A stretch of DNA of 64,000 bases, taken from the NCBI GenBank assembly GCA_030765065.1, contig CM060985.1, forward strand, positions 178,066,096 through 178,130,095. The letters run 5' to 3'. This DNA is from Deroplatys truncata (Eukaryota > Arthropoda > Insecta > Mantodea > Mantidae). Shown here piece after piece: positions 1-64,000 of this stretch; position 1 is the first letter of the stretch, and every line of letters starts with the position of its first letter. A model generated the notes under the pieces. That model made no database searches and was not told the DNA's origin. It was given only the letters and a program-made list of their open reading frames with translations. A program made the position numbers and the translations under genes.

Positions 1-460
1 ACGTAATTAAAAATTTTATGTGAGAAAATGTGGTGTTAAAATTACAGAACAAAAACACAACAGTGTAATTCTTGCAATAAATTAATTGTCAAACAAGATT
101 TATGCTTTAAATCTGCTGCTGAAAAAATAGTGAATCAAAGGAGGAGATAGATCACCCAGCATACAGTTCTGAAATGTATTAGTTGCAATTATAAAATATA
201 AAACAAGAATATCTTGAGCATATTTGAACTTCAACCAATTTTTTCTAAACCAAATTTTTCTGATGTTATGTACAGTTATATCATAAAGTATAACAGATAC
301 AAAATTGAACTTTCCACAGTTTTTAAAGAAAAACATGATGAAAGAACGCATAGCATTATAGAGCTAAAATATTTTTTATTTTCTTAAAATGCATGCATTC
401 ATCTTCAGTAATAGTTTTATATCAAAACATAATCACTCTACAGACCTCATCTGGTACATA
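1..460. other. AT-rich sequence, nothing recognised
   Basis: Low-complexity AT-rich DNA. A minus-strand open frame of 83 codons at 100-351 has no recognisable domain and a composition like its surroundings. I see no terminal repeats or gene signals. Confidence 0.5.
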
Positions 461-470
461 GGGTTACTCC

Positions 471-1070
471 AAAAGTTTTGAGAATGGACTCAAAACATTA
501 TTAAAAATTTAGATCTGACAATTGCATCTTTTGAAAATATTCTCATTGCATTCTATACAGCCTCTTATCCTTTCAAACCGTTTATGAAATGTTGAACACC
601 ATTATTCTTTGGAGAGAGTGAAAATACATTTTTAATAAGCAGCTCTTGGGGTGACTCAAATCACTGATCTCGAGGAATTTTTATTTCATTTTGGGGAATA
701 GAAAAAGGTCGCATGGGGCCAGATCTGGACTGTAGGAAAGATGAGACAAATGTGTCCCCTGCAGAAATTGAGTTGTTTCTTGTGCAGTGTGAACGGAGGC
801 ATTGTCATGGTACAACAAAATTTCAGCAGATTAGTCTTAGGACTATTTTTTCTCAGTTCATTGAACACTTGTGACAAACATTTTGTGGTGTACCATCTGA
901 CAGTAATAGTCTTTTGTCCCTCAGACGGAATCGTCACAATGTGCCACTTGCTGAGAAGAAAGAGCAGATCATCTTCTTGTCAACACTTCTCGTTCGCTTC
1001 ACATCTGTTGGACGATCTTCTCTGGGAAGACCCAGACCGATGACTGTCGTATAGTTTGTGATCAGCTTCA
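471..1070 (-). mobile_element. mariner fragment, C-terminal half of transposase
   Basis: Decayed DD34D mariner on the minus strand. Reading leftwards from about 1060, frames carry VDKKMICSFFSASGTL, then WYTTKCLSQVF and, across shifted frames, the HDNAS-type and PYSPDLAPCD-type motifs with their catalytic aspartates (about 760-830). The left edge at 471 follows TA and begins GGGTTACTCC, the same terminal core as the element end near 22769, so both belong to one family. The HTH domain and the first catalytic aspartate are not visible; the 5' side fades after about 1070. Several frameshifts and stops. A clear fossil. Confidence 0.75.
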
Positions 1071-1319
1071 TCCACAACTCAGTTAACACAGCATGTTATA
1101 TGTATACCTCTACTCCTTCCCCCATTGTTCTGAATGTTTTCATTTAAACTCAAGAGACAATGGAATGTTGCATTCATTTACCCATAGGAAACGCAGTCAA
1201 GGTTTATCAAAGGATGTAGTCCAACACTTTGGGAATAACTCAATGCAATAACTTGAAGTCTTGGCCCTTTTAATTCTTATCTAACACAAAGTTAAATAAT
1301 GCCATACTTAAATTCTTAA

Positions 1320-1418
1320 AGTGTAGAAAAAGTATCGAAGTTTTATCTAAAAATTTTAGAAATACTTTGATATCGCCGAGTATGGAGATATCAACGTTAT
1401 CGAAGTCCCATCCCTATT
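1320..1418. repeat. possible hAT-type terminal remnant
   Basis: The stretch ends in CATCCCTA and, read from the other strand, begins TAGGGATGGGACTTCGATAA and continues with repeated TATCGA/ATCGAAG words. Many insect hAT elements have such ends. No second end, target duplication or transposase is visible. Confidence 0.25.
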
Positions 1419-1419
1419 T

Positions 1420-2250
1420 TTACTTTCTCTGCTACGTATAGTAAGTAGGGGAAGTATTGTATTCCACTCAAAAATTCGATACCGAGATTTCACCGGAAAT
1501 ATACGTTTTGAGACCCCCTGAATCCAAAAAAGGCATTTTTAGAAACGTCCGTGTGTGTCTCTGTGTCTGTAACAGCATAACTCAGAAACGAACAGTCGGA
1601 TAAACACCAAACTTGGTATTTAGATTCAGTATCTTCCACAGATGCGACACAAAGGTTTTCAAGAAAATCCCACCACCCCAGATTACCCTTTACATGGAAC
1701 ATTTTTCAAAAATTTTAATTTTTCAAAAATGGCTCTAACGAGTTTGATTAAAATATCATATGTTTAAGGTATTCTCATGACAAATGAAATGTACATCTTG
1801 AATTTTCTGGGAACGTCTCCAAAACTATTCTTCATTGTATACGACTTTTGCATAGCTGGTAACCCATAAGAGATAGACAAAGTTTTAGTACACAAGAAAT
1901 GTAGATAGCGTTAGAATACACAATTTATGTCATATACATTATTTTTGTTGGGTGAACCATTTTTGATATATTGCTTGTTATTCCCTTAAATTTTCCAATA
2001 GTTATACTTTTTCTCAAATTCGTTATTCAGTTTTTTTGTCCTGGTAATACAAAGAGAATGGAATACTCCACATAGCAACCACCTCTTAAAATATTTGACT
2101 ATCGCTTAAAGCCTAGCAATTCCCCTTGCATCTACAGGAAAATTAGCAATAAGATTAACATCTCGATTAACATGAAGCATATGGAGAATAAGCGTTTGTA
2201 AAAATAGTTTCTACAAGAGTAGAGAAATTCATGTGAGTGTAACACGTAAT
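1420..2250 (+). mobile_element. family H copy 1 (HINE-like), near full length
   Basis: Defines the family H plan used below. Plus orientation means starting with ACTTTCTCTACTACG and ending GTGTAACACATCAGAT. In order: terminal ACTTTCTCTACT; a short palindrome TACTATACGTAGTA (here slightly changed); a conserved block with CGATACCGAGATTTCACCGG; a variable GT/CA microsatellite; AACAGCATAACTCAGAAACG; about 600 bp of AT-rich body; the inverse AGTAGAGAAAGT; hairpin ATGTG-N7-CACAT; end. This copy lies in a T-run (TTTTT before the start). Coding capacity is doubtful; a 70-codon antisense frame at 1490-1702 recurs in other copies. Confidence 0.85.
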
Positions 2251-2254
2251 TTTT

Positions 2255-3975
2255 TTTATCTACATGTGATGCAACCAAAGCCATAAAGGTTTTTAATGTT
2301 AAACGTATAGGCCGGACATTATTTTCTGAGATATGACCTTTACTCCTCACATAATGCTCAATTCTCTGACCGGTATATATCCTCGAGCTGGCAATCATTT
2401 TACAAAGCTTGGACAAAGTCTCTTTCTGGATTGATTTTTTTATCTTATAGCTGTACCATACACAGAATGAAAGGGGTATACATGCTCACAGCTTAAGGGG
2501 TTGATTCTACATGATATACTGAATAAAATATTGCAATGACGTCCTTTCCTCTCAGCAATAGACACACTGTGAAAAGACTTTATAGTTGGAAGCTCATCCT
2601 GCAATTATTCTGTGATGCTTTTGAATATCATAACACCCTTTAGGCGGTGGATATATTGAAACAAATCGAACAGATCGTTCCTCTGCATAACGTTTTTGTA
2701 AAGTTCACTGGATTCACGAAATTTACCATTGAATTTTTCACACAATCGTAACTTTCGTTTGGAGTGCACCTGGTAAAGGGATGCTGTATTTTTGCCTCCA
2801 GTCGTACAACCTAATGCGGGTTAACCTTTAACTTTTACAGAAATTGGGAAAGAAAAGCTATTTTTTGGAACAAACTGCTTTATTGCTTTTCAAAATTTTT
2901 GCCTTTAAGCTACATGCACTTTTGCGCGCGTTCAAACTAATTCTCGGAACATCATTTTCCACTCTGAATAGATATTTCAGTGTTATAAAATGTATTATGA
3001 CTTACAAGTGAATATTATTAAATGTAATTCAGTAAATAGAGCTATGAAAGGACATACTGAGAAATAAATGAAGAAAAAAGTTTAATTGAGACTGCATAAT
3101 TTAATAGCAAAATTAATATTACTACATGGAAGTGAGAGATGAGTGTTATAAACAGGAACAGTGACTTTGGAAATGTGATTTCTGAGACCATTGACCGGAA
3201 TAACGCTCCAAAATAAAGTTAAGTGCACACATAAGGAAGGAATTGGCTATTACATCAATAAGGCCAGAAGAAACTATACAATATTGTGACGTGAGCCTGG
3301 TGACGACACCATCAGCACCTTCACCAGATGTCACGAAAAGGATGGGGAAACATAGCACAGAATGACCTCGTGATGGTGACAGGTTTCGACAGCAATAGCG
3401 AAGGTGCTATTATAAGACACGTAGCTTCTGTTCCCGATCTTTCGAACATTTAATTTATCTAATACAACCTAAACTACATTTCATAGAGAAAGAATTAAAC
3501 AGCTGGTGCATTTACCTGTGTGGTAAAGGAAGTCCGGCTGTCCGTTTTCGTCGGGCCAGCGCCTACGTAGGGATTCCAAATTAACACTAAATGAATGGAA
3601 GAAACTGAAAAGCAAAGCTTCCGGCTAGGCACGTGGTTGTTCGAGAGAGCACCATAAAAAACCCTAAGGTTAAATACCTGACGAAATGCTGATTAGTATC
3701 TCCCTAGTCACTGGCGTAAGCGTACGTCAACAGAAATTACATAACTCAACCATGTGTCGGATCAAACCGCGTGCCACCTAAACTCTGCTTGCTTTAACAT
3801 CAGGGAAAAGACGTGCAGGAAAGTTAAAACCAATTTCATGGAGTTACTTAAAGTTTTCCTGAATATATCAAACGTATACCATCATATTCTCCAATATCTT
3901 TTAAAATAACAATAATATCAAGAAAATAGATACAGCCATGTTGGGTCATCACCCTGATAGATAACCAAAGCAATC
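2255..3975. other. no gene recognised
   Basis: About 1.7 kb of mixed-composition DNA. Open frames at 2132-2416 and 3146-3358 on the minus strand show no known domain; the first overlaps the end of a family H copy. Around 2840-2960 the sequence looks like a degraded transposon 3' region, but I cannot name a family. Confidence 0.4.
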
Positions 3976-3979
3976 CTTT

Positions 3980-5690
3980 GTATATCGACCTATAGTAAGC
4001 AGAAGTATTGTAGGCTACCCGAAAGTTCGATACAGAGATTTCGTGTAAATAAATAATTTGGGTCTCCTTAATCCAAGAGTATTTCTGGAAAACGTTCAGT
4101 GTATTTGTGTTTGTCTGTCTGTGAACAGCATAACTCAAAAACGATAAGTCTGATAAATACCAAATTCGGTATTTGAGATTAGTATCTTCCAAGGATGCGA
4201 CACGAAGATCTGCAAAAAAATCCCCCACTCCAGACTACCCTTTAAATGGAACTTTTCGAAAATTTCGATTTTCTCAAATATGGCCCTAACGATTTTGATG
4301 AAATATCATATTTTTAGCTATTTTATGGCAAATGAGATGCATACATTAAACTTTCTGGAAATGTGCCTAAAACTCCTCTTCATTCTTGAATGACCTTCGC
4401 ATAACTGGTAAAACGTAAGGGATAGATGCCGTTAAAGCACACACTTTGTGCCATATGCAGTCTTTTGTTCAGTGGCCATTTCCGAGATATTCCTTGTTGT
4501 TTGTTTAAGGGGAGGCAAAATTTCAAAGAAATCTATTAATAACTGCATTTTGAACATCAAAAAATGTAGAAAAACAAAAAGTGAAGAAAAATTACTTTAA
4601 AGCTTTAAATGTATAACAACACATATTTATTGATTTAGAATTCCCCTGAACCATATGAAGGTCTTTGAGATAACTGTTTTTATATAAGAACCCTTAGGTC
4701 TGTCTTCATATTTTGACCAGTTCTGACACCCATTTTCTTCATAACCTTAAGCCTACCTTTTTTTATTTTTTTTTAAATTTAAAAGTGTAAAATGCATATC
4801 TGCATCCAATTGAAACCCGTCAGCATCCAACCATGCCGTCACACCGCTTGCTTTAGTTGGGCCCTCCACATCCTTTACCACAGTTTCAATTGAATGCAGA
4901 ATATGCATTTTACCGGGTTTCGATCTTACGATCCTTGGTTTGATAGGTTAGCTACTTCTATCGTGCCATAGACCGCATGGCCATAAATCCTGATGTCGAG
5001 CTTGCGCCGCCATATTTAAAGCGTTTACTAATCGTGTAACATACCATGTTATATATAACATTTTAAAGCTGAGTTGTACAAAAATAGGCGTGGCAGGCAT
5101 TTAAATTTCCGTGCATGGTTTTTAAAAACGCCTGCCAAACCCTTAAAAAAGGTTTTTAACACCATCAATCACATTTAAATGTTTGACTAACATTATAAAG
5201 GGTTTATTTTTGCAGACATCAAAAAACTGAAAATGTTGGCCATTTTGACTAATAAATCTCTTCCAGGTCCCCTTAAACTTCAAAATTGTATCGATTTTGC
5301 TGCAACGGAGTAATGAGTGCATTTCAGGAGCCACACCCACCCGCACATGGGCATTTAAATCAGGATGTAACTGCCTTTTAAATGGTGATGCGGCATAAAC
5401 TACAATAGATTCTGAAAGTACAAAGTATAAACATTATTTTAAGGCAAAAAACGTAAAATCGATTTTTCATAATTTTTGCCCCAATTTCACCGATGCCTCC
5501 CCTTATAATTTCTAATACTTATACTTTTTCTCGAATGGGAATTCATTATTCGTTTTTTATGTCATGGACATACAAAGGTAATGGAACGCTCCACATAGCA
5601 ACCTGGTCTTAAAACATTTGACTATCGCTTAAATACTACCATATTACCCTTGCATCTACAAGAAAATTAGCAATAAGATAGTTTCTGCAA
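3980..5690 (+). mobile_element. family H copy 2, interrupted by a 1-kb inverted-repeat element
   Basis: Family H sequence runs from about 3980 to 4508 and resumes at 5513 (CTAATACTTATACTTTTTCTC) to about 5690, in plus orientation. The two parts join in register with other copies once the insert at 4510-5512 is removed. The copy is among the more diverged; its 3' hairpin end is missing. Confidence 0.75.
4510..5512. mobile_element. non-autonomous DNA transposon with AGGGGAGGCA ends, TA target
   Basis: The left end reads AGGGGAGGCAAAATTTC and the right end is its imperfect inverse (GATGCCTCCCCT). TA flanks both sides and family H sequence is continuous across the insertion. Inside, a second inverted repeat of about 28 bp (AAAATGCATATCTGCATCCA at 4792 and its inverse at 4883-4912) encloses a GC-richer 70-bp core with CACATCCTTTACCACAG. 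No transposase is visible; a 67-codon minus frame at 5143-5346 is unrecognised. The ends are not those of a family I can name. Confidence 0.65.
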
Positions 5691-5824
5691 ATGTGGCCAA
5701 GAAAAAAAATGGGAGAAAAGTATAAATATTTTAACTTTCAAACCAAATAGCAAAGAATATCTATTAAATGTTTAGCTTCACAAAAAAATAAAAGAAGCAA
5801 GAAAAAACAATTATTTAATACAAA

Positions 5825-6165
5825 TTCTGTGATTTCATTAGATCTACATCTTTTGTGTAGTACGTTTGTCTATCTGTTACGCTGTAGAATTATAGAAACA
5901 TTAATTTAAAAAAATAAAATTTCTCAGCCTATTTCCAGAGAATTCAAGATAAACATTTCCTTTGTCATGCATATATTTTGGACATAACGTATTTTAATGA
6001 AAATGTTGGTCATTTTTATAAGGTAAGGAATAAGGAATTTTCCATTTAGAGGGTAGTTTGGGGTGGCAGGATTTTCTTGAAAGTCCTGGTGTCGAATCCT
6101 TGGAAGATACTGCACCTGAATAGCAAAATTGGTGTTTATACGACAATCGTTTCATTTTTTAAGGT
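5825..6165 (-). mobile_element. family H copy 3, partial
   Basis: The inner part of family H in minus orientation, from TACATCTTTTGTGTAGT to about the GGTGTTTATACGAC block. Both ends are missing and it is heavily diverged. Confidence 0.65.
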
Positions 6166-6239
6166 ATTCATCGTTTCATCATTTTAGGGTAGATTTAATT
6201 TGACCCTAATTGTAGGTTACCATTTCTAAAAAATTAAAT

Positions 6240-6405
6240 TTACCTTAAAATGCTTATCATAAAGTCCTCCAAACAAAACACGACTAACACCATTTACTTT
6301 CACCCATATCAAGCAACTTTTATTAAAGACATTTCCTTCTACAACGATTAGTTTTGGAGAGATATTGTGCAGTCTCAACTTAAATGGTCCACATTTTATT
6401 TCCAT
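6240..6405. repeat. dispersed repeat shared with 56945-57110
   Basis: About 160 bp matches 56945-57110 in the same orientation, through CAAGCAACTTTTATTAAAGA, TAGTTTTGGAGA and CAGTCTCAACTTAAATGG. At the other copy the match runs into TTCAACCTGTATA, which could be a transposon end. No coding capacity is recognised. Confidence 0.6.
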
Positions 6406-6476
6406 TTAAATGTTGACAGTCCCTTGAACAGGAGTAATATACTTCACTACCTTGTCAGCAAACAAAACACAAAGAT

Positions 6477-6690
6477 CGGGCTGTTTCCATAGCTCAGTAG
6501 AGAGCACCGGCCTGCTGTGCGAGTTCGATTCCCGGCTAGAGTGGGAATTTTTCTCCAGCCAGTTTATTCCTTATCCTACCCAGAGACTATAAGTATGAAT
6601 GGATGTATATGTGTGCGTGATCTAACGTAAAGACTCGAAGAAATCTATAAATCCAATGACAATATGCACATGAGTTAATACCAATGCGGA
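6477..6690 (+). repeat. tRNA-derived SINE candidate
   Basis: A tRNA-like head at 6477-6540: box A-like TAGCTCAGTAGAGAGC at 6490 and box B-like GAGTTCGATTCC at 6521, in the right order but about 30 bp apart, a little short for a functional tRNA. The rest of the unit (CCAGCCAGTTTATTCC to about 6690) has no tRNA match. There is no second copy in the window, so it is called by structure only. It is not a functional tRNA: no acceptor stem partner is seen. Confidence 0.5.
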
Positions 6691-6694
6691 TAGG

Positions 6695-7270
6695 TAATAT
6701 ATTTCAAAAGATGAAAGCCCACCAATACGAACACAACACTTAAAGATGGTGTAAAAGGAAAAGAAGGATCGAAATAAAAGACAAATACCGACTTGTTCTT
6801 CATTACAAGCTGTAAGCTAGCTTCCATTCACACACTAGCAAATAATGAATACACGATAAAAGGCCCTGGGTTTTCTCGACGTCGCTTGAACAAATACTTG
6901 GCATAACGAGTTACCAAACAAAACATTCCATATTTGTGATTATATTTGACACAAAATTAATTAAATACCAGAACAAAAGAACAATATTAGCATTTAATAT
7001 TCCATGACATTAATATAATTAAATAACGAAACAGTAAGAGCATCGCTGTGCCTTGTGTTTACGCCGACTGCGTTTAATTACATATGGGGTTACAAGGGTG
7101 ATATTGCATACTCAGTTTTTTTAGGGGATAATTAATTTAGCTGTATACGTTCGTATGAGAGACATATAATGCGGAACGTGTATTTGTTTTTTCCATTTCA
7201 AATTGCTCTTAAATAATATTTGCGGTTATTGTATGGTTATGGATCGCACAAACGTCATAAAGATGATAAC
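6695..7270. other. no gene recognised
   Basis: AT-rich intervening DNA between the SINE candidate and the Tc1 element. No repeats or conserved frames seen. Confidence 0.4.
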
Positions 7271-7272
7271 AG

Positions 7273-8762
7273 TACTGGTACCAAACAATACAATAATTCT
7301 GTATGCTGTGACATTGCCAAATAACATAGCTCGATGAAACTTGAATCATACATAGAGGGAACTGCTACACAAGGCAACTAAACGAAATTTGCAATGAGAC
7401 GAACAGAAATGCCACTTTTATTCATAGACCATAAGCTACACTAAAGTCAATATGACATATGAAGGCTCTCTAGATTTACAGAAACAGATACATGGTGCTT
7501 AAAAGGGTGTATGATCACCACGGACAGCAATGCATGCTCTGCATCGTGCTCCCATGCTGGCCACAAGGTTGGTAAGTAGTTATTGTGGTGGGGCGTTCCA
7601 TTCCTCCACCAGCGCTGTTCACAACTGTTGGTGCATGTGAAAGTGCTGCAATTCGTCTCCTCAAAGCATCCCACACGCGTTCGATTTAAATCGGGGAAAA
7701 GGGCAGGACAGTCCATTTGCCGAATATCCTCTCGCTCCAGAGATCGTTCGATGCGGTCGCGCAATATCATCCATAAAAATGAAGTCAGGACCGACTGCAC
7801 TCCAAAAAAGACGCACATGGGGAAGGAGTACAGCATCACAATAACGTTGACCAGTTACCGTACCGTGTTCAAAGATTTGGAGGTCCGTGCGCCCATGCAA
7901 CAAGATGCTTCCTCACACCATAACACCCGGATCACCAAAATGATCTTGTTTAAGGATGTTATAGGATGTTCATGGGTTCATTACGTGTTCCCACCTTTCG
8001 CCAGATGAGGGTACGTTGAGAATCACTACTTAGATTGAATCTGTTCCCATCCGAGAAGAGCAAGCGACCCCATTCCTCGTTGGTCTAATTTTGATGCTCT
8101 TGAGACAATCGCAAACGGTGCTGCCGATGTGCGGATGTCAATGGAACATAACGTACTGGCCGTCGGGCAAAGAGACCACCTCTTGTGTAGTCGCCGTACC
8201 ACTGTGTATCGTGAGATTGCGTGTCTAGCTGTCCTGTTTAATGTGGTTGCAATTGCACCCGCTGTTTGCCGTGCATTCCTTCTTGCCTGTTGCACAATTT
8301 AGCGCTCATCTGCTGCTGTAGTTGAGCGTGATCGACCATAACCTCTCCTTGGGACAGCAGTGCCTGTGGTTTAGAAGATTCCCCATGCACGTGAAACAAT
8401 GCTGTGAGCAACACTCGTCACACTTCGCCCTTCTTCCAGCTTCCCGATGATTCTTCCCCGTGTGAGTTCATCCAAATGGTGTCTACGGACCATGTTGCAA
8501 TAAAGAACACCACTGCAGTGCACCGTAAATGCTCGCTAATTGCCTCACACCGTCTTGTCCTGTTTCGTCAACTGCCCCGTGTTGCGGGACCAGACCCATT
8601 TGGCAGTATAGGCTCGCTACACTCGCGCCATGTGACGTCCAGCTTTCTGTGTACGTGTGAAAGGCCTATGGCAAATGCTCCCGTACCTTCATCTACCTCC
8701 ACCAAGTAGTTCATTTGTTATGTTACTTTACCCATCTCGTCCTTAGGTTTTGCACACCAGTG
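7273..8762 (-). mobile_element. degenerate Tc1-like transposon
   Basis: The right end, read inward, is CACTGGTGTGCAAAACC with TA outside. The left end TACTGGTACCAAAC is its decayed partner. The transposase runs right to left: an HTH region MVRRHHLDELTRGRIIGKL near 8490, ARRNARQTAGAIATTL near 8280, ISRYTVVRRLHKR near 8200, FMDDIARPHRT with the second catalytic aspartate near 7775, and IERVWDALRRRI with the catalytic glutamate near 7660. The motifs sit in three frames with several stops, so the copy is dead. A plus-strand 141-codon frame at 7583 is only a shadow of it. Confidence 0.85.
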
Positions 8763-8764
8763 TA

Positions 8765-9158
8765 CTAGCAGGAAGGAGGTACAAAACATTACCTTTAAGA
8801 GCGTTTACAATTGCAGCAACAGCTTTTCTACCAATTACCCACATTAGGTAGAGGCAAGTGCGTTGCACTCCGCTCAAAGTTTCCTTAATAGAGATTTCAC
8901 TGTAAACTCACATCTGGAAATCTCTAAATATCTAAATAAATACACTGGTTTCTTTTCTCTCGCTACTTTGCAATTTAAAGGAATCTCAAATTCATTGCAT
9001 TAATGCAACTCAATAGTGAAACTTACAAAATCCGTAATTCTTGTTGTTTTGAAAATTTGACTCGTTATTTGAAGGTTATTTTATAACAGAGTACAAAGCT
9101 TCATGCAGCTTTTCCTGAAATTAATAAGATGATGCTAAGATACTCAAATCGCCTGGTT
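8765..9158. other. no gene recognised
   Basis: AT-rich spacer. Nothing with detectable structure. Confidence 0.4.
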
Positions 9159-9159
9159 T

Positions 9160-9912
9160 ACTTTCTCTACCACGTACACAAAAATGGGGAAGATATTGCA
9201 TTCCACTAAAGAATCTATACAGAAATTGTACCGGAAATACATGTTTTGAGGGCCTCTGAATAAAAACATTTTAGAAAGAGGTTCGTGTGTATTTGTGAAC
9301 AGCATAACCTAAAAACAAAAAGTCGGATAAATATCAAACTTGGTATTTCAGTTTAGTATCTTTGAAGGATGCAAAACTGAGATTATAAAGAAAATTCCCC
9401 TCCCCAGACTATCGTTTACATACAACATTTTACAAAATTTTTGACTTTCCCAAAACTGGCTGTAATTATTTTGATTAAAATATATGTCCTAAAATATTTT
9501 CTTGGGAAATGAAATGTAAATCCTGAATTGTCTGGACGTGACCACAAAAGTGCGCTTCATTGTAAATGACTTTCGCATAACTGGTAAACCGTAAGAGATA
9601 GATACATTTTTACCACAGAAAAACTTTTATCTTTTTAAAACACACAATTTATGTCTTATATATTTTTTTTGTCGAGGACACATTTCCGAGATATTCCTTG
9701 TTATTTGTTTGAATTTTCCAATACTTATACTTTTTCTCAAATTGGAATCCGTTATTCGTTTTTTTATGTCCAGGACATGGAATGGAGTGCACCACATAGC
9801 AACCAGCTCTTGAAACATTTGACTATCACTTAACCTGAAGTAGATGGAGAATAAGCGTTTGGACAAATAGTTTGTACAAGAGTAGAGAAAGTCATGTGAG
9901 TGGGACACTTTT
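9160..9912 (+). mobile_element. family H copy 4
   Basis: Starts ACTTTCTCTACCACG and ends GTACAAGAGTAGAGAAAGTC followed by the hairpin region. The GT microsatellite is reduced to a few units. Near complete but diverged. Confidence 0.8.
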
Positions 9913-10084
9913 AAATGTTTCACTTTCTCTTCGGCCCCCTGGATCCGTCTTACCTACAAGAAATGTCAAGGATTATCTCGATTAACATGCAGTATAAATA
10001 AAAATATAGCAAAACTGAAAAATGTCGGAATGAATGGATGCAACATATCTTAAGAATGGCAGATTCAGAATGCCTAAAGTTTCA

Positions 10085-10612
10085 TTCAATTACACTAGTC
10101 CGCATTTTCAAACTTTTCCTCAGATGATTTCTTAAATGTAGGTGTTCTTGAATCAAGTTGTTATGCTTATTCCAGAAATAACTTCCGTTTTATTTCTATC
10201 ACGTCACGTTTTTACACAAAATAAGAGGCAATGTTTTGACAATTTTACTAATGAGCGTAGAAAAGTATTCAAATACCATTTCATACAAGGTAATTTTTTA
10301 TTCAAGAAACATTTTAAGAATACTCTCAAGAACTCCATTAATTTATTTCATGACTACATTTTAACAAAACAAGAAGCCCAAGTGTTTCATTTAATATTTT
10401 TCAAACTCTCTCTTCTTTGACTTCCTTGCAGATCCTTGAAGATGACTGTCCCTCCTCAACATCCAACAGTAGTCGGCTATCATAGTTTCATTCTATCTCC
10501 CCTGGTACCTCCTCTCCATTTCCTTAATATCTTGGTGAAAACGTTCACCCTGCTCTTCACTATAATGTCCCAGATTTTCTGGAAAGTAGTCGATATGTGA
10601 ATGCAGAAATAC
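10085..10612 (-). pseudogene. 3' end copy of an orphan repeat-borne gene (paralogue of 49870-51546)
   Basis: Matches 49565-50085 in the same orientation, including about 330 bp beyond the stop codon, so the repeated unit includes non-coding flank. The minus-strand frame near 10430-10605 carries the C-terminus of the family, with the motif words DYFPENLG, GERFHQDI, RRYQGR and ADYCWMLRRD. The upstream coding part is absent: the copy is cut at about 10612 where mariner sequence begins. I know this C-terminal pattern from many uncharacterised arthropod proteins but not its function. Confidence 0.6.
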
Positions 10613-10616
10613 AAGA

Positions 10617-11037
10617 TTGGAGGCAATAAAGTTTGAGGTTAGCGTCGTGAATTACTACTGGAAACAAGAGGATAAAGCTGCTACCGCGGCTCGAAGAATA
10701 TGTGAGGTCGAAGGTGAAGGTGTCGTTAGTGAGCGCGTAGCACAACGATGGTTCCTGCGTTTCAATAATGGAGACGAAAACATTAAGGATTTAAAACGTT
10801 CTGGAAGACCGAAGTTGTGGAATATTGAGAATACACACAGAGTTTTGGTAGAAGATCCACAAACAAGCACTCGGAGGTTGTCAAAAGAATCTCATGCTTC
10901 GAAACATACCATACATTGTCATATCAAGACACTTAAAATCGTTCAGAAGCTGTAAATCTTAGCCACATTAATTGATAACTGATCAAGCTCTACGTACAGT
11001 GGATATCTGTCGTCAACTTATCGCTAACGTATGTATG
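10617..11037 (+). mobile_element. mariner, piece 1 of 3 (HTH domain)
   Basis: The 112-codon frame starting at 10617 holds the mariner N-terminal bipartite HTH: CEVEGEGVVSERVAQRWF, then NGDENIKDLKRSGRPK and ASKHTIHCHIKTL. The frame breaks after KIVQKL, but the following bases still spell DICRQLIAN in another frame (to about 11030). The next expected segment, the first catalytic aspartate motif, is found 4.1 kb away at 15190. No 5' TIR is visible; the left side abuts the orphan gene repeat. Confidence 0.8.
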
Positions 11038-11039
11038 TA

Positions 11040-12286
11040 CACTATGTGATCAAAAGTATCTAGACACCCCCACAAACATACGTTTTTCACCTTAGGTGCA
11101 TTGTGCTGCCACCTACTGCCTGTTACTCATTATCAGTGACCTCAGTAGTCACTATACATCGTGAAACAGCAGAATGGGGCGCTCCGTGGAACTCACGGAC
11201 TTCAAACGTGGTCAGGTGATTGGGTATCACTTGTGTCAGAAGTCTATACGCGACATTTCCACACTCCTAAACATCCCTAGGTCCACTGTTTCTGATGTGA
11301 TAGTGAAGTGGAAACGTGAAGGGACATGTACGGCACAAAAGCGTACAGGCCAACCTCATCTGTTGACTGACAGAGACCGCCGACATTTGAAGAGGGTCGT
11401 AAAGAGTAATAGGCAGACATCTATCCAGACCATCCAACAGGAATTCCAAACTGCATCAGGATCCACACCAAGTACTATGGCACTTAGGCGTGAGGTGAGA
11501 AACCTTGGATTCCATGGTCGAGCGGCTGCTCATAAGCCACTCATCACGCAGGAAAGTGCCAAACGACGCCTCGCTTGGTGTAAGGAGCGTCAACATTACA
11601 CGATTGAACAGTGGCAAAACGTCGTGTGGAGTGATGAGTCATGGTACACAATGTCGTGATCCGATGGCAGGGTATGGGTATGGCGAATGCCCGGTGAACG
11701 TCATCTGTCAGCGTGTGTAGTGCCAACAGTGAAATTCCGAGGTGGTGGTGTTATGGTGTGGTCGTGTTTTACCTGGATTGGGCTTGCACCCGTTGTTATT
11801 TTGCGTGGCACGATCATATCACAGACATACATTGATATTTTAAGCACCTTCTTGCCTTCCACTGTTGAAGTGCAATTCGGGGATGGTGATTGCATCTTTC
11901 AACACGATCGAGTACCTCTTCATACTTCACGGGCTTGGCGGAGTGGTTAAACGACAATAACATCCCTGTAATGGACTGTCCTGCACAGAGTCCTGACTTG
12001 AATCCTATAGAACACTTTTGGGATGTTTTGGAACGCCGACTTCGTGCCAGGCCTCACCGACCTACATCGATACCTCTCCTCAGTTCCGCACTCCGTGAAG
12101 AATGGGCTGCCATTCTCCAAGAAACCTTCCAGCACCTGATTGAAAGTATGCCTGCGAGAGTGAACGCTGTCATCAAGGCTAAGGGTGGGCCAACACCATA
12201 TTGACTTCCAGCATTACCGATGGAGGGCGCCACGAACTTGTACGTCATTTTCAGTCAGGTGTCCGGATACCTTTGATCACATAGTG
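11040..12286 (+). mobile_element. Tc1-like transposon with intact TIRs
   Basis: 1,247 bp, flanked by TA on both sides (11038-11039 and 12287-12288). The left end CACTATGTGATCAAAAGTAT and right end inverse CACTATGTGATCAAAGGTAT match over about 29 bp with few differences. It sits in a short TATG-rich tract that looks like the 3' tail of the minus-strand LINE to its right. It encodes one transposase (see 11174-12204). By its low number of lesions it is among the youngest elements here. Confidence 0.92.
11174..12204 (+). pseudogene. Tc1 transposase, DD34E, nearly intact
   Basis: About 343 codons, the normal Tc1 length. Residues 1-110 form the paired-like HTH (ELTDFKRGQVIGYHLCQKS; IPRSTVSDVIVKWKREG). 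The first catalytic D is in VVWSDES near residue 155, the second in the decayed HDRVPLHTS (usually QDNAPCHTS), and the E in LNPIEHFWDVLERR. The C-terminus SMPARVNAVIKAKGGPTPY is typical. Two lesions are visible: a TGA at 11657-11659 just after the first D, and a frameshift near 11930 between the second D and the SPDLNP motif. The start at 11174 gives the family MGRSVEL-type N-terminus. Confidence 0.9.
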
Positions 12287-13082
12287 TATGTAATTATTCA
12301 CTGCCAATGGATATTACCCAGTGGCAGGGTTAAATATAACAAATAATATTACAAAAATTAGTACACAAATAATAATTGAACAATAAACAATAATGTGAAT
12401 AACTTTCTATCAACAATCATATTATTGTTTCTACCAGGGTAACGTATCAACTAAACGTATTGAAATTATTAATTACTTTACTGTTTACATTTTTCAATGA
12501 CCTATCCAGTCGGTATAGGTAGTAAATTTATCATTAGTATACACAAAAACTATATGAATTTTTAAATATACCTCTAAGTAACTTTTATAATTATAAAATA
12601 ATTTTAATTGGTTGATCAACATTTATTCTGTCCTGATTTTTTCTAAATTTTCTCACGGACAGGACTGTCCTGAAAGGCTATTATAGGCAATTCGTTCCAT
12701 TCTTCAATGGTTCTACTAACAAAAGAGAATTTTCCTACGTCAGGTCTGTGGCTACTTTCGTAATACCTCGGGTTCTCCAATCTTTTACTAACGCCCACCC
12801 ATGCATGTAACCAGCATAAGCTTTAATAATGTACATAACCAATGCCTCTTATGCTGAACTTTTAAAACCTCCATTGAATCCCTTCTCCTTTTGCAGGCCT
12901 AAATACTTACCTCTTTTTATGAATTTTATAGCCCTTCCCTTTATATTTTCTAACGAATCAATTTGATTAATTCTGTACGCGGCACAACATTCTGCTCCAT
13001 ATTCCAAAACCGGACGCAACTTCCGTAAAATTCGCACTCCCTTTTGTAGTATCCTCATTAAGAAAATAATGTTTTTCACAAT

Positions 13083-13320
13083 CGTCCTCGGTGGTGTAGT
13101 TGTTACCATACTGACCTCTAGTTCTCGATTTCGCGGGTTCAGACTGGGCGTAAAAATCATTAGCATGGCCTCCTTCGGAAGGGAAGTAAAGCCGGTTGTC
13201 CCGTGTCATAGATTTATGGCACGTAAAGGAACTCAAGTTTTTGAGCAAAATTACGGGTATTTCACGGCCGGTATAGAATAGGTCGCTAAGGATCATGGCA
13301 GTTAAACAGCGTCCATAAGT
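13083..13320 (+). repeat. tRNA-derived SINE, family V, copy 1
   Basis: The tRNA-like head GTCCTCGGTGGTGTAGTTGT has box A (GGTGTAGTTGTTA) and box B (GCGGGTTCAGACT) about 40 bp apart. The body shared by all three copies includes TCCTTCGGAAGGGAAGTAAA and TCATAGATTTATGGCACGTA and ends near AGCGTCCATAA. Other copies are at 28436-28674 (minus) and 54863-55110. It is inserted in the LINE between the SRKSW and MRILQKG coding segments. Confidence 0.85.
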
Positions 13321-13391
13321 TTCTATGTTATCCACGATTTCCTAGATGCAGAATTTACCTGGTCGTCACATCCGGCGTTATTCGACAAGTA

Positions 13392-13392
<1 letters not shown>

Positions 13393-13453
<61 letters not shown>
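13393..13453. repeat. (AC)n microsatellite
   Basis: An uninterrupted run of about 30 AC units. Long VCVCVC and THTHTH open frames across it are artefacts. Confidence 0.97.
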
Positions 13454-13455
<2 letters not shown>

Positions 13456-13792
13456 TATTTGCAGCTGCCCACCTGCGGAATGTTTACCCCGCCCATGTGA
13501 AAGTTATGTAGAATTTCCCCCTTTAGATCTGATAAATGCCATGCACTTAGTTTTCTTAGCATTCGTTGTTATTTTATTTGCAAAGCCGAATTATTTGTTT
13601 CATTTAAAAAACCCTGCAGCGCGGATTCATCTACAATATTCCGAATTTTATTCTAAATAATACAATCACCGCAAAACAGTCTTACCTGGCATTTAATAAT
13701 TATAGTTATATTACGAGCAAGAATATGAAAAGGCAGCTGACCCATACAGAGCCTTGGGATACACCCAAGATCACCTTGCCCCTTTCGGATAG

Positions 13793-14652
13793 TTCTTTAC
13801 AGCTCTTGGTGTTTCACAAGGCACATCAAATTGGGGGGTATTGAGGGAGGTGGGATGTTATGAAGACACAATACACTGTAAAATAAGAGCAGTGAAGTAC
13901 TGGCTGAGGCTGATGCAGGGGGATAACTCCACACTACGATCCAAATGTTATAAATACCAGCGAGAAAACCTGTCTCCTAAGTTTTGGGCAGCCGATTTGG
14001 AAAGGGGTTTGAGGAGAATAGGAATGGGGTCAGTATGGCAAAGAGCTGAAACAAATGACAAAAACATATGGAAAGATGTCCAAGAAGACTAAGAGACATC
14101 AACCAACAGGAAATAGAATCGGATTGTAAAATTGAGCCTTCCTTAAATCCAGCAAATGAAATAAAATTGACTTCGGATAAACAGGCATATATACTAAACT
14201 TAGAAAGAAAGGAAATATCAGGAATGGCATGGTTTAGCCTGGAGGGCACAGAAAATGACTGACGATTCTGGCAGGAGAATCTGCCCATTCTGTGATTTGG
14301 ATAAGGACTGGGTACATATTTTGGCGGAATGTGCACAGTGGGAGAACCAGCGAACAATTAAACTCAAAGAAAAATTCTTAAGTCCGTCAAGAAAAATATT
14401 GGCATGTTGGGAGCTACTGGTTGACCAGATAAACCGACAAAACATGGGAAATTTCTTGCGAATTAGTGCGCGAATATGGATCAAATTTGTTCAGTTAGAC
14501 AAAGGTAATGTATCTCCATTTTCCTTTTTGTTGTTTTTTTCTGTTATTTACTGTCACCATACCTGTATCTTAAATATACATGTACGGTCAACGATCCATG
14601 CACTAAATTCTTGTGTAATAACTTCAATAGCCAATAAAGATAGTTTATCGAT
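13793..14652 (+). mobile_element. LINE 3' fragment, family T copy 1 (TATC tail)
   Basis: The C-terminal part of a non-LTR pol: LGVSQGTSNWGVLREVGCYE, KYWLRLMQGDNSTLR, then the zinc-knuckle-like CPFCDLDKDWVHILAECAQW (14281-14340). The 3' UTR ends at AATAAAGATAGTTTATCGATC. Homologous ends lie at 32036 and 37115. It is inserted in the minus-strand LINE between the WVKMF and GVSQGS coding segments. RT domain absent: the copy is 5' truncated, as usual for LINEs. Confidence 0.85.
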
Positions 14653-15185
14653 CTACTTTTACCCCTTGTGATCTCCCCTCCAAAACATTTTAACCCATAA
14701 AACTACGAGTTTATCAATTCCCGTACTAGTTAACTTCCGGTTAAATAAATTATGCGGCACTACATCAAAACTTTTAGAAAAGTCTATCACCACTGCATCT
14801 TCCTTCTCTATTTACCTCATTTGCTAATTCTTGAAATAATGAAGTTATTTGACCTTCGCAAGAGTACCCGTGTCTAAACCCATGTTCCACTGTCAGGAAC
14901 CACTTTTTGTATTCTAACTCCTCCCGTATATATTCTGCAATAAAGTGCGCCATAAATTTACACACTGTTGAAATTAGACTAACTGGTCGATAATTATTTA
15001 TTTGCTTTATTGCCCCTTTATAAATCGGAACAACAACAGTTTTCCAAACTTCTGATAAGGCACTATTGTTAAGTGACATGTTGAACAAAACAGTTAGGTA
15101 GAAAATTATGGTTTCTCCCCAACCTTGAATGTTTCGGTAGATACGTTATCGGACTCCCTCGATATTCGATTTTGCAACATCTTGG

Positions 15186-15312
15186 TCCTTTTATGCAATT
15201 AATCCCTGAAACAATTGTTACATGTGACCAAAATTGGGTGTATCACCGCAAGCCTGACACCTCCAAACAGTGGTTCGATACCCGTCAGCCTGTAAAAGTT
15301 GTCTTTAAAAAA
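15186..15312 (+). mobile_element. mariner, piece 2 of 3 (first catalytic aspartate)
   Basis: Encodes IVTCDQNWVYHRKPD then TSKQWFDTRQPVKVVFKK, the mariner segment around the first catalytic D. It follows the HTH piece at 10617-11037 in family order and is followed in order by the piece at 17583. The right edge at 15312 is an A-run where family H copy 5 is inserted. Confidence 0.85.
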
Positions 15313-16156
15313 ATCTGATGTGTTACACTCACATGACTTTCCCTACTCTTGTACAAACTATTTTTACAAACGCTTATTCTCCATATGCTTCATGTTAATC
15401 AAGATGTTAATCTTATTGCTAATTTTCTTGTAGATGCAAGGGGAATATGGTAGGCTTTAAGCAATAGTCAAATATATTAAAAGCTGCTTGCTATGTGGAG
15501 TATTCCATTCTCTTTGCATTACCACGACAAAAAAACTGAATAACGAATTCCCATTTGAGAAAAAGTATAAATATTGTAAAATTTAAGGGAATAACAAGCA
15601 ATATCTTGAAAATGGTTCACTCAACAACAAAAAATGTTTATGACATAAATTGCGTATTTTAACGCGATCTACATTTTTTGTGTAGTAAACTTTTGTCTAT
15701 CTCTTATGCTTTACCAGTTATGCAAAAGTCGTTCACAATGAAGAATACTTTTGGTGACATTCCCAGAAAATTCAAGATACACATTTTATTTTTCGTGAAA
15801 ATATCTTAAACATATGATATTTTAATCAAAATCGTTAGAGCCATTTTTGAGAAAATTAAAATTTTCGAAAAATGTTCCATGCAAAGGGTAATCTGTGGTC
15901 GGGGGATTTTCTTGAGATTATTCGTGTCGCATCTATGGAAGATACTGAACATAAATACCAAGTTTGGTGTTTATCCGACTGTTCGTCTCTGAGCTATTTT
16001 GCTCAAAGTCACACACACACACACGGACATGTTTCCAAAAATGCTTTTTTGGGATTCAGAGTGTCTCAAAAATATGTAATTCCGGTGAAATCTCGGTATC
16101 GAATTTTTTAGTGGAATGCAATACTTCCCCTACTTACTATACGTAGTAGAGAAAGT
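15313..16156 (-). mobile_element. family H copy 5, full length
   Basis: 844 bp from ATCTGATGTGTTACACTCAC to GTAGTAGAGAAAGT, flanked by A on both sides (T/T in element orientation). It contains the CA tract at 16010-16023 and the recurrent 79-codon frame at 15872-16111 starting MFHAKGNLWSGDF. It is inserted in the mariner immediately after the VVFKK codons. Confidence 0.9.
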
Positions 16157-16161
16157 ACCAT

Positions 16162-17582
16162 ATCTGATGTGTTACACTCACATGACTTTCTCTGCTCTTG
16201 TACAAACTATTTTTACAAACGCTTATTCTCCATATGCTTCATGTTAATCGAGATGTTAATCTTATTGCTAATTTTCTTGTAGGTGCAAGGGGAATATGGT
16301 AGGCTTTAAGCGATAGTCAAATATTTTAGGAACTGGTTGCTATGTGGCGCATATCATTCTCTTTGTATGTCGAGGACATAAAAAATCAATAACGAATTCT
16401 CATTTGAGAAAACGTATAAGTATTGGATAGTTTAAGGGAATAAGAAGCAATATCTCGAAAATGGTTCGCTCAACAAAAAAATGTATGTGACATAAATTGT
16501 GTATTTTAACGCGATCTAAATTTTTTGTGTAGTAAAATGTTGTCTATCTCTTATGGTTTACCAGTTATACAAAAGTCTTTCACAGACACACATACGGACA
16601 TGTTTCCAAAAGTGGTTTTTATTACTTTCTCTACTACGTATACTAAGTAGGGGAAGTATTGCATTCCACCCAAAAATTCGATACCGAGATTTCACCGGAA
16701 ATATATGTTTTGAGATCTCCTGAATCCAAAAAAGCATTTTTGGAAACATGTCCGTGTGTGTGTGTGTGTGTGTGTGTGTCGGTGAACAGCATAACTCAAA
16801 AACGAACAGTCGGATAAGCACCAAACTTGGTATTTAGGTTCAGTATCTTCCAGATATGCGACACGAAGGTTTTCAAGAAAATCCCCCGAATCCAGACTAC
16901 CCTTTACATGGAAAATTTTTCGAAAATGTTAATTTTCTCAAAAATGGCTCTAAGGATTTTCATGAAAATATCATATGTTTAAGATAATGTCATGAAAAAT
17001 GAAATGTATGTCTCGAATTTTCTGGAAATGTCTCCAAAAGTATTCTTCATTGTGAACGCCTTTTGCATAACTGGTAAACCATAAGAGATAGACAAAATTT
17101 TACTACACAAAAATGTAGATCGCTTTAAAATACACAACTTATGTCATATACATTTCTTTTGTTGAGTGAACCGTTTTCGAGATATTGCTTGTTATTTCCT
17201 TAAATTTTCCAATACTTATACTTTTTCTCAAATACGTTATTCATTTTTTTATGTCCTGACATGCAAAGAGAATGGAATGCGCCACATGGCAACCAGCGTT
17301 AAAATATTTGACTATCGCTTAAAAGCTACCATATTTCCCTTGCATCTACAAGAAAATGAGCAATAAGATTGACATCTCGATATCTCGATTAACATGAAGC
17401 ATATGGAGAATAGGCGTTTGTAAAATTAGATTGTACAAGAGTAGAGAAAGTCATGTGAGTGTAACACGTCAGATTTTTTTACTTAGTGTGTCTCAAAACA
17501 TGTATTTCCGGTGAAATCTCGGTATCGAGTTTTTGGGTGGAATACAATACTTGCTCTACTTACTATACGTAGTAGAGAAAGT
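16162..17582 (-). mobile_element. family H copy 6, split by copy 7
   Basis: The part from ATCTGATGTG to 16621 and the terminal part 17481-17582 (GTGTCTCAAAACATG to AGTAGAGAAAGT) are in register with other copies once copy 7 is removed. The left part also has an internal deletion that removes most of the coding-like block around 16585. The right end abuts mariner piece 3. Confidence 0.85.
16624..17474 (+). mobile_element. family H copy 7, full length, nested in copy 6
   Basis: 851 bp from ACTTTCTCTACTACG to GTGTAACACGTCAGAT, bounded by T on both sides. Because it lies inside a known sequence (copy 6), it fixes both ends of the family. It shows the 12-bp terminal repeat at 16624 and its inverse at about 17440, followed by the hairpin ATGTG-N7-CACGT. 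Confidence 0.92.
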
Positions 17583-18090
17583 AAAATTCGGTTTGGCCCC
17601 AAAATAATGCGTACCTGGTGGAATTTTGAAGGTGTGACTCACTGGGAATTTCTTCCAAATGGTGTGCAGTCGATGCGGATCTTTATTCTCAACAACTGGA
17701 ACGAGTTCATCAAGTTTTGAGGCAAGGACATCTGTCATTACTTAATAGAAGAGAGTTCTCTTGCAGTAGGACAACACCTCATACAGCTCAAGGAACAATG
17801 GACAAAATTCAAGAATTAAAGGAATCGAGCTGATACCACATCTAGCATATATCTCTTATACTGCGCCATCAGATCCATGGCCTATTTCCTATGTGGCAAA
17901 AGTTTTGAAAACACTGATACAGTAGAAATAGGTATAAACGAATTATTCGCATCAATATCCAGAAACTGGTACCGCTGCGGGATAGCAAACCTCCTTAAAA
18001 GGTGGTTTATGACTATAGAATCGAATGTTCCTTACTTTGAGATTAGAGTGACATCCCGTAACAAAGCATTTGGAATAAAGTTTTGAGATA
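17583..18090 (+). mobile_element. mariner, piece 3 of 3 (C-terminal catalytic half)
   Basis: Continues the element of 10617 and 15186. It encodes WNFEGVTHWEFLPNG, YSQQLERVHQVL, RTTPHTAQGTMDKIQELKGI, a decayed SPDLAPSDY region (PSDPWPISYVAK), NRNWYRCGI-type words and KRWFMTIESNVPYFE. The second D motif (normally QDNARPHTA) reads CSRTTPHTA, so the aspartate is lost. Several frame changes. The 3' TIR is not recognisable. Confidence 0.8.
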
Positions 18091-18570
18091 TTATCTATAT
18101 TAGTTGAGCCTTTACTTGAGTACAAATCGTAGAGAAACCCTTCCATAGAAGCGGTATTCAAACCACCCCTTCATTTCAAACCGATTATAACAAAATTCAT
18201 TGTATGCTATGTGTGTCCTTGAATTGTTTTATAGGTCAGTCACATAGAGAACAGATACGATGTGTTGAGTCAAACGTTGGTGATCTGAAAGTAGAAACCT
18301 TACGGATGGAATAAAACTATTACGATCAAGAGGAATGTACCACTTTTTATGCACGTGACTGTACACACGTCCCGTTTTAGTTCCTGCTGTGTCATAATGG
18401 AAACAACCTACAAGCGTATAACGATCCCACCTCTGTTTCATATCAGGTGTGCAAACTATTGGAGGCCTGCCACAATGTGCATTTTGTGGTGCTAGGGATG
18501 CTGTTGCCGAAACATGCTGGAGCAGTGTAACGAATATCCTTGCAGTTGTGGTCCCCATTGCTTTCTGTAA
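18091..18570 (-). other. unrecognised minus-strand open frame, no family assigned
   Basis: A 142-codon frame at 18229-18657 includes RIFVTLLQHVSATASLAP, CGRPPIVCTPDMKQRWDRY and SDHQRLTQHIVSVLYV. Its first 30 codons lie in family H sequence, so only about 110 codons are independent. It is richer in GC than its neighbours. I cannot match it to a family; a decayed transposase or a retroelement accessory frame is possible. Confidence 0.3.
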
Positions 18571-18573
18571 GCA

Positions 18574-18630
18574 GAGATTGTATTGCATTTCACCCAGAAA
18601 TTCGATACCGAGATATTCCAGAAAATACTT
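18574..18630 (+). mobile_element. family H terminal fragment
   Basis: ATTCGATACCGAGATATTCC and its flanks match the block just inside the plus end of family H. It is cut on both sides. Confidence 0.6.
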
Positions 18631-18660
18631 ACTTTCAGACTTCCTAATGTTTAGCAAAAA

Positions 18661-19508
18661 AATCTGATGTGTTGCACTTATATATGACTTTCTCTACTCT
18701 CGTACAAACATATTTTTACAAACGCTTATTCTCCATCTACTTCATGTTAATCAAGATAAAAATTTGTAGAAACTATCTTATTGGTAATTTTCTTATAGAT
18801 GCAAGGGGAATATGGTAGGCTTTAAGTGATAGTCAAATGTTATAAGAGCTGGTTGCTACGTGAATCATTCCATTCTCTTTGCATGTCCACGACATAAAAC
18901 AACGAATAACGAATTCTCATTTGAGAAAAAGTATAATTATTGGAAAATTCAAACAAATAACCATGATTATCTCGGAAATGGATCACTCGACAAAAAAGAT
19001 GTATATGACATACACTGTGTATTTTAACGAGATCTACATTTTGCAAGTTGTAAAACTTTGTGTAACTCTTATGGTTTACCAGTTGTGCAAAATCCATTCA
19101 GAATGAATGGGGGCATTCCCAGAAAATTCTTTATATACATTTCATTTGCCATGGAAATAAACATATGATACTTTAAGCAAAATCGTTAGGACCATTTTTG
19201 AGAAAATAAATTTTTTTGTAAACTGTTCAATGTATAGGTTAGTCTGGAGTGTTGGGATTTTGTTGAAAATGTTAGTGTCGCACGTTTAAAAGATGATGAA
19301 CCTAAATATTAAGTTTGGTATTTACTCGACTTTCGTTTTTGAGTTATACTACTCACAGACATACAAACAGACACATGGAAGTTTTTATAAAAATTATTTT
19401 TATTTTTGGATTCGGGGCCCCTCATAACATGCATTTCCGGTGTAATCTCGGTATCGAATTTTTGGGTGGAATGCAATACTTCCCCTACTTCCTATACGTA
19501 GAGAAAGT
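18661..19508 (-). mobile_element. family H copy 8, full length
   Basis: 848 bp from ATCTGATGTGTTGCACTTAT to GTAGAGAAAGT. A on both outer sides. The hairpin partner GTGCAAC is changed in this copy. Diverged but complete. Confidence 0.88.
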
Positions 19509-20055
19509 AAAAACAGTTAAGATAATATATCAACCTGATTTTCTCTGTGAATGTTAAACGATCGGTCGCTTACGATGTTTTGTCAGCATTCAAGATGCAT
19601 ATGGACACATATTCCCCAGCTTACTATACGTAACTGGCAGAGAAAGTTGAAAGGAAACAGCGAGGAATATAATCGAGAGAGAAGTAAAGTCAGTTATCGT
19701 ATACACTGATACAGGGATCACTTACTGCAGTGTAATAGGTGTATCCTTCGTTTGACTTTTGCGGTGTGAATGTGTGTATGTTGTAAAGCAGAACGCCCAC
19801 CGTTCTTAGTTTTCCTCGTATGCGATTGTTCCGCTCTAGTTGTAGTCCTCTGGGTGTGACAGTCGGATTTAGTTCCTGTTTCTGACACTAGCTCTAGGCA
19901 TTCCATTAGATTCAGCTGAATGCCCTCAGGGACCACTCTCTTAATCCTACGAGTTTACCCAGGTTTGAGATGCCATTCAAAATATGCAGCAGCACTACTT
20001 TAAAATACACTGCACCTTCCCTCGCGACACATTAAGTGATATGCCTTTCAAGGTA
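19509..20055. other. no gene recognised; small family H end at 19611-19648
   Basis: A 38-bp remnant, ATTCCCCAGCTTACTATACG with a following AGAGAAAGT, is the plus-end terminus of family H with a small insertion. The rest, including a 72-codon minus frame at 19718-19936, is unrecognised. Confidence 0.4.
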
Positions 20056-22345
20056 AGCTTATAGGCCTAATACCTAAGATAACTTACTGTTATAACTTTC
20101 TATCTGATAAATGATTCGCTAAGACAGGGCATATTTCCACACTGCTTAAAAATCCGCATTGTTACACCGATACACAAAAAAGGCTACAAAAGGAGTATGC
20201 GAAACTATAGACCAATGCATCACACTCCTGTAACTGCAAAATTAATTTAAAAACACCAATGGAAAGAATCAACGCTTTTTTAGAAAAACAATGTTCTCAG
20301 TGACCTTCAACATCGTTTTCGGGCTAAAAGATCAACAATCACTGCGCTGGTAGATTTTGCCCACAATAACGTAAGCAATTTGGATGACAAAAGCAAAGTT
20401 TCCACTATATTCTCGACTTATCTAAGGCGTTCGATTGTGTCCAACATCATATACTGCTATTAATATTAGAAAATTATGGAATTAGTGGGGTTGCTAACAG
20501 ATTAATCTCATCATATCTAAAAGGGCGAATACAATACTCAAAATAAGTTTTAAACAAGAAATTAACACAACAAAATTTGAATCTGTCGCACAAATTGTAA
20601 AACATAGTGTACCACAGGGCTCAGTGCTAGGCCCTTAACTTTTTATACTTTACATAAATGACGTGTATGCTTCAGAAAAATGTAAAATTATAAGTTATAC
20701 TGATGACACCACTACTATGTGTAACGCAAATAATACCTGTGACCTTCAGTCACTAGCTACCAAGGACTCGCTTAGGATAGATAACTTTTCAAAACCTTAA
20801 GCCTCGTGAACAACACTGAAAGGACTAATATAATTAAATTTGAACTAAAAAATCTGATGTGTTACACTCACATGACTTTCTCTACTCTTGTACAAACTAT
20901 TTTTACAAACGCTTATTCTCCATATGCTTCATATTAATCAAGATGTTAATCTTATTACTAATTTTCTTGTAGATGCAAGGGGAATTGCTAAGCTTTAAGC
21001 TACAGTCAAATATTTTAAGAGCTGGTTGCTATGTGGAGTATTCCCTTCTCTTTGCATTACCAGGACAAAAAAAATGAATAACAAATTTGATTAAAGTACA
21101 AATATTGGAAAATTTAAGGGAATAACAAGCAATATATCGAAAATGGCTCACTCAACAAAACAAATGCTATGACATAAATTGTGTACTTTAACGCGATCTA
21201 CATTTCTTGTGTAGTAAAATTGTGTCTATCTCGTATGGTTTACCAGCTATGCAAAAGTCGTTCACAATGAAGAATACTTTTGGAGACATTCCCGAAAATT
21301 CGAGATATACATTTCATTTGTCATGTAAATATCTTAAACATATGATATTTTAATCAAAATCCTTAGAGCCGTTTTTGAGAAAATTAAAATTTTCGAAAAA
21401 TGTTCCATGTAAAGGGTAGTATGGGGTGGGGGGGTTTCTTGAAAACCTTTGTGTCGCATCTCTGCAAGATACTGAACCTAAATAACAAGTTTGGTGTTAA
21501 GCCACCATTTGTTTGTGAGTTATGCTGACACACAGACACACACGGACATGTTTCCAAAAATACTTTTGTTTTTGATTCAGGAGGTCTCAAAACATGTATT
21601 TCCGGTGAAATCTCGGTATCGAATTTTTGTGTGGAATACAATACTTCCCCTACTTACTATACGTAGCAGAGAAAGTAAAAATTAGTAAAGGCCTGTACCT
21701 GTTGAGAGAGTTTGCAAAAATATGTAATAGGAATATTTTCAAAGCTATATACTTTGACTTAATTTATTCGCACATTCAATATGTCATAGAAGTATGGGGT
21801 GGCTGTAGTAATACATTCATCTAGAGGCTTATAGTACTCCAAAAGATATGTACCAGAATAATGTTCAAAATGGGAAAACATGATTCATGTAAGGAAGCCT
21901 TCAAAAAAGGAAAACTGTTTTATTCTAGTTTCTTTGTACATATATAAAGTAATCTGTCTGACGGAACCGCACAAACCTAAAACAAATAGTGAAATACATG
22001 CCTACAACACAAGGTGTAAATTGGACTTGCACCAAAATAGTTATATTTTAAAATCTATAAACAAAGATCTCTTTATATTTTGTTTATATATGCACAGCTC
22101 GACTACCAACTGAAGTAAAATGTGAAACCAGCAGCTTTAGATTTAAACAAACAGAGTGTAAAGAGATATCGTTTATACAATCCTGTAAGATTTTCTTCTT
22201 TGTACTTGACAATTCTTGAAAGAGTCTGTATACAATATTCATACTTTCAACACGTATATTTTCTAAACTGTAATTATATTTTTATCTTTGTACTTGAAAA
22301 TGCTTGAAACTTATAATTGAGTCTATGGGCAATAAACAACAACAG
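20056..22345 (+). mobile_element. LINE (Jockey/CR1-like) RT and C-terminus, split by family H copy 9
   Basis: RT motifs in order on the plus strand: LKIRIVTPIHKKG and RNYRP (20150-20210), FRAKRSTITALVDFAHNN (20310-20370), a KAFDCVQHHIL-type block (20430), VPQGSVLGP (20610), and SYTDDTTTMC, where the usual ADD is TDD (20690-20720). After the family H insert (20852-21676) it resumes with SKGLYLLREFAKICNRNIFK, IYSHIQYVIEVWGGCSN and an IMFKMGKHDSCKEAF block, and ends near GGGCAATAAACAACAACAG. Many frame changes. The 5' half with endonuclease is absent. Confidence 0.85.
20852..21676 (-). mobile_element. family H copy 9, full length, inserted in a LINE
   Basis: 825 bp from ATCTGATGTGTTACACTCAC to GTAGCAGAGAAAGT, A-runs on both outer sides. 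LINE coding sequence continues in family order across it. Confidence 0.9.
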
Positions 22346-22604
22346 TGCACTTATAAAAGCCTAAATGTACACACAGGTGAAAATTTAACAAAATTCTTCA
22401 AAACGTTTACGTTTACTTATAGATCTATTGCAGCAAAACCTGCATAGAATTACAATTGAGCAATAATTTGAAATAAAACTGTTATATGCATATGACATTC
22501 TCCACCCTCTTTTGCTTTTAGTGTGTATACAAATATTCTCACAAGATATAATTTTTCCTCGTCATTAAAATGAAGATAGGCCTTTCCGAAAATAGCTATG
22601 GATT

Positions 22605-22704
22605 AGGACACTTCAAAACATGTATTTATGGTGAAATCTCGGTATATTAAATTTTTGGGTGGAATGCAATACTTCTCCTAGTTACTATACGTAGTAAAGA
22701 AGGT
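22605..22704 (-). mobile_element. family H terminal fragment
   Basis: About 100 bp of the plus-end terminus in minus orientation, ending TACTATACGTAGTAAAGAAG. The rest is missing. Confidence 0.75.
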
Positions 22705-23373
22705 AAAAATGTTACGAAGTATCCCTTATAAACAGAAGCTTACTTGTTAATCGGAGTTCTCTTATAATACGAGGGTTACTAGATGTGTATTGAGACAGCA
22801 AAATATCAATAGTCACACTAACGTTTTGTTTATCCCAGTTTCTCAGAGTATCCTCCCTGGCACTATATGCAGCGTTCCATACTCCTTAACCACTTCTGGA
22901 AGCATCCACGCCACTCAGATTCCATAATTCCTCTTCGTATGCAGAAACTGTTTCTTCAGGGCTATAAAATCGGCGACATCGAAGTCGGTTCTTCACCGTA
23001 GGGAACAGGAATAAACGACATGTTGCCATATCGGGACTATAGGGTGGATGAATCAATAGTTTTGCCTCAGTTCCTTGCAGAAACTCCATTGTGACATTAG
23101 CTGTTGCACTATTATGATGCAGCAATAGCCCCTTAGTCCTGTCTTTGGACGCTTTTCTTGGATTATTTTGAAACACTTTCGGAAGAAAGATTTCTGTGTA
23201 CATTTTGCAGTAATCGTTTTCTGATTTTTCGAGCACAACTATTGCCAAGTGGCCACTTGTGGAGAAGAAAGAAGCAATCATTTTCTTTCTGGCATTCCTT
23301 GATGGGTGGTTGTTCATCTGGGGACACCCAAATGCAAGACAGGCGTTTTGTTTCAGGTTCAAACTGATAGATA

Positions 23374-24812
23374 TACGAGGGTTGGGGCAAAAGTCATGGC
23401 AACTATTTTCTTACTTGTAGATATGTATGATGTGTAGATGTGTGTATGAAGAACAACAGATGGATCTGTGATAGCTGGTAGTAGGACAGCGAGGGCTGTG
23501 AAAACAGTCAGTTGGTGAGTGCCATGCGAGATGGAAGTAACCCCTGTTGAGCAGCGTGCTTACATTAAAATAGCTGTTCTCCGAGAAATAAATGCGATGG
23601 AATGTCACAGTGAATTAGTAGAAGTCCTTGGGAATAATGCCCTACCATACCGTGCAGTAGCACGGTGATAGGATAGTTTCAGCAAGGACGTGTGTCAACC
23701 AGTGATAAGCAACGTTCGGGACGACCTGTCAGTGTGCGGACCGACGTGGCACGTGCCGTCATCGAGCAGCTCCTGGATGAAAACAGACGACGGACGCTAC
23801 TGGAGTTAGAGATGGCTAGTGGCATTGAGAAACGCACTGTCCACAGGATATTGCGTAATGAGCTGTAACTATGCAAAATCGCATCGCGGTGGGTACCGCA
23901 TGCACTGACGGAAGTATGAAGGTGAATGAGCTATGCAATATGCTCCAACCACCTTGCACGCTGGCAATAGGTCGGCGATCAATTCTTGTCACGAATAATC
24001 GCCATCGATGAATTTTGGGCCAGGGTATACGAACCAGAACTGAAGCATCAGTCCGCGGAGTGGCGACAAGCTGGATCACCAAAGAGGCAGAAGTTCCGTC
24101 AGAATCCTTCCCCAGTCAAATTGACGGTTATCGTCGCGTATGACGACAGGGGTGTCATTGTTTGCCAATTTGTTCCGCAAGGCAGAACAGTGACCGCACA
24201 GTACTACAAGGACTTCCTGGTGCGACGTGGCATTCGGAAGAAATGTCCGGATCTTGTGGACAGTGTAATAACGCTGCACGACAATGCAAAACCAATAAAG
24301 CAGAGCGTGTAGGGCAGCTACTGCGACGTTCGGAATGGGAAGAATTGGAGCACCCACCGTACTCTCCCGACATTTCGCCCTGTGACTTTGATCTCATTCA
24401 AAAGATTAAGAAACCACTACGTGGTAGGCGGTTTGCAACACGAGAGGACATTGCTAATGTGCGCGAACAGGTGACCCGATTCACACATGGTGCGGCAAAT
24501 CCTGAGGCAGATGGTATTCAGCGCCTCCCACATCGTTTGCAGCGTATGGTGACAGTAGCAGGGGACTACTTTGAGGGTCTTTAGGACCAGGTTTGTCGTG
24601 TCAACTGTATGTGTACTGTATTGTCATTCTTTTGCACTGTGAAGGCCATATTGCCCAGTTACTACCGTAATAAATTAGTGTGTTACGATATTTCAGTGGC
24701 ATTCATTTTCCACTCATGTAGCTAACCCTTGTCCTTTAGTCTGTATATGTCAGATTTTCCAGTTTCTTCAAAAAAATAAATAATTGCCTTGACTTTTGCC
24801 CCAACTTTCGTA
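23374..24812 (+). mobile_element. younger mariner with TIRs, nested in the older one
   Basis: 1,439 bp flanked by TA (23372-23373, 24813-24814). The left end TACGAGGGTTGGGGCAAAAG and right end inverse TACGAAAGTTGGGGCAAAAG match over about 30 bp. Orientation is opposite to its host. Removing it restores the host reading GDE-IYQFEPETK. A polyadenylation-like AATAAA lies at 24669. Confidence 0.95.
23531..24584 (+). pseudogene. mariner transposase, DD34D, decayed
   Basis: Begins MEVTPVEQRAYIKIAVLREI at 23531. Then the HTH words NALPYRAVAR and SGIEKRTVHRILRNEL-type in other frames. First D in IAIDEFWARVYEPELKHQSA (24001), second D in LHDNAKP (24281), third D in YSPDISPCDFDLIQKIK (24362-24412), and the C-terminus HRLQRMVTVAGDYFEGL with a stop at 24582. 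All three catalytic aspartates are still readable, though several frameshifts and stops (for example two adjacent stops near 23668) make it inactive. Length about 350 codons, normal for mariner. Confidence 0.88.
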
Positions 24813-25479
24813 TATTTCGTCACCCGTAATAATATCTCAAACACGGCGAGTCGGTCTACAGTTAAATCTTTTCAGCATCTCTTCGCACCATTGCACCTTA
24901 TGGAGCTTCTGTGCTTCAGATAAATATGGGGCACACATCTTGAAAAGTTTTTTTACACCAAGGCGTTCGTGCAGTATTGTTGAAATAGTCGGCGAACTAA
25001 TCCCTAATGCCAATTCATTGTCCTTGTAGATCAGTCTTGGATCTTCCCTAATCATTGTTTCCACAGCGGTGATGTTTATGTCAGTCACTACTGTTGCTGG
25101 TCTGCTACCCATCTCTTCACCCTTAAGAGATTGCTGCTGCCTGTGAAATTCTACAAACCAGCAAAACATAGCTCCATATGACGGAGAACAGTCCCCAAAA
25201 GCCCCCTTCAAACGCTCAAGTGACTCGGTTTCATTTAAGCCACATTTGAAGTCATTGCACGAAAACGCCCTCACTGAGTCTTCATTGCACTAGAAAAAAC
25301 TTCCACACGTTTCAGATTTCAAACATAAACTGAGAAAAACTTTATGGCTCAACAATGGTATGCTTGCTACCATTGCATTACTAATGAGTCAGTTATTTCG
25401 ACATAGCAACAATCCTTTCCCCAGGGGTGGACAATTTTCCGTGTCTCGATACATATCTGATGGCCCTCGCGTGTCACCC

Positions 25480-25649
25480 AGCACGGAATCAGAAATAGTG
25501 ATATCGTCTTCCAAGTTTATAACCATTCTGCCTACAAATTGATCGCAAATGATTCACACCCAGCAGTTGCTTCAAATGTCGATTTAATTGTCCTCCTTAA
25601 CAATGACGCTCAAACAAACTGAACATAGATGTTATCATATGACGTTTGA
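25480..25649 (-). repeat. family S repeat, part 1 (shared with 30550-30790)
   Basis: Matches 30550-30720 through the block GATATCGTCTTCCAAGTTTATAA and flanks. Read on the minus strand both encode INLED...ITIS with FAN/FAI-type context, so an ancestral coding sequence is likely, but I do not recognise it. The companion half lies beyond the Penelope-like insert at 26337. Confidence 0.5.
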
Positions 25650-26336
25650 AGTGGAGTCGTTATATTTTAATTCACATCACAGAGCGCTCGATGGTAACTG
25701 AGAAGCGCTTTCGAGAGACATGCTTCTCTCATTTCAGATTAGGCTGCTGTCTCGTTCGCTCCCCTGACCCCAAGAAGTATTTCCTTAGACGATTCTTCTG
25801 CCCTCTGTTGTGAAGGATTTGAAACTTGTAGTGTTGGATTTGTTGCCATCTGTAGTGAAGGTTGGGAACTCGTCTGTCTTCTTTCTTCTCTCTCGTAATC
25901 TGATTAGACCAGCTGCATTAGGTAGTCTGTAGAATTTGACAAGAGATCAAATTATTAAAAACCTATACAGATTCCTTCACACTTGGAAATTTGGGAGAAG
26001 ATTTTCATCCACCTCAACATCAAAAATGCTTTGAATTTTGAAATGCCACCTACAAATCATCTAATGCAGCTTGTCCAATCAGATTACAAGAGAGAAGAAA
26101 GAAGACAGATGAGTTCCCAAACTTCACTACAGATGGCAACAAATCCAACACTACAAGTTTCAAATCCTTCACAACAGAGGGCAGAAGAATCGTCTAAGGA
26201 AATACTTCTTGGAGTCAGGGGAGCGAACGAGACAGTAGTCGGCCTAAGCTGAAGATGAGATAAACATTTCTCTCGAAAGCGCTTCTAGTTACCATCGAGC
26301 GCTCTGTGATGTGAATTAAAATATAACGACTCTACT
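25650..26336 (+). mobile_element. Penelope-like element, very short copy with inverted terminal repeats
   Basis: Arms of about 271 bp (25650-25920) and 275 bp (26062-26336) are imperfect inverses, beginning AGTGGAGTCGTTATATTTTA on the outside; the loop is 141 bp. The loop and right arm encode the tail of a Penelope-like ORF: LEIWEKIFIHLNIKNALNFE then MPPTNHLMQLVQ, matching LDAWEKIFI and FEIPP of the longer copy at 47655-49183. Such inverted pseudo-LTRs and strong 5' truncation are known for Penelope-like elements. A fossil lacking the RT. Confidence 0.75.
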
Positions 26337-26600
26337 TAGATATCAAACTGAACATACTGAAAGCATATTTTCACTACTCTTAAGAGACTTAGCTCTTACG
26401 TACTTAATTACACTGTTCTGACCTGCTCTCGACATAAACAAGAATGCATTAGCTCGACCGTTACCTCTCTCCAGTAAACAACGCGGAATACTGCTGCATG
26501 GTCATTGCAATAAATATAAGCTAATTTTTAAGTAATGCTAAAAAGAAACAGTTATTAAAATACTATAATAATTCATTGTCCTCATTATTTGAAGTGGAGG
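26337..26600. repeat. family S repeat, part 2 (shared with 31575-31810)
   Basis: Matches 31610-31800 in order: CGACCGTTAC, CAGTAAACAA, GCATGGTCAT/GCATGGACAT, AAGAAAC and the AATTATTTG block. With 25480-25649 it forms one old repeat interrupted by the Penelope-like element. Confidence 0.5.
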
Positions 26601-26914
26601 GAAGTCAAAAAGAATGGAACAGGTTTACGCATTTATTCTAAATGAACCATTGAACGCAGGATGGTGTTAAAAGCATCAAAATACAACACAGTCCTCAAAG
26701 TTTTACTTACATTACAAAGATTTATAAACATTCAACGTGGGAATCACGAGGCACACGGCATACGTCCAAGCAGTAATCTAGTTGCTACCATACACGATAT
26801 AGCGTTTCACACCCTGATCTCTTTCATTTACACACAGAACCAGTCTTCTTGAAACTGATGTAGTGTTTATCAATCTGTTTTATACATTCAGCGGCACGAC
26901 TTACGGCACTGTGT

Positions 26915-27780
26915 TGTTTGTACGGACTTTATAAGTGCCCCTCAGAGTATTAACGCGCTGTACAATTACCACCCACTCGTACAGCGCATACATGACCTGA
27001 TGCACTCGCTTGGTGCCTCTGGCATTAGCATCTTCTTCCTGTGGATTCCAGGTCATGTGGGCATCTCAGGGAATGAGTCTGCCGGCGTCGCTGCCTAATC
27101 GGTAATTTTATCGCCCAGAATTTTTACTTCTATTGTTACCTCCACTGATTTATATGTTACTTTACGGCACCACATTCTCTCGCTTTGGCGCGATGAATGG
27201 ACGGCCCTCCGGGTGAACAAGTTGCGGGAGGTTAAACCTCTCCCGGTTGTCTGGGGTACCTCATCCCGTGCTTCTCGTCGGGAAGAGGTCATTTAACACC
27301 ACTTCGTTTCGGACATTGCGTTTTTAGACATAGACACTTGCTTGGTGGTGACCCCACACCACTCTTTGAGCGGTGTGCGGCACCCTTAACGTTTTGGCAG
27401 ACGACGCGCATACTGAGAATGTCTTTTACGTTTTATCAGTGAAATTGGTTTTAGCTGACGCATTTGATGCGCTGAGCGTCTTTTAGTTTTGTGACTTTAT
27501 ACTGTGTGTTTTAATGGGGACTCTTTTCCCTGGCGGAGACATGGTGCTCTTGTCCCTTGCTTTCTACAGTTTCTCATTGTTTTACTCTGGTGGTGTTTTA
27601 TTTGCCATGTTTTTTGTGGTGGATTTAAAATTTGATGGCTTGTTTTGTAGTGTTTTGGACTAGGCGGTTTCTTACCCGTATTTTATTTTTGGATGTTGAA
27701 TTTTATACTTTGTAAGGGCGCTGATGACTTAGCTGTTTAGCGCCCTTAAACCGCATCTCATCATCATCATCATCATCATG
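26915..27780 (+). mobile_element. LINE 3' end with RNase H (I/R1-like), TCA tail
   Basis: The RNase H C-terminal half is readable at 26950-27095: HPLVQRIHDLMHSLGASGIS, FLWIPGHVGISGNESA with the conserved histidine. Then LWRDEWTALRVNKLREVKP and SRASRREEVI (27180-27295) and a Cys-containing segment HLLGGDPTPLFERC (27330-27372). The 3' UTR ends with a perfect 10-bp stem (27713-27722 / 27739-27748) and a (TCA)n tail at 27757-27778. 5' truncated and shifted in several frames. Confidence 0.8.
27713..27748 (+). other. hairpin in LINE 3' UTR
   Basis: TAAGGGCGCT pairs perfectly with AGCGCCCTTA around a 16-nt loop, eight bases before the TCA tail. A stem next to the 3' tail is a plausible recognition structure for LINE reverse transcriptase; this role is inferred. 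Confidence 0.7.
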
Positions 27781-27784
27781 GAAA

Positions 27785-28095
27785 CTGATGGTACCAACCC
27801 CTGATGTTCCTACGAGATAGACGATCTTTAGCGAAACATTTGCGAAAATGTCACTCTACTGTTAGGATGCCATCTGTCTTTGCAAATTGCAACACATAGA
27901 AATCTTTTTCCTAATTGGATGCCACTGTTGCACTAGCGCTCCTAGGGGTGCAACAAAACCATAGTGCACGGCGCTGATTACGAATAAATGTTTGAGATTT
28001 GTGCTGTATTTTGGAGCCTGATTCTTTCACCTATCTTTAGTAGCTTATTCAGAATAAATAGGTAAAACTGTTTCGTTTTTTTTGACTCGCCCTGT
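27785..28095. repeat. possible transposon end fragment
   Basis: Ends in CGTTTTTTTTGACTCGCCCTGTAC; the inverse GTACAGGGCGAGTC looks like a transposon terminus pointing left. There is no partner end or coding sequence. Called by end motif only. Confidence 0.3.
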
Positions 28096-28189
28096 ACAAA
28101 AAAAAGTGAATACAGATGCTTTCACTTCACACTGTGGCAGCAACTCGGATTCCCACCGAAACGGTTAAATATTCTCGCAACAGCCGCAC

Positions 28190-28425
28190 GTTCCTATATT
28201 TACACTACAATGATAACAAGTTCACGCCTTAACATAAGAGATTTTGAAATGGTGTTCTTCTCTATCCACACATTTCTGAAATCTACTCAGAAAATTTTCA
28301 TTCACACCCGAGAATTGAATATCCAAAATAAAGTGCATTTTTCGCGCGATGTTTTCTTTTAGTTCTTAAGTGTATGATGACTTGTTACATACACGTAATT
28401 TTTCTTGAATAATCAAGAGTCTTTT
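28190..28425 (-). mobile_element. family R remnant (mariner-superfamily transposase C-terminus), copy 1
   Basis: The minus strand encodes ELKENIARKMHFI, SGVNENFLSRFQKCVDREEH, the pattern of a mariner-superfamily C-terminus (ELK...NFxxRxxxCxxxEGxHF). Homologues: 30000-30250, 36895-37110 and 38225-38500. No catalytic core is found in this part. Confidence 0.5.
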
Positions 28426-28435
28426 CATTTATGAA

Positions 28436-28674
28436 CGCTCTATTACTGCTGTGGTCCTTATCGTCCCATTCTATATTGGGCGTGAAAGACCAGTAATTTT
28501 TCTCAGGGACCTCTTTATAAGGCTTGGGGTTCTTTTATGTGCCGTAAATCTATGACTTCCCTTCAGAAGGATGGCTTGCTAAGGATTTGTATGCCCGAAA
28601 AATCCATGGCCCTCTCCGGGTTTGAACCCACAGCCTAGGGAACTAGAGGCTAGCACTACACAACGGAGCACGAC
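28436..28674 (-). repeat. tRNA-derived SINE, family V, copy 2
   Basis: Read on the minus strand from 28674: GTCGTGCTCCGTTGTGTAGT (box A), GTGGGTTCAAACCC (box B), then CCATCCTTCTGAAGGGAAGT and CATAGATTTACGGCACATAA. It sits between two pieces of family R (28190-28425 and 28680-28940), so it is probably inserted in that element. Confidence 0.85.
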
Positions 28675-28679
28675 TATAA

Positions 28680-28940
28680 TAAAAAATCGATCGGATAAAT
28701 TTCTGTAATTGGATTTTTCCCAGAGATAGAATAATGTTTCTTTTCCTGACGAAGCATGGTTTCGTTTATATGGTAACGTTTCGTCGAAAAATAGCCGACA
28801 GAGTACAGAGAAACACATTTTAAACACCAGATTCGCTTGTACGATGCAAAGTTGGTGTATACCACACGCATACAGAATAATAGGACCTATATATGTGCTT
28901 AGAACTAACAATAAACGCATAGAAGTAGAGGAATGTAGCT
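28680..28940 (-). mobile_element. family R remnant, upstream part
   Basis: Matches 37960-38165 (TTATTCTGTATGCGT, TTTCTCTGTACT, TTTGCGACGAAAC/TTTCGACGAAAC, CCAATTACAGAATTT). Open minus frames of 113 and 65 codons overlap but carry no domain I can name. Treated as the upstream part of the family R copy, separated from 28190-28425 by a SINE. Confidence 0.45.
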
Positions 28941-28944
28941 GAAT

Positions 28945-29990
28945 GACATTGCTAATTGAGGCAGTATTTTTAACACTTACATAATTTCAGTCGAATTATA
29001 TAATACATATAATTCAATAACAGCCCGCCTTAAAGCAATAAGTGCATGTTACAATATATAAAACGTGTAAATTACAGTCATTGTATATGTTTATATTATT
29101 GTATACATGTATAATAATGTTATGTGAATGATTTACATATTTTAATAATGTAGGAGCTGTGAGAATAGGAGGTTACAAGTTGCTAATAATGAGGTAACAA
29201 TGAGGTAACCTTGATGCAATAATGAATTTGAAAGTTTAACAACACTACTTGTAATTATTGGAAGCAATAATGTAATTTTGTGGCAGTTTATAAAATAGCC
29301 AATCAACCAGAAAAAACTTTAGTTAAATGAAGGTATTCTATTGGACTAGGATTTGCCAATCAGGGACTTGAAATACAGAAATTTACAAATTTAGGCGGTA
29401 GAAATCAAGTCAGTTGCTTGTAGACAGTGCTCATAACTGGACGCGTTGGTTGTAGACAGTGCTTCTAAACGGACGCGAGATGTGTCGTCGAGAAATTTAA
29501 TGCGTATTCATGCGAGACAAAAAATAGTTTACGTGTTAAACAGGTGCAAGTAATTAAAAAAATCTCATAACTCTCTCTCTCTCTTATCAGTCAAGTGTTA
29601 TTTAAATCGTGTCAAGAATTAATAAAAAGGAGTGAAGTAAAATTATAATCTGTGTAAGCCTACATTCTTCAGTCGCACCACAATCTTGCAAAGACATTCA
29701 TTTTTCTAAAAAAAATATAAATACTGACGCAGACGAGACAAACATAAACATATAATATTTAAAGAAACAGTCAAATTACAAAGTTAATATTTTTAATTTT
29801 TTGGGACGAAGGCTACCGGGTACCATACGTGCGGTTGCAACTACTTCAAGTTCGGCTCCCCAACAGTCGAAATATAATACAACTCTTTCAAAACAATCTA
29901 CTTCAAATTGACGCCCAAAACGTGGGCCAGATAACGTAAATATACTATCTACTTCATAATGAGCAATAGGAATTTTCAGAAGATCAGGGT
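28945..29990. other. no gene recognised
   Basis: AT-rich DNA with a short CT tract near 29570. A 79-codon minus frame at 29776-30015 is unrecognised. Confidence 0.4.
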
Positions 29991-29994
29991 AATT

Positions 29995-30250
29995 GAGTGT
30001 GGAACAAAGCCCCATACATTGGAGGAACTAAAACAAAATTCAGTCAAGAAATTAACTCAATTTCGGATATTGAACTCTCGATGGTAAATGAAAATTTCCT
30101 GAAAAAATGCCATAAATGTATGGATAGAGAGGGACAATATCTCTTATGATAAGACATCTGCTTACTATCATTGTAATTGTGACAGCGAATACGTGAGGCG
30201 GTTGCGCGAGCTACGAGCCGGTAGCCACAATGTGAGAGAGAAACAGTTTA
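29995..30250 (+). mobile_element. family R remnant, copy 2
   Basis: Plus strand: TLEELKQNSVKKLTQF then, after a frame change, MNENFL-type and KCMDREGQYL words. Continues into GTGAGGCGGTTGCGCGAGCT, shared with 38395-38420. Upstream catalytic regions are not seen. Confidence 0.5.
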
Positions 30251-30549
30251 TAATCCTTCCGGCCCAAGAATGGATCCTAATATAAACATTGTATGCAGTA
30301 TCACTCTGCGGGTGAAGTCTCATGAATGCATGGTGAAGCTTTCTCTCTTCTCCCTCAATAGCTGCTCATCTTTTTACTTTGTTAACTCTCAATGTTGTAT
30401 TAAAAACATACTCTCTTTCAATGGCACTAAGTTAAAGAACTACATACCACTGTACCTTTTAAACTAAATGTGCTAATTTAAGAATAGGTAAAATATTTTT
30501 ATAAAGTATCTTTTATCACCGAAACCTTAAGTATTAATGGGAGAGCAGA

Positions 30550-31810
30550 ACTTCCTTCTCGGAATCAGAAGTGGTGATATGGTGATATCGCTTGAATTGT
30601 CTTCCAAGTTTATAAACACCTGCCTACAATTTGTTCGCACAGCATTCGCAAATACATCGGTTCCTTCCGATGTTAATGCAATGACGTCCTTGACAGCAAG
30701 GGTATCATAATGCTCAAACAAAATGTTTGACGCATTCAGACTTATAGATTTTTCACCGTTTTTAGTGACTTTGCCACTTATATATATTTCGAGTGGAGGA
30801 GAAAATTATTTAATCACTGACCTCAGCCCCGATGGGAGTCGGGGACTCTCCGAGCGTCTGCATACCCACTAAAAACTCCTCCACCGGAGTAGGAAAGGAT
30901 AAGATTTACAGCGGTAACGCCTAAAGTACCCGCACATTCCAAGGTGATGTTCGAAAGTGGGCCTCAGTGCGGTCACCAGGGGAGTAAGGTGTTATTGCCG
31001 GGAGACAGACTTCACCGAGGCCCAGTCTCCGCAGCGAAGTAAAGGAGAAGACATTAGGGATTCCAGGTGATAGTGTGAAGGATTAGTGGCGCTTGGATTT
31101 TCGGTTAGGTTGATGTGGATGGGAAGAGGATTAAGAGGGGTGTGGCATAACATAGGTTTCGATGAAGTTCTGCATTACGATGTAGCTCTCTTATAGGTGG
31201 TTGTAGTGGTAGGTGAGTTCGTTGTAGTTGTTGGTGTTGGTTTGTAGCTCTCGGATCCCCGCAACTGAAGCGCCGAGGGCGCCCAGTCGCGTGGACCGGT
31301 CGTCGCTGCCGTCAGGTAGGGTTCGACGAGGTGGCACTCGATTCGTTCCAGCTTACGCTGGGCAGATGTGACAACCCCATCTTCGTCCTGTAGCTTGTAT
31401 ATTCTATTGGTAAGTGCAGTAATCACTCTGGCTGAAGTTCGCTGCCTGGCCTCCACAGCCGAAAGGGGTGTGAAGGTTGCGCGACGTAGCTCAGCCAGCT
31501 GTGAGGAGAGGTCCTTGATCCCTGCCTGAATTGCTGACAGGGTGCTTTGAAGTCCTTGGTGACTGTTCGTTGTATTGCCACGGTTATATGTTTAAATACA
31601 TTGCCCTGGCCTGCTACAGATTAAGCCATGATGGCCACATACACAGCATTGATTAGCACGACCGTTACTTCGTTACAGTAAACAAGACAATACCAATGCC
31701 TGCATGGACATGATAATGAATAGAAACTGATTATTTAAGTTATGTATAAAAGAAACTATTATACAACATTGTAATTATTTGCCGTCTTTATTATTTAAAC
31801 TACAACAAAG
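30550..31810 (-). repeat. family S repeat, second copy, with a GC-rich insert
   Basis: Parts 30550-30790 and 31575-31810 match the family S parts at 25480 and 26337. The minus frame at 30527-30721 (64 codons) includes VFANAVRTNCRQVFINLEDN. Between them lies about 780 bp of different, GC-richer DNA (30795-31565). Confidence 0.5.
30795..31565 (-). other. GC-rich insert with an unrecognised minus-strand coding-like frame
   Basis: The composition differs sharply from the neighbours. A minus frame open from 31560 to 31175 (about 128 codons, ATG at 31456) reads QAGIKDLSSQLAELRRATF, SARVITALTNRIYKLQDED and SAQRKLERIECHLVEPYLT, then a Thr/Pro/Ser-rich tail (TPTTTTNSPTTTTTYKRATS). The first part looks helical, possibly coiled coil. 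It could be the structural frame of a retroelement or a processed fragment of a host gene; I cannot tell. No flanking repeats are clear. Confidence 0.35.
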
Positions 31811-31893
31811 TGATAATACATGCAATGCAGTGCGGTAAAGAAGTACTTTTCTTCGCTTCAAAGGATGGCTGCGGCGGTGGTATGTGAATCTTT

Positions 31894-32036
31894 ACTTTCT
31901 CTACTATGTGCATAGTAGGTAGAGAAGGTATTGAATTTCACCCAAAAGTTTGTTACCTAGATTTCACCGAAAATACCTATCTAGAGGAACCCTGAATAAC
32001 AAAAAAAATTAGAAGTAGCCCATATCTGTGTGTGAA
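31894..32036 (+). mobile_element. family H terminal fragment
   Basis: ACTTTCTCTACTATG followed by the TTTCACCGAAAATAC block and a short GTGTGTG tract, then cut at 32036 by LINE family T sequence. Confidence 0.8.
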
Positions 32037-32960
32037 CATGTTATTGGGAAGTGAAATCTGGGGACGGAAAAGAGCAGAGTATGTAAATAAAACACAGGTA
32101 GCATTTTGGAAAAGATTTCTTGGTGTTTCACAAGGCACATCACATTCGGGGGTATTGAGGGAGGTGGGATGTTATGAAGACACAATACACTGTAAAATAA
32201 GAGCACTGAAGTACTGTCTGAGGCTGATGCAGGGTCATAACTCCACACTACGATCCAAATGTTATAAATACCAGCGAGAAAACCTGTCTCCTAAGTTTTG
32301 GGCAGGTGATTTGAAAAGGGGTTTGAGGAGAATAGGAATGGGTCAGTACGGCTAAGAGCTGAAACAAATGGAAAGGTGTCAAAAGAAGACTAAGAGACAT
32401 TAACCACAAGGAAATAGAATCGGATTGTAAAATTAAACCTTCTCTGAGTCTAGCAAATGAAATAAAGTTGAATTGGGGTAAAGAGGCATATATACTTAAT
32501 TTAGGAAGATAGAAAAGATCAGAAATGGCATGGTTTAGACTGGGGGCTGGAGGACGATTCTGGCAGGAGAATCTACCCTTTCTGTGATTTGAATGAGGAC
32601 TGGGTACATATTTCTCGGAATGTGCACAGTGGGAGAACGATTAAACTGAAGGAAAAATTCTTAGAAGAGAGATTGGCATATTGTGATCTACTGGCTGACC
32701 AGAGGAACTGGCAAAAATGGGCAATTTTTTGGCTAAAGTGCTCGAAGCTAGGTCAAATTTGTTCAGTTAGACAAAGGTAATTTATCTTATTTCCCTTTTC
32801 TTGTTTCTTTTCGTTGTGTTTTCTTTTACTGTTGTTTATTTTGTCACCATACTTTTATCTTAAATATGCAGGTACGGTCAATGACCCATGCACTAAATAC
32901 TTGTGTGATAACTTCAATAATTTGAAACCAATAAAAATACCTTATCTATCTAGCATAAGT
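32036..32960 (+). mobile_element. LINE 3' fragment, family T copy 2
   Basis: The 107-codon frame at 32032 reads LLGSEIWGRKRAEYVNKTQV, FWKRFLGVSQGTSHSGVLRE, VGCYEDTIHCKIRALKYCLR. The zinc-knuckle region (32570-32640) is decayed. The 3' end is CCAATAAAAATACCTTATCTATCTAG. Same family as 13793 and 37115. Confidence 0.85.
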
Positions 32961-33800
32961 ACGAGGGTCAGTCTGAAAGTAATGGCTCCCATTTTTTGTG
33001 TTGCCTTTGAGTGTGCGAACCAGATTATTTTGACGTAGTATTAACAGTTGAACTTTCGCGCTAGCGTCCTGTTAGTTTCGTTGTCTTGCGACAGATGGCA
33101 TGAATTCCTTACCACTGAACAAATTGCGCCAATTGAAATCCATCGATGCTTGCTAAAGGCGTATGGAGACGATACAGTAGATGTGAGGCGGTCAAAATAC
33201 CACTATTTTCAAAAGTGGTGAAAAGGATGTGCAGGACACGCCACGCCTGTCGGCCCTGCTCGGTTATCACAGCAAATACTGAACAGCGTCTCGATCAACT
33301 CATTCGTAATGATCGGCGGATTACGATCAAGGAATTGTGTGTAGAGCTGAATGTCGGCTGTAATGTCTTAGACAAGATGCTAAGCATACTTAATTATCGC
33401 AAGGTGTGCGATATGGGTCTCGCGGATGCTTGCACAAGACCAACAAAAAGAACCCATCGAATGGATAACTGTCCGGATCTGCTGGACCAGTACAAGCCTG
33501 AGGGTGAAAATTTACGGAACTCCATCACGGGGGATGAGACGTGGTGTCATCACTACAAAGTAGTTCAAGACACGGCTATCCAAGGCAGTGCCTAGTCTCA
33601 TCTGGTTCAGATTTTTACGAGCGTAACGTGCAGGCTCTTGTTCATCGTTGGCAAAAGTGCATATCTAATGGTGGTGATTATGTGGGGTAAATAACAGTAC
33701 GTAGTTAAAATCTTGCTCTATTTAACTGTGTTATTGCGCTTTCTGTATCTGTTGTAGTTTCCGTGAAAATAAATAGGAGGCAATACTTTCGAAATGAAGT
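32960..33800 (+). mobile_element. mariner with internal deletion
   Basis: Left TIR TACGAGGGTCAGTCTGAAAG; the decayed right end is the inverse of AAAGTATTGCCTCC. The 149-codon frame at 33146-33595 has the HTH/linker words SVITANTEQRLDQLIRNDRR, ITIKELCVELNVGCNVLDKM and the first catalytic block ITGDETWCHHY. About 15 codons later the sequence jumps to GSDFYERNVQALVHRWQKCI and SNGGDYV, the C-terminus. The second and third catalytic aspartates are therefore deleted (roughly 400-500 bp missing). It starts right at the tail of LINE family T copy 2. Confidence 0.85.
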
Positions 33801-34498
33801 AATAAAAACGGAGAGTCGGCCAAATACCAAACTATGTATTTAGGTTCAGTAGGGTCCTTCCAAACATTTTCCAAAAAATCCTCACATTCTCAAACTCCCA
33901 TTTACGTGGAAGATTTTTCGAAATATATGATTTTCAAAAAGATAGATCCAATGATTTTATTGATATATAGCATATAAAATATATTTCATGGCAAATAAAA
34001 TGTACATCTTGCTTTTCTGAAAACAGCCTGTAAAATCCTGTTGGTTCGGAAGAAATTTTGTATAATTCTGTTAAAACTATAAATGTTAAGCATTAGCCGA
34101 CAACATACTCCACAAAAAATGTAGATCTCTTAAAAATGCACAATTTATTTAAAAAATTTTATGTGGCAAAAGTAATTTCTGATATATCCGTTATGAAAGG
34201 CTGGAAGTGTTGATTTGTTGCTTATTCCCTTCAAGTCCTGCCAACGTTTAGTTATTTCTCGCGATACCATGGAAAAGTGTGGAATTTTAAGGCCAGCGTA
34301 TAGCGTCCAGGTCTTAAACATTTAAGTTTGCTGTTCTCTTTATATATAATGAAATGTGTAACGTAGCTATTTCAGTAAAGGCTTATTTAGATTAAAATGT
34401 GGTAGATAGAAAAATAAGTTTTATTAAAAGTTGTGTGTATAACCACTATTAAACGATAGAGTGTAGAGTAACTCATGTGAATGTAACACACAAAACAT
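33800..34498 (+). mobile_element. family H, divergent subfamily, copy 10
   Basis: Aligns in order with family H from the AACGGAGAGTCGGCC block to GTAGAGTAACTCATGTGAAT and GTAACACA, but with many changes. The plus end is missing, lost at the junction with the mariner. Subfamily mates: 35311-36050, 36060-36745, 57575-57700. Confidence 0.65.
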
Positions 34499-34499
34499 T

Positions 34500-35310
34500 T
34501 TTACAACAGGTTCTTTTCTTGTATGGAATACACCATTTTGAAGGTTGGTTCGTAGCCATTAAAATGATGCGTATACCAAAGAAGTTTCTGCTGCTTTGCG
34601 ACAAAAACGAGAATAACAAGTCAATCGTGAAACATGCATTCTAATGCACTGCAAACCACAGAAGAGACATCACAGTAACAATGGCATATTGTTACCTAGA
34701 ATGTGTACGTTTATATGACATCTGAGCACTTAGCCCGAGGGATATCACAAACGGAATCCGTCAACAATGTATCCCTCCCTCTTCGTTCCCCAAGGACTTT
34801 CTCAGCGTTGGCGAACTATAAAGAAAATGATACTGCATTATGGCAACTGCGTAAAACCTCACTCACTCTCTCTCTCTCCCTCTCCCTCTCACTGCTGTTT
34901 CAGTTCCGCTCTGCTCGCATATAATGTATACCCTCCGGACCACAAGCGATGATCTAACCCACATCATTAATAAAAGAACATGCTGGTCTCCGCTCTTTCC
35001 GGACTGGCATCGACTAGCCAGAGGTGATTTATATATGAGAGTCAAAATACCTTGGTGCAGCATCCAGATCCACTAGATCATATTGTCATGTATTGGAGGG
35101 ATGACTAAGTGAAACGGTAATGTATTCCACATACCTAAAATTTTTATTTTACTCCTAAAAATAAACCTAATTTAAAAAATATATGATTTGCTGCATTCTC
35201 TACTCACTCTTCGAAAAGTATTCTTACACAAGCTTCTTCTTCTTCTTCTATCTCTCGTTAATCAGAATAAACTTACATTACAGGTTACAAATCGCTTTGA
35301 AAATATAAAA
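34500..35310. other. no gene recognised; (CT)n at 34863-34891
   Basis: Mixed DNA with a CTCTCC/CT tract that produces short serine-leucine frames. No repeat family or conserved frame recognised. Confidence 0.4.
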
Positions 35311-36050
35311 ATGTGATGTGAAACATTCACTCTCCATTCTTTATTAGTGGGAACACAAATTATTCTTACTCCAGCTGCATTTAAATCCAAACAAACCTTT
35401 CCAGAAACAGCTACATTACACATTTCGTTATAGATACAAAGGGAACAGCGATAGTCAAATGTTTAACAACTGGGCGCTATATGCTGCCTTAAAATTCCAT
35501 ACTGTTTCCATGACATTGCGAGAAACAACTGAATGTTGAAAGGAGTTTAAGAGAATGAACAATTCGAACCTTAAATAACACATATCTCAGAAACGGCTTA
35601 TGCCACAAAAAACTTATTTTGAAATACATTGTGTGCTTTAAAGAGATCTAAATGTTTTATATGGTACGTTATCGTCCATCGTTTAACGTTTACCAGTTAT
35701 ACAAGATTATACAAAATTCCCTCCAAATGAAAGGTACTTCATAGGGTATTTCCCGAAAATTCAAGATATACATTTTATCTGTTGTATAAATATCTTTAAT
35801 ATATGGTATTTTGGTTAAAATCCTTAGAGCCGTTTTGTAGGAAATAGAAGATTTCGAAAAGTGGTTCATGCAAAAACTAGCTTAGGGTGCAGGAATTTTC
35901 TTAAAAATCTTCCTGGCACATCTTTAAAATATATTGAAAATAAATACCAAGATTGGTATGTACCTGACCTTTGTTTTTTGAGTTATATTGTTCACAGGCA
36001 GATGAACAGACACACTCCACATATTCACATCACTTTCTTTGCCATCTATC
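35311..36050 (-). mobile_element. family H, divergent subfamily, copy 11
   Basis: Begins ATGTGATGTGAAACATTCAC, the diverged 3' end, and runs to the CACAGGCAGATGAACAGACA block. It contains the recurrent antisense frame as 35861-36055 (MVHAKTSLGCRNF). The plus terminus is lost. Confidence 0.7.
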
Positions 36051-36059
36051 TTTAGTAAC

Positions 36060-36745
36060 TATGCACATTATTCATATTAAAACTTATTTTTCTACTATAT
36101 TTAATCCAAATAAATCTGTACAGAAGTAGGTGCATTACACATTTCGTTATAGATACAAAGAGAACAGCGATAGTCAAATGTTTAACAACTGGAAGCTATA
36201 TGCTGGCCTTAAAATTCCATACTGTTTGTACGCGAGAAACATCTGAATGTAGACAGAAGTTTGAAACAATAACCATTATAAGGCATACCTTAGAAATGGC
36301 TTATACCACAAAAAAGGTTATTTGACATAAACGATATGTGTTAAAAAGATCTACAACTTTTGTGTGGTATGTTTTCGTATATCGCTTGAAGCTTAGCAGT
36401 TATACAATATTATGCAAAATTCCTTTCGAATGAAGACTATTCCCAGAAAGTTCAAGAGAACTATGCATTTTATTTTTCATTTAAATATCTTTCATATACG
36501 ATATTTTATTCAAAATCGTTACGCCATTTTTAGAAAATCAAAGATTACGAAAAATCTTCCATGTAAAGGGTAGTTTGAGGTGGAAGGATTTTCCTGAAAA
36601 TCTTTGTCTCATCTTTGGAAGCTGCCACAGACACACACAGGTCATGGCTCTAAAAGTGTCTTTTTGGGTTCTGGGTGCCTCAAAACATGTATTTCCGGTG
36701 AAATCTCGGTAGAATTTTTGAGTGGAGTGCAGTACCATCTCTATC
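36060..36745 (-). mobile_element. family H, divergent subfamily, copy 12
   Basis: Directly follows copy 11 in the same orientation and shares its subfamily bases (ACACATTTCGTTATAGATAC, ACAACTGGAAGCTATATGCT). Ends near GTATTTCCGGTGAAATCTCG and AGTGGAGTGCAGTACC. Probably a tandem insertion or local duplication. Confidence 0.7.
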
Positions 36746-36894
36746 TTTATGCATAATATTCCACGAAGGTATTGTCAATCGTATTAATTAAGATCATAAA
36801 AGCGATTTAATTGTTTGATTGGCATAAATTATCTAATATACAGTGCGTTGCCTTCACACTTTGACCACGTCACGGCTGCTTGCGCGTCGGCCGC

Positions 36895-37110
36895 TACAGC
36901 TCGGACACACAGTTATAATATCCCCGCAACCGCCTCACGTTCTCATAGTTAAAATTGCAATGATAATAAGCACATACCTTATCATAAGTAGTGCTGTCCT
37001 TGTCTATCCACAAATTTCTGGCACCTTCTCAGGAAATCTGCATTCACACTGGAGAGAGAAATATCTGAAATTGAGTAAATTTCTCGCCTGATGGTTTGCT
37101 TTGGTTCTTT
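36895..37110 (-). mobile_element. family R remnant, copy 3
   Basis: Inverse of 38225-38500: CCGCAACCGCCTCACG, ATTGCAATGATAATAAGCAC, TCTATCCACAAATTTCTG and AGGAAATCTGCATTCACAC. Coding trace is the same C-terminus, on the minus strand. Confidence 0.5.
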
Positions 37111-37114
37111 CAAT

Positions 37115-37625
37115 GTATGACACTTAACTTAGGAAGAAAGGAAAGATCAGGAATGGTATAGTTTAGACTGGCGGGGGCTGGAGGGCACATAAAATGACTG
37201 ACGATTCTGGCAGGAGAATCTGCACATTGTGTGGTTTGTATGAGGACTGGGTACATATTTTGGCGGAATGTGCACAGTGGAGAACCAGCGAACAATTAAA
37301 CTAAAAGAAAAATTCTTAATTCCGTCAAGAAACAGATTGGCATGTTGGGAGCTACTGGGGACCAGAGGAACTGGCAAAACATGGGTAATTTCTTGGCTAA
37401 AGGGCACGAAGCTAGGTCAAATTTGTTGGGTTAGTCAAAGGTAATTTATCTCTATTTCCCTTTTTCTTGTTCCTTTTTGTTTCCTTTTATTTTTCTGCTG
37501 TTTATTTTGTGACCATACTTATATCTTAAATATGCATGTTCGGTCAATGAACCATGCACTAAATACTTGAGTAATAACTTCAACAATTTGAAACCCATAA
37601 AGATAACTTACTTATCCATTTATCT
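37115..37625 (+). mobile_element. LINE 3' fragment, family T copy 3
   Basis: Starts near CTTAACTTAGGAAGAAAGGA and matches the last 500 bp of copies 1 and 2, including the CxxC...HxxxC region (CTLCGLYEDWVHILAECAQW-type, 37217-37280) and the 3' UTR to CCCATAAAGATAACTTAC. It runs into the microsatellite at 37612. Confidence 0.8.
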
Positions 37626-37740
37626 ATCTAGTATCTATCTGTCTATCTATCTATGTACCTACCTGTTTATCTGTCTATCTATCTGTCTGTCTGTCCCATC
37701 TATCTATCCGTCCATTCCATCTATGGATCCATCTATCTCT
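37612..37740. repeat. TATC/TGTC microsatellite grown from a LINE tail
   Basis: Imperfect TATC, TGTC and CATC tetramers. It begins exactly where the other two family T copies have their short TATC tails. Confidence 0.85.
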
Positions 37741-37879
37741 GTTTTGTCCATGCACTTTATTTTTCAAGTTCCTCTATACATAAAAGCCACATGCATTTAA
37801 CCAGAGGATCGTGGGGGATATAATTATTTAATAATTAAAAAATGTCCAGAATTAAATTTAATGAATGATCAGCTGTATG

Positions 37880-38500
37880 CGCGGTAGGAAAGTCTTGTTG
37901 GAAAAAAATAATGCCACTCAACGTCGGCCAGCCTCTATGCATTCATTGCCTTTTCTTTCAGTTGCTATTATTCTGTATGCGTTTACTGCACAACAATTTT
38001 CGCGTCATTCAAGGAAACATCGTGTGCTAAATCGGGTTTCTCTGTACTGAATATCTGTTATTTTGCGACGAAACACAGGCATTTAAATGGAAGCCTGCTT
38101 CGTCACAGAAGAATATTAAGTGTCGGTCAGTTACTCTATCGTTTCCAAAATCCAATTACAGAATTTTACCTGACTCCTATGATTGCACATAAATAAGCTC
38201 TATGCAATGAAACCCATACCGTGTAAGAACTAAAGAAACCAGTAGGCAAGAAACTCACTTCATTTCGAATATTGAACTCTCTAGCATGAATGAAAATTTC
38301 CTGAGAAAATACCAAAAATGTGAAGGAGAGCATTTCCAACTTCTCTTCTGATAAAGTATGTGTTTATTATCATTGTAATTGTAACTATGAGAATGTGAGG
38401 CGGTGCGGGAATATTATAACTGTCCCTGCGGGAGTTCGAGCTGCGGCGACTCACGCGCAAGCAGCCGTATGTTGGCCACCTTTAATTCTCTTATTATCGG
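37880..38500 (+). mobile_element. family R remnant, copy 4 (longest)
   Basis: Carries both the upstream block shared with 28680-28940 and the C-terminal block (MNENFLRKYQKCEGEHF near 38285-38335). Words such as CDETQAFKWKPASSQ (38055-38110) are visible, but no aspartate triad can be set with confidence. Probably a mariner-superfamily transposase. Confidence 0.45.
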
Positions 38501-39097
38501 AGGGAACTCGGAACCGATCAAATGATATTGTATCTATGCCTCGAGATTGGGTACCTTTGTATCCTCTGGTACTTATGTGGGTGCCAGGACACATAGGTAT
38601 ACCAGGCAATGAGAAAGCAGATGAAGCAGTGTCCTACAGACCAGCGAAGCAGGCTATTAAGTGCTGGGCTCAAACAGAACACAAGAACTACTGGAACTCC
38701 ATTGAGGGTTGCAGACATTCCAAGTTGTTTATTACAGACCTGGATAACAGCCGGGCAAAATACTTGCGCGGTCTTAGTAGAAGAAGACTTGCATGGGCAA
38801 CAGGATTCATTACAGGACACTGTGCCCTAAAGTTTAATCTATACAGAATGGGATTGTTTAACATCTGTTACTCATGTACTATGTGATTGTCCTGCTCTTG
38901 CGAATCAAAGAGCAAGTATTTTTGGCAATCACTTTCCAAAGATAGATGAACTATCGCAAGCCTCAGTTAGCAGTCTGGTTAAGTTCATATTGAGCAACAG
39001 ACTACTTAACTGATGAAAGGAGGGATGCGCAATAGATCTTAAGGTCGCAGTGCTTGGGCATAAAACCCACCCCTTTTCAAACTAGAACTAGAACTAG
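38500..39097 (+). mobile_element. LINE RNase H and C-terminal tail, CTAGAA tail
   Basis: The plus frame (part of 38320-38886) encodes WVPGHIGIPGNEKADE, the RNase H motif with catalytic His and Asp, then HKNYWNSIEGCRHSKLF, KYLRGLSRRRLAWATGFITG, HCALKFNLYRMGL. After a frameshift near 38870 it continues THVLCDCPALANQRASIFG and VKFILSNRLLN with a stop at 39011. The tail is AACTAGAACTAGAACTAGAT. The first 60 codons of the 188-codon frame lie in family R sequence, so that frame is a chance fusion. Confidence 0.82.
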
Positions 39098-39099
39098 AT

Positions 39100-40290
39100 C
39101 CTCTGGTACCGCCCTGAAGAGCCGGAAGACAGTTTGTGGGTAGCTGTCGGTCCCACCAAGATTTCTCAATAGTCATCCCCTTTGGGTATTGAGGCGCGTA
39201 AGTGGAGTATCCATTTGCCCCTGGGGGTCGGATTTAAATTTGCAGGTGCGGGTCCATGGGAAAAACTCCTGGTGTCTTATGTACTTATGCCCCATAAGAG
39301 GACTCCCCGAGAGAGAGATGGTGGTGAGAGGAGACACAAGGCGGGACGGCACAGCAATGACAGGGTCGTTACAGTTTATAGTTTGGGACACACCGACAAT
39401 TGGACCCCGTCCAACATAGACGTCCAACACCCCAGAAACCAGGTGAAGGCCAAGTGACATAAAATGTTCCATAGAGCATCCTTTTTCCCTGCCACGCCGC
39501 ACCGAAACTTCCGGCGGGAATACGCTGAAGAATGAATGGAACAAAATGGAGGGACAGGAAATTGTGGGACTGAATCAAACCTGAGACCTCTTGAACACGT
39601 TTCTAACCGTTATCGTAGCGACATTTCGGTATGTTACGGCCACAGATTGAAGCAAAGGTACTGCAGCATCCGTAGGATTTATAATATATATTTAATGGTA
39701 TGAAACACTTTTAAGGAGTTTATGGATAATATTTTATTTCTTACACTTTCCCTGCAATTTGCATGAAATACAATATATGTACAGTGTTTCTAAAGCTGAC
39801 TATATAAAACGCTCGCATGGAATGCTCGAGAGTAAACTATTTGCACCTGAAACTACTGTGCGCACATAATATCCTCGCTCTAGCGGAGAACAAGTTTGTG
39901 AGCTTTACAAGTTAAATTACTGTATATCCCATTTATACCCTTTGTAATTGCCATGTTTCGTCCTGAAAATGCGAACAGTTTGCATAGAATGTTAGTTGTG
40001 GATAATTACGTAGGTAAATTTAACTCCAGCAAAGCACGGACGTTAGCGAGTGTGAAGCATACCAAAACGCTCCTCAGATGAACGCGTCTGTCTAGAACAA
40101 GCATCCAATGTTATCCTACTTCACAACTTTGTCTCGCTTTTGAGCCGTTGAAGAAAACTAAGATGATACTTCTATAAACACAACATGCACTTAACTTATT
40201 TACATTTAGCTTTTAGCGAAATACATTAGCCTAATGCGATAATCACATCATTTACCTTCTCTGCTCGTACACTTGGGTGCAAAAAAGAAA
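39100..40290. other. no gene recognised; GC-richer block at 39100-39600
   Basis: 39100-39600 is GC-richer with overlapping open frames on both strands (123 codons minus, 91 and 76 plus), none of them recognised. 39600-40290 is AT-rich and empty. Confidence 0.4.
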
Positions 40291-40295
40291 AACAT

Positions 40296-40623
40296 TCTGA
40301 TGTGTTACACTCACATGACTTTCTCTACCCTTGTTAAACTATTTTTACAAACTCTTATTCTCCATCTATTTCATATTAATCGAGATAAACATTTGCAGAA
40401 ACGATCTTTTGACATGCAAAGAGAATAACTTTTTACACATAGCGACCAGTTCTAAAAATATTTGACTATCGCTTAAAGCCTACTATGTTCCCCTTGTTTT
40501 GTATTTACAAGGGCAATATAGAAATACAGAAGCCTTTAAGCATATACATATCTCTTAATAGCTTGTTGCTAGGTGCAGCAGCATTCTTTTGCCACAGATT
40601 AATACTCTTTGCATATCCAAGAA
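40296..40623 (-). mobile_element. family H partial copy 13
   Basis: The 3' end TCTGATGTGTTACACTCACA to CTTTGCATATCCAAG. It shares with copy 16 (46200-46310) a subfamily segment with AAGGGCAATATAGAAA and AGGTGCAGCAGCATTC not found in other copies. Confidence 0.8.
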
Positions 40624-40845
40624 AATCTGATGTGGTACACTCACATGATTTTCTATACTTTGTACAAACTATTTTAAGAAACTCTTATTCTCCATGTGCT
40701 TCATGTTAATCGAGATGTAAATCTTATTGCTAATTTTCTTGCAGATGCAAGGGGAATATGGTCGTATTTAAGTGAGAGTCAAATCTTTTAATAGCTGGTT
40801 GCTGTGTGGGGCACTTCATTCTCTTTGTATTTCCAGGACATAAAA
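40624..40845 (-). mobile_element. family H partial copy 14
   Basis: Another 3' end, ATCTGATGTGGTACACTCAC, inserted directly at the CAAGA position of copy 13; stops at TTTCCAGGACATAAAAAA. Confidence 0.75.
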
Positions 40846-41576
40846 AATCTGGTGTTACTCTCACACGACTTTTTCTACTCTTGTGTGTGTCTGTGTCTTT
40901 GAATAGCATAACTCAGAAACGAACAGTTGGATAAACACCAAACTTGGTATTTAGGTTCAGTATCTTCCAAAGATGCAACACGAAGGTTTTCAAGAAAATC
41001 CCCCCACCCCAGATTACCCTTTACATGGAACATTTTTAGAAAATTTTAATTTTCTCATAAAGGCTGTAAAGATTTTGATTAAAATTCCATATGTTTAAGA
41101 GATTTTCATGACAAATAAAATGTATATCTTGAGTTTTTTGGGAATGTTTCCAAAAATATTCTTCATTGTAAAGGACTTTGGCATAACTGGTAAACCATAA
41201 GAGATAGACAAAGTTTTACTACACAATAAATGTAGCTCGCGTTAAGATACATAATTTATGTCATATACATTTTTTTTGTTAAATGAACCATTTTCGAGAT
41301 ATTGCTTGTTATTGCCTTAACTTTTCCAACACTTATACTTTTTCTCAAATATGTTATTCATTTTTTGTCCTAGTAATGCAAAGAAAGTGGAATACTCCAA
41401 ATAGTAACCAGCTCTTAAAATATTTGACTATATGAATTTCCCTTGCATCTACAAGAAAATTAGCAATTAGATTATCATCTCATATCTCGATTAACATGAA
41501 GCATATGGAGAATAAGCGTTTGTAAAAATAGTTTGTACAAGAGTAGAGAAAGTGATGTGAGTGTAACACATCAGAT
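40846..41576 (+). mobile_element. family H rearranged copy 15 with inverted 3' ends
   Basis: The left 40 bp (CTGGTGTTACTCTCACACGA, TTTTTCTACTCTTG) is a 3' end in minus orientation, joined directly to the microsatellite and body in plus orientation (GTGTGTCTGTG, GAATAGCATAACTCAGAAAC) and a normal plus 3' end at 41576. Both ends are therefore the same terminus, inverted; the usual plus terminus is missing. Confidence 0.75.
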
Positions 41577-42048
41577 TATTTGTAATATATATGTTTCGTT
41601 TTACGTAGGTTAACTTCGTATAACTCAGTTCCCTACTATGCTTATTTGTGATATTTCACAATTTAAAATCAATATATCTGCTGCTCTTGTTGCTTTGCAA
41701 AAAAAATATTAGTAGAAGGTATAAAGTATTCAAAGAAAATGTTATTTTCTCTCCTATAAACCTTATTTATTAAACTGCTCTCTTCACAGAGTATAATTTT
41801 GCTTTGTATCCCGTCGTGATATGCTTTTGAAGCTTCTCGCCAGGTGGAATGTTATGCATTTACAATTAAATACTCCATCTAGATTGCGTATCTAGTTACC
41901 ACATTTTTGTTGCACCAGTTTAACGCGTTCTTGGAAATACTCTATAGCTCGGCAGCCCTCGCTGTGCTATAACCTTGCTCGTTAAGGCCTATAATTTTCG
42001 GTTTGTTGTCCATATCCTTTGTTCCTTGAAAATCACATACAGGTTTTT
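41577..42048. other. no gene recognised
   Basis: AT-rich DNA without recognised repeats. Confidence 0.4.
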
Positions 42049-42050
42049 TC

Positions 42051-42521
42051 AAAAAGAAGGAGCAGATATTAAATACTTATTTCTAATGAACGACAATAGA
42101 TAGCAACACATGCGACACAACATTGAATAGACGAAAGTTCAAAGTTTTAAGCCCCATCTATGAGTTCCATTCAGTACATCCCGGCGTTGTGTTTGTTTAC
42201 GAGAAAATGGCGACGCCACAGAAAGAATCGTTTTGTGTGCTGCATTACGCAATCCATTGTTACATTGCAGCGTGCATTTTGTTCCAAGTTCAACAATGAG
42301 CCACCTCGTCATAACAAATTCACAATTGATACAATAAATTCCAGAAGATGGATGCGTATACAAAAGGAAAAGCACTGGTGGTCCTCGTATAACAAACGGT
42401 GCTCATTTTGAACATATAGAATAAAACTTTGAACTTTTTTCTACTCAGTGATGTATCACATGCGTCGCCATCTATTGCTGTTCATTAGATATAAATATGT
42501 AAAGTCTTTTTCTTCTTTTTT
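42051..42521 (+). mobile_element. deletion derivative (MITE-like) of a mariner-superfamily element
   Basis: Inverted arms of about 100 bp: 42051-42150 and 42424-42521 (shared inverted core TCTAATGAAC, CAATAGATRGC, AAAGTTCAAAGTTTTA). Between them the sequence encodes a transposase start MATPQKESFCVLHYA at 42208, then RAFCSKFNNEPPRHNK and KFQKMDAYTKGKAL in other frames, typical of an arthropod mariner-superfamily N-terminus. The catalytic domain is entirely absent. Confidence 0.75.
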
Positions 42522-42688
42522 AATAAGCGTTTAAATAATAAAGAGGACATTGTTTACAGGCCAGTTTCAACTAACCACTTCAATTTATAGATTACTTGTA
42601 ATTAAGGTGTACCCTTATTCATTTTTATGTTACAGTTCTATATGTCTCTTATGACCTCTGCTGTACAAGATAAAAGTAAATGCTGGTA

Positions 42689-43968
42689 TAGGATCTTTCA
42701 ACAAAAGTGTCCTATCTTTGAACTTAAATAGGACGCGTTCTATAAATGATAGAGGTTTTATTTCTTTTTTATTTTGGAACATAATTAATGTCATTACGTG
42801 TGGAAGAGAACATCAGTTAAGTGACCGCCGCGACTTCGTTGGGTTGCGCGTATACGGTTGACCCAATTTTCAATGACAGAAGAATAAAGTTAGCTCCAAC
42901 TTCAAGAATAACACGTGTCATATTATTCATAAGATCATTTGCTGTTTCTGGCTTGTTGACATAAGCTCGAGATTTAGCATAATCCCACAAGAAGAGATCC
43001 AATGGTGTCAAATAACATGACCTTGGGGCCAGTTAACATCACCACCACGGGAAATGACGAAACTTCTGAAATTCTCCTTCAAAAAATCGATTGTTTCGAG
43101 AGCAGTATGACATGTGGCACCATCTTGTTGGAACCATATGTTTCTGAGATGCATACTATCCAATTGAGGCCAAAAATAGTCCCTTATAAGAGTCGGTATC
43201 TCCCTCAATTGACAGTTAGAGCTTCTCAATCTTCATCTTGGAAAATATATGGACCAATGATTCCACCATACCAAAATCCACACCACACAGTAACTTGTTG
43301 GGGATGAAGTGGTCGTCCTTTAATCTGCATTGGGTTGTGATTGCTCCAAAAGCGGCTATTTTGTTTGCTAACACAACCTCTATCCAAATGTGGGCTTCGT
43401 CACTGAAGATGATTTTTCGACAAAAATCCGGGTCAGCTTCCAATTGCTCCATAGCCCAGTCAGCGAATACACAGCGTAATCTATGGTCGCTGGGCTTTAG
43501 TTCTTGAGTTAACACCATCTTGTAAGCGTGAAACTTCAAATCCAGATGAAGAATTCGCCAAGTGTGGTCGGCGAAAGCCCCAATTCCTGCGCTCGACGAG
43601 CATTTTATTTGTTTACGTTCTTGCGTACACTCTCACGACTGGTGCCTAATGTTTCGTTGGAGCGCTTACGTCGATTACGTACAGGCGTTCTTTGATCGCT
43701 GACAGAACCACTTCTTTCAAATTTATCGATCAAAGGCCGAATCGTTCTCTCGCAGGGACGATTATGCACACCGTAAACTTCACGCAATACACTGAAGGTT
43801 TGGTGAACCCATGATTCATTTTGGTAATAGATTTTCACAATTTCTACGCGCTGCAACCATCCATGGCTATTTGTAAATAACAACTGTAACCACATGAAAA
43901 AAGTGACTGCTGTTACTCGATAACAACGTGAGCTATCACTGATAGGACACTCTTGTTGAAAGACCCTA
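42689..43968 (-). mobile_element. mariner-superfamily transposon with TIRs
   Basis: 1,280 bp with TA on both sides. Ends TAGGATCTTTCAACAAAAGT and the inverse TAGGGTCTTTCAACAAGAGT continue to CCTATC. It encodes a minus-strand transposase (42817-43895). Confidence 0.9.
42817..43895 (-). pseudogene. transposase, decayed, aspartate triad readable
   Basis: From the right: VEIVKIYYQNESWVHQTFSV, HNRPCERTIRPLIDKFERSG, SVSDQRTPVRNRR (HTH and linker); LTQELKPSDHRLRCVFADWA; first D in KIIFSDEAHIW (43400); second D in WFQQDGATCHTALETIDFL (43120); VISRGGDVNWP; third D region MTPLDLFLWDYAKSRAYVNK (43010-42955). The spacing between second and third aspartate is about 36-37 residues, larger than classical mariner (34). 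At least three frame changes and a lost GIIGPYFFE segment in frame. The family is common in arthropods. Confidence 0.85.
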
Positions 43969-43969
43969 T

Positions 43970-44638
43970 ATGATCACATAACGTCTGTCTTATTCCCTAT
44001 CACGCCTTCCTTTGCCCCGAACCGGAAATCGACCACTATTCATTGGCTAGGGTTTAAGTGCCAGACTTTTGATACTAAAACAATAAGAGGAGGACAGATC
44101 AGATATGACGAGTGCCTTGCAGCCATTGCGGTAAAATACTTCAGTTGGTGTTTTGAAATAGTCCACCTTATCAAGTTATACAAATAGCTCTATCTAACAC
44201 GGCAATATGAAATGCTGTTTTATATTGGTACGCAGTATTTTGAGCACTTGAACACTTATGACCTCATTTCCTTCTCTACTCTCCGGAAACCCCACCCCTC
44301 GAATCTGACGCAAACTTACAGTTTACCAAACTTGGGTCGCTGGCTTTGATTTGCACACTCTTTGAATAGCCTGAGCACCAACAAAGGAATGTTTGATTTT
44401 CCCCGCGGTTGAGTCATCACAAGAGCCCGGGTTCAATAGCAGGAGCAAGTGCAAATTGGTCTTTAATTAAGGTCATTTTCCTAACCTCTATAGAATCTGA
44501 AAATAGAAATAAAGTGGGTGGATGAGTGTTTCAGTGTTAAAAGGATTAAACCAAGCGTTAACTGGTTACCTCAACTTAAAAAAGTTGCATAGTGGAAGCC
44601 ACAATCATGCTTTTCAAAAATGTCGACTTTTAATTAAC
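43970..44638. other. no gene recognised
   Basis: Mixed sequence. A tRNA-like word pair near 44400-44445 was considered and not accepted. Confidence 0.4.
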
Positions 44639-44640
44639 AC

Positions 44641-44788
44641 ATCTGATGTGTTACACTCAATTACTTTTCTCTACTCTTTTTTTTTGGATTCAGGAAGCCT
44701 CAAAACATGTATTTCCGGTGAAATATCGGTAACAAATTTTTGGGTGCAATGCAATAATTCCCCTATTACTATACGTAGTACAGAAGGT
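44641..44788 (-). mobile_element. family H miniature, 148 bp, both ends kept
   Basis: ATCTGATGTGTTACACTCAA ... TTTTCTCTACTC is joined directly to TTTTGGATTCAGGAAGCCTC and runs to ACTATACGTAGTACAGAAGG. About 700 bp of body is deleted while both termini remain. Confidence 0.8.
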
Positions 44789-44789
44789 A

Positions 44790-45348
44790 AAAAAAAAAGC
44801 ATAACGAATTCACATTTGAGAAAAAGTATTAGTATTGAAAAATTTAAGGGAATAACAAGCAATATCTCGAAAATGGTTCACTAAACAAAAAAAATGTTGT
44901 CTATCTCTTATGGTTTACCAGTAATGCAAAAGACGTTCACAATGAAGAATACGTTTGGAGACATTCCCAGAAAATTCAAGATATACATTTTATTTGTCAT
45001 GAAAGTATCTTAAATATATGATATTTTAATTAAAATCGTTAGAGCTATTTCTGAGAAAGTTAAAATTTTCGAAAAATGTTCCATGTAAAGGGTAATCTGG
45101 GGTGGTAGGATTTTCTTGAAAACCTTCGTGTCGCATCTCTGGAAGATACTGAACCTAAATACCAAGTTTGGTGTTTATCCGCCTGTTCGTTTCTGAGTTA
45201 TGCTGTTCAGACGCACACACGGACATGTTTCCAAAATTACTTTTTTTATTCGGGGGCCTCAAAACATATATTTCCGGTGAAATCTCGGTATCGAATTTTT
45301 GGGTGGAATACAATACTTCCCCTACTTACTATACGTAGTAGAGAAAGT
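44790..45348 (-). mobile_element. family H partial copy
   Basis: Starts inside the body (AACGAATTCACATTTGAGAA) and ends with a complete plus terminus, TACTATACGTAGTAGAGAAA. It directly follows the miniature in the same orientation. Confidence 0.82.
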
Positions 45349-45510
45349 AAAAATTGTTACGTAATTAGTACCTTTAATAGTGTCTGCTCGTTATGAATAG
45401 TAAACCTTTGTCAACTTGTGGCCTACCACTCGCACAGGATTCAATCAAAATTAAAAAGGAATTTGCTTATTGTACTATACACAAAATTCAGGAAAATGCG
45501 TTCCATTTTT

Positions 45511-46456
45511 ACCTTCTCTACTACGTATAGTAAGTAGGGGAAGTATTGTATTCCACCCAAAAATTCGATACCGAGATTTCACCGGAAATACATGTTTTGA
45601 GACCCCCTGAATCCAAAAAAAGCATTTTTGGAAACATGTCCGTGTGTGTGTCTGTGTGTCTGTATGTCTGTGTGTCTGTATGTCTGTGTGTCTGTGTGTC
45701 TGTGAGTGTGTCTGTGAACAGCATAACTCAGAAACGAACAGTCGGATAAACACCAAACTTGGTATTTGGGTTCAGTATCTTCCAAGGATGCGACACGAAG
45801 GTTTTCAAGAAAATCCCCCCACCGCAGAGTACCCTTTACATGGAAGATTTTTCGAAAATTTTAATTTTCTCAAAAATGGCTCTAACGATTTTGATTAAAA
45901 TATCATATGTTTAAGATATTTTTATGACAAATAAAGTGTATATCTTGAATTTTCTGGGAATGTCTCCAAAAGTATTCTTTAGTGTGAACGACTTTTGCAT
46001 AACTGGTAAACCATAAGAGATAGACAAAATTTTACTACACAAAAAATGTAGATCGCGTTACAATACACAATTTATGTCATACATTTTTTTTGTTGATTGA
46101 ACCATTTTCGAGATATTGCTTGTTATTCCCTTAAATTTTTCAATACTTATTTTCTCAAATGGGAATTCGTTATTCATTTTTTTGTCTTGGATATGCAAAG
46201 AGTTATAATCTGTGGCAAAGGGAATGGTGCTGCACCTAGCAACCAGCTATTAAGAGATATGTATGTGCTTAAAGGCTACTGTTTTTCTATATTGCCCTTG
46301 TAAATATATTTTCCCCTACATCTACAAGAAAATTAGCAATAAGATAAGAGTCTGCAAATGTTTATCTCGATTAACATGAAGTAGGTGGAGAATAAGCGTT
46401 TGTAAAAATACTTTGTACAAGAGTAGAGAAAGTCATGTGAGTGTAACACATCAGAT
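45511..46456 (+). mobile_element. family H copy 16, full length, 946 bp
   Basis: From ACCTTCTCTACTACGTATAG to GTGTAACACATCAGAT. The GT/CT microsatellite is longest here (45643-45715), and a subfamily segment at 46200-46310 adds length. T on both outer sides. Overlapping frames on both strands arise from the microsatellite and the recurrent antisense frame (45579-45785). Confidence 0.9.
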
Positions 46457-46460
46457 TTTT

Positions 46461-46809
46461 ACTTTCTCTACTACCTATAGTAACTAGGGGATGTGCTGTA
46501 TTCCATCCAAAAATTCGATACCGAGGATTTCACAGGAAATACATGTTTTGAGGCCCCCTGAATCGAAAATAAAAGCATTTTTGGAAACATTTCCTTGTGT
46601 GTCTGTAAACAGCATAACTCAGAAACGAACTGTCGGATAAACACCAAACTTGGTATTTAGGTTCAGTATCTTTCAGAGATGCGACACGAAGGTTTTCAAG
46701 AAAATCCCCATACCCCATATTACCCTTTACATGGAACACTTTTCGAAAATTTTAATTGTCTTTAATTATACAGGAGTAGAGAAATTCATGTGAGTGTAAC
46801 ACATCAGAT
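46461..46809 (+). mobile_element. family H internally deleted copy 17, 349 bp
   Basis: Starts ACTTTCTCTACTACC only four T bases after copy 16, keeps the first 290 bp including the antisense frame (46530-46739), then jumps to the 3' end CAGGAGTAGAGAAATTCATG and TAACACATCAGAT. Confidence 0.88.
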
Positions 46810-46814
46810 TTTTT

Positions 46815-46980
46815 ATAATTGACCAACAGTGAAAGATGGACAATATCTGACTACACAAAAATTGTATATCTCGTTAAAGCACACAATTTATGTCAAATAT
46901 ACCTTTTTGTGGCGTTAAGGGATTCCGAGATATTCTTTGTTATTGGTTTGAATTTTCAAATAAGAATACCTTTTTGAAGC
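46815..46980 (+). mobile_element. family H old fragment
   Basis: Body words ACTACACAAAAATTGTATAT, CACAATTTATGTCA and CCGAGATATTC in plus order; no ends. Confidence 0.6.
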
Positions 46981-46984
46981 GGCA

Positions 46985-47650
46985 GATCAGTAAATATACA
47001 ATGAAAGAATGTTTGTATTAGAACGAATACAATAATGTGATTTGAATGCAACACTTAGTCCTCTATCAAAGCTTAACACTTTCAGAGAACTCTCAAGGGA
47101 AAATGCATTGTAAATAAAGGAAGATATAGTTTGAGGAACAGAGATGGTATTATCAATACTCTTGTATAACAAACTACTTCCTAACGGCACGAGTTGTGTA
47201 AAGTACAGAATGCCAACTGCTTTATGTTATTTTGTATAGTTGGCACGAATGTTGTTGCCCTGTTCTACAGCTCGTGGGATTTTGGCAAAGCCTTCACCTC
47301 ATCCTTGCCTGTTTAATATCTTGCAGTTACGGAGAGAAACTCTGCCAAGATTTCTCCTACTGCAATCTTTACCACGAGTATTCAGATTTCTAGCTTCAAC
47401 TTCATGCTGTATCATGAGTCAATTTACAGGTCGGGACCTTCTTCTAAGAGGTCCGGAATTACCTACACAGACATTAATATAAATATGGAATACATTCTTA
47501 TCTACTGTACCGCACAGGTAAATCCACATTTGCGGCTAGCTACTGTGGCGATTTACATCCTGCCCAGGTAAACCTGGGCGACATGCTCTCGATTGCTGGA
47601 TTTGCATCATTCAGCCTACTTGAAGATGGGAACGATGCGAAATGTCGGTT
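46985..47650. other. no gene recognised
   Basis: Moderate-GC DNA between family H and the Penelope-like element. An 80-codon plus frame at 47240 is unrecognised. Confidence 0.4.
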
Positions 47651-47654
47651 TCTA

Positions 47655-49183
47655 GATAAAATAAATGAGTCGAATTATATTAAAAGCCTACACTTACATC
47701 ATGATGGTAAAATCTGGACGATCGTTTGGGACTTAAAGGTTTCATCTGCAGGAATTGGAAACGACTGACTCTCGTTCCACGATCCAAAATGTATCTAATG
47801 CAATGTGGACGATTGGAAGGACCTCAGGTGGTAGTTTTTATAACTACTGAAGGTTAACCAGATGGCTGCTCTACCGACATCTCTTGTAGTGCAGTTGAAC
47901 TGGAAGTAGGATGAAGTCCATCTTGATCTGTTTTCTTCTGAAAGTGAACCAGAAGGCGGGTGACGTCATCCAAAGGCGGAATTTCAAAATTTATAACATG
48001 TACATTATTTTTAACGATAAATATTTTTTCCCAGGCATCCAACATAGAAGCATTATGTATGGGTTTTAATAGTTCAATGTCTTGACCAATTTCATGTTGT
48101 GTATTCCAAAATGGTGGGACACAGCTGATTTGTCAGTTTATTTTACTTTAATATTTCTTTGAGGTTCTTTAAGGCAGATTAGAAGATTACGTTTTGTTCT
48201 TCCGATGTAGAACTTGTCACAGTGATTGAATTTAATTTTGTATATACCAGAAAGAGTTTTCTTATTTTTTGTATTAACATTTGGCTTATTTAACAAATTA
48301 TTGATACGGAATCTATTCTGTGGGGCTAGCTTTATTCCATAGGTCTTGAAAATGTTTTCAAATTTCTTGAATAATTTAGGATGATAAGTCCATTTCTTAA
48401 ATACTGATGGTGGTTCTTTAATGTTCTTGAGAGTGCCAATCTCTTGTAACTGTTTTTATATTTATAATGTTTAACCATATTATTGATTGTTTTGGGATCA
48501 AAACCATTCCTTAGAGCTGTTTGTTGAATGTGTTGAAATTCTTTACAATATTCTGATTTAGATAATGGTAAACTGATAAGTCTGTGAATCAAGCACTGAG
48601 AAACAGCATATTGGTGTTGTACAGGAGTACAAAAACTATTCTTGATATAATTGTCAACGTGAGTAGATTTACGATATACACCATATTCCAAGTTATTACT
48701 AAGTCTTATAATTTTAATATCCAAGAAGGATAAACAACTGTTTTCTTCTGTTTCCATAGTAAACTTAATGGAGATGTCTTGAATGTTGAATAGAGTCAAA
48801 GCTGTATCAATTTGTGACTTAGGAACAATAGCTAGCATATCATCCACATATCTTATCCAAAATAAAAATAACTGTGGATAAGTATTAGTAAATTTAATTT
48901 CCAGAGAACTCATAAAACTGCTAATATAGGTGATAGAAAACTCTCCCTCTACAAGAGATGTCGGTATTGCAGCCATCTGGTTCAACTTCAGTAGTTATAA
49001 AAACTACCACCTGAGGTCCTTCCAATCGTCCACATGGGTTAGATACATTCTGGATCGTGGAACGAGTGTCAGTCGTTTCCAATTCCTGCAGATGAAATGT
49101 TTAAGTCTCAAACGATCGTCGGGATTTTACCATCCTGATGTAAGTGTAGGCTTTTAATATAATTCAACACATTTATTTTATCA
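47655..49183 (-). mobile_element. Penelope-like element with inverted terminal repeats and GIY-YIG nuclease
   Basis: Outer arms 47655-47888 and 48949-49183 are imperfect inverses of about 235 bp (shared words TAAAAGCCTACACTTACATC, GGACCTCAGGTGGTAG). Between them, on the minus strand: an RT palm with FWIRYVDDMLAIVP (catalytic YVDD, near 48850), LSFLDIKIIRL and YGVYRKSTHVDNYIKN; then the nuclease motif GIYKIKFNHCDKFYIGRT (48240-48190); then HEIG...ELLKPIHNASMLDAWEKIFI (48100-48010). The order RT then GIY-YIG is specific to Penelope-like elements. 5' truncated, since the RT fingers region is absent, and broken elsewhere. Confidence 0.88.
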
Positions 49184-49560
49184 ATTGACTTATTCACTGT
49201 TAAGATTGTCTTTTTTCAATTTTGTCGGTTTCTAACCAACTCTACACCTGACTGAAGGCCACAGAAAATGGAGTATTCACAACACCAGAAAATGACCTTC
49301 ATATTACACCAGACATTGCTTAGACCAGTGATCTGACTGCTTATATTGTGTACTGTACCCATTGTCTGTCGTGTTTGGTATGATTACAATTCCACCTGAT
49401 GGCAATTCAATTTTGTAAACAAGAGCACATCGCAGACCGCTTCTAAGTGCGATAGGAGTGAAGAACAACTAAGCACGGTGTGGCGCCTCTGAACCACACA
49501 TTAGCAGTAATAAATATAGCACACGGTTTGTTTGTTGACCCATGCTTACGCGAAAGTTTT
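49184..49560. other. no gene recognised
   Basis: Spacer between the Penelope-like element and the orphan gene repeat. Confidence 0.4.
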
Positions 49561-49564
49561 TGCT

Positions 49565-49868
49565 TCTATTACACTAGTCTGCGTTTTCAAAATTTTGTCA
49601 GAGATTTCTTAAAAGTAGATGTTCGTGAATCAAGTTCTTATGCTGATTCCAGAAATAACTTCCGTTTTTTTCTATCACGTCAGGTTTTTACACCAAATAA
49701 AGCAGTAATCTTTCGAAAATCTTACTAATGAACGTAGAGAAGTATTCAAATACTATTTCACACAAGGTAAGTTTTTATTCAAGAAACATTTTAAGAATAC
49801 TCTCAAGAACTCCCGTTATTTATTTCATGACTACTTTTTTAACAAAACAAGAAGCCAAAGTGTTTTAT
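49565..49868 (-). repeat. 3' flank of the orphan gene repeat (matches 10085-10420)
   Basis: Non-coding words shared in order with 10085-10420: CAGAAATAACTTCCG, TATCACGTCA, AGAAACATTTTAAGAATACT and CAAGAACTCC. This shows the gene at 49870-51546 is carried as part of a larger repeated unit. Confidence 0.6.
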
Positions 49869-51546
49869 TTAATTTTTTTCAAACTTTCTCTTCTTTGACT
49901 TCCTTGCAGATCCTTGAAGATGACTGTCCCTCCTCAACATCCAACAGTAGTCGGCCATCATAGTTTCATTCCATTTTCGCTGGTACCTCCTATCCATTTC
50001 CTGAATATCCTTGGTGAAAACGTTCACCCTGCTCTTCACTATAATGCCCCAAATGTTTTGGAAAGTATGTGAATGCAGAAAATACATCTTTACACTCATG
50101 TTAAAACCCATTTTCTTGAAAATTTCCAACATTGTTTCGATAATGACCTTGTCATTAGGATCTTTGTTATTTCCTAAGAACTTTTCAGTAGCTGATTAGA
50201 AGGTGTTCTATGCTTCTATTTTTCGCTCATTCATTGTCTTCTCAAAATTTTCATCTTTCATCAATTTCTTTATTTGAGGACCAACAAAAACTCCAGCCTT
50301 TAATTGATCTTGTGTGATGAAGGGAAATTTCTTGGAAAGTTACTTGAAACAGGGCCCATCCTGTGGTAGAGCCCTTACAAATTGCTTCATCAAGCCCAAT
50401 TTTATGTGTAGTGATGGAAGCAATACTTTTTGTCTCTCTACAAGCGGTTCGTACTGAATGTTTTTAGTTCCAGGCAACAAGTTTCTCCGCTGTGGCCATA
50501 CTTTCACACTCCAATGTCTTTGCTTTGCCCGACTGTCCCATTCGCACAGAAAACAAGGCATTTTTCTGAACCCAGCTTGTTGTCCTAATAGTATTCCAAT
50601 AAATTTGAAATCACCGCAGATACGCCATTTGTGTTCCTCGTACTGGATACTTGTTAAAAGTATCCTCATGTTTTCAACTATCTCTTTCATTACTGAATGT
50701 GCTACAGGAATGGACCCATGCACATTCCATTTATGCAGTAACACGCCTTTCAGGCTCCTCTTTTTAATGAATCTATAAAAAGTCTCCACTGAGTAGGATC
50801 ATGTTCAATGTCATAAAAGTGCATTAACTCTTTTATGTTATTGTAGTAAACAAAGGACTCGATCTGTGGGAAAAAAGATACTAGCTCTTGTTCTCTGTGT
50901 CTGTACTACGAGTAATGTGTTCCTGGTTTCAGAAAATTCTTATTTTTAAGACGGGAGCCTAGTAACCTTGCAGATTTCTTAGACAAATTCTAATCACGTA
51001 CTAGATCATTCAGTTCACCCTGAGAGAACAGTTATGGAGTAACGTCGTATTAAGGGCGGTAGACATCATCAGAATCATCTTCGGTGATTTCATGAGATTC
51101 ACTTTCAACACAATCTTCTTCCAAGTTCTCTAAAACAGCTGGAGGAAGAGGAGCAGGCAGATCTTCTCCCTATGAAACTGGCCTGATGGGTGAAGGAATA
51201 CTTGGATACACAATGTGCTTCTTATTTTCGAATTGCACCCCTGAACATTAAATAAACAGAAATAACAGTCTTTAAGGTGGTCTTTAGGCTCCCTCAACAC
51301 CATAGGAATTGCAAATGGCATGCATGATTTCTTTCCTTTTATCCACAATCTTAACCTCTCAATACAATAGCGGCAAACTGTCTTTGGAACCCAGGCCTTG
51401 TCTTGGTTACAAAGTTTCATTTTAAAATAAGCATGGTACACATTTTTCAGAAAGTCTGTTATACCAGTTCTCTGTTGAAGCACTGTATAATTTCCACAAA
51501 TGTAGCAGAAAATATTTGGATTGTTCACACACTTGCGTGTAGACAT
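49869..51546 (-). pseudogene. orphan cysteine-rich protein gene, decayed, about 560 codons
   Basis: The minus-strand start at 51546 opens MSTRKCVNNPNIFCYICGNY, a CxnCxxC module, followed by WVPKTVCRYCIERLRLWIKG and FAIPMVLREPKDHLKDCYFC: four cysteine pairs that may bind zinc. A linker (IVYPSIPSPIRPV, then an acidic EITEDDSDDVYRP) leads to LNDLVRD, KKSARLLGSRLK, RHREQELVSFFP. The C-terminal half has RSLKGVLLHKWNVHGSIPVA, FKFIGILLGQQAGFRKMPCF, LCEWDSRAKQRHW, LLPSLHIKLGLMKQFVRALP, FKKMGFNMSVKMYFLHSH and ADYCWMLRRD. Several stops and shifts. I recall this pattern from many unnamed arthropod proteins; its role is unknown to me. A transposon-derived RNase H-like fold is a guess. Confidence 0.65.
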
Positions 51547-51549
51547 AAT

Positions 51550-52020
51550 GTATTTATAACATCAATCATGATATGCCACTGGTAATGCAAGCCTCTCATA
51601 TTAACAACAATCCCTAAATTACAAATAGCAACCAGCATCTACAGGTGTAACAACCTAAAGACTTACAAATCTGTCTTGAGAAATTTCCCTCCAAGAAGTG
51701 ATAAATTTCCCTTCAACAATACTCATCTACTGGCTCAACTCTATATTTTTGAAGTGAAATTGTGAAAAAAACTGTACGTGATGGAAAAAAACTAAAATCA
51801 GTTCTGAAATCAGCATAAAAAGTTAGTCAGAATCGCATATTAGTTTTCAGTCATTCGATACCATGCAGACTAGCGCTTGCAACCGTTTTGGTTTGCGCCT
51901 ATCCAGAGAAATGGTCAGGCAACCTGTTTACAGAAGACAAATGTTTTGGTCCTCTGCTAGTATTATTAAAGTATAACATTAAAGCTGTTATTGAAACCAT
52001 TAATTATTTTTGAATCATCG
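51550..52020. other. no gene recognised
   Basis: Upstream side of the orphan gene (which reads leftwards). It may hold its promoter, but no motif is clear. Confidence 0.35.
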
Positions 52021-52022
52021 TA

Positions 52023-52619
52023 TATCATATATGGTAGGCTTTAAGCGATAGTCAAATGCTTTAAGAGCTGGTTGGTATGTAGAGCATTGCGTTCTCTTTG
52101 TATGTCCAAGACATATAAAAACGAATAACGAATTTTCATTTGAGAAAAAGTATAAATATTGGAAAACTGAAACAAATAACAAGGAATATCTCGGATATGG
52201 ATCACTCCACAAAAATGTATATGATATAAATTGTGTATTTTAACGTAATCTACATTTTGTCTACCAAATTTTGTACCCTTACGGTTTACCACGTATACAA
52301 AGGTCATTCAGAGTGAAGAGGACTTTCGGGGACATTCCCAGAAAATTCATGATATGCATTTCGTTTTCCATGAAAATATCTGAAACATAAGATATTTTTA
52401 TCAAAATATTTGAAAAATTCTGAACATAAATTTCAAGTAGGTATTTTCCAACTTTTAATTTTCGTGTTATTCTGTTCACAGACACACACGAACCGTTTTT
52501 AGAAAACGTCTTTTTTCATTCAGGGCACTTCAAAAGATGTATTTCCGGTGAAATCTCGGTATCGAATTTTTGGGTGTAATGCAACACTTCCCCTACTTAC
52601 TATACGTAGTAGAGAAAGT
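52023..52619 (-). mobile_element. family H copy 18, 3' part missing
   Basis: From TATGGTAGGCTTTAAGCGAT to TACTATACGTAGTAGAGAAA, minus orientation. It abuts the Harbinger-like coding fragment at 52620, which stops at the FRNRKHY codons. Confidence 0.85.
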
Positions 52620-53243
52620 AATAGTGCTTTCTGTTCCTAAACACCTCATCATCACCACCTCCTCCAGGCGACTGAATTCCTACATGGGTACAATTTAATG
52701 CACCTAAAACTTTAGGAACTCTGCTATGCAAAAAGGGTTAAAGTTGTTTTTATTTTTCAATTTCTTCTTCAATTTATGGAAGCTTAATGTAATATTTGAC
52801 AAATGTTCAATAGCCATGCTATTTTTTTCACTATTTGTGATGCTCTTACTGTACCTGTGAAATCATCAAGTTCAATTAACATACCTCCAGCAGCATGGAA
52901 TTATAAGAGTCGGAAGTACCTGGTTAATTGTTGACACCGTATTATTTCTGGAAATGAATTTTAGTATATGAGTATTAGGTAAAATGTTGCTTTAAATGCT
53001 GTACTAATACTAATATTACTTATAATGTAGTAATTATCCTGAAATGCGTACCAAACTTTCCGTAGGAGAAGGAATTTGTTCATATATAGGACCAACAATT
53101 AAAAACTCGTCATCCAAAGATTTGTAACAGTTTTTTTTAATTTTTACTATTTTACACTTTCTTACACGTGTCTCCAACTGTTCATCATTATCAGTGTCAT
53201 TTTTGTAGAAATCAAAATTTTTGCCTTCCATCATTCCATGCAC
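52620..53243 (-). pseudogene. PIF/Harbinger (HARBI1-like) transposase fragment
   Basis: Minus strand: CCWRYV and AAGGMLIELDDFTG with VRASQIVKKIAWLLN (52930-52810), the HARBI1 helical region, then RVPKVLGALNCTHVGIQSPG and DEVFRNRKHY (52730-52622), the start of the nuclease core. The first catalytic aspartate (normally GAIDCTH) is N here. The rest of the nuclease, with the other two acidic residues, is lost at the family H junction. A 69-codon frame at 53034-53243 may be its N-terminus, but does not match clearly. Confidence 0.7.
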
Positions 53244-53426
53244 TAGTATATGAAGTAAACCTCAAAATATCGTCCAGCTAAGAGTTTACTGGAGAACAAT
53301 GCTATGGTAAGCTAACTGACAGTTAGAGCCTACATTGCTCTCACATAAAGTCTTAACTAGATATTGTAAAATCAAACTGCTGGTAAAGGAGCATAAAAGC
53401 AACCAAAAGGTGGGGTTAATTGGCTT

Positions 53427-54606
53427 AAATTAGATTAGATTAGATTAGATTAGATTGTATTCTGTGAGTTCACTAGCAGCCATAAAGACTTGTGAACATA
53501 GAACATGTCAAGGAAATGTACAAAAATTATATATAAACATAAATATTACATAGAATATGGAACATTTGAAATAGAATACAAATACTATATGCGTGTTAAG
53601 GAAATGTACAATAAAGTTAAATATATACATAAATATTACATAGTATACAGAACATTTAAAATAAAATAAGGACATATTATATACAAAATGAAACAAATCA
53701 AGTGTAATTTATTACAGAGTTGTATACCTCCTTACTGTTATAAGGTTAACATATGTATAGGCAAGAACAGTTATTTTAACATTCACTAGGATTTTACCAT
53801 TGTTAGTCTGATCATTTTGTTCTATTTGATGTGTAATGCATAGCATTTACTGTCAGTTCTTAATATACATACATTTAAATAGCTTCATTAATTCTAGAGC
53901 AGATATCAAATATGACTGGCAATTGTCATTAATATTTACTAATACTACTTACAGAGCTATATAAGTAGTATCAGTAGGATAATTTGTCATTAAGATAATC
54001 TTGTACAGAATAATATGCTTTTGAGCATAGGTACTCTTTAACAGCAGTTTTAAAGACATTGAAGTTGTCAGCTTTTCTCTTAAGATCATTAGGGAGAGTA
54101 TTAAATATTTTTATGGTCTCATAATATACACCTTTCTGGAAGCAAGAAAGCTTTGTACTGGGACGATGGATGTTACCCTTTTGTCTAGTGTTTATCTCAT
54201 GAATTTCCATGTTTGTAATAAATGTGGTTCGATTGCATATATAGAATTTTAAGATTGAAAATATATACATGCAAGGTAGGGTTAATAACTTTAGTCTTCT
54301 AAAAAGATGTTTGCAAGAGTGTCTGCTATGGTCGACATGCAATATTTGAACACCTGCAAATATAAAAACAGGATGCCTACATAACAGATACAAAATTCCC
54401 AATGCATGTGACCCGAATATCACCAGATTCTCGTGACTTATCTCATAATGGTGGAAGTCGATTGTCTCCGCATGACGTGGAGTGAAAGGGGTGGATGTCA
54501 ACAGTTTCGAGATCCCCTTAGTGAAATAGGACTTGTGTCGTACCTTTCCAGTATTTACATTTATAACTTCTTTCGCTTGTGTCTCGTAAACTGGCAATCT
54601 CAGCAT
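53427..54606 (-). mobile_element. LINE C-terminus and 3' UTR, TAATC tail
   Basis: The minus frame 54606-53971 (211 codons) ends with SRHSCKHLFRRLKLLTLPCM, YICNRTTFITNMEIHEINTR, FQKGVYYETIKIFNTLPNDL and FKTAVKEYLCSKAYYSVQDY, the usual end of Jockey/CR1-like pol. The first 90 codons do not match the family and may be read-through. The 3' UTR (53970-53460) contains a duplicated block of about 90 bp (53508-53600 and 53602-53690, both with ACATAAATATTACATAG). The tail is (TAATC) about five times at 53427-53455. Confidence 0.8.
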
Positions 54607-54862
54607 CTATACTCATAGATAACTCAAATATTTGGACGGTTATTGCAGTGTAGTTTATCTCGGCTTACCACTCAAACATGCAAATTCTGCTGTCGGTGGT
54701 TCACTTCTTTCTCGCGTGCACAGAATGCACAAAATGTCCTACACCGCCGCAGTACATCAACCCGTTTACAAGACGGAAACAAGTTCGAGGTTCAGTTCCT
54801 TTGAGACAATGGGCTCGTTGAACTAATAATGAAGTCATTAATTTAAACCGACTGGCATTAAA

Positions 54863-55110
54863 GTCGTCCTCCGTGGTGTAGTGGTAACCATGGCGATCTA
54901 TAGTTCCCGAGGTCGCGGGTTTTTTGGGCCTAAAAATCCTTATCATGGCTTCCTTCGGAAGGGAATTAAAACCAGTGATCCCATGTCGTAGATTTACGAC
55001 ACATAAAAGAACCTCAAGCCTGATAGAGACCTCTGAGCAAAATTACCGATCTTTCACGTCCAATATAGAATGGGAAGCTAAGAAGTATTAAAGAGCGTCC
55101 ATAAATAAAA
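54863..55110 (+). repeat. tRNA-derived SINE, family V, copy 3
   Basis: Head GTCGTCCTCCGTGGTGTAGT with GGTAACC (box A) and GAGGTCGCGGGTT (box B, 3' half lost). Body TCCTTCGGAAGGGAATTAAA, GTCGTAGATTTACGACACAT and AAAAGAACCTCAAGCCTGAT. Ends GAGCGTCCATAAATAAAAC. Confidence 0.88.
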
Positions 55111-55884
55111 CTCAATTCAATTCTGGCGGTAAAGGTAAATAAACCTGAAGACACATGTGTTGTTAGAAATGAAATATCCGCTGCATCTGTTTTATTTTAC
55201 ATGCAACTGCTTTATACTTTACGGATTTCTTAACTAAAAGCAAAACATTTAAGCGCAAGGGCTTTGTAAATGTTTTTTAATCGTTTAGTAATTTATGAAA
55301 TGAAATTAGCTTTTCATTGCCTATGTTCTTCAGAAGCACTTGGGCTTTTCATTGGTAAAATAAATATAAAAATAAGGTGAATATTTGTTTAGAATTACCC
55401 TGATCACATACATGCACATACAAATTTTCTCCGATTATAATATACATATAGATTATAGCGTTAATATCTCTGAGCTGAAATCTAAAAAGTGAACATAGAC
55501 CTGTTATTTCAACTGTGTAAATTCGCGTATATTTAATGGTGAAGCTCTCATTTGAAGTGGGTTGTGCCTTGACGTTAGAAGCCACCTTCATTTACCACGT
55601 CGAGGTTTATGCAAGTAACGTATCTAGCGTACAATTTCCTTTGGGACTGTCTACTGCGCTTGTCAAATTTCCCAAGAGAGGCCACTACGAGGCAGCACGT
55701 GCAGAATAATTTTTCTGACCACCCAAAAGGAACTAGGAAAGGCAAATGTTCTTCTTCCGACTGCTTAGCAAGAAATGTTGAACTTTCCATTCCTTTCCTT
55801 CCTTTTGAGCATTACCTCTTGAATTTTTAATGCATATCGTCAGTGACACAAGAAAAACTCGTAACTTCAAAATATTTAATTTTA
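55111..55884. other. no gene recognised
   Basis: AT-rich. Open frames of 71-80 codons on both strands show no domain. Confidence 0.4.
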
Positions 55885-56632
55885 CAGGAGGCCCCCTGAA
55901 CCAAAAGAAACGTATTTTTAGAAACATCTCCACGCGTGTGTCTTTTTGTGTATGTGATAATTGTAAATAAATGAAGCCAGATAAATGCCAAACTGGATAT
56001 TTAAGTTCAGTATCTTCCAAGAATGCAACATAAAGAATTTAAAGAAAATATCCCCACCCAAAAATTAGCTTTAAAGAAAACACGTAGATGATACTTTTTC
56101 AAAAATCACCATCGATTTTAATTCGAATAGTATATACGAGGGTTGGAACTTAAATAGTGGCAACTATTTATTAACAGCCTATACAAAAGAGTTACATGTT
56201 AGCAACCTTTACTGCCCTTCAATGTAGTCACCAGCGTTGTGTATAACCCGTTGCCAGCGATGTGGAAGTCGTAGTATACCTTTAGCAGAGCTTGTTCTGT
56301 TGATAGTGCGAATGAGAGGTCTACTGCCTGTCGAATCTCTGGAGCAGTTCCGAAGCGAATGCCACGAAGTGGTTCCTTCATCTTCGGAATCAAATCAAAG
56401 TCACAAGGACTTTAGTCCGGGGAGTATGGTGGATGGTACAGCACTACCCAGTCCCATCGACCGAACAAATCAGGCACAGCTTGTTGCTGTACAACAACAT
56501 ACAATTGTAGTTATTTTTGCTAGTTTCTGCAAATGTTTATGTCGATTAACATGAAGTAGATGGAGAATAATTGTTTGTAAAAATAGTTTGTACGAGAGTA
56601 GAGAAAGTCATAAGAGTGTAATACATCAGATT
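55885..56632 (+). mobile_element. family H copy 19, interrupted by a mariner
   Basis: 55885-56142 matches the region from the GGCCCCCTGAA block to the GATTTTAATTCGAATAGTATAT block; 56510-56632 is the 3' end (GCAAATGTTTATGTCGATTA to GTAATACATCAGAT). About 400 bp of body between these points is missing, lost together with one end of the inserted mariner. Confidence 0.78.
56145..56508 (-). mobile_element. mariner 3' fragment inserted in family H
   Basis: Left TIR TACGAGGGTTGGAACTTAAA preceded by TA. Minus strand: HPPYSPD, SPCDFDLIPKMKEPLRGIRF (third catalytic D in the first word pair) and, across a shift, LPHRWQRVIHN-AGDYIEGQ. Related to, but not the same family as, the mariner at 23374. The 5' two thirds are absent. 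Confidence 0.85.
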
Positions 56633-56639
56633 TCTAAAA

Positions 56640-57574
56640 ATAGGAAACCACATTTTGTTTGTTGCTTCCTCATTGGAAAATGATTTATAAAATGCTGTTT
56701 ATTTTGTGATGAATAAAGAAACAAAACAAAAAATGTTGGTTTCAAATTACGAAACGTAACTTGACCCTCAAATGACCATCCATGGATGGTCCAAATATTC
56801 ATTGCGTTCTTCGTACACAGACATTCAGAATTTTCGTTGTTATTTACGTTGGTGTAAAAGCAATTGCAAAGTGTTTTATATAAATGTTGTATACTTTTAT
56901 GAGTGAGAAAACAACACAAAAAGGTAGGTTTACATTGAAAAAATTAAATTGGCAATAATATGACTATCACCACTTCCTTCAAATAAAACATGACTAATGG
57001 CATTTACTTTCCCACATAATATCAAGCAACTTTTATTAAAGACATTACTTTCTACAAATATTAGTTTTGGAGATATTGTACAGTCTCAACTTAAATGGTT
57101 CAACCTGTATATTGTACTGGATACCAATAAGTTGCATTGACGGATAACGGTAGATAATATTAAATATAGAATAAATAGTTTACTTAGTGATTATTAGCTG
57201 GTTTTCAGTTACTTCTTTCTGCTGTCCTCCACCGGCTGTTAATTAATTAAAACATGTTTAGGTGTTACTAATCTTCTGATTTATTTTACATTTATAAACT
57301 AATTTTGCTTTGCTTTCTTTCTAGTTATAAGTGAAATCTATAAAACGATAATTGAAATGACATGTTTTTGGATAATTTGGAATAAAGTATAGAGGTTTGC
57401 CACGGACGTCTCGGATAGGAAACCCAGTAACGGAACGGAATATTTCACAATTTTCATATTTATACATCTTATTTGTTTTGTTTCTCCCGATAATGGAAAG
57501 AGTATTTAGCATTGCGGCCACCGTTTAAGCATTTGTTTGTCGCGATCTTTTTATCTGTAACGAAATATGTAATT
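56640..57574. repeat. no gene; repeat shared with 6240-6405 at 56945-57110
   Basis: Apart from the 165-bp repeat, which ends TTAAATGGTTCAACCTGTAT, the region is AT-rich with no recognised frame. Confidence 0.5.
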
Positions 57575-57700
57575 AGCTATTTCTGCAAACGTTTATCGCG
57601 ATTAAAATAACAAACACAGAGAAATAAGCTCGCGTAGAAATACTTTGCATGCACAGTAATAAACAATAGAGAGGCAGAAAGTCATGTGAAATTAAAATAA
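57575..57700 (+). mobile_element. family H 3' end, divergent subfamily
   Basis: TTTCTGCAAACGTTTATCGC, GAGAAATAAGCTCGCGTAG and GAGGCAGAAAGTCATGTGAA match the last 120 bp of family H with many differences. Confidence 0.6.
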
Positions 57701-58159
57701 GACATTTACTTCTAGCTATGTTAAATACTGCGGCTTTGTTGCATTTCATTCATCAAGTCCTTCAGAATGACGAACATGAAAACCTTGCAAGAGCGAACGC
57801 CTCCTTTGATTTTTCTTTCCGTAGCTCATGCCTTTCGTTTTATTTGTTCCCTAGGAAAGTTACGCTGTTATTTATTTGACTGCTTTGCAACTTGGAATCA
57901 AAAAAACTACGTGAAATATGCTTCACTTTGTTTACGACGTACGCGATAGATGTATTCCCCTTCCCCAAGTCCTAACACTGAACTTGTTCGATACATGTTT
58001 GTCCCAGCTTCTGTGTTCTCCTCTTTTGAAATTGATGTCACACTGTACTGGGGCTGAAAGTGAAATGAGTACTTTTGTTACTCTGCAGTGAGTATGCCGT
58101 AGTATATCCACATCTAGTTCAATGCATTTCTAGCTCCATTACCGGTCAAGCGACCAATT
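57701..58159. other. no gene recognised
   Basis: Spacer before the satellite. Nothing recognised. Confidence 0.4.
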
Positions 58160-58530
58160 TTCATCAAGCATGGGAGGAACTACACAAATCATCAGAACCA
58201 AATCACAAAGTATGTGGAAGAAACCACACAATGTATTAGAAACCACTCAAAAACATGTGAAGAAACTACACAAAACATGCGGTACTACTTCACAAAGAAT
58301 GGGAAAGCTCTTATGAACAGGAATGCAGAAAAATTACACAAAGCATGAGGAACCCCTTCAAAAAACACCAGAAAGCACTTCACAACGTATGTAGAAGAAC
58401 TACACAAAAATAAGCAGCAACTTCACTAAGTATGTGGGAGAACTACACAAAAATAAGAAACTACTTCTCAACGTGTAGAACAACAACACAGAAATAAGCA
58501 ACTTCACTAAGTATCTGGAAGAAATACACA
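58160..58530 (+). repeat. degenerate edge of the satellite array
   Basis: Roughly 40-bp units with TATGTGGAAGAAAC, ACACAAAAA and CTTCAC words, each different from the next and of varied length. Divergence falls toward the right, where the homogeneous array begins. Confidence 0.85.
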
Positions 58531-61500
58531 AAAATAAGCAACAACTTCACTAAGTATGTTAAAGAACCACACAAAAACATGAGCAACAACTTCACTAAGT
58601 ATGTTAAAGAACCACATAAAAACATGAGCAACAACTTCACTAAGTATGTTAAAGAACCACACAAAAATAAGCAACAACTTCACTAAGTATGTTAAAGAAC
58701 CACACAAAAACATGAGCAACAACTTCACTAAGTATGTTAAAGAACCACATAAAAACATGAGCAACAACTTCACTAAGTATGTTAAAGAACCACATAAAAA
58801 TAAGCAACAACTTCACTAAGTATGTTAAAGAACCACACAAAAATAAGCAACAACTTCACTAAGTATGTTAAAGAACCACATAAAAACATGAGCAACAACT
58901 TCACTAAGTATGTTAAAGAACCACACAAAAACATGAGCAACAACTTCACTAAGTATGTTAAAGAACCACATAAAAACATGAGCAACAACTTCAATAAATA
59001 TGTGGAAAAACTAGACAAAAATAAGCAACACCTTCACTAAGTATGTTAAAGAACCACATAAAAACATGAGCAACAACTTCACTAAGTATGTTAAAGAACC
59101 ACACAAAAACATGAGCAACAACTTCACTAAGTATGTTAAAGAACCACATAAAAACATGAGCAACAACTTCACTAAGTATGTTAAAGAACCACACAAAAAC
59201 ATGAGCAACAACTTCACTAAGTATGTTAAAGAACCACATAAAAACATGAGCAACAACTTCACTAAGTATGTTAAAGAACCACACAAAAATAAGCAACAAC
59301 TTCACTAAGTATGTTAAAGAACCACACAAAAACATGAGCAACAACTTCACTAAGTATGTTAAAGAACCACATAAAAACATGAGCAACAACTTCACTAAGT
59401 ATGTTAAAGAACCACACAAAAACATGAGCAACAACTTCACTAAGTATGTTAAAGAACCACATAAAAATAAGCAACAACTTCACTAAGTATGTTAAAGAAC
59501 CACACAAAAACATGAGCAACAACTTCACTAAGTATGTTAAAGAACCACATAAAAATAAGCAACAACTTCACTAAGTATGTTAAAGAACCACACAAAAATA
59601 AGCAACAACTTCACTAAGTATGTTAAAGAACCACACAAAAACATGAGCAACAACTTCACTAAGTATGTTAAAGAACCACATAAAAATAAGCAACAACTTC
59701 ACTAAGTATGTTAAAGAACCACATAAAAATAAGCAACAACTTCACTAAGTATGTTAAAGAACCACATAAAAATAAGCAACAACTTCACTAAGTATGTTAA
59801 AGAACCACAGAAAAATAAGCAACAACTTCACTAAGTATGTTAAAGAACCACATAAAAATAAGCAACAACTTCACTAAGTATGTTAAAGAACCACATAAAA
59901 ATAAGCAACAACTTCACTAAGTATGTTAAAGAACCACACAAAAATAAGCAACAACTTCACTAAGTATGTTAAAGAACCACATAAAAACATGAGCAACAAC
60001 TTCACTAAGTATGTTAAAGAACCACATAAAAATAAGCAACAACTTCACTAAGTATGTTAAAGAACCACATAAAAATAAGCAACAACTTCACTAAGTATGT
60101 TAAAGAACCACATAAAAATAAGCAACAACTTCACTAAGTATGTTAAAGAACCACATAAAAATAAGCAACAACTTCACTAAGTATGTTAAAGAACCACATA
60201 AAAACATGAGCAACAACTTCACTAAGTATGTTAAAGAACCACACAAAAATAAGCAACAACTTCACTAAGTATGTTAAAGAACCACACAAAAACATGAGCA
60301 ACAACTTCACTAAGTATGTTAAAGAACCACACAAAAACATGAGCAACAACTTCACTAAGTATGTTAAAGAACCACACAAAAATAAGCAACAACTTCACTA
60401 AGTATGTTAAAGAACCACATAAAAATAAGCAACAACTTCACTAAGTATGTTAAAGAACCACACAAAAATAAGCAACAACTTCACTAAGTATGTTAAAGAA
60501 CCACACAAAAATAAGCAACAACTTCACTAAGTATGTTAAAGAACCACACAAAAACATGAGCAACAACTTCACTAAGTATGTTAAAGAACCACACAAAAAC
60601 ATGAGCAACAACTTCACTAAGTATGTTAAAGAACCACACAAAAACATGAGCAACAACTTCACTAAGTATGTTAAAGAACCACATAAAAATGAGCAACAAC
60701 TTCACTAAGTATGTTAAAGAACCACACAAAAACATGAGCAACAACTTCACTAAGTATGTTAAAGAACCACATAAAAATGAGCAACAACTTCACTAAGTAT
60801 GTTAAAGAACCACACAAAAACATGAGCAACAACTTCACTAAGTATGTTAAAGAACCACATAAAAATGAGCAACAACTTCACTAAGTATGTTAAAGAACCA
60901 CACAAAAACATGAGCAACAACTTCACTAAGTATGTTAAAGAACCACACAAAAACATGAGCAACAACTTCACTAAGTATGTTAAAGAACCACATAAAAATG
61001 AGCAACAACTTCACTAAGTATGTTAAAGAACCACACAAAAACATGAGCAACAACTTCACTAAGTATGTTAAAGAACCACACAAAAATAAGCAACAACTTC
61101 ACTAAGTATGTTAAAGAACCACATAAAAACATGAGCAACAACTTCACTAAGTATGTTAAAGAACCACATAAAAATGAGCAACAACTTCACTAAGTATGTT
61201 AAAGAACCACACAAAAATAAGCAACAACTTCACTAAGTATGTTAAAGAACCACACAAAAACATGAGCAACAACTTCACTAAGTATGTTAAAGAACCACAC
61301 AAAAACATGAGCAACAACTTCACTAAGTATGTTAAAGAACCACACAAAAACATGAGCAACAACTTCACTAAGTATGTTAAAGAACCACACAAAAATAAGC
61401 AACAACTTCACTAAGTATGTTAAAGAACCACACAAAAACATGAGCAACAACTTCACTAAGTATGTTAAAGAACCACACAAAAACATGAGCAACAACTTCA

Positions 61501-61775
61501 CTAAGTATGTTAAAGAACCACACAAAAATAAGCAACAACTTCACTAAGTATGTTAAAGAACCACACAAAAACATGAGCAACAACTTCACTAAGTATGTTA
61601 AAGAACCACACAAAAACATGAGCAACAACTTCACTAAGTATGTTAAAGAACCACACAAAAACATGAGCAACAACTTCACTAAGTATGTTAAAGAACCACA
61701 CAAAAATAAGCAACAACTTCACTAAGTATGTTAAAGAACCACACAAAAACATGAGCAACAACTTCACTAAGTATG

Positions 61776-63670
61776 TTAAAGAACCACATAAAAATGAGCA
61801 ACAACTTCACTAAGTATGTTAAAGAACCACACAAAAATAAGCAACAACTTCACTAAGTATGTTAAAGAACCACACAAAAACATGAGCAACAACTTCACTA
61901 AGTATGTTAAAGAACCACACAAAAACATGAGCAACAACTTCACTAAGTATGTTAAAGAACCACACAAAAACATGAGCAACAACTTCACTAAGTATGTTAA
62001 AGAACCACATAAAAATGAGCAACAACTTCACTAAGTATGTTAAAGAACCACACAAAAACATGAGCAACAACTTCACTAAGTATGTTAAAGAACCACATAA
62101 AAATGAGCAACAACTTCACTAAGTATGTTAAAGAACCACATAAAAATGAGCAACAACTTCACTAAGTATGTTAAAGAACCACATAAAAACATGAGCAACA
62201 ACTTCACTAAGTATGTTAAAGAACCACATAAAAATGAGCAACAACTTCACTAAGTATGTTAAAGAACCACACAAAAATAAGCAACAACTTCACTAAGTAT
62301 GTTAAAGAACCACACAAAAATAAGCAACAACTTCACTAAGTATGTTAAAGAACCACACAAAAACATGAGCAACAACTTCACTAAGTATGTTAAAGAACCA
62401 CATAAAAACATGAGCAACAACTTCACTAAGTATGTTAAAGAACCACACAAAAACATGAGCAACAACTTCAATAAATATGTGGAAAAACTAGACAAAAATA
62501 AGCAACACCTTCACTAAGTATGTTAAAGAACCACATAAAAACATGAGCAACAACTTCACTAAGTATGTTAAAGAACCACACAAAAATAAGCAACAACTTC
62601 ACTAAGTATGTTAAAGAACCACACAAAAATAAGCAACAACTTCACTAAGTATGTTAAAGAACCACACAAAAATAAGCAACAACTTCACTAAGTATGTTAA
62701 AGAACCACACAAAAACATGAGCAACAACTTCACTAAGTATGTTAAAGAACCACATAAAAATGAGCAACAACTTCACTAAGTATGTTAAAGAACCACACAA
62801 AAATAAGCAACAACTTCACTAAGTATGTTAAAGAACCACACAAAAACATGAGCAACAACTTCACTAAGTATGTTAAAGAACCACACAAAAACATGAGCAA
62901 CAACTTCACTAAGTATGTTAAAGAACCACACAAAAACATGAGCAACAACTTCACTAAGTATGTTAAAGAACCACATAAAAATGAGCAACAACTTCACTAA
63001 GTATGTTAAAGAACCACACAAAAACATGAGCAACAACTTCACTAAGTATGTTAAAGAACCACATAAAAATGAGCAACAACTTCACTAAGTATGTTAAAGA
63101 ACCACATAAAAATGAGCAACAACTTCACTAAGTATGTTAAAGAACCACATAAAAACATGAGCAACAACTTCACTAAGTATGTTAAAGAACCACATAAAAA
63201 TGAGCAACAACTTCACTAAGTATGTTAAAGAACCACACAAAAATAAGCAACAACTTCACTAAGTATGTTAAAGAACCACACAAAAATAAGCAACAACTTC
63301 ACTAAGTATGTTAAAGAACCACACAAAAACATGAGCAACAACTTCACTAAGTATGTTAAAGAACCACATAAAAACATGAGCAACAACTTCACTAAGTATG
63401 TTAAAGAACCACACAAAAACATGAGCAACAACTTCAATAAATATGTGGAAAAACTAGACAAAAATAAGCAACACCTTCACTAAGTATGTTAAAGAACCAC
63501 ATAAAAACATGAGCAACAACTTCACTAAGTATGTTAAAGAACCACACAAAAATAAGCAACAACTTCACTAAGTATGTTAAAGAACCACACAAAAATAAGC
63601 AACAACTTCACTAAGTATGTTAAAGAACCACACAAAAATAAGCAACAACTTCACTAAGTATGTTAAAGAA
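61776..63670 (+). repeat. higher-order repeat, 966-bp period
   Basis: 61776-62741 and 62742-about 63670 repeat the same order of A, B, C and rare monomers with a 966-bp offset (22 monomers; 12 of 43 bp and 10 of 45 bp fit this length). The rare monomers at 62470 and 63436 are exactly 966 bp apart. A shorter period of 309-311 bp (seven monomers) is visible across 60450-62080. Confidence 0.85.
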
Positions 63671-64000
63671 CCACACAAAAATAAGCAACAACTTCACTAA
63701 GTATGTTAAAGAACCACACAAAAATAAGCAACAACTTCACTAAGTATGTTAAAGAACCACACAAAAATAAGCAACAACTTCACTAAGTATGTTAAAGAAC
63801 CACACAAAAATAAGCAACAACTTCACTAAGTATGTTAAAGAACCACACAAAAATAAGCAACAACTTCACTAAGTATGTTAAAGAACCACACAAAAATAAG
63901 CAACAACTTCACTAAGTATGTTAAAGAACCACACAAAAATAAGCAACAACTTCACTAAGTATGTTAAAGAACCACACAAAAATAAGCAACAACTTCACTA
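63537..64000 (+). repeat. homogeneous run of type A monomers
   Basis: Eleven successive 43-bp type A units without visible variation, reaching the window edge. Confidence 0.9.

Follow-up and report, generated by a model that had tools for sequence, protein, structure and literature searches.

The repeat family H of Deroplatys truncata is, with a probability that we put at about 0.94, a HINE, that is, a non-coding element of ~0.85 kb that would be moved in trans by a ~9.7-kb Helentron of the same genome. We favour this assignment because the Helentron has the 5′ end of H at its start and the hairpin end of H at its stop, and because these boundaries are backed by empty sites. Mobilisation of a HINE/DINE-1-like element by Helentrons had been proposed in an earlier note on a single 64,000-base stretch of DNA, here called the window, and is now supported by a partner with shared ends, Rep, PIF1 and an endonuclease. 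Family H itself is new, while the HINE type is already known; the scale of the family and its composites are the points of interest.

H-related sequence makes up 12,484 of the 64,000 bases of the window (~20%). More than 20 copies or fragments on both strands had been claimed, and we find 30 stretches of at least 60 bases, 14 on the plus and 16 on the minus strand (Table 1). On the plus strand, ACTTTCTCTACT occurs five times exactly and 14 times when one mismatch is allowed, AGTAGAGAAAGT occurs nine and 13 times, respectively, and ATGTG-N7-CACAT has eight exact occurrences in the window. The five copies singled out for reference do span the element from the 5′ repeat to CAGAT, but each departs slightly from the motif as it had been written: ACCTTCTCTACT is found at 45511 and CACGTCAGAT in copy 16624, and the 5′ repeat is shortened in copy 18661. 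Window copies differ by ~10%, with identities ranging from 79.6 to 91.2% among six of them. Some of the apparent fragments are halves of interrupted copies; the plus-strand copy 16624-17475 splits a minus-strand copy into 16162-16584 and 17474-17582. Between the head-to-tail copies 45511-46457 and 46461-46761, five Ts separate CAGA from ACTTTC. No Rep/helicase match in the window was listed by the genome search, in which 150 of 291 candidates were scored. A Tc1-like transposase remnant is present in the window, and no link between it and H has been made.

Table 1. Copies and fragments of family H in the window.
Feature	Position	Strand
H copy, intact 5′ end, 3′ hairpin end lost	1422-2247	+
H fragment	3985-4501	+
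H fragment	5500-5694	+
H fragment	5798-6153	-
Diverged H copy	9160-9908	+
Near-complete H copy (HINE)	15312-16156	-
3′ half of H copy interrupted by plus-strand copy 16624-17475	16162-16584	-
Near-complete H copy, inserted in T-run of minus-strand H copy	16624-17475	+
5′ part of the interrupted minus-strand H copy	17474-17582	-
Divergent H copy, ~81% to other window copies	18661-19508	-
Near-complete H copy	20851-21676	-
H 5′-end fragment	22583-22704	-
H 5′-end fragment	31894-32011	+
H fragment	33804-34164	+
H fragment	35447-36015	-
H fragments (36261-36621 and 36626-36735)	36261-36735	-
H 3′-end fragment	40296-40408	-
H fragment	40410-40496	+
H 3′-end fragment	40502-40848	-
H copy without 5′ part	40882-41577	+
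H 5′-end fragment	44676-44788	-
H copy, 5′ part	44790-45348	-
Near-complete H copy, GT/GTC tract expanded, longer tail type	45511-46457	+
Second H copy, 5′ part, head to tail behind 45511-46457	46461-46761	+
3′ end of second head-to-tail H copy (5′ part 46461-46761)	46765-46814	
H fragment	46834-46974	+
H copy with internal deletion (52029-52407 and 52409-52619)	52029-52619	-
H fragment	55888-56135	+
H 3′-end fragment	56521-56632	+

In the 4.3-billion-base genome, the exact 24-base 5′ end of H is found 157,374 times and the exact 28-base 3′ end 125,220 times, and the copy number is well above 100,000. In plan, H has asymmetric inverted repeats of 12 bp, an additional inverted repeat on the 5′ side, a GT microsatellite and, at the 3′ end, a hairpin sequence. 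Helentrons and HINEs are characterised by identical repeats of at least 11 bp near both ends, with the 3′ one internal to a palindrome. In H, the 12-bp repeat is terminal at the 5′ end; its inverse lies 23 bp inside the 3′ end, counted from the end of CAGAT (close to the ~24 bp given before), and is followed by ATGTG-N7-CACAT. The termini are ACTTTC (5′) and CACATCAGA (3′), with Ts on both flanks, and the variable GT tract described earlier is present in the aligned window copies. A search of the genome for AGTAGAGAAAGT followed by ATGTG within 30 bases returned 238,124 matches compared with 37 for the reversed control, so the pairing is not due to chance. As for the hairpin reported in the earlier note, its sequence is there, but it folds no better than shuffled sequence, with z-scores of -0.04 for H and -0.38 for the Helentron.

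The Ts seen on both sides of the window copies prove to be a genome-wide feature: TT precedes 153,444 of the 157,374 exact 5′ ends (97.5%) and follows 117,605 of the 125,220 exact 3′ ends (93.9%). Comparison of filled and empty states at four paralogous sites gave ~4-8 extra Ts in the filled ones, most often ~5. This gain sits 5′ of the insertion, and the 3′ T-run equals that of the target. The view that there is no clear target duplication thus holds for bases other than T, none of which is duplicated at the four sites (4/4), but it has to be amended for the regular gain of ~5 Ts. The gain could be a target duplication, a feature not expected of Helentrons and HINEs, or Ts carried by the element, and the two are indistinguishable in a homopolymer; such flanking Ts are read as element-carried in the account given in PMC4067079.

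A search for a longer element with the ends of H that encodes Rep/helicase, a check set beforehand, led to the Helentron. The exact 5′ terminus ACTTTCTCTACTACGTATAGTAAG follows a T-run at nine of ten Helentron loci, which were picked from the group with long open reading frames; C8, the tenth, differs in its 5′ region. The last 34 bp of H (H 818-851) close the 3′ regions of all ten, with 91% identity. The predicted protein carries Herpes_teg_N (a herpes-tegument-type protease), DUF6570, Helitron_like_N (Rep) and PIF1 helicase domains, and its C-terminal AP-type endonuclease matches Exo_endo_phos_2 with 26.7 bits, just below the Pfam cut-off of 27.4. The Rep motif reads RGSPHEH in 10/10 loci with long open reading frames, and RGSPHxH, with S between G and P in Rep motif 2, is described as the Helentron form (PMC4067079). 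At the simple Helentron insertion C10:96133183-96142877, the flanks, once joined, correspond to uninterrupted paralogs; this empty site is covered by 33 of the 40 matches scored, and ten of the paralogs were followed through the T-run. Paralogous empty sites therefore support both boundaries of the Helentron. None was found for A_C10b and A_C1 among the 40 matches scored per listing, nor for A_C9 and C1_14296 among the matches listed, all of which covered two other sites.

The partner is rarer than H: only 47 Helentron 3′ ends match exactly genome-wide, and long autonomous open frames number in the dozens. H and the Helentron have a repeat of 11 bp in common, by which they are classed as one family under the rule set out in PMC4067079. 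Their last 60 bp are identical at 38 of 60 positions in both copies compared, and under the same rule H and the Helentron copies read are assigned to different subfamilies. Because of this difference, and because the Helentron copies did not show the part specific to H near 720-817, H is not derived from these copies by deletion alone. The H-like 5′ parts of the Helentron are nearly identical between loci, whereas H copies in the window are ~10% divergent, so that the expansion of H may for the most part be due to older relatives.

Exact H 5′ ends are located 17,526 times in one T-run within other H copies, the favoured landing site being a T7-8 run that lies at position 625 of H, and exact 3′ junctions at this nesting site number 8,036. 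An H 5′ half also precedes eight of the ten Helentron loci. This outer half is common to the eight (98.1-99.8% identical, against 79.6-91.2% among the six window copies) and their flanks differ; judged by these sequences, one composite of an outer H 5′ half and a whole Helentron has spread to at least eight loci. In our reading, copying ended at the inner terminator in five composites and continued past it in three, the pattern to be expected of a rolling-circle mechanism in which termination can be bypassed. A common origin of all H tails found behind the inner Helentron end, from one original outer half, was considered and rejected: most of these tails diverge by a few per cent from locus to locus, and two match the tails of ordinary H dimers at other places with 100% identity. 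The tails were therefore probably acquired separately. A reading of the 17,526 junctions as mostly tail-less composites was likewise dropped: in a sample of 20, a tail lies directly after the inner end in 14, is missing in three and could not be judged in three, so plain nesting dominates. The numbers of 5′ and 3′ junctions (17,526 versus 8,036) were not accepted as proof of early termination, being confounded by motif decay and by the second tail type.

Other origins of H have to be weighed against these data. An inverted repeat near each end and the regular ~5-T gain would suit a MITE-like element with ordinary terminal repeats, moved by a DDE transposase and duplicating TTTTT at its target, and the Tc1-like remnant could be cited in its favour, but was not linked to H. 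Judged on the anatomy and on the partner found, this origin is very improbable: on the 3′ side the repeat is 23 bp away from the extreme end, the element found to share the ends of H is a Helentron, and composites running from an outer 5′ end to an inner 3′ end are not predicted by cut-and-paste transposition. Canonical Helitrons have a 5′ TC and a 3′ CTRR and insert between A and T. H might derive from such elements and be moved by the RGLPHAH-type Helitrons of this genome, whose Rep was found in 10 of 20 other loci, every match to the motif pattern being RGLPHAH. However, H has neither the TC nor the CTRR, inserts into T-runs and matches the RGSPHEH Helentrons in its ends, which makes a canonical Helitron origin hardly credible.

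It might also be argued that the supposed partner is unrelated to H and merely sits inside its common copies, given that one H T-run is a frequent landing site and that an H 5′ half precedes 8/10 Helentron loci. We attach scarcely any weight to this explanation, since the inner element has its own H 5′ end and H hairpin end, and since the simple copy has H-type ends too, with flanks that rejoin at paralogous empty sites.

For H as a HINE mobilised by the Helentron, we infer that Rep would nick at the 5′ T/ACTTTC junction and that the helicase would peel one strand off, with the 3′ subterminal repeat and hairpin terminating the copy. The copy would then be inserted into a T-run that the endonuclease may have opened, so that ~5 Ts precede ACTTTC and CAGA is followed by the whole target T-run. 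For an element nested in an H copy, copying could begin at the 5′ terminus of the outer H and end at either the first hairpin or a later one, giving rise to composites. More tentatively, and with considerable doubt, H might act as a landing pad, whose T7-8 run collects both H and the Helentron and whose nested copies supply alternative start and stop signals, so that the Helentron would repeatedly gain ends from its own parasite; insertion might then be asymmetric by mechanism, with a fixed ~5-T block belonging to the 5′ side and CAGA joining the first T of the target.

Helentron transposition still needs biochemical study according to the discussion in PMC4067079, where the division of flanking Ts between the ends is left open. 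Given its more than 100,000 exact ends, dozens of long autonomous frames, many paralogous empty sites and composites whose copying seems to have begun outside and ended inside, this genome makes the choice of start, stop and target statistically readable. It also shows how a non-autonomous element can come to occupy much of a giant genome beside only 47 exact Helentron 3′ ends.

As described in PMC4067079, HINE-Mo, HINE-Cq and Helentrons resemble H in having repeats close to either end, of which the 3′ one lies deeper inside, and the two HINEs also share with it a 3′ palindrome, a microsatellite in some copies, T-rich targets and a Rep/PIF1 helicase/AP-endonuclease partner that is far outnumbered by HINEs. 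Their 5′ repeat lies 2-4 bases in, whereas that of H is at the terminus (after the Ts), and H differs further from the elements of that account in its more than 100,000 exact ends, its dense self-nesting at one site and a T gain that can be placed 5′. DINE-1 of Drosophila (PMC4067079) and Cg_HINE of the Pacific oyster (PMC7492417), as portrayed in these sources, likewise combine a 5′ repeat and an inverted second copy with a microsatellite, a 3′ repeat with palindrome and T-rich insertion sites; the Cg_HINEs contain a central satellite-like tandem array, unlike the aligned window copies of H, in which none was found. The partner of H was compared by domain content with the VTD-containing Helentrons, which count insects among their hosts in the description of PMC9741609; it also carries DUF6570, and like them it unites a herpes-tegument-type protease with Rep, helicase and AP endonuclease in one protein.

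The earlier note had taken family H to be probably Helentron-associated and had proposed a search for a longer Rep/helicase element with the same ends. Such an element was found in the ~9.7-kb Helentron, with the H 5′ terminus in nine of ten loci and the 3′ end in all ten. These ten long-ORF loci, for which both end regions were compared, are additional to the element on contig C5, which was left out owing to its rearranged 5′ side. All ten 3′ regions contain H 818–851 at 91%. In nine 5′ regions, H sequence extends as far as H position 650 (counted from the 5′ ACTTTC towards the 3′ CAGA) at 84–90%; a reversed H piece (719–445) and then H 325–521 come next. At the C8 locus the reversed piece and H 325–521 are present and the first H part is absent. 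In all nine, a T-run precedes the element, whose first bases are ACTTTCTCTACTACGTATAGTAAG. The copy at C10:96133183-96142877, which belongs to these nine, is a simple insertion: once joined, its flanks align with uninterrupted paralogs at 86–90% (33 of the 40 matches scored, among 1,721 candidates, cover the site), and ten of the paralogs continue across the T-run and lack the 9.7-kb element. By the rules of PMC4067079, H and the Helentron form one family, with 11 bp of shared repeat, but fall into different subfamilies, with 38 of 60 positions matching over the last 60 bp.

A genome search with Helitron_like_N gave at least 152 matches (150 of 291 candidates scored), and Rep motif 2 was read in 30 loci. 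It is RGSPHEH in all ten long-ORF loci, the Helentron form according to PMC4067079. Among the other 20 (L009–L028) the motif pattern was matched in ten, all RGLPHAH, which is the Helitron form, and ten gave no match; 16 of these 20 canonical-Helitron-type loci have stops within the matched Rep domain. The minus-strand C5 Helentron has an open frame of 2,372 amino acids with Herpes_teg_N, DUF6570, Helitron_like_N and PIF1 (scanned as two halves). Herpes_teg_N, a herpesvirus-tegument-type protease domain (37.4 bits), and DUF6570 lie before Rep in the N-terminal half of this element (L040); active deubiquitinases of the Herpes_teg_N kind are reported in zebrafish Helitrons in PMC9741609. In a C4 copy the frame runs on into Exo_endo_phos_2 (E = 5.3e-6; 26.7 bits, just under the 27.4 cut-off).

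Within the window, H-related sequence covers 19.5%, and six aligned copies are 80–91% identical in pairs over ~0.8 kb. Motif positions in the window bear out the anatomy first described: ACTTTCTCTACT forms one end, AGTAGAGAAAGT lies 23 bases in from the other and is followed by ATGTG-N7-CACAT and CAGAT, and the GT tract is variable. The 3′ repeat and hairpin sequence are present in the alignment. The 5′ repeat occupies positions 1–12, and by eye a second, inverted copy with two mismatches lies at 23–34; the folding of these two repeats is stronger than that of shuffled sequence (z = −3.58, equalled by 2 of 200), whereas the 3′ end folds no better than shuffles (z = −0.04; 87 of 200). Some copies have a longer tail (GTCTTGGATATGCAAAG...) in place of the common type (ATGTCCTGGACATGCAAAG...), so at least two 3′ subtypes occur. 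Elsewhere in the window, two groups of open frames that resemble each other look by eye like copies of one retrotransposon-like repeat.

Coordinates of repeats and side observations (L-numbers are locus handles)
Feature	Location	Remarks
Satellite array, 43-bp unit (88-bp higher period)	window 58377-64000	128 copies, 94% match; runs off window end
Tc1-like transposase remnant	window 11165-12204	broken up into several open frames
Two sets of similar open frames	window 13793-14671 and 31996-32780	common LREVGCYEDTIHCKIRA
Longer H tail type	L136, L137, L146, L154, window 45511-46457	GTCTTGGATATGCAAAG...
Tandem array, ~3.4-kb unit	C1 ~20-123 kb (L001-L008)	one H copy per unit; near contig start
H copy at L087	C1:762350-763600 (L087, L088)	no T-run ahead of 5′ end
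Junction of two H copies	window 46456-46461	exactly five Ts between CAGA and next ACTTTC

The assembly (4.29 Gb, 818 contigs) contains 157,374 exact 24-base H 5′ ends and 125,220 exact 28-base 3′ ends; the reversed controls gave none. The Ts reported on both sides of most insertions hold genome-wide, as TT precedes 153,444 of the 5′ ends (97.5%) and follows 117,605 of the 3′ ends (93.9%). The window has four exact 24-mers and four exact 28-mers against 2.3 and 1.9 expected from the genome average, so its 20% coverage lies above that average; by extrapolation, about one tenth of the genome would be H. Exact Helentron-type 3′ ends number 47. Compared with the H copies of the window the Helentron copies are young, and the main H expansion may have been driven by older relatives. 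Among the titles listed in literature searches none described family H, a weak indication of what is in print.

Paralogous empty sites were obtained for four insertions. At C1_8158, T5 then CTTAATGG (9/10 paralogs) became CCC-T5-[ACTT..CAGA]-T5-CTTAATGG. The simple Helentron site has T7 in five of ten paralogs (5, 6 or 8 Ts in three, an interrupted run in two) and reads CC-T5-[..CAGA]-T7-AGACGG when filled. The other two are less clean, differing from their own paralogs beside or within the T-run: C1_14390, with GTTTTAC in 5/7, is filled as GTTTT-[..CAGA]-T6-GTAATG, and C1_350, with GTATCTTTTAAATCC in 9/10, as GTA-T6-[..CAGA]-T8-AAATCC. The site hit most often lies within H, and all places listed for it come from one chromosome and are not all independent. 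Of the 70 uninterrupted places listed outside the C1 tandem array, 53 have a run of 7 or 8 Ts; the filled site has exactly five Ts on the left in 79 of 100 matches listed and, on the right, lengths expected for CAGA+T7 in 51 and CAGA+T8 in 18 of 100. These comparisons and counts indicate that about five Ts are gained on the 5′ side and that the 3′ T-run matches the target run. A gain carried by the element and one copied from the target both fit, and in a homopolymer the two cannot be told apart. PMC4067079 states the distribution of flanking Ts to be unclear.

H is also frequently nested in itself, with 17,526 exactly matching insertions at H position 625, counted in the same orientation, beside 35,843 uninterrupted exact sites. 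Such sites represent <2% of the ~3.0 million T-runs of ≥7 (extrapolated from this one window), yet they hold ~11% of exact H 5′ ends, a share slightly inflated because the junction search used 20 bases of the end and the 5′-end count 24. Amplification of dimers must account for part of this excess. The H copy in the C1 array is amplified as part of a satellite. Twenty junctions were sampled from the first 31 listed, leaving out five outer chain junctions and, by no rule, six others; an H tail follows the inner end in 14, none does in three, and three could not be judged.

Outer H 1–624 stands directly ahead of the inner 5′ end in eight of the ten Helentron loci, each outer half having its own 5′ end after a T-run and flanks that differ between loci. 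These halves are 98.1–99.8% alike (median 98.9%, 28 pairs) against 79.6–91.2% among the six window copies, so one composite spread as a unit. Read from both flanks, loci C4a, C1, C9, C4c and C5b appear to stop at the inner hairpin, and C10b, C13 and C4b to run on into H tail; the calls are direct for C4a, C1, C9, C4c and C10b and less certain for C5b, C13 and C4b, where H tails were counted against the interrupted target H. Two of 32 autonomous 3′ ends examined have no recognisable inner end; among the other 30, a same-orientation H tail comes next in 12 and does not in 18. Copying that began at the outer 5′ end and ended at the first or a later terminator would predict both this division and the mixture of stops and run-ons. 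The run-on tails are not one shared half, which fits a proposed read-through into the particular H copy that had received the element. Termination bypass and composite transposition are named for Helitrons, and expected here, in the discussion of PMC4067079; the process is thus known in outline, and these composites are a clear natural case of it.
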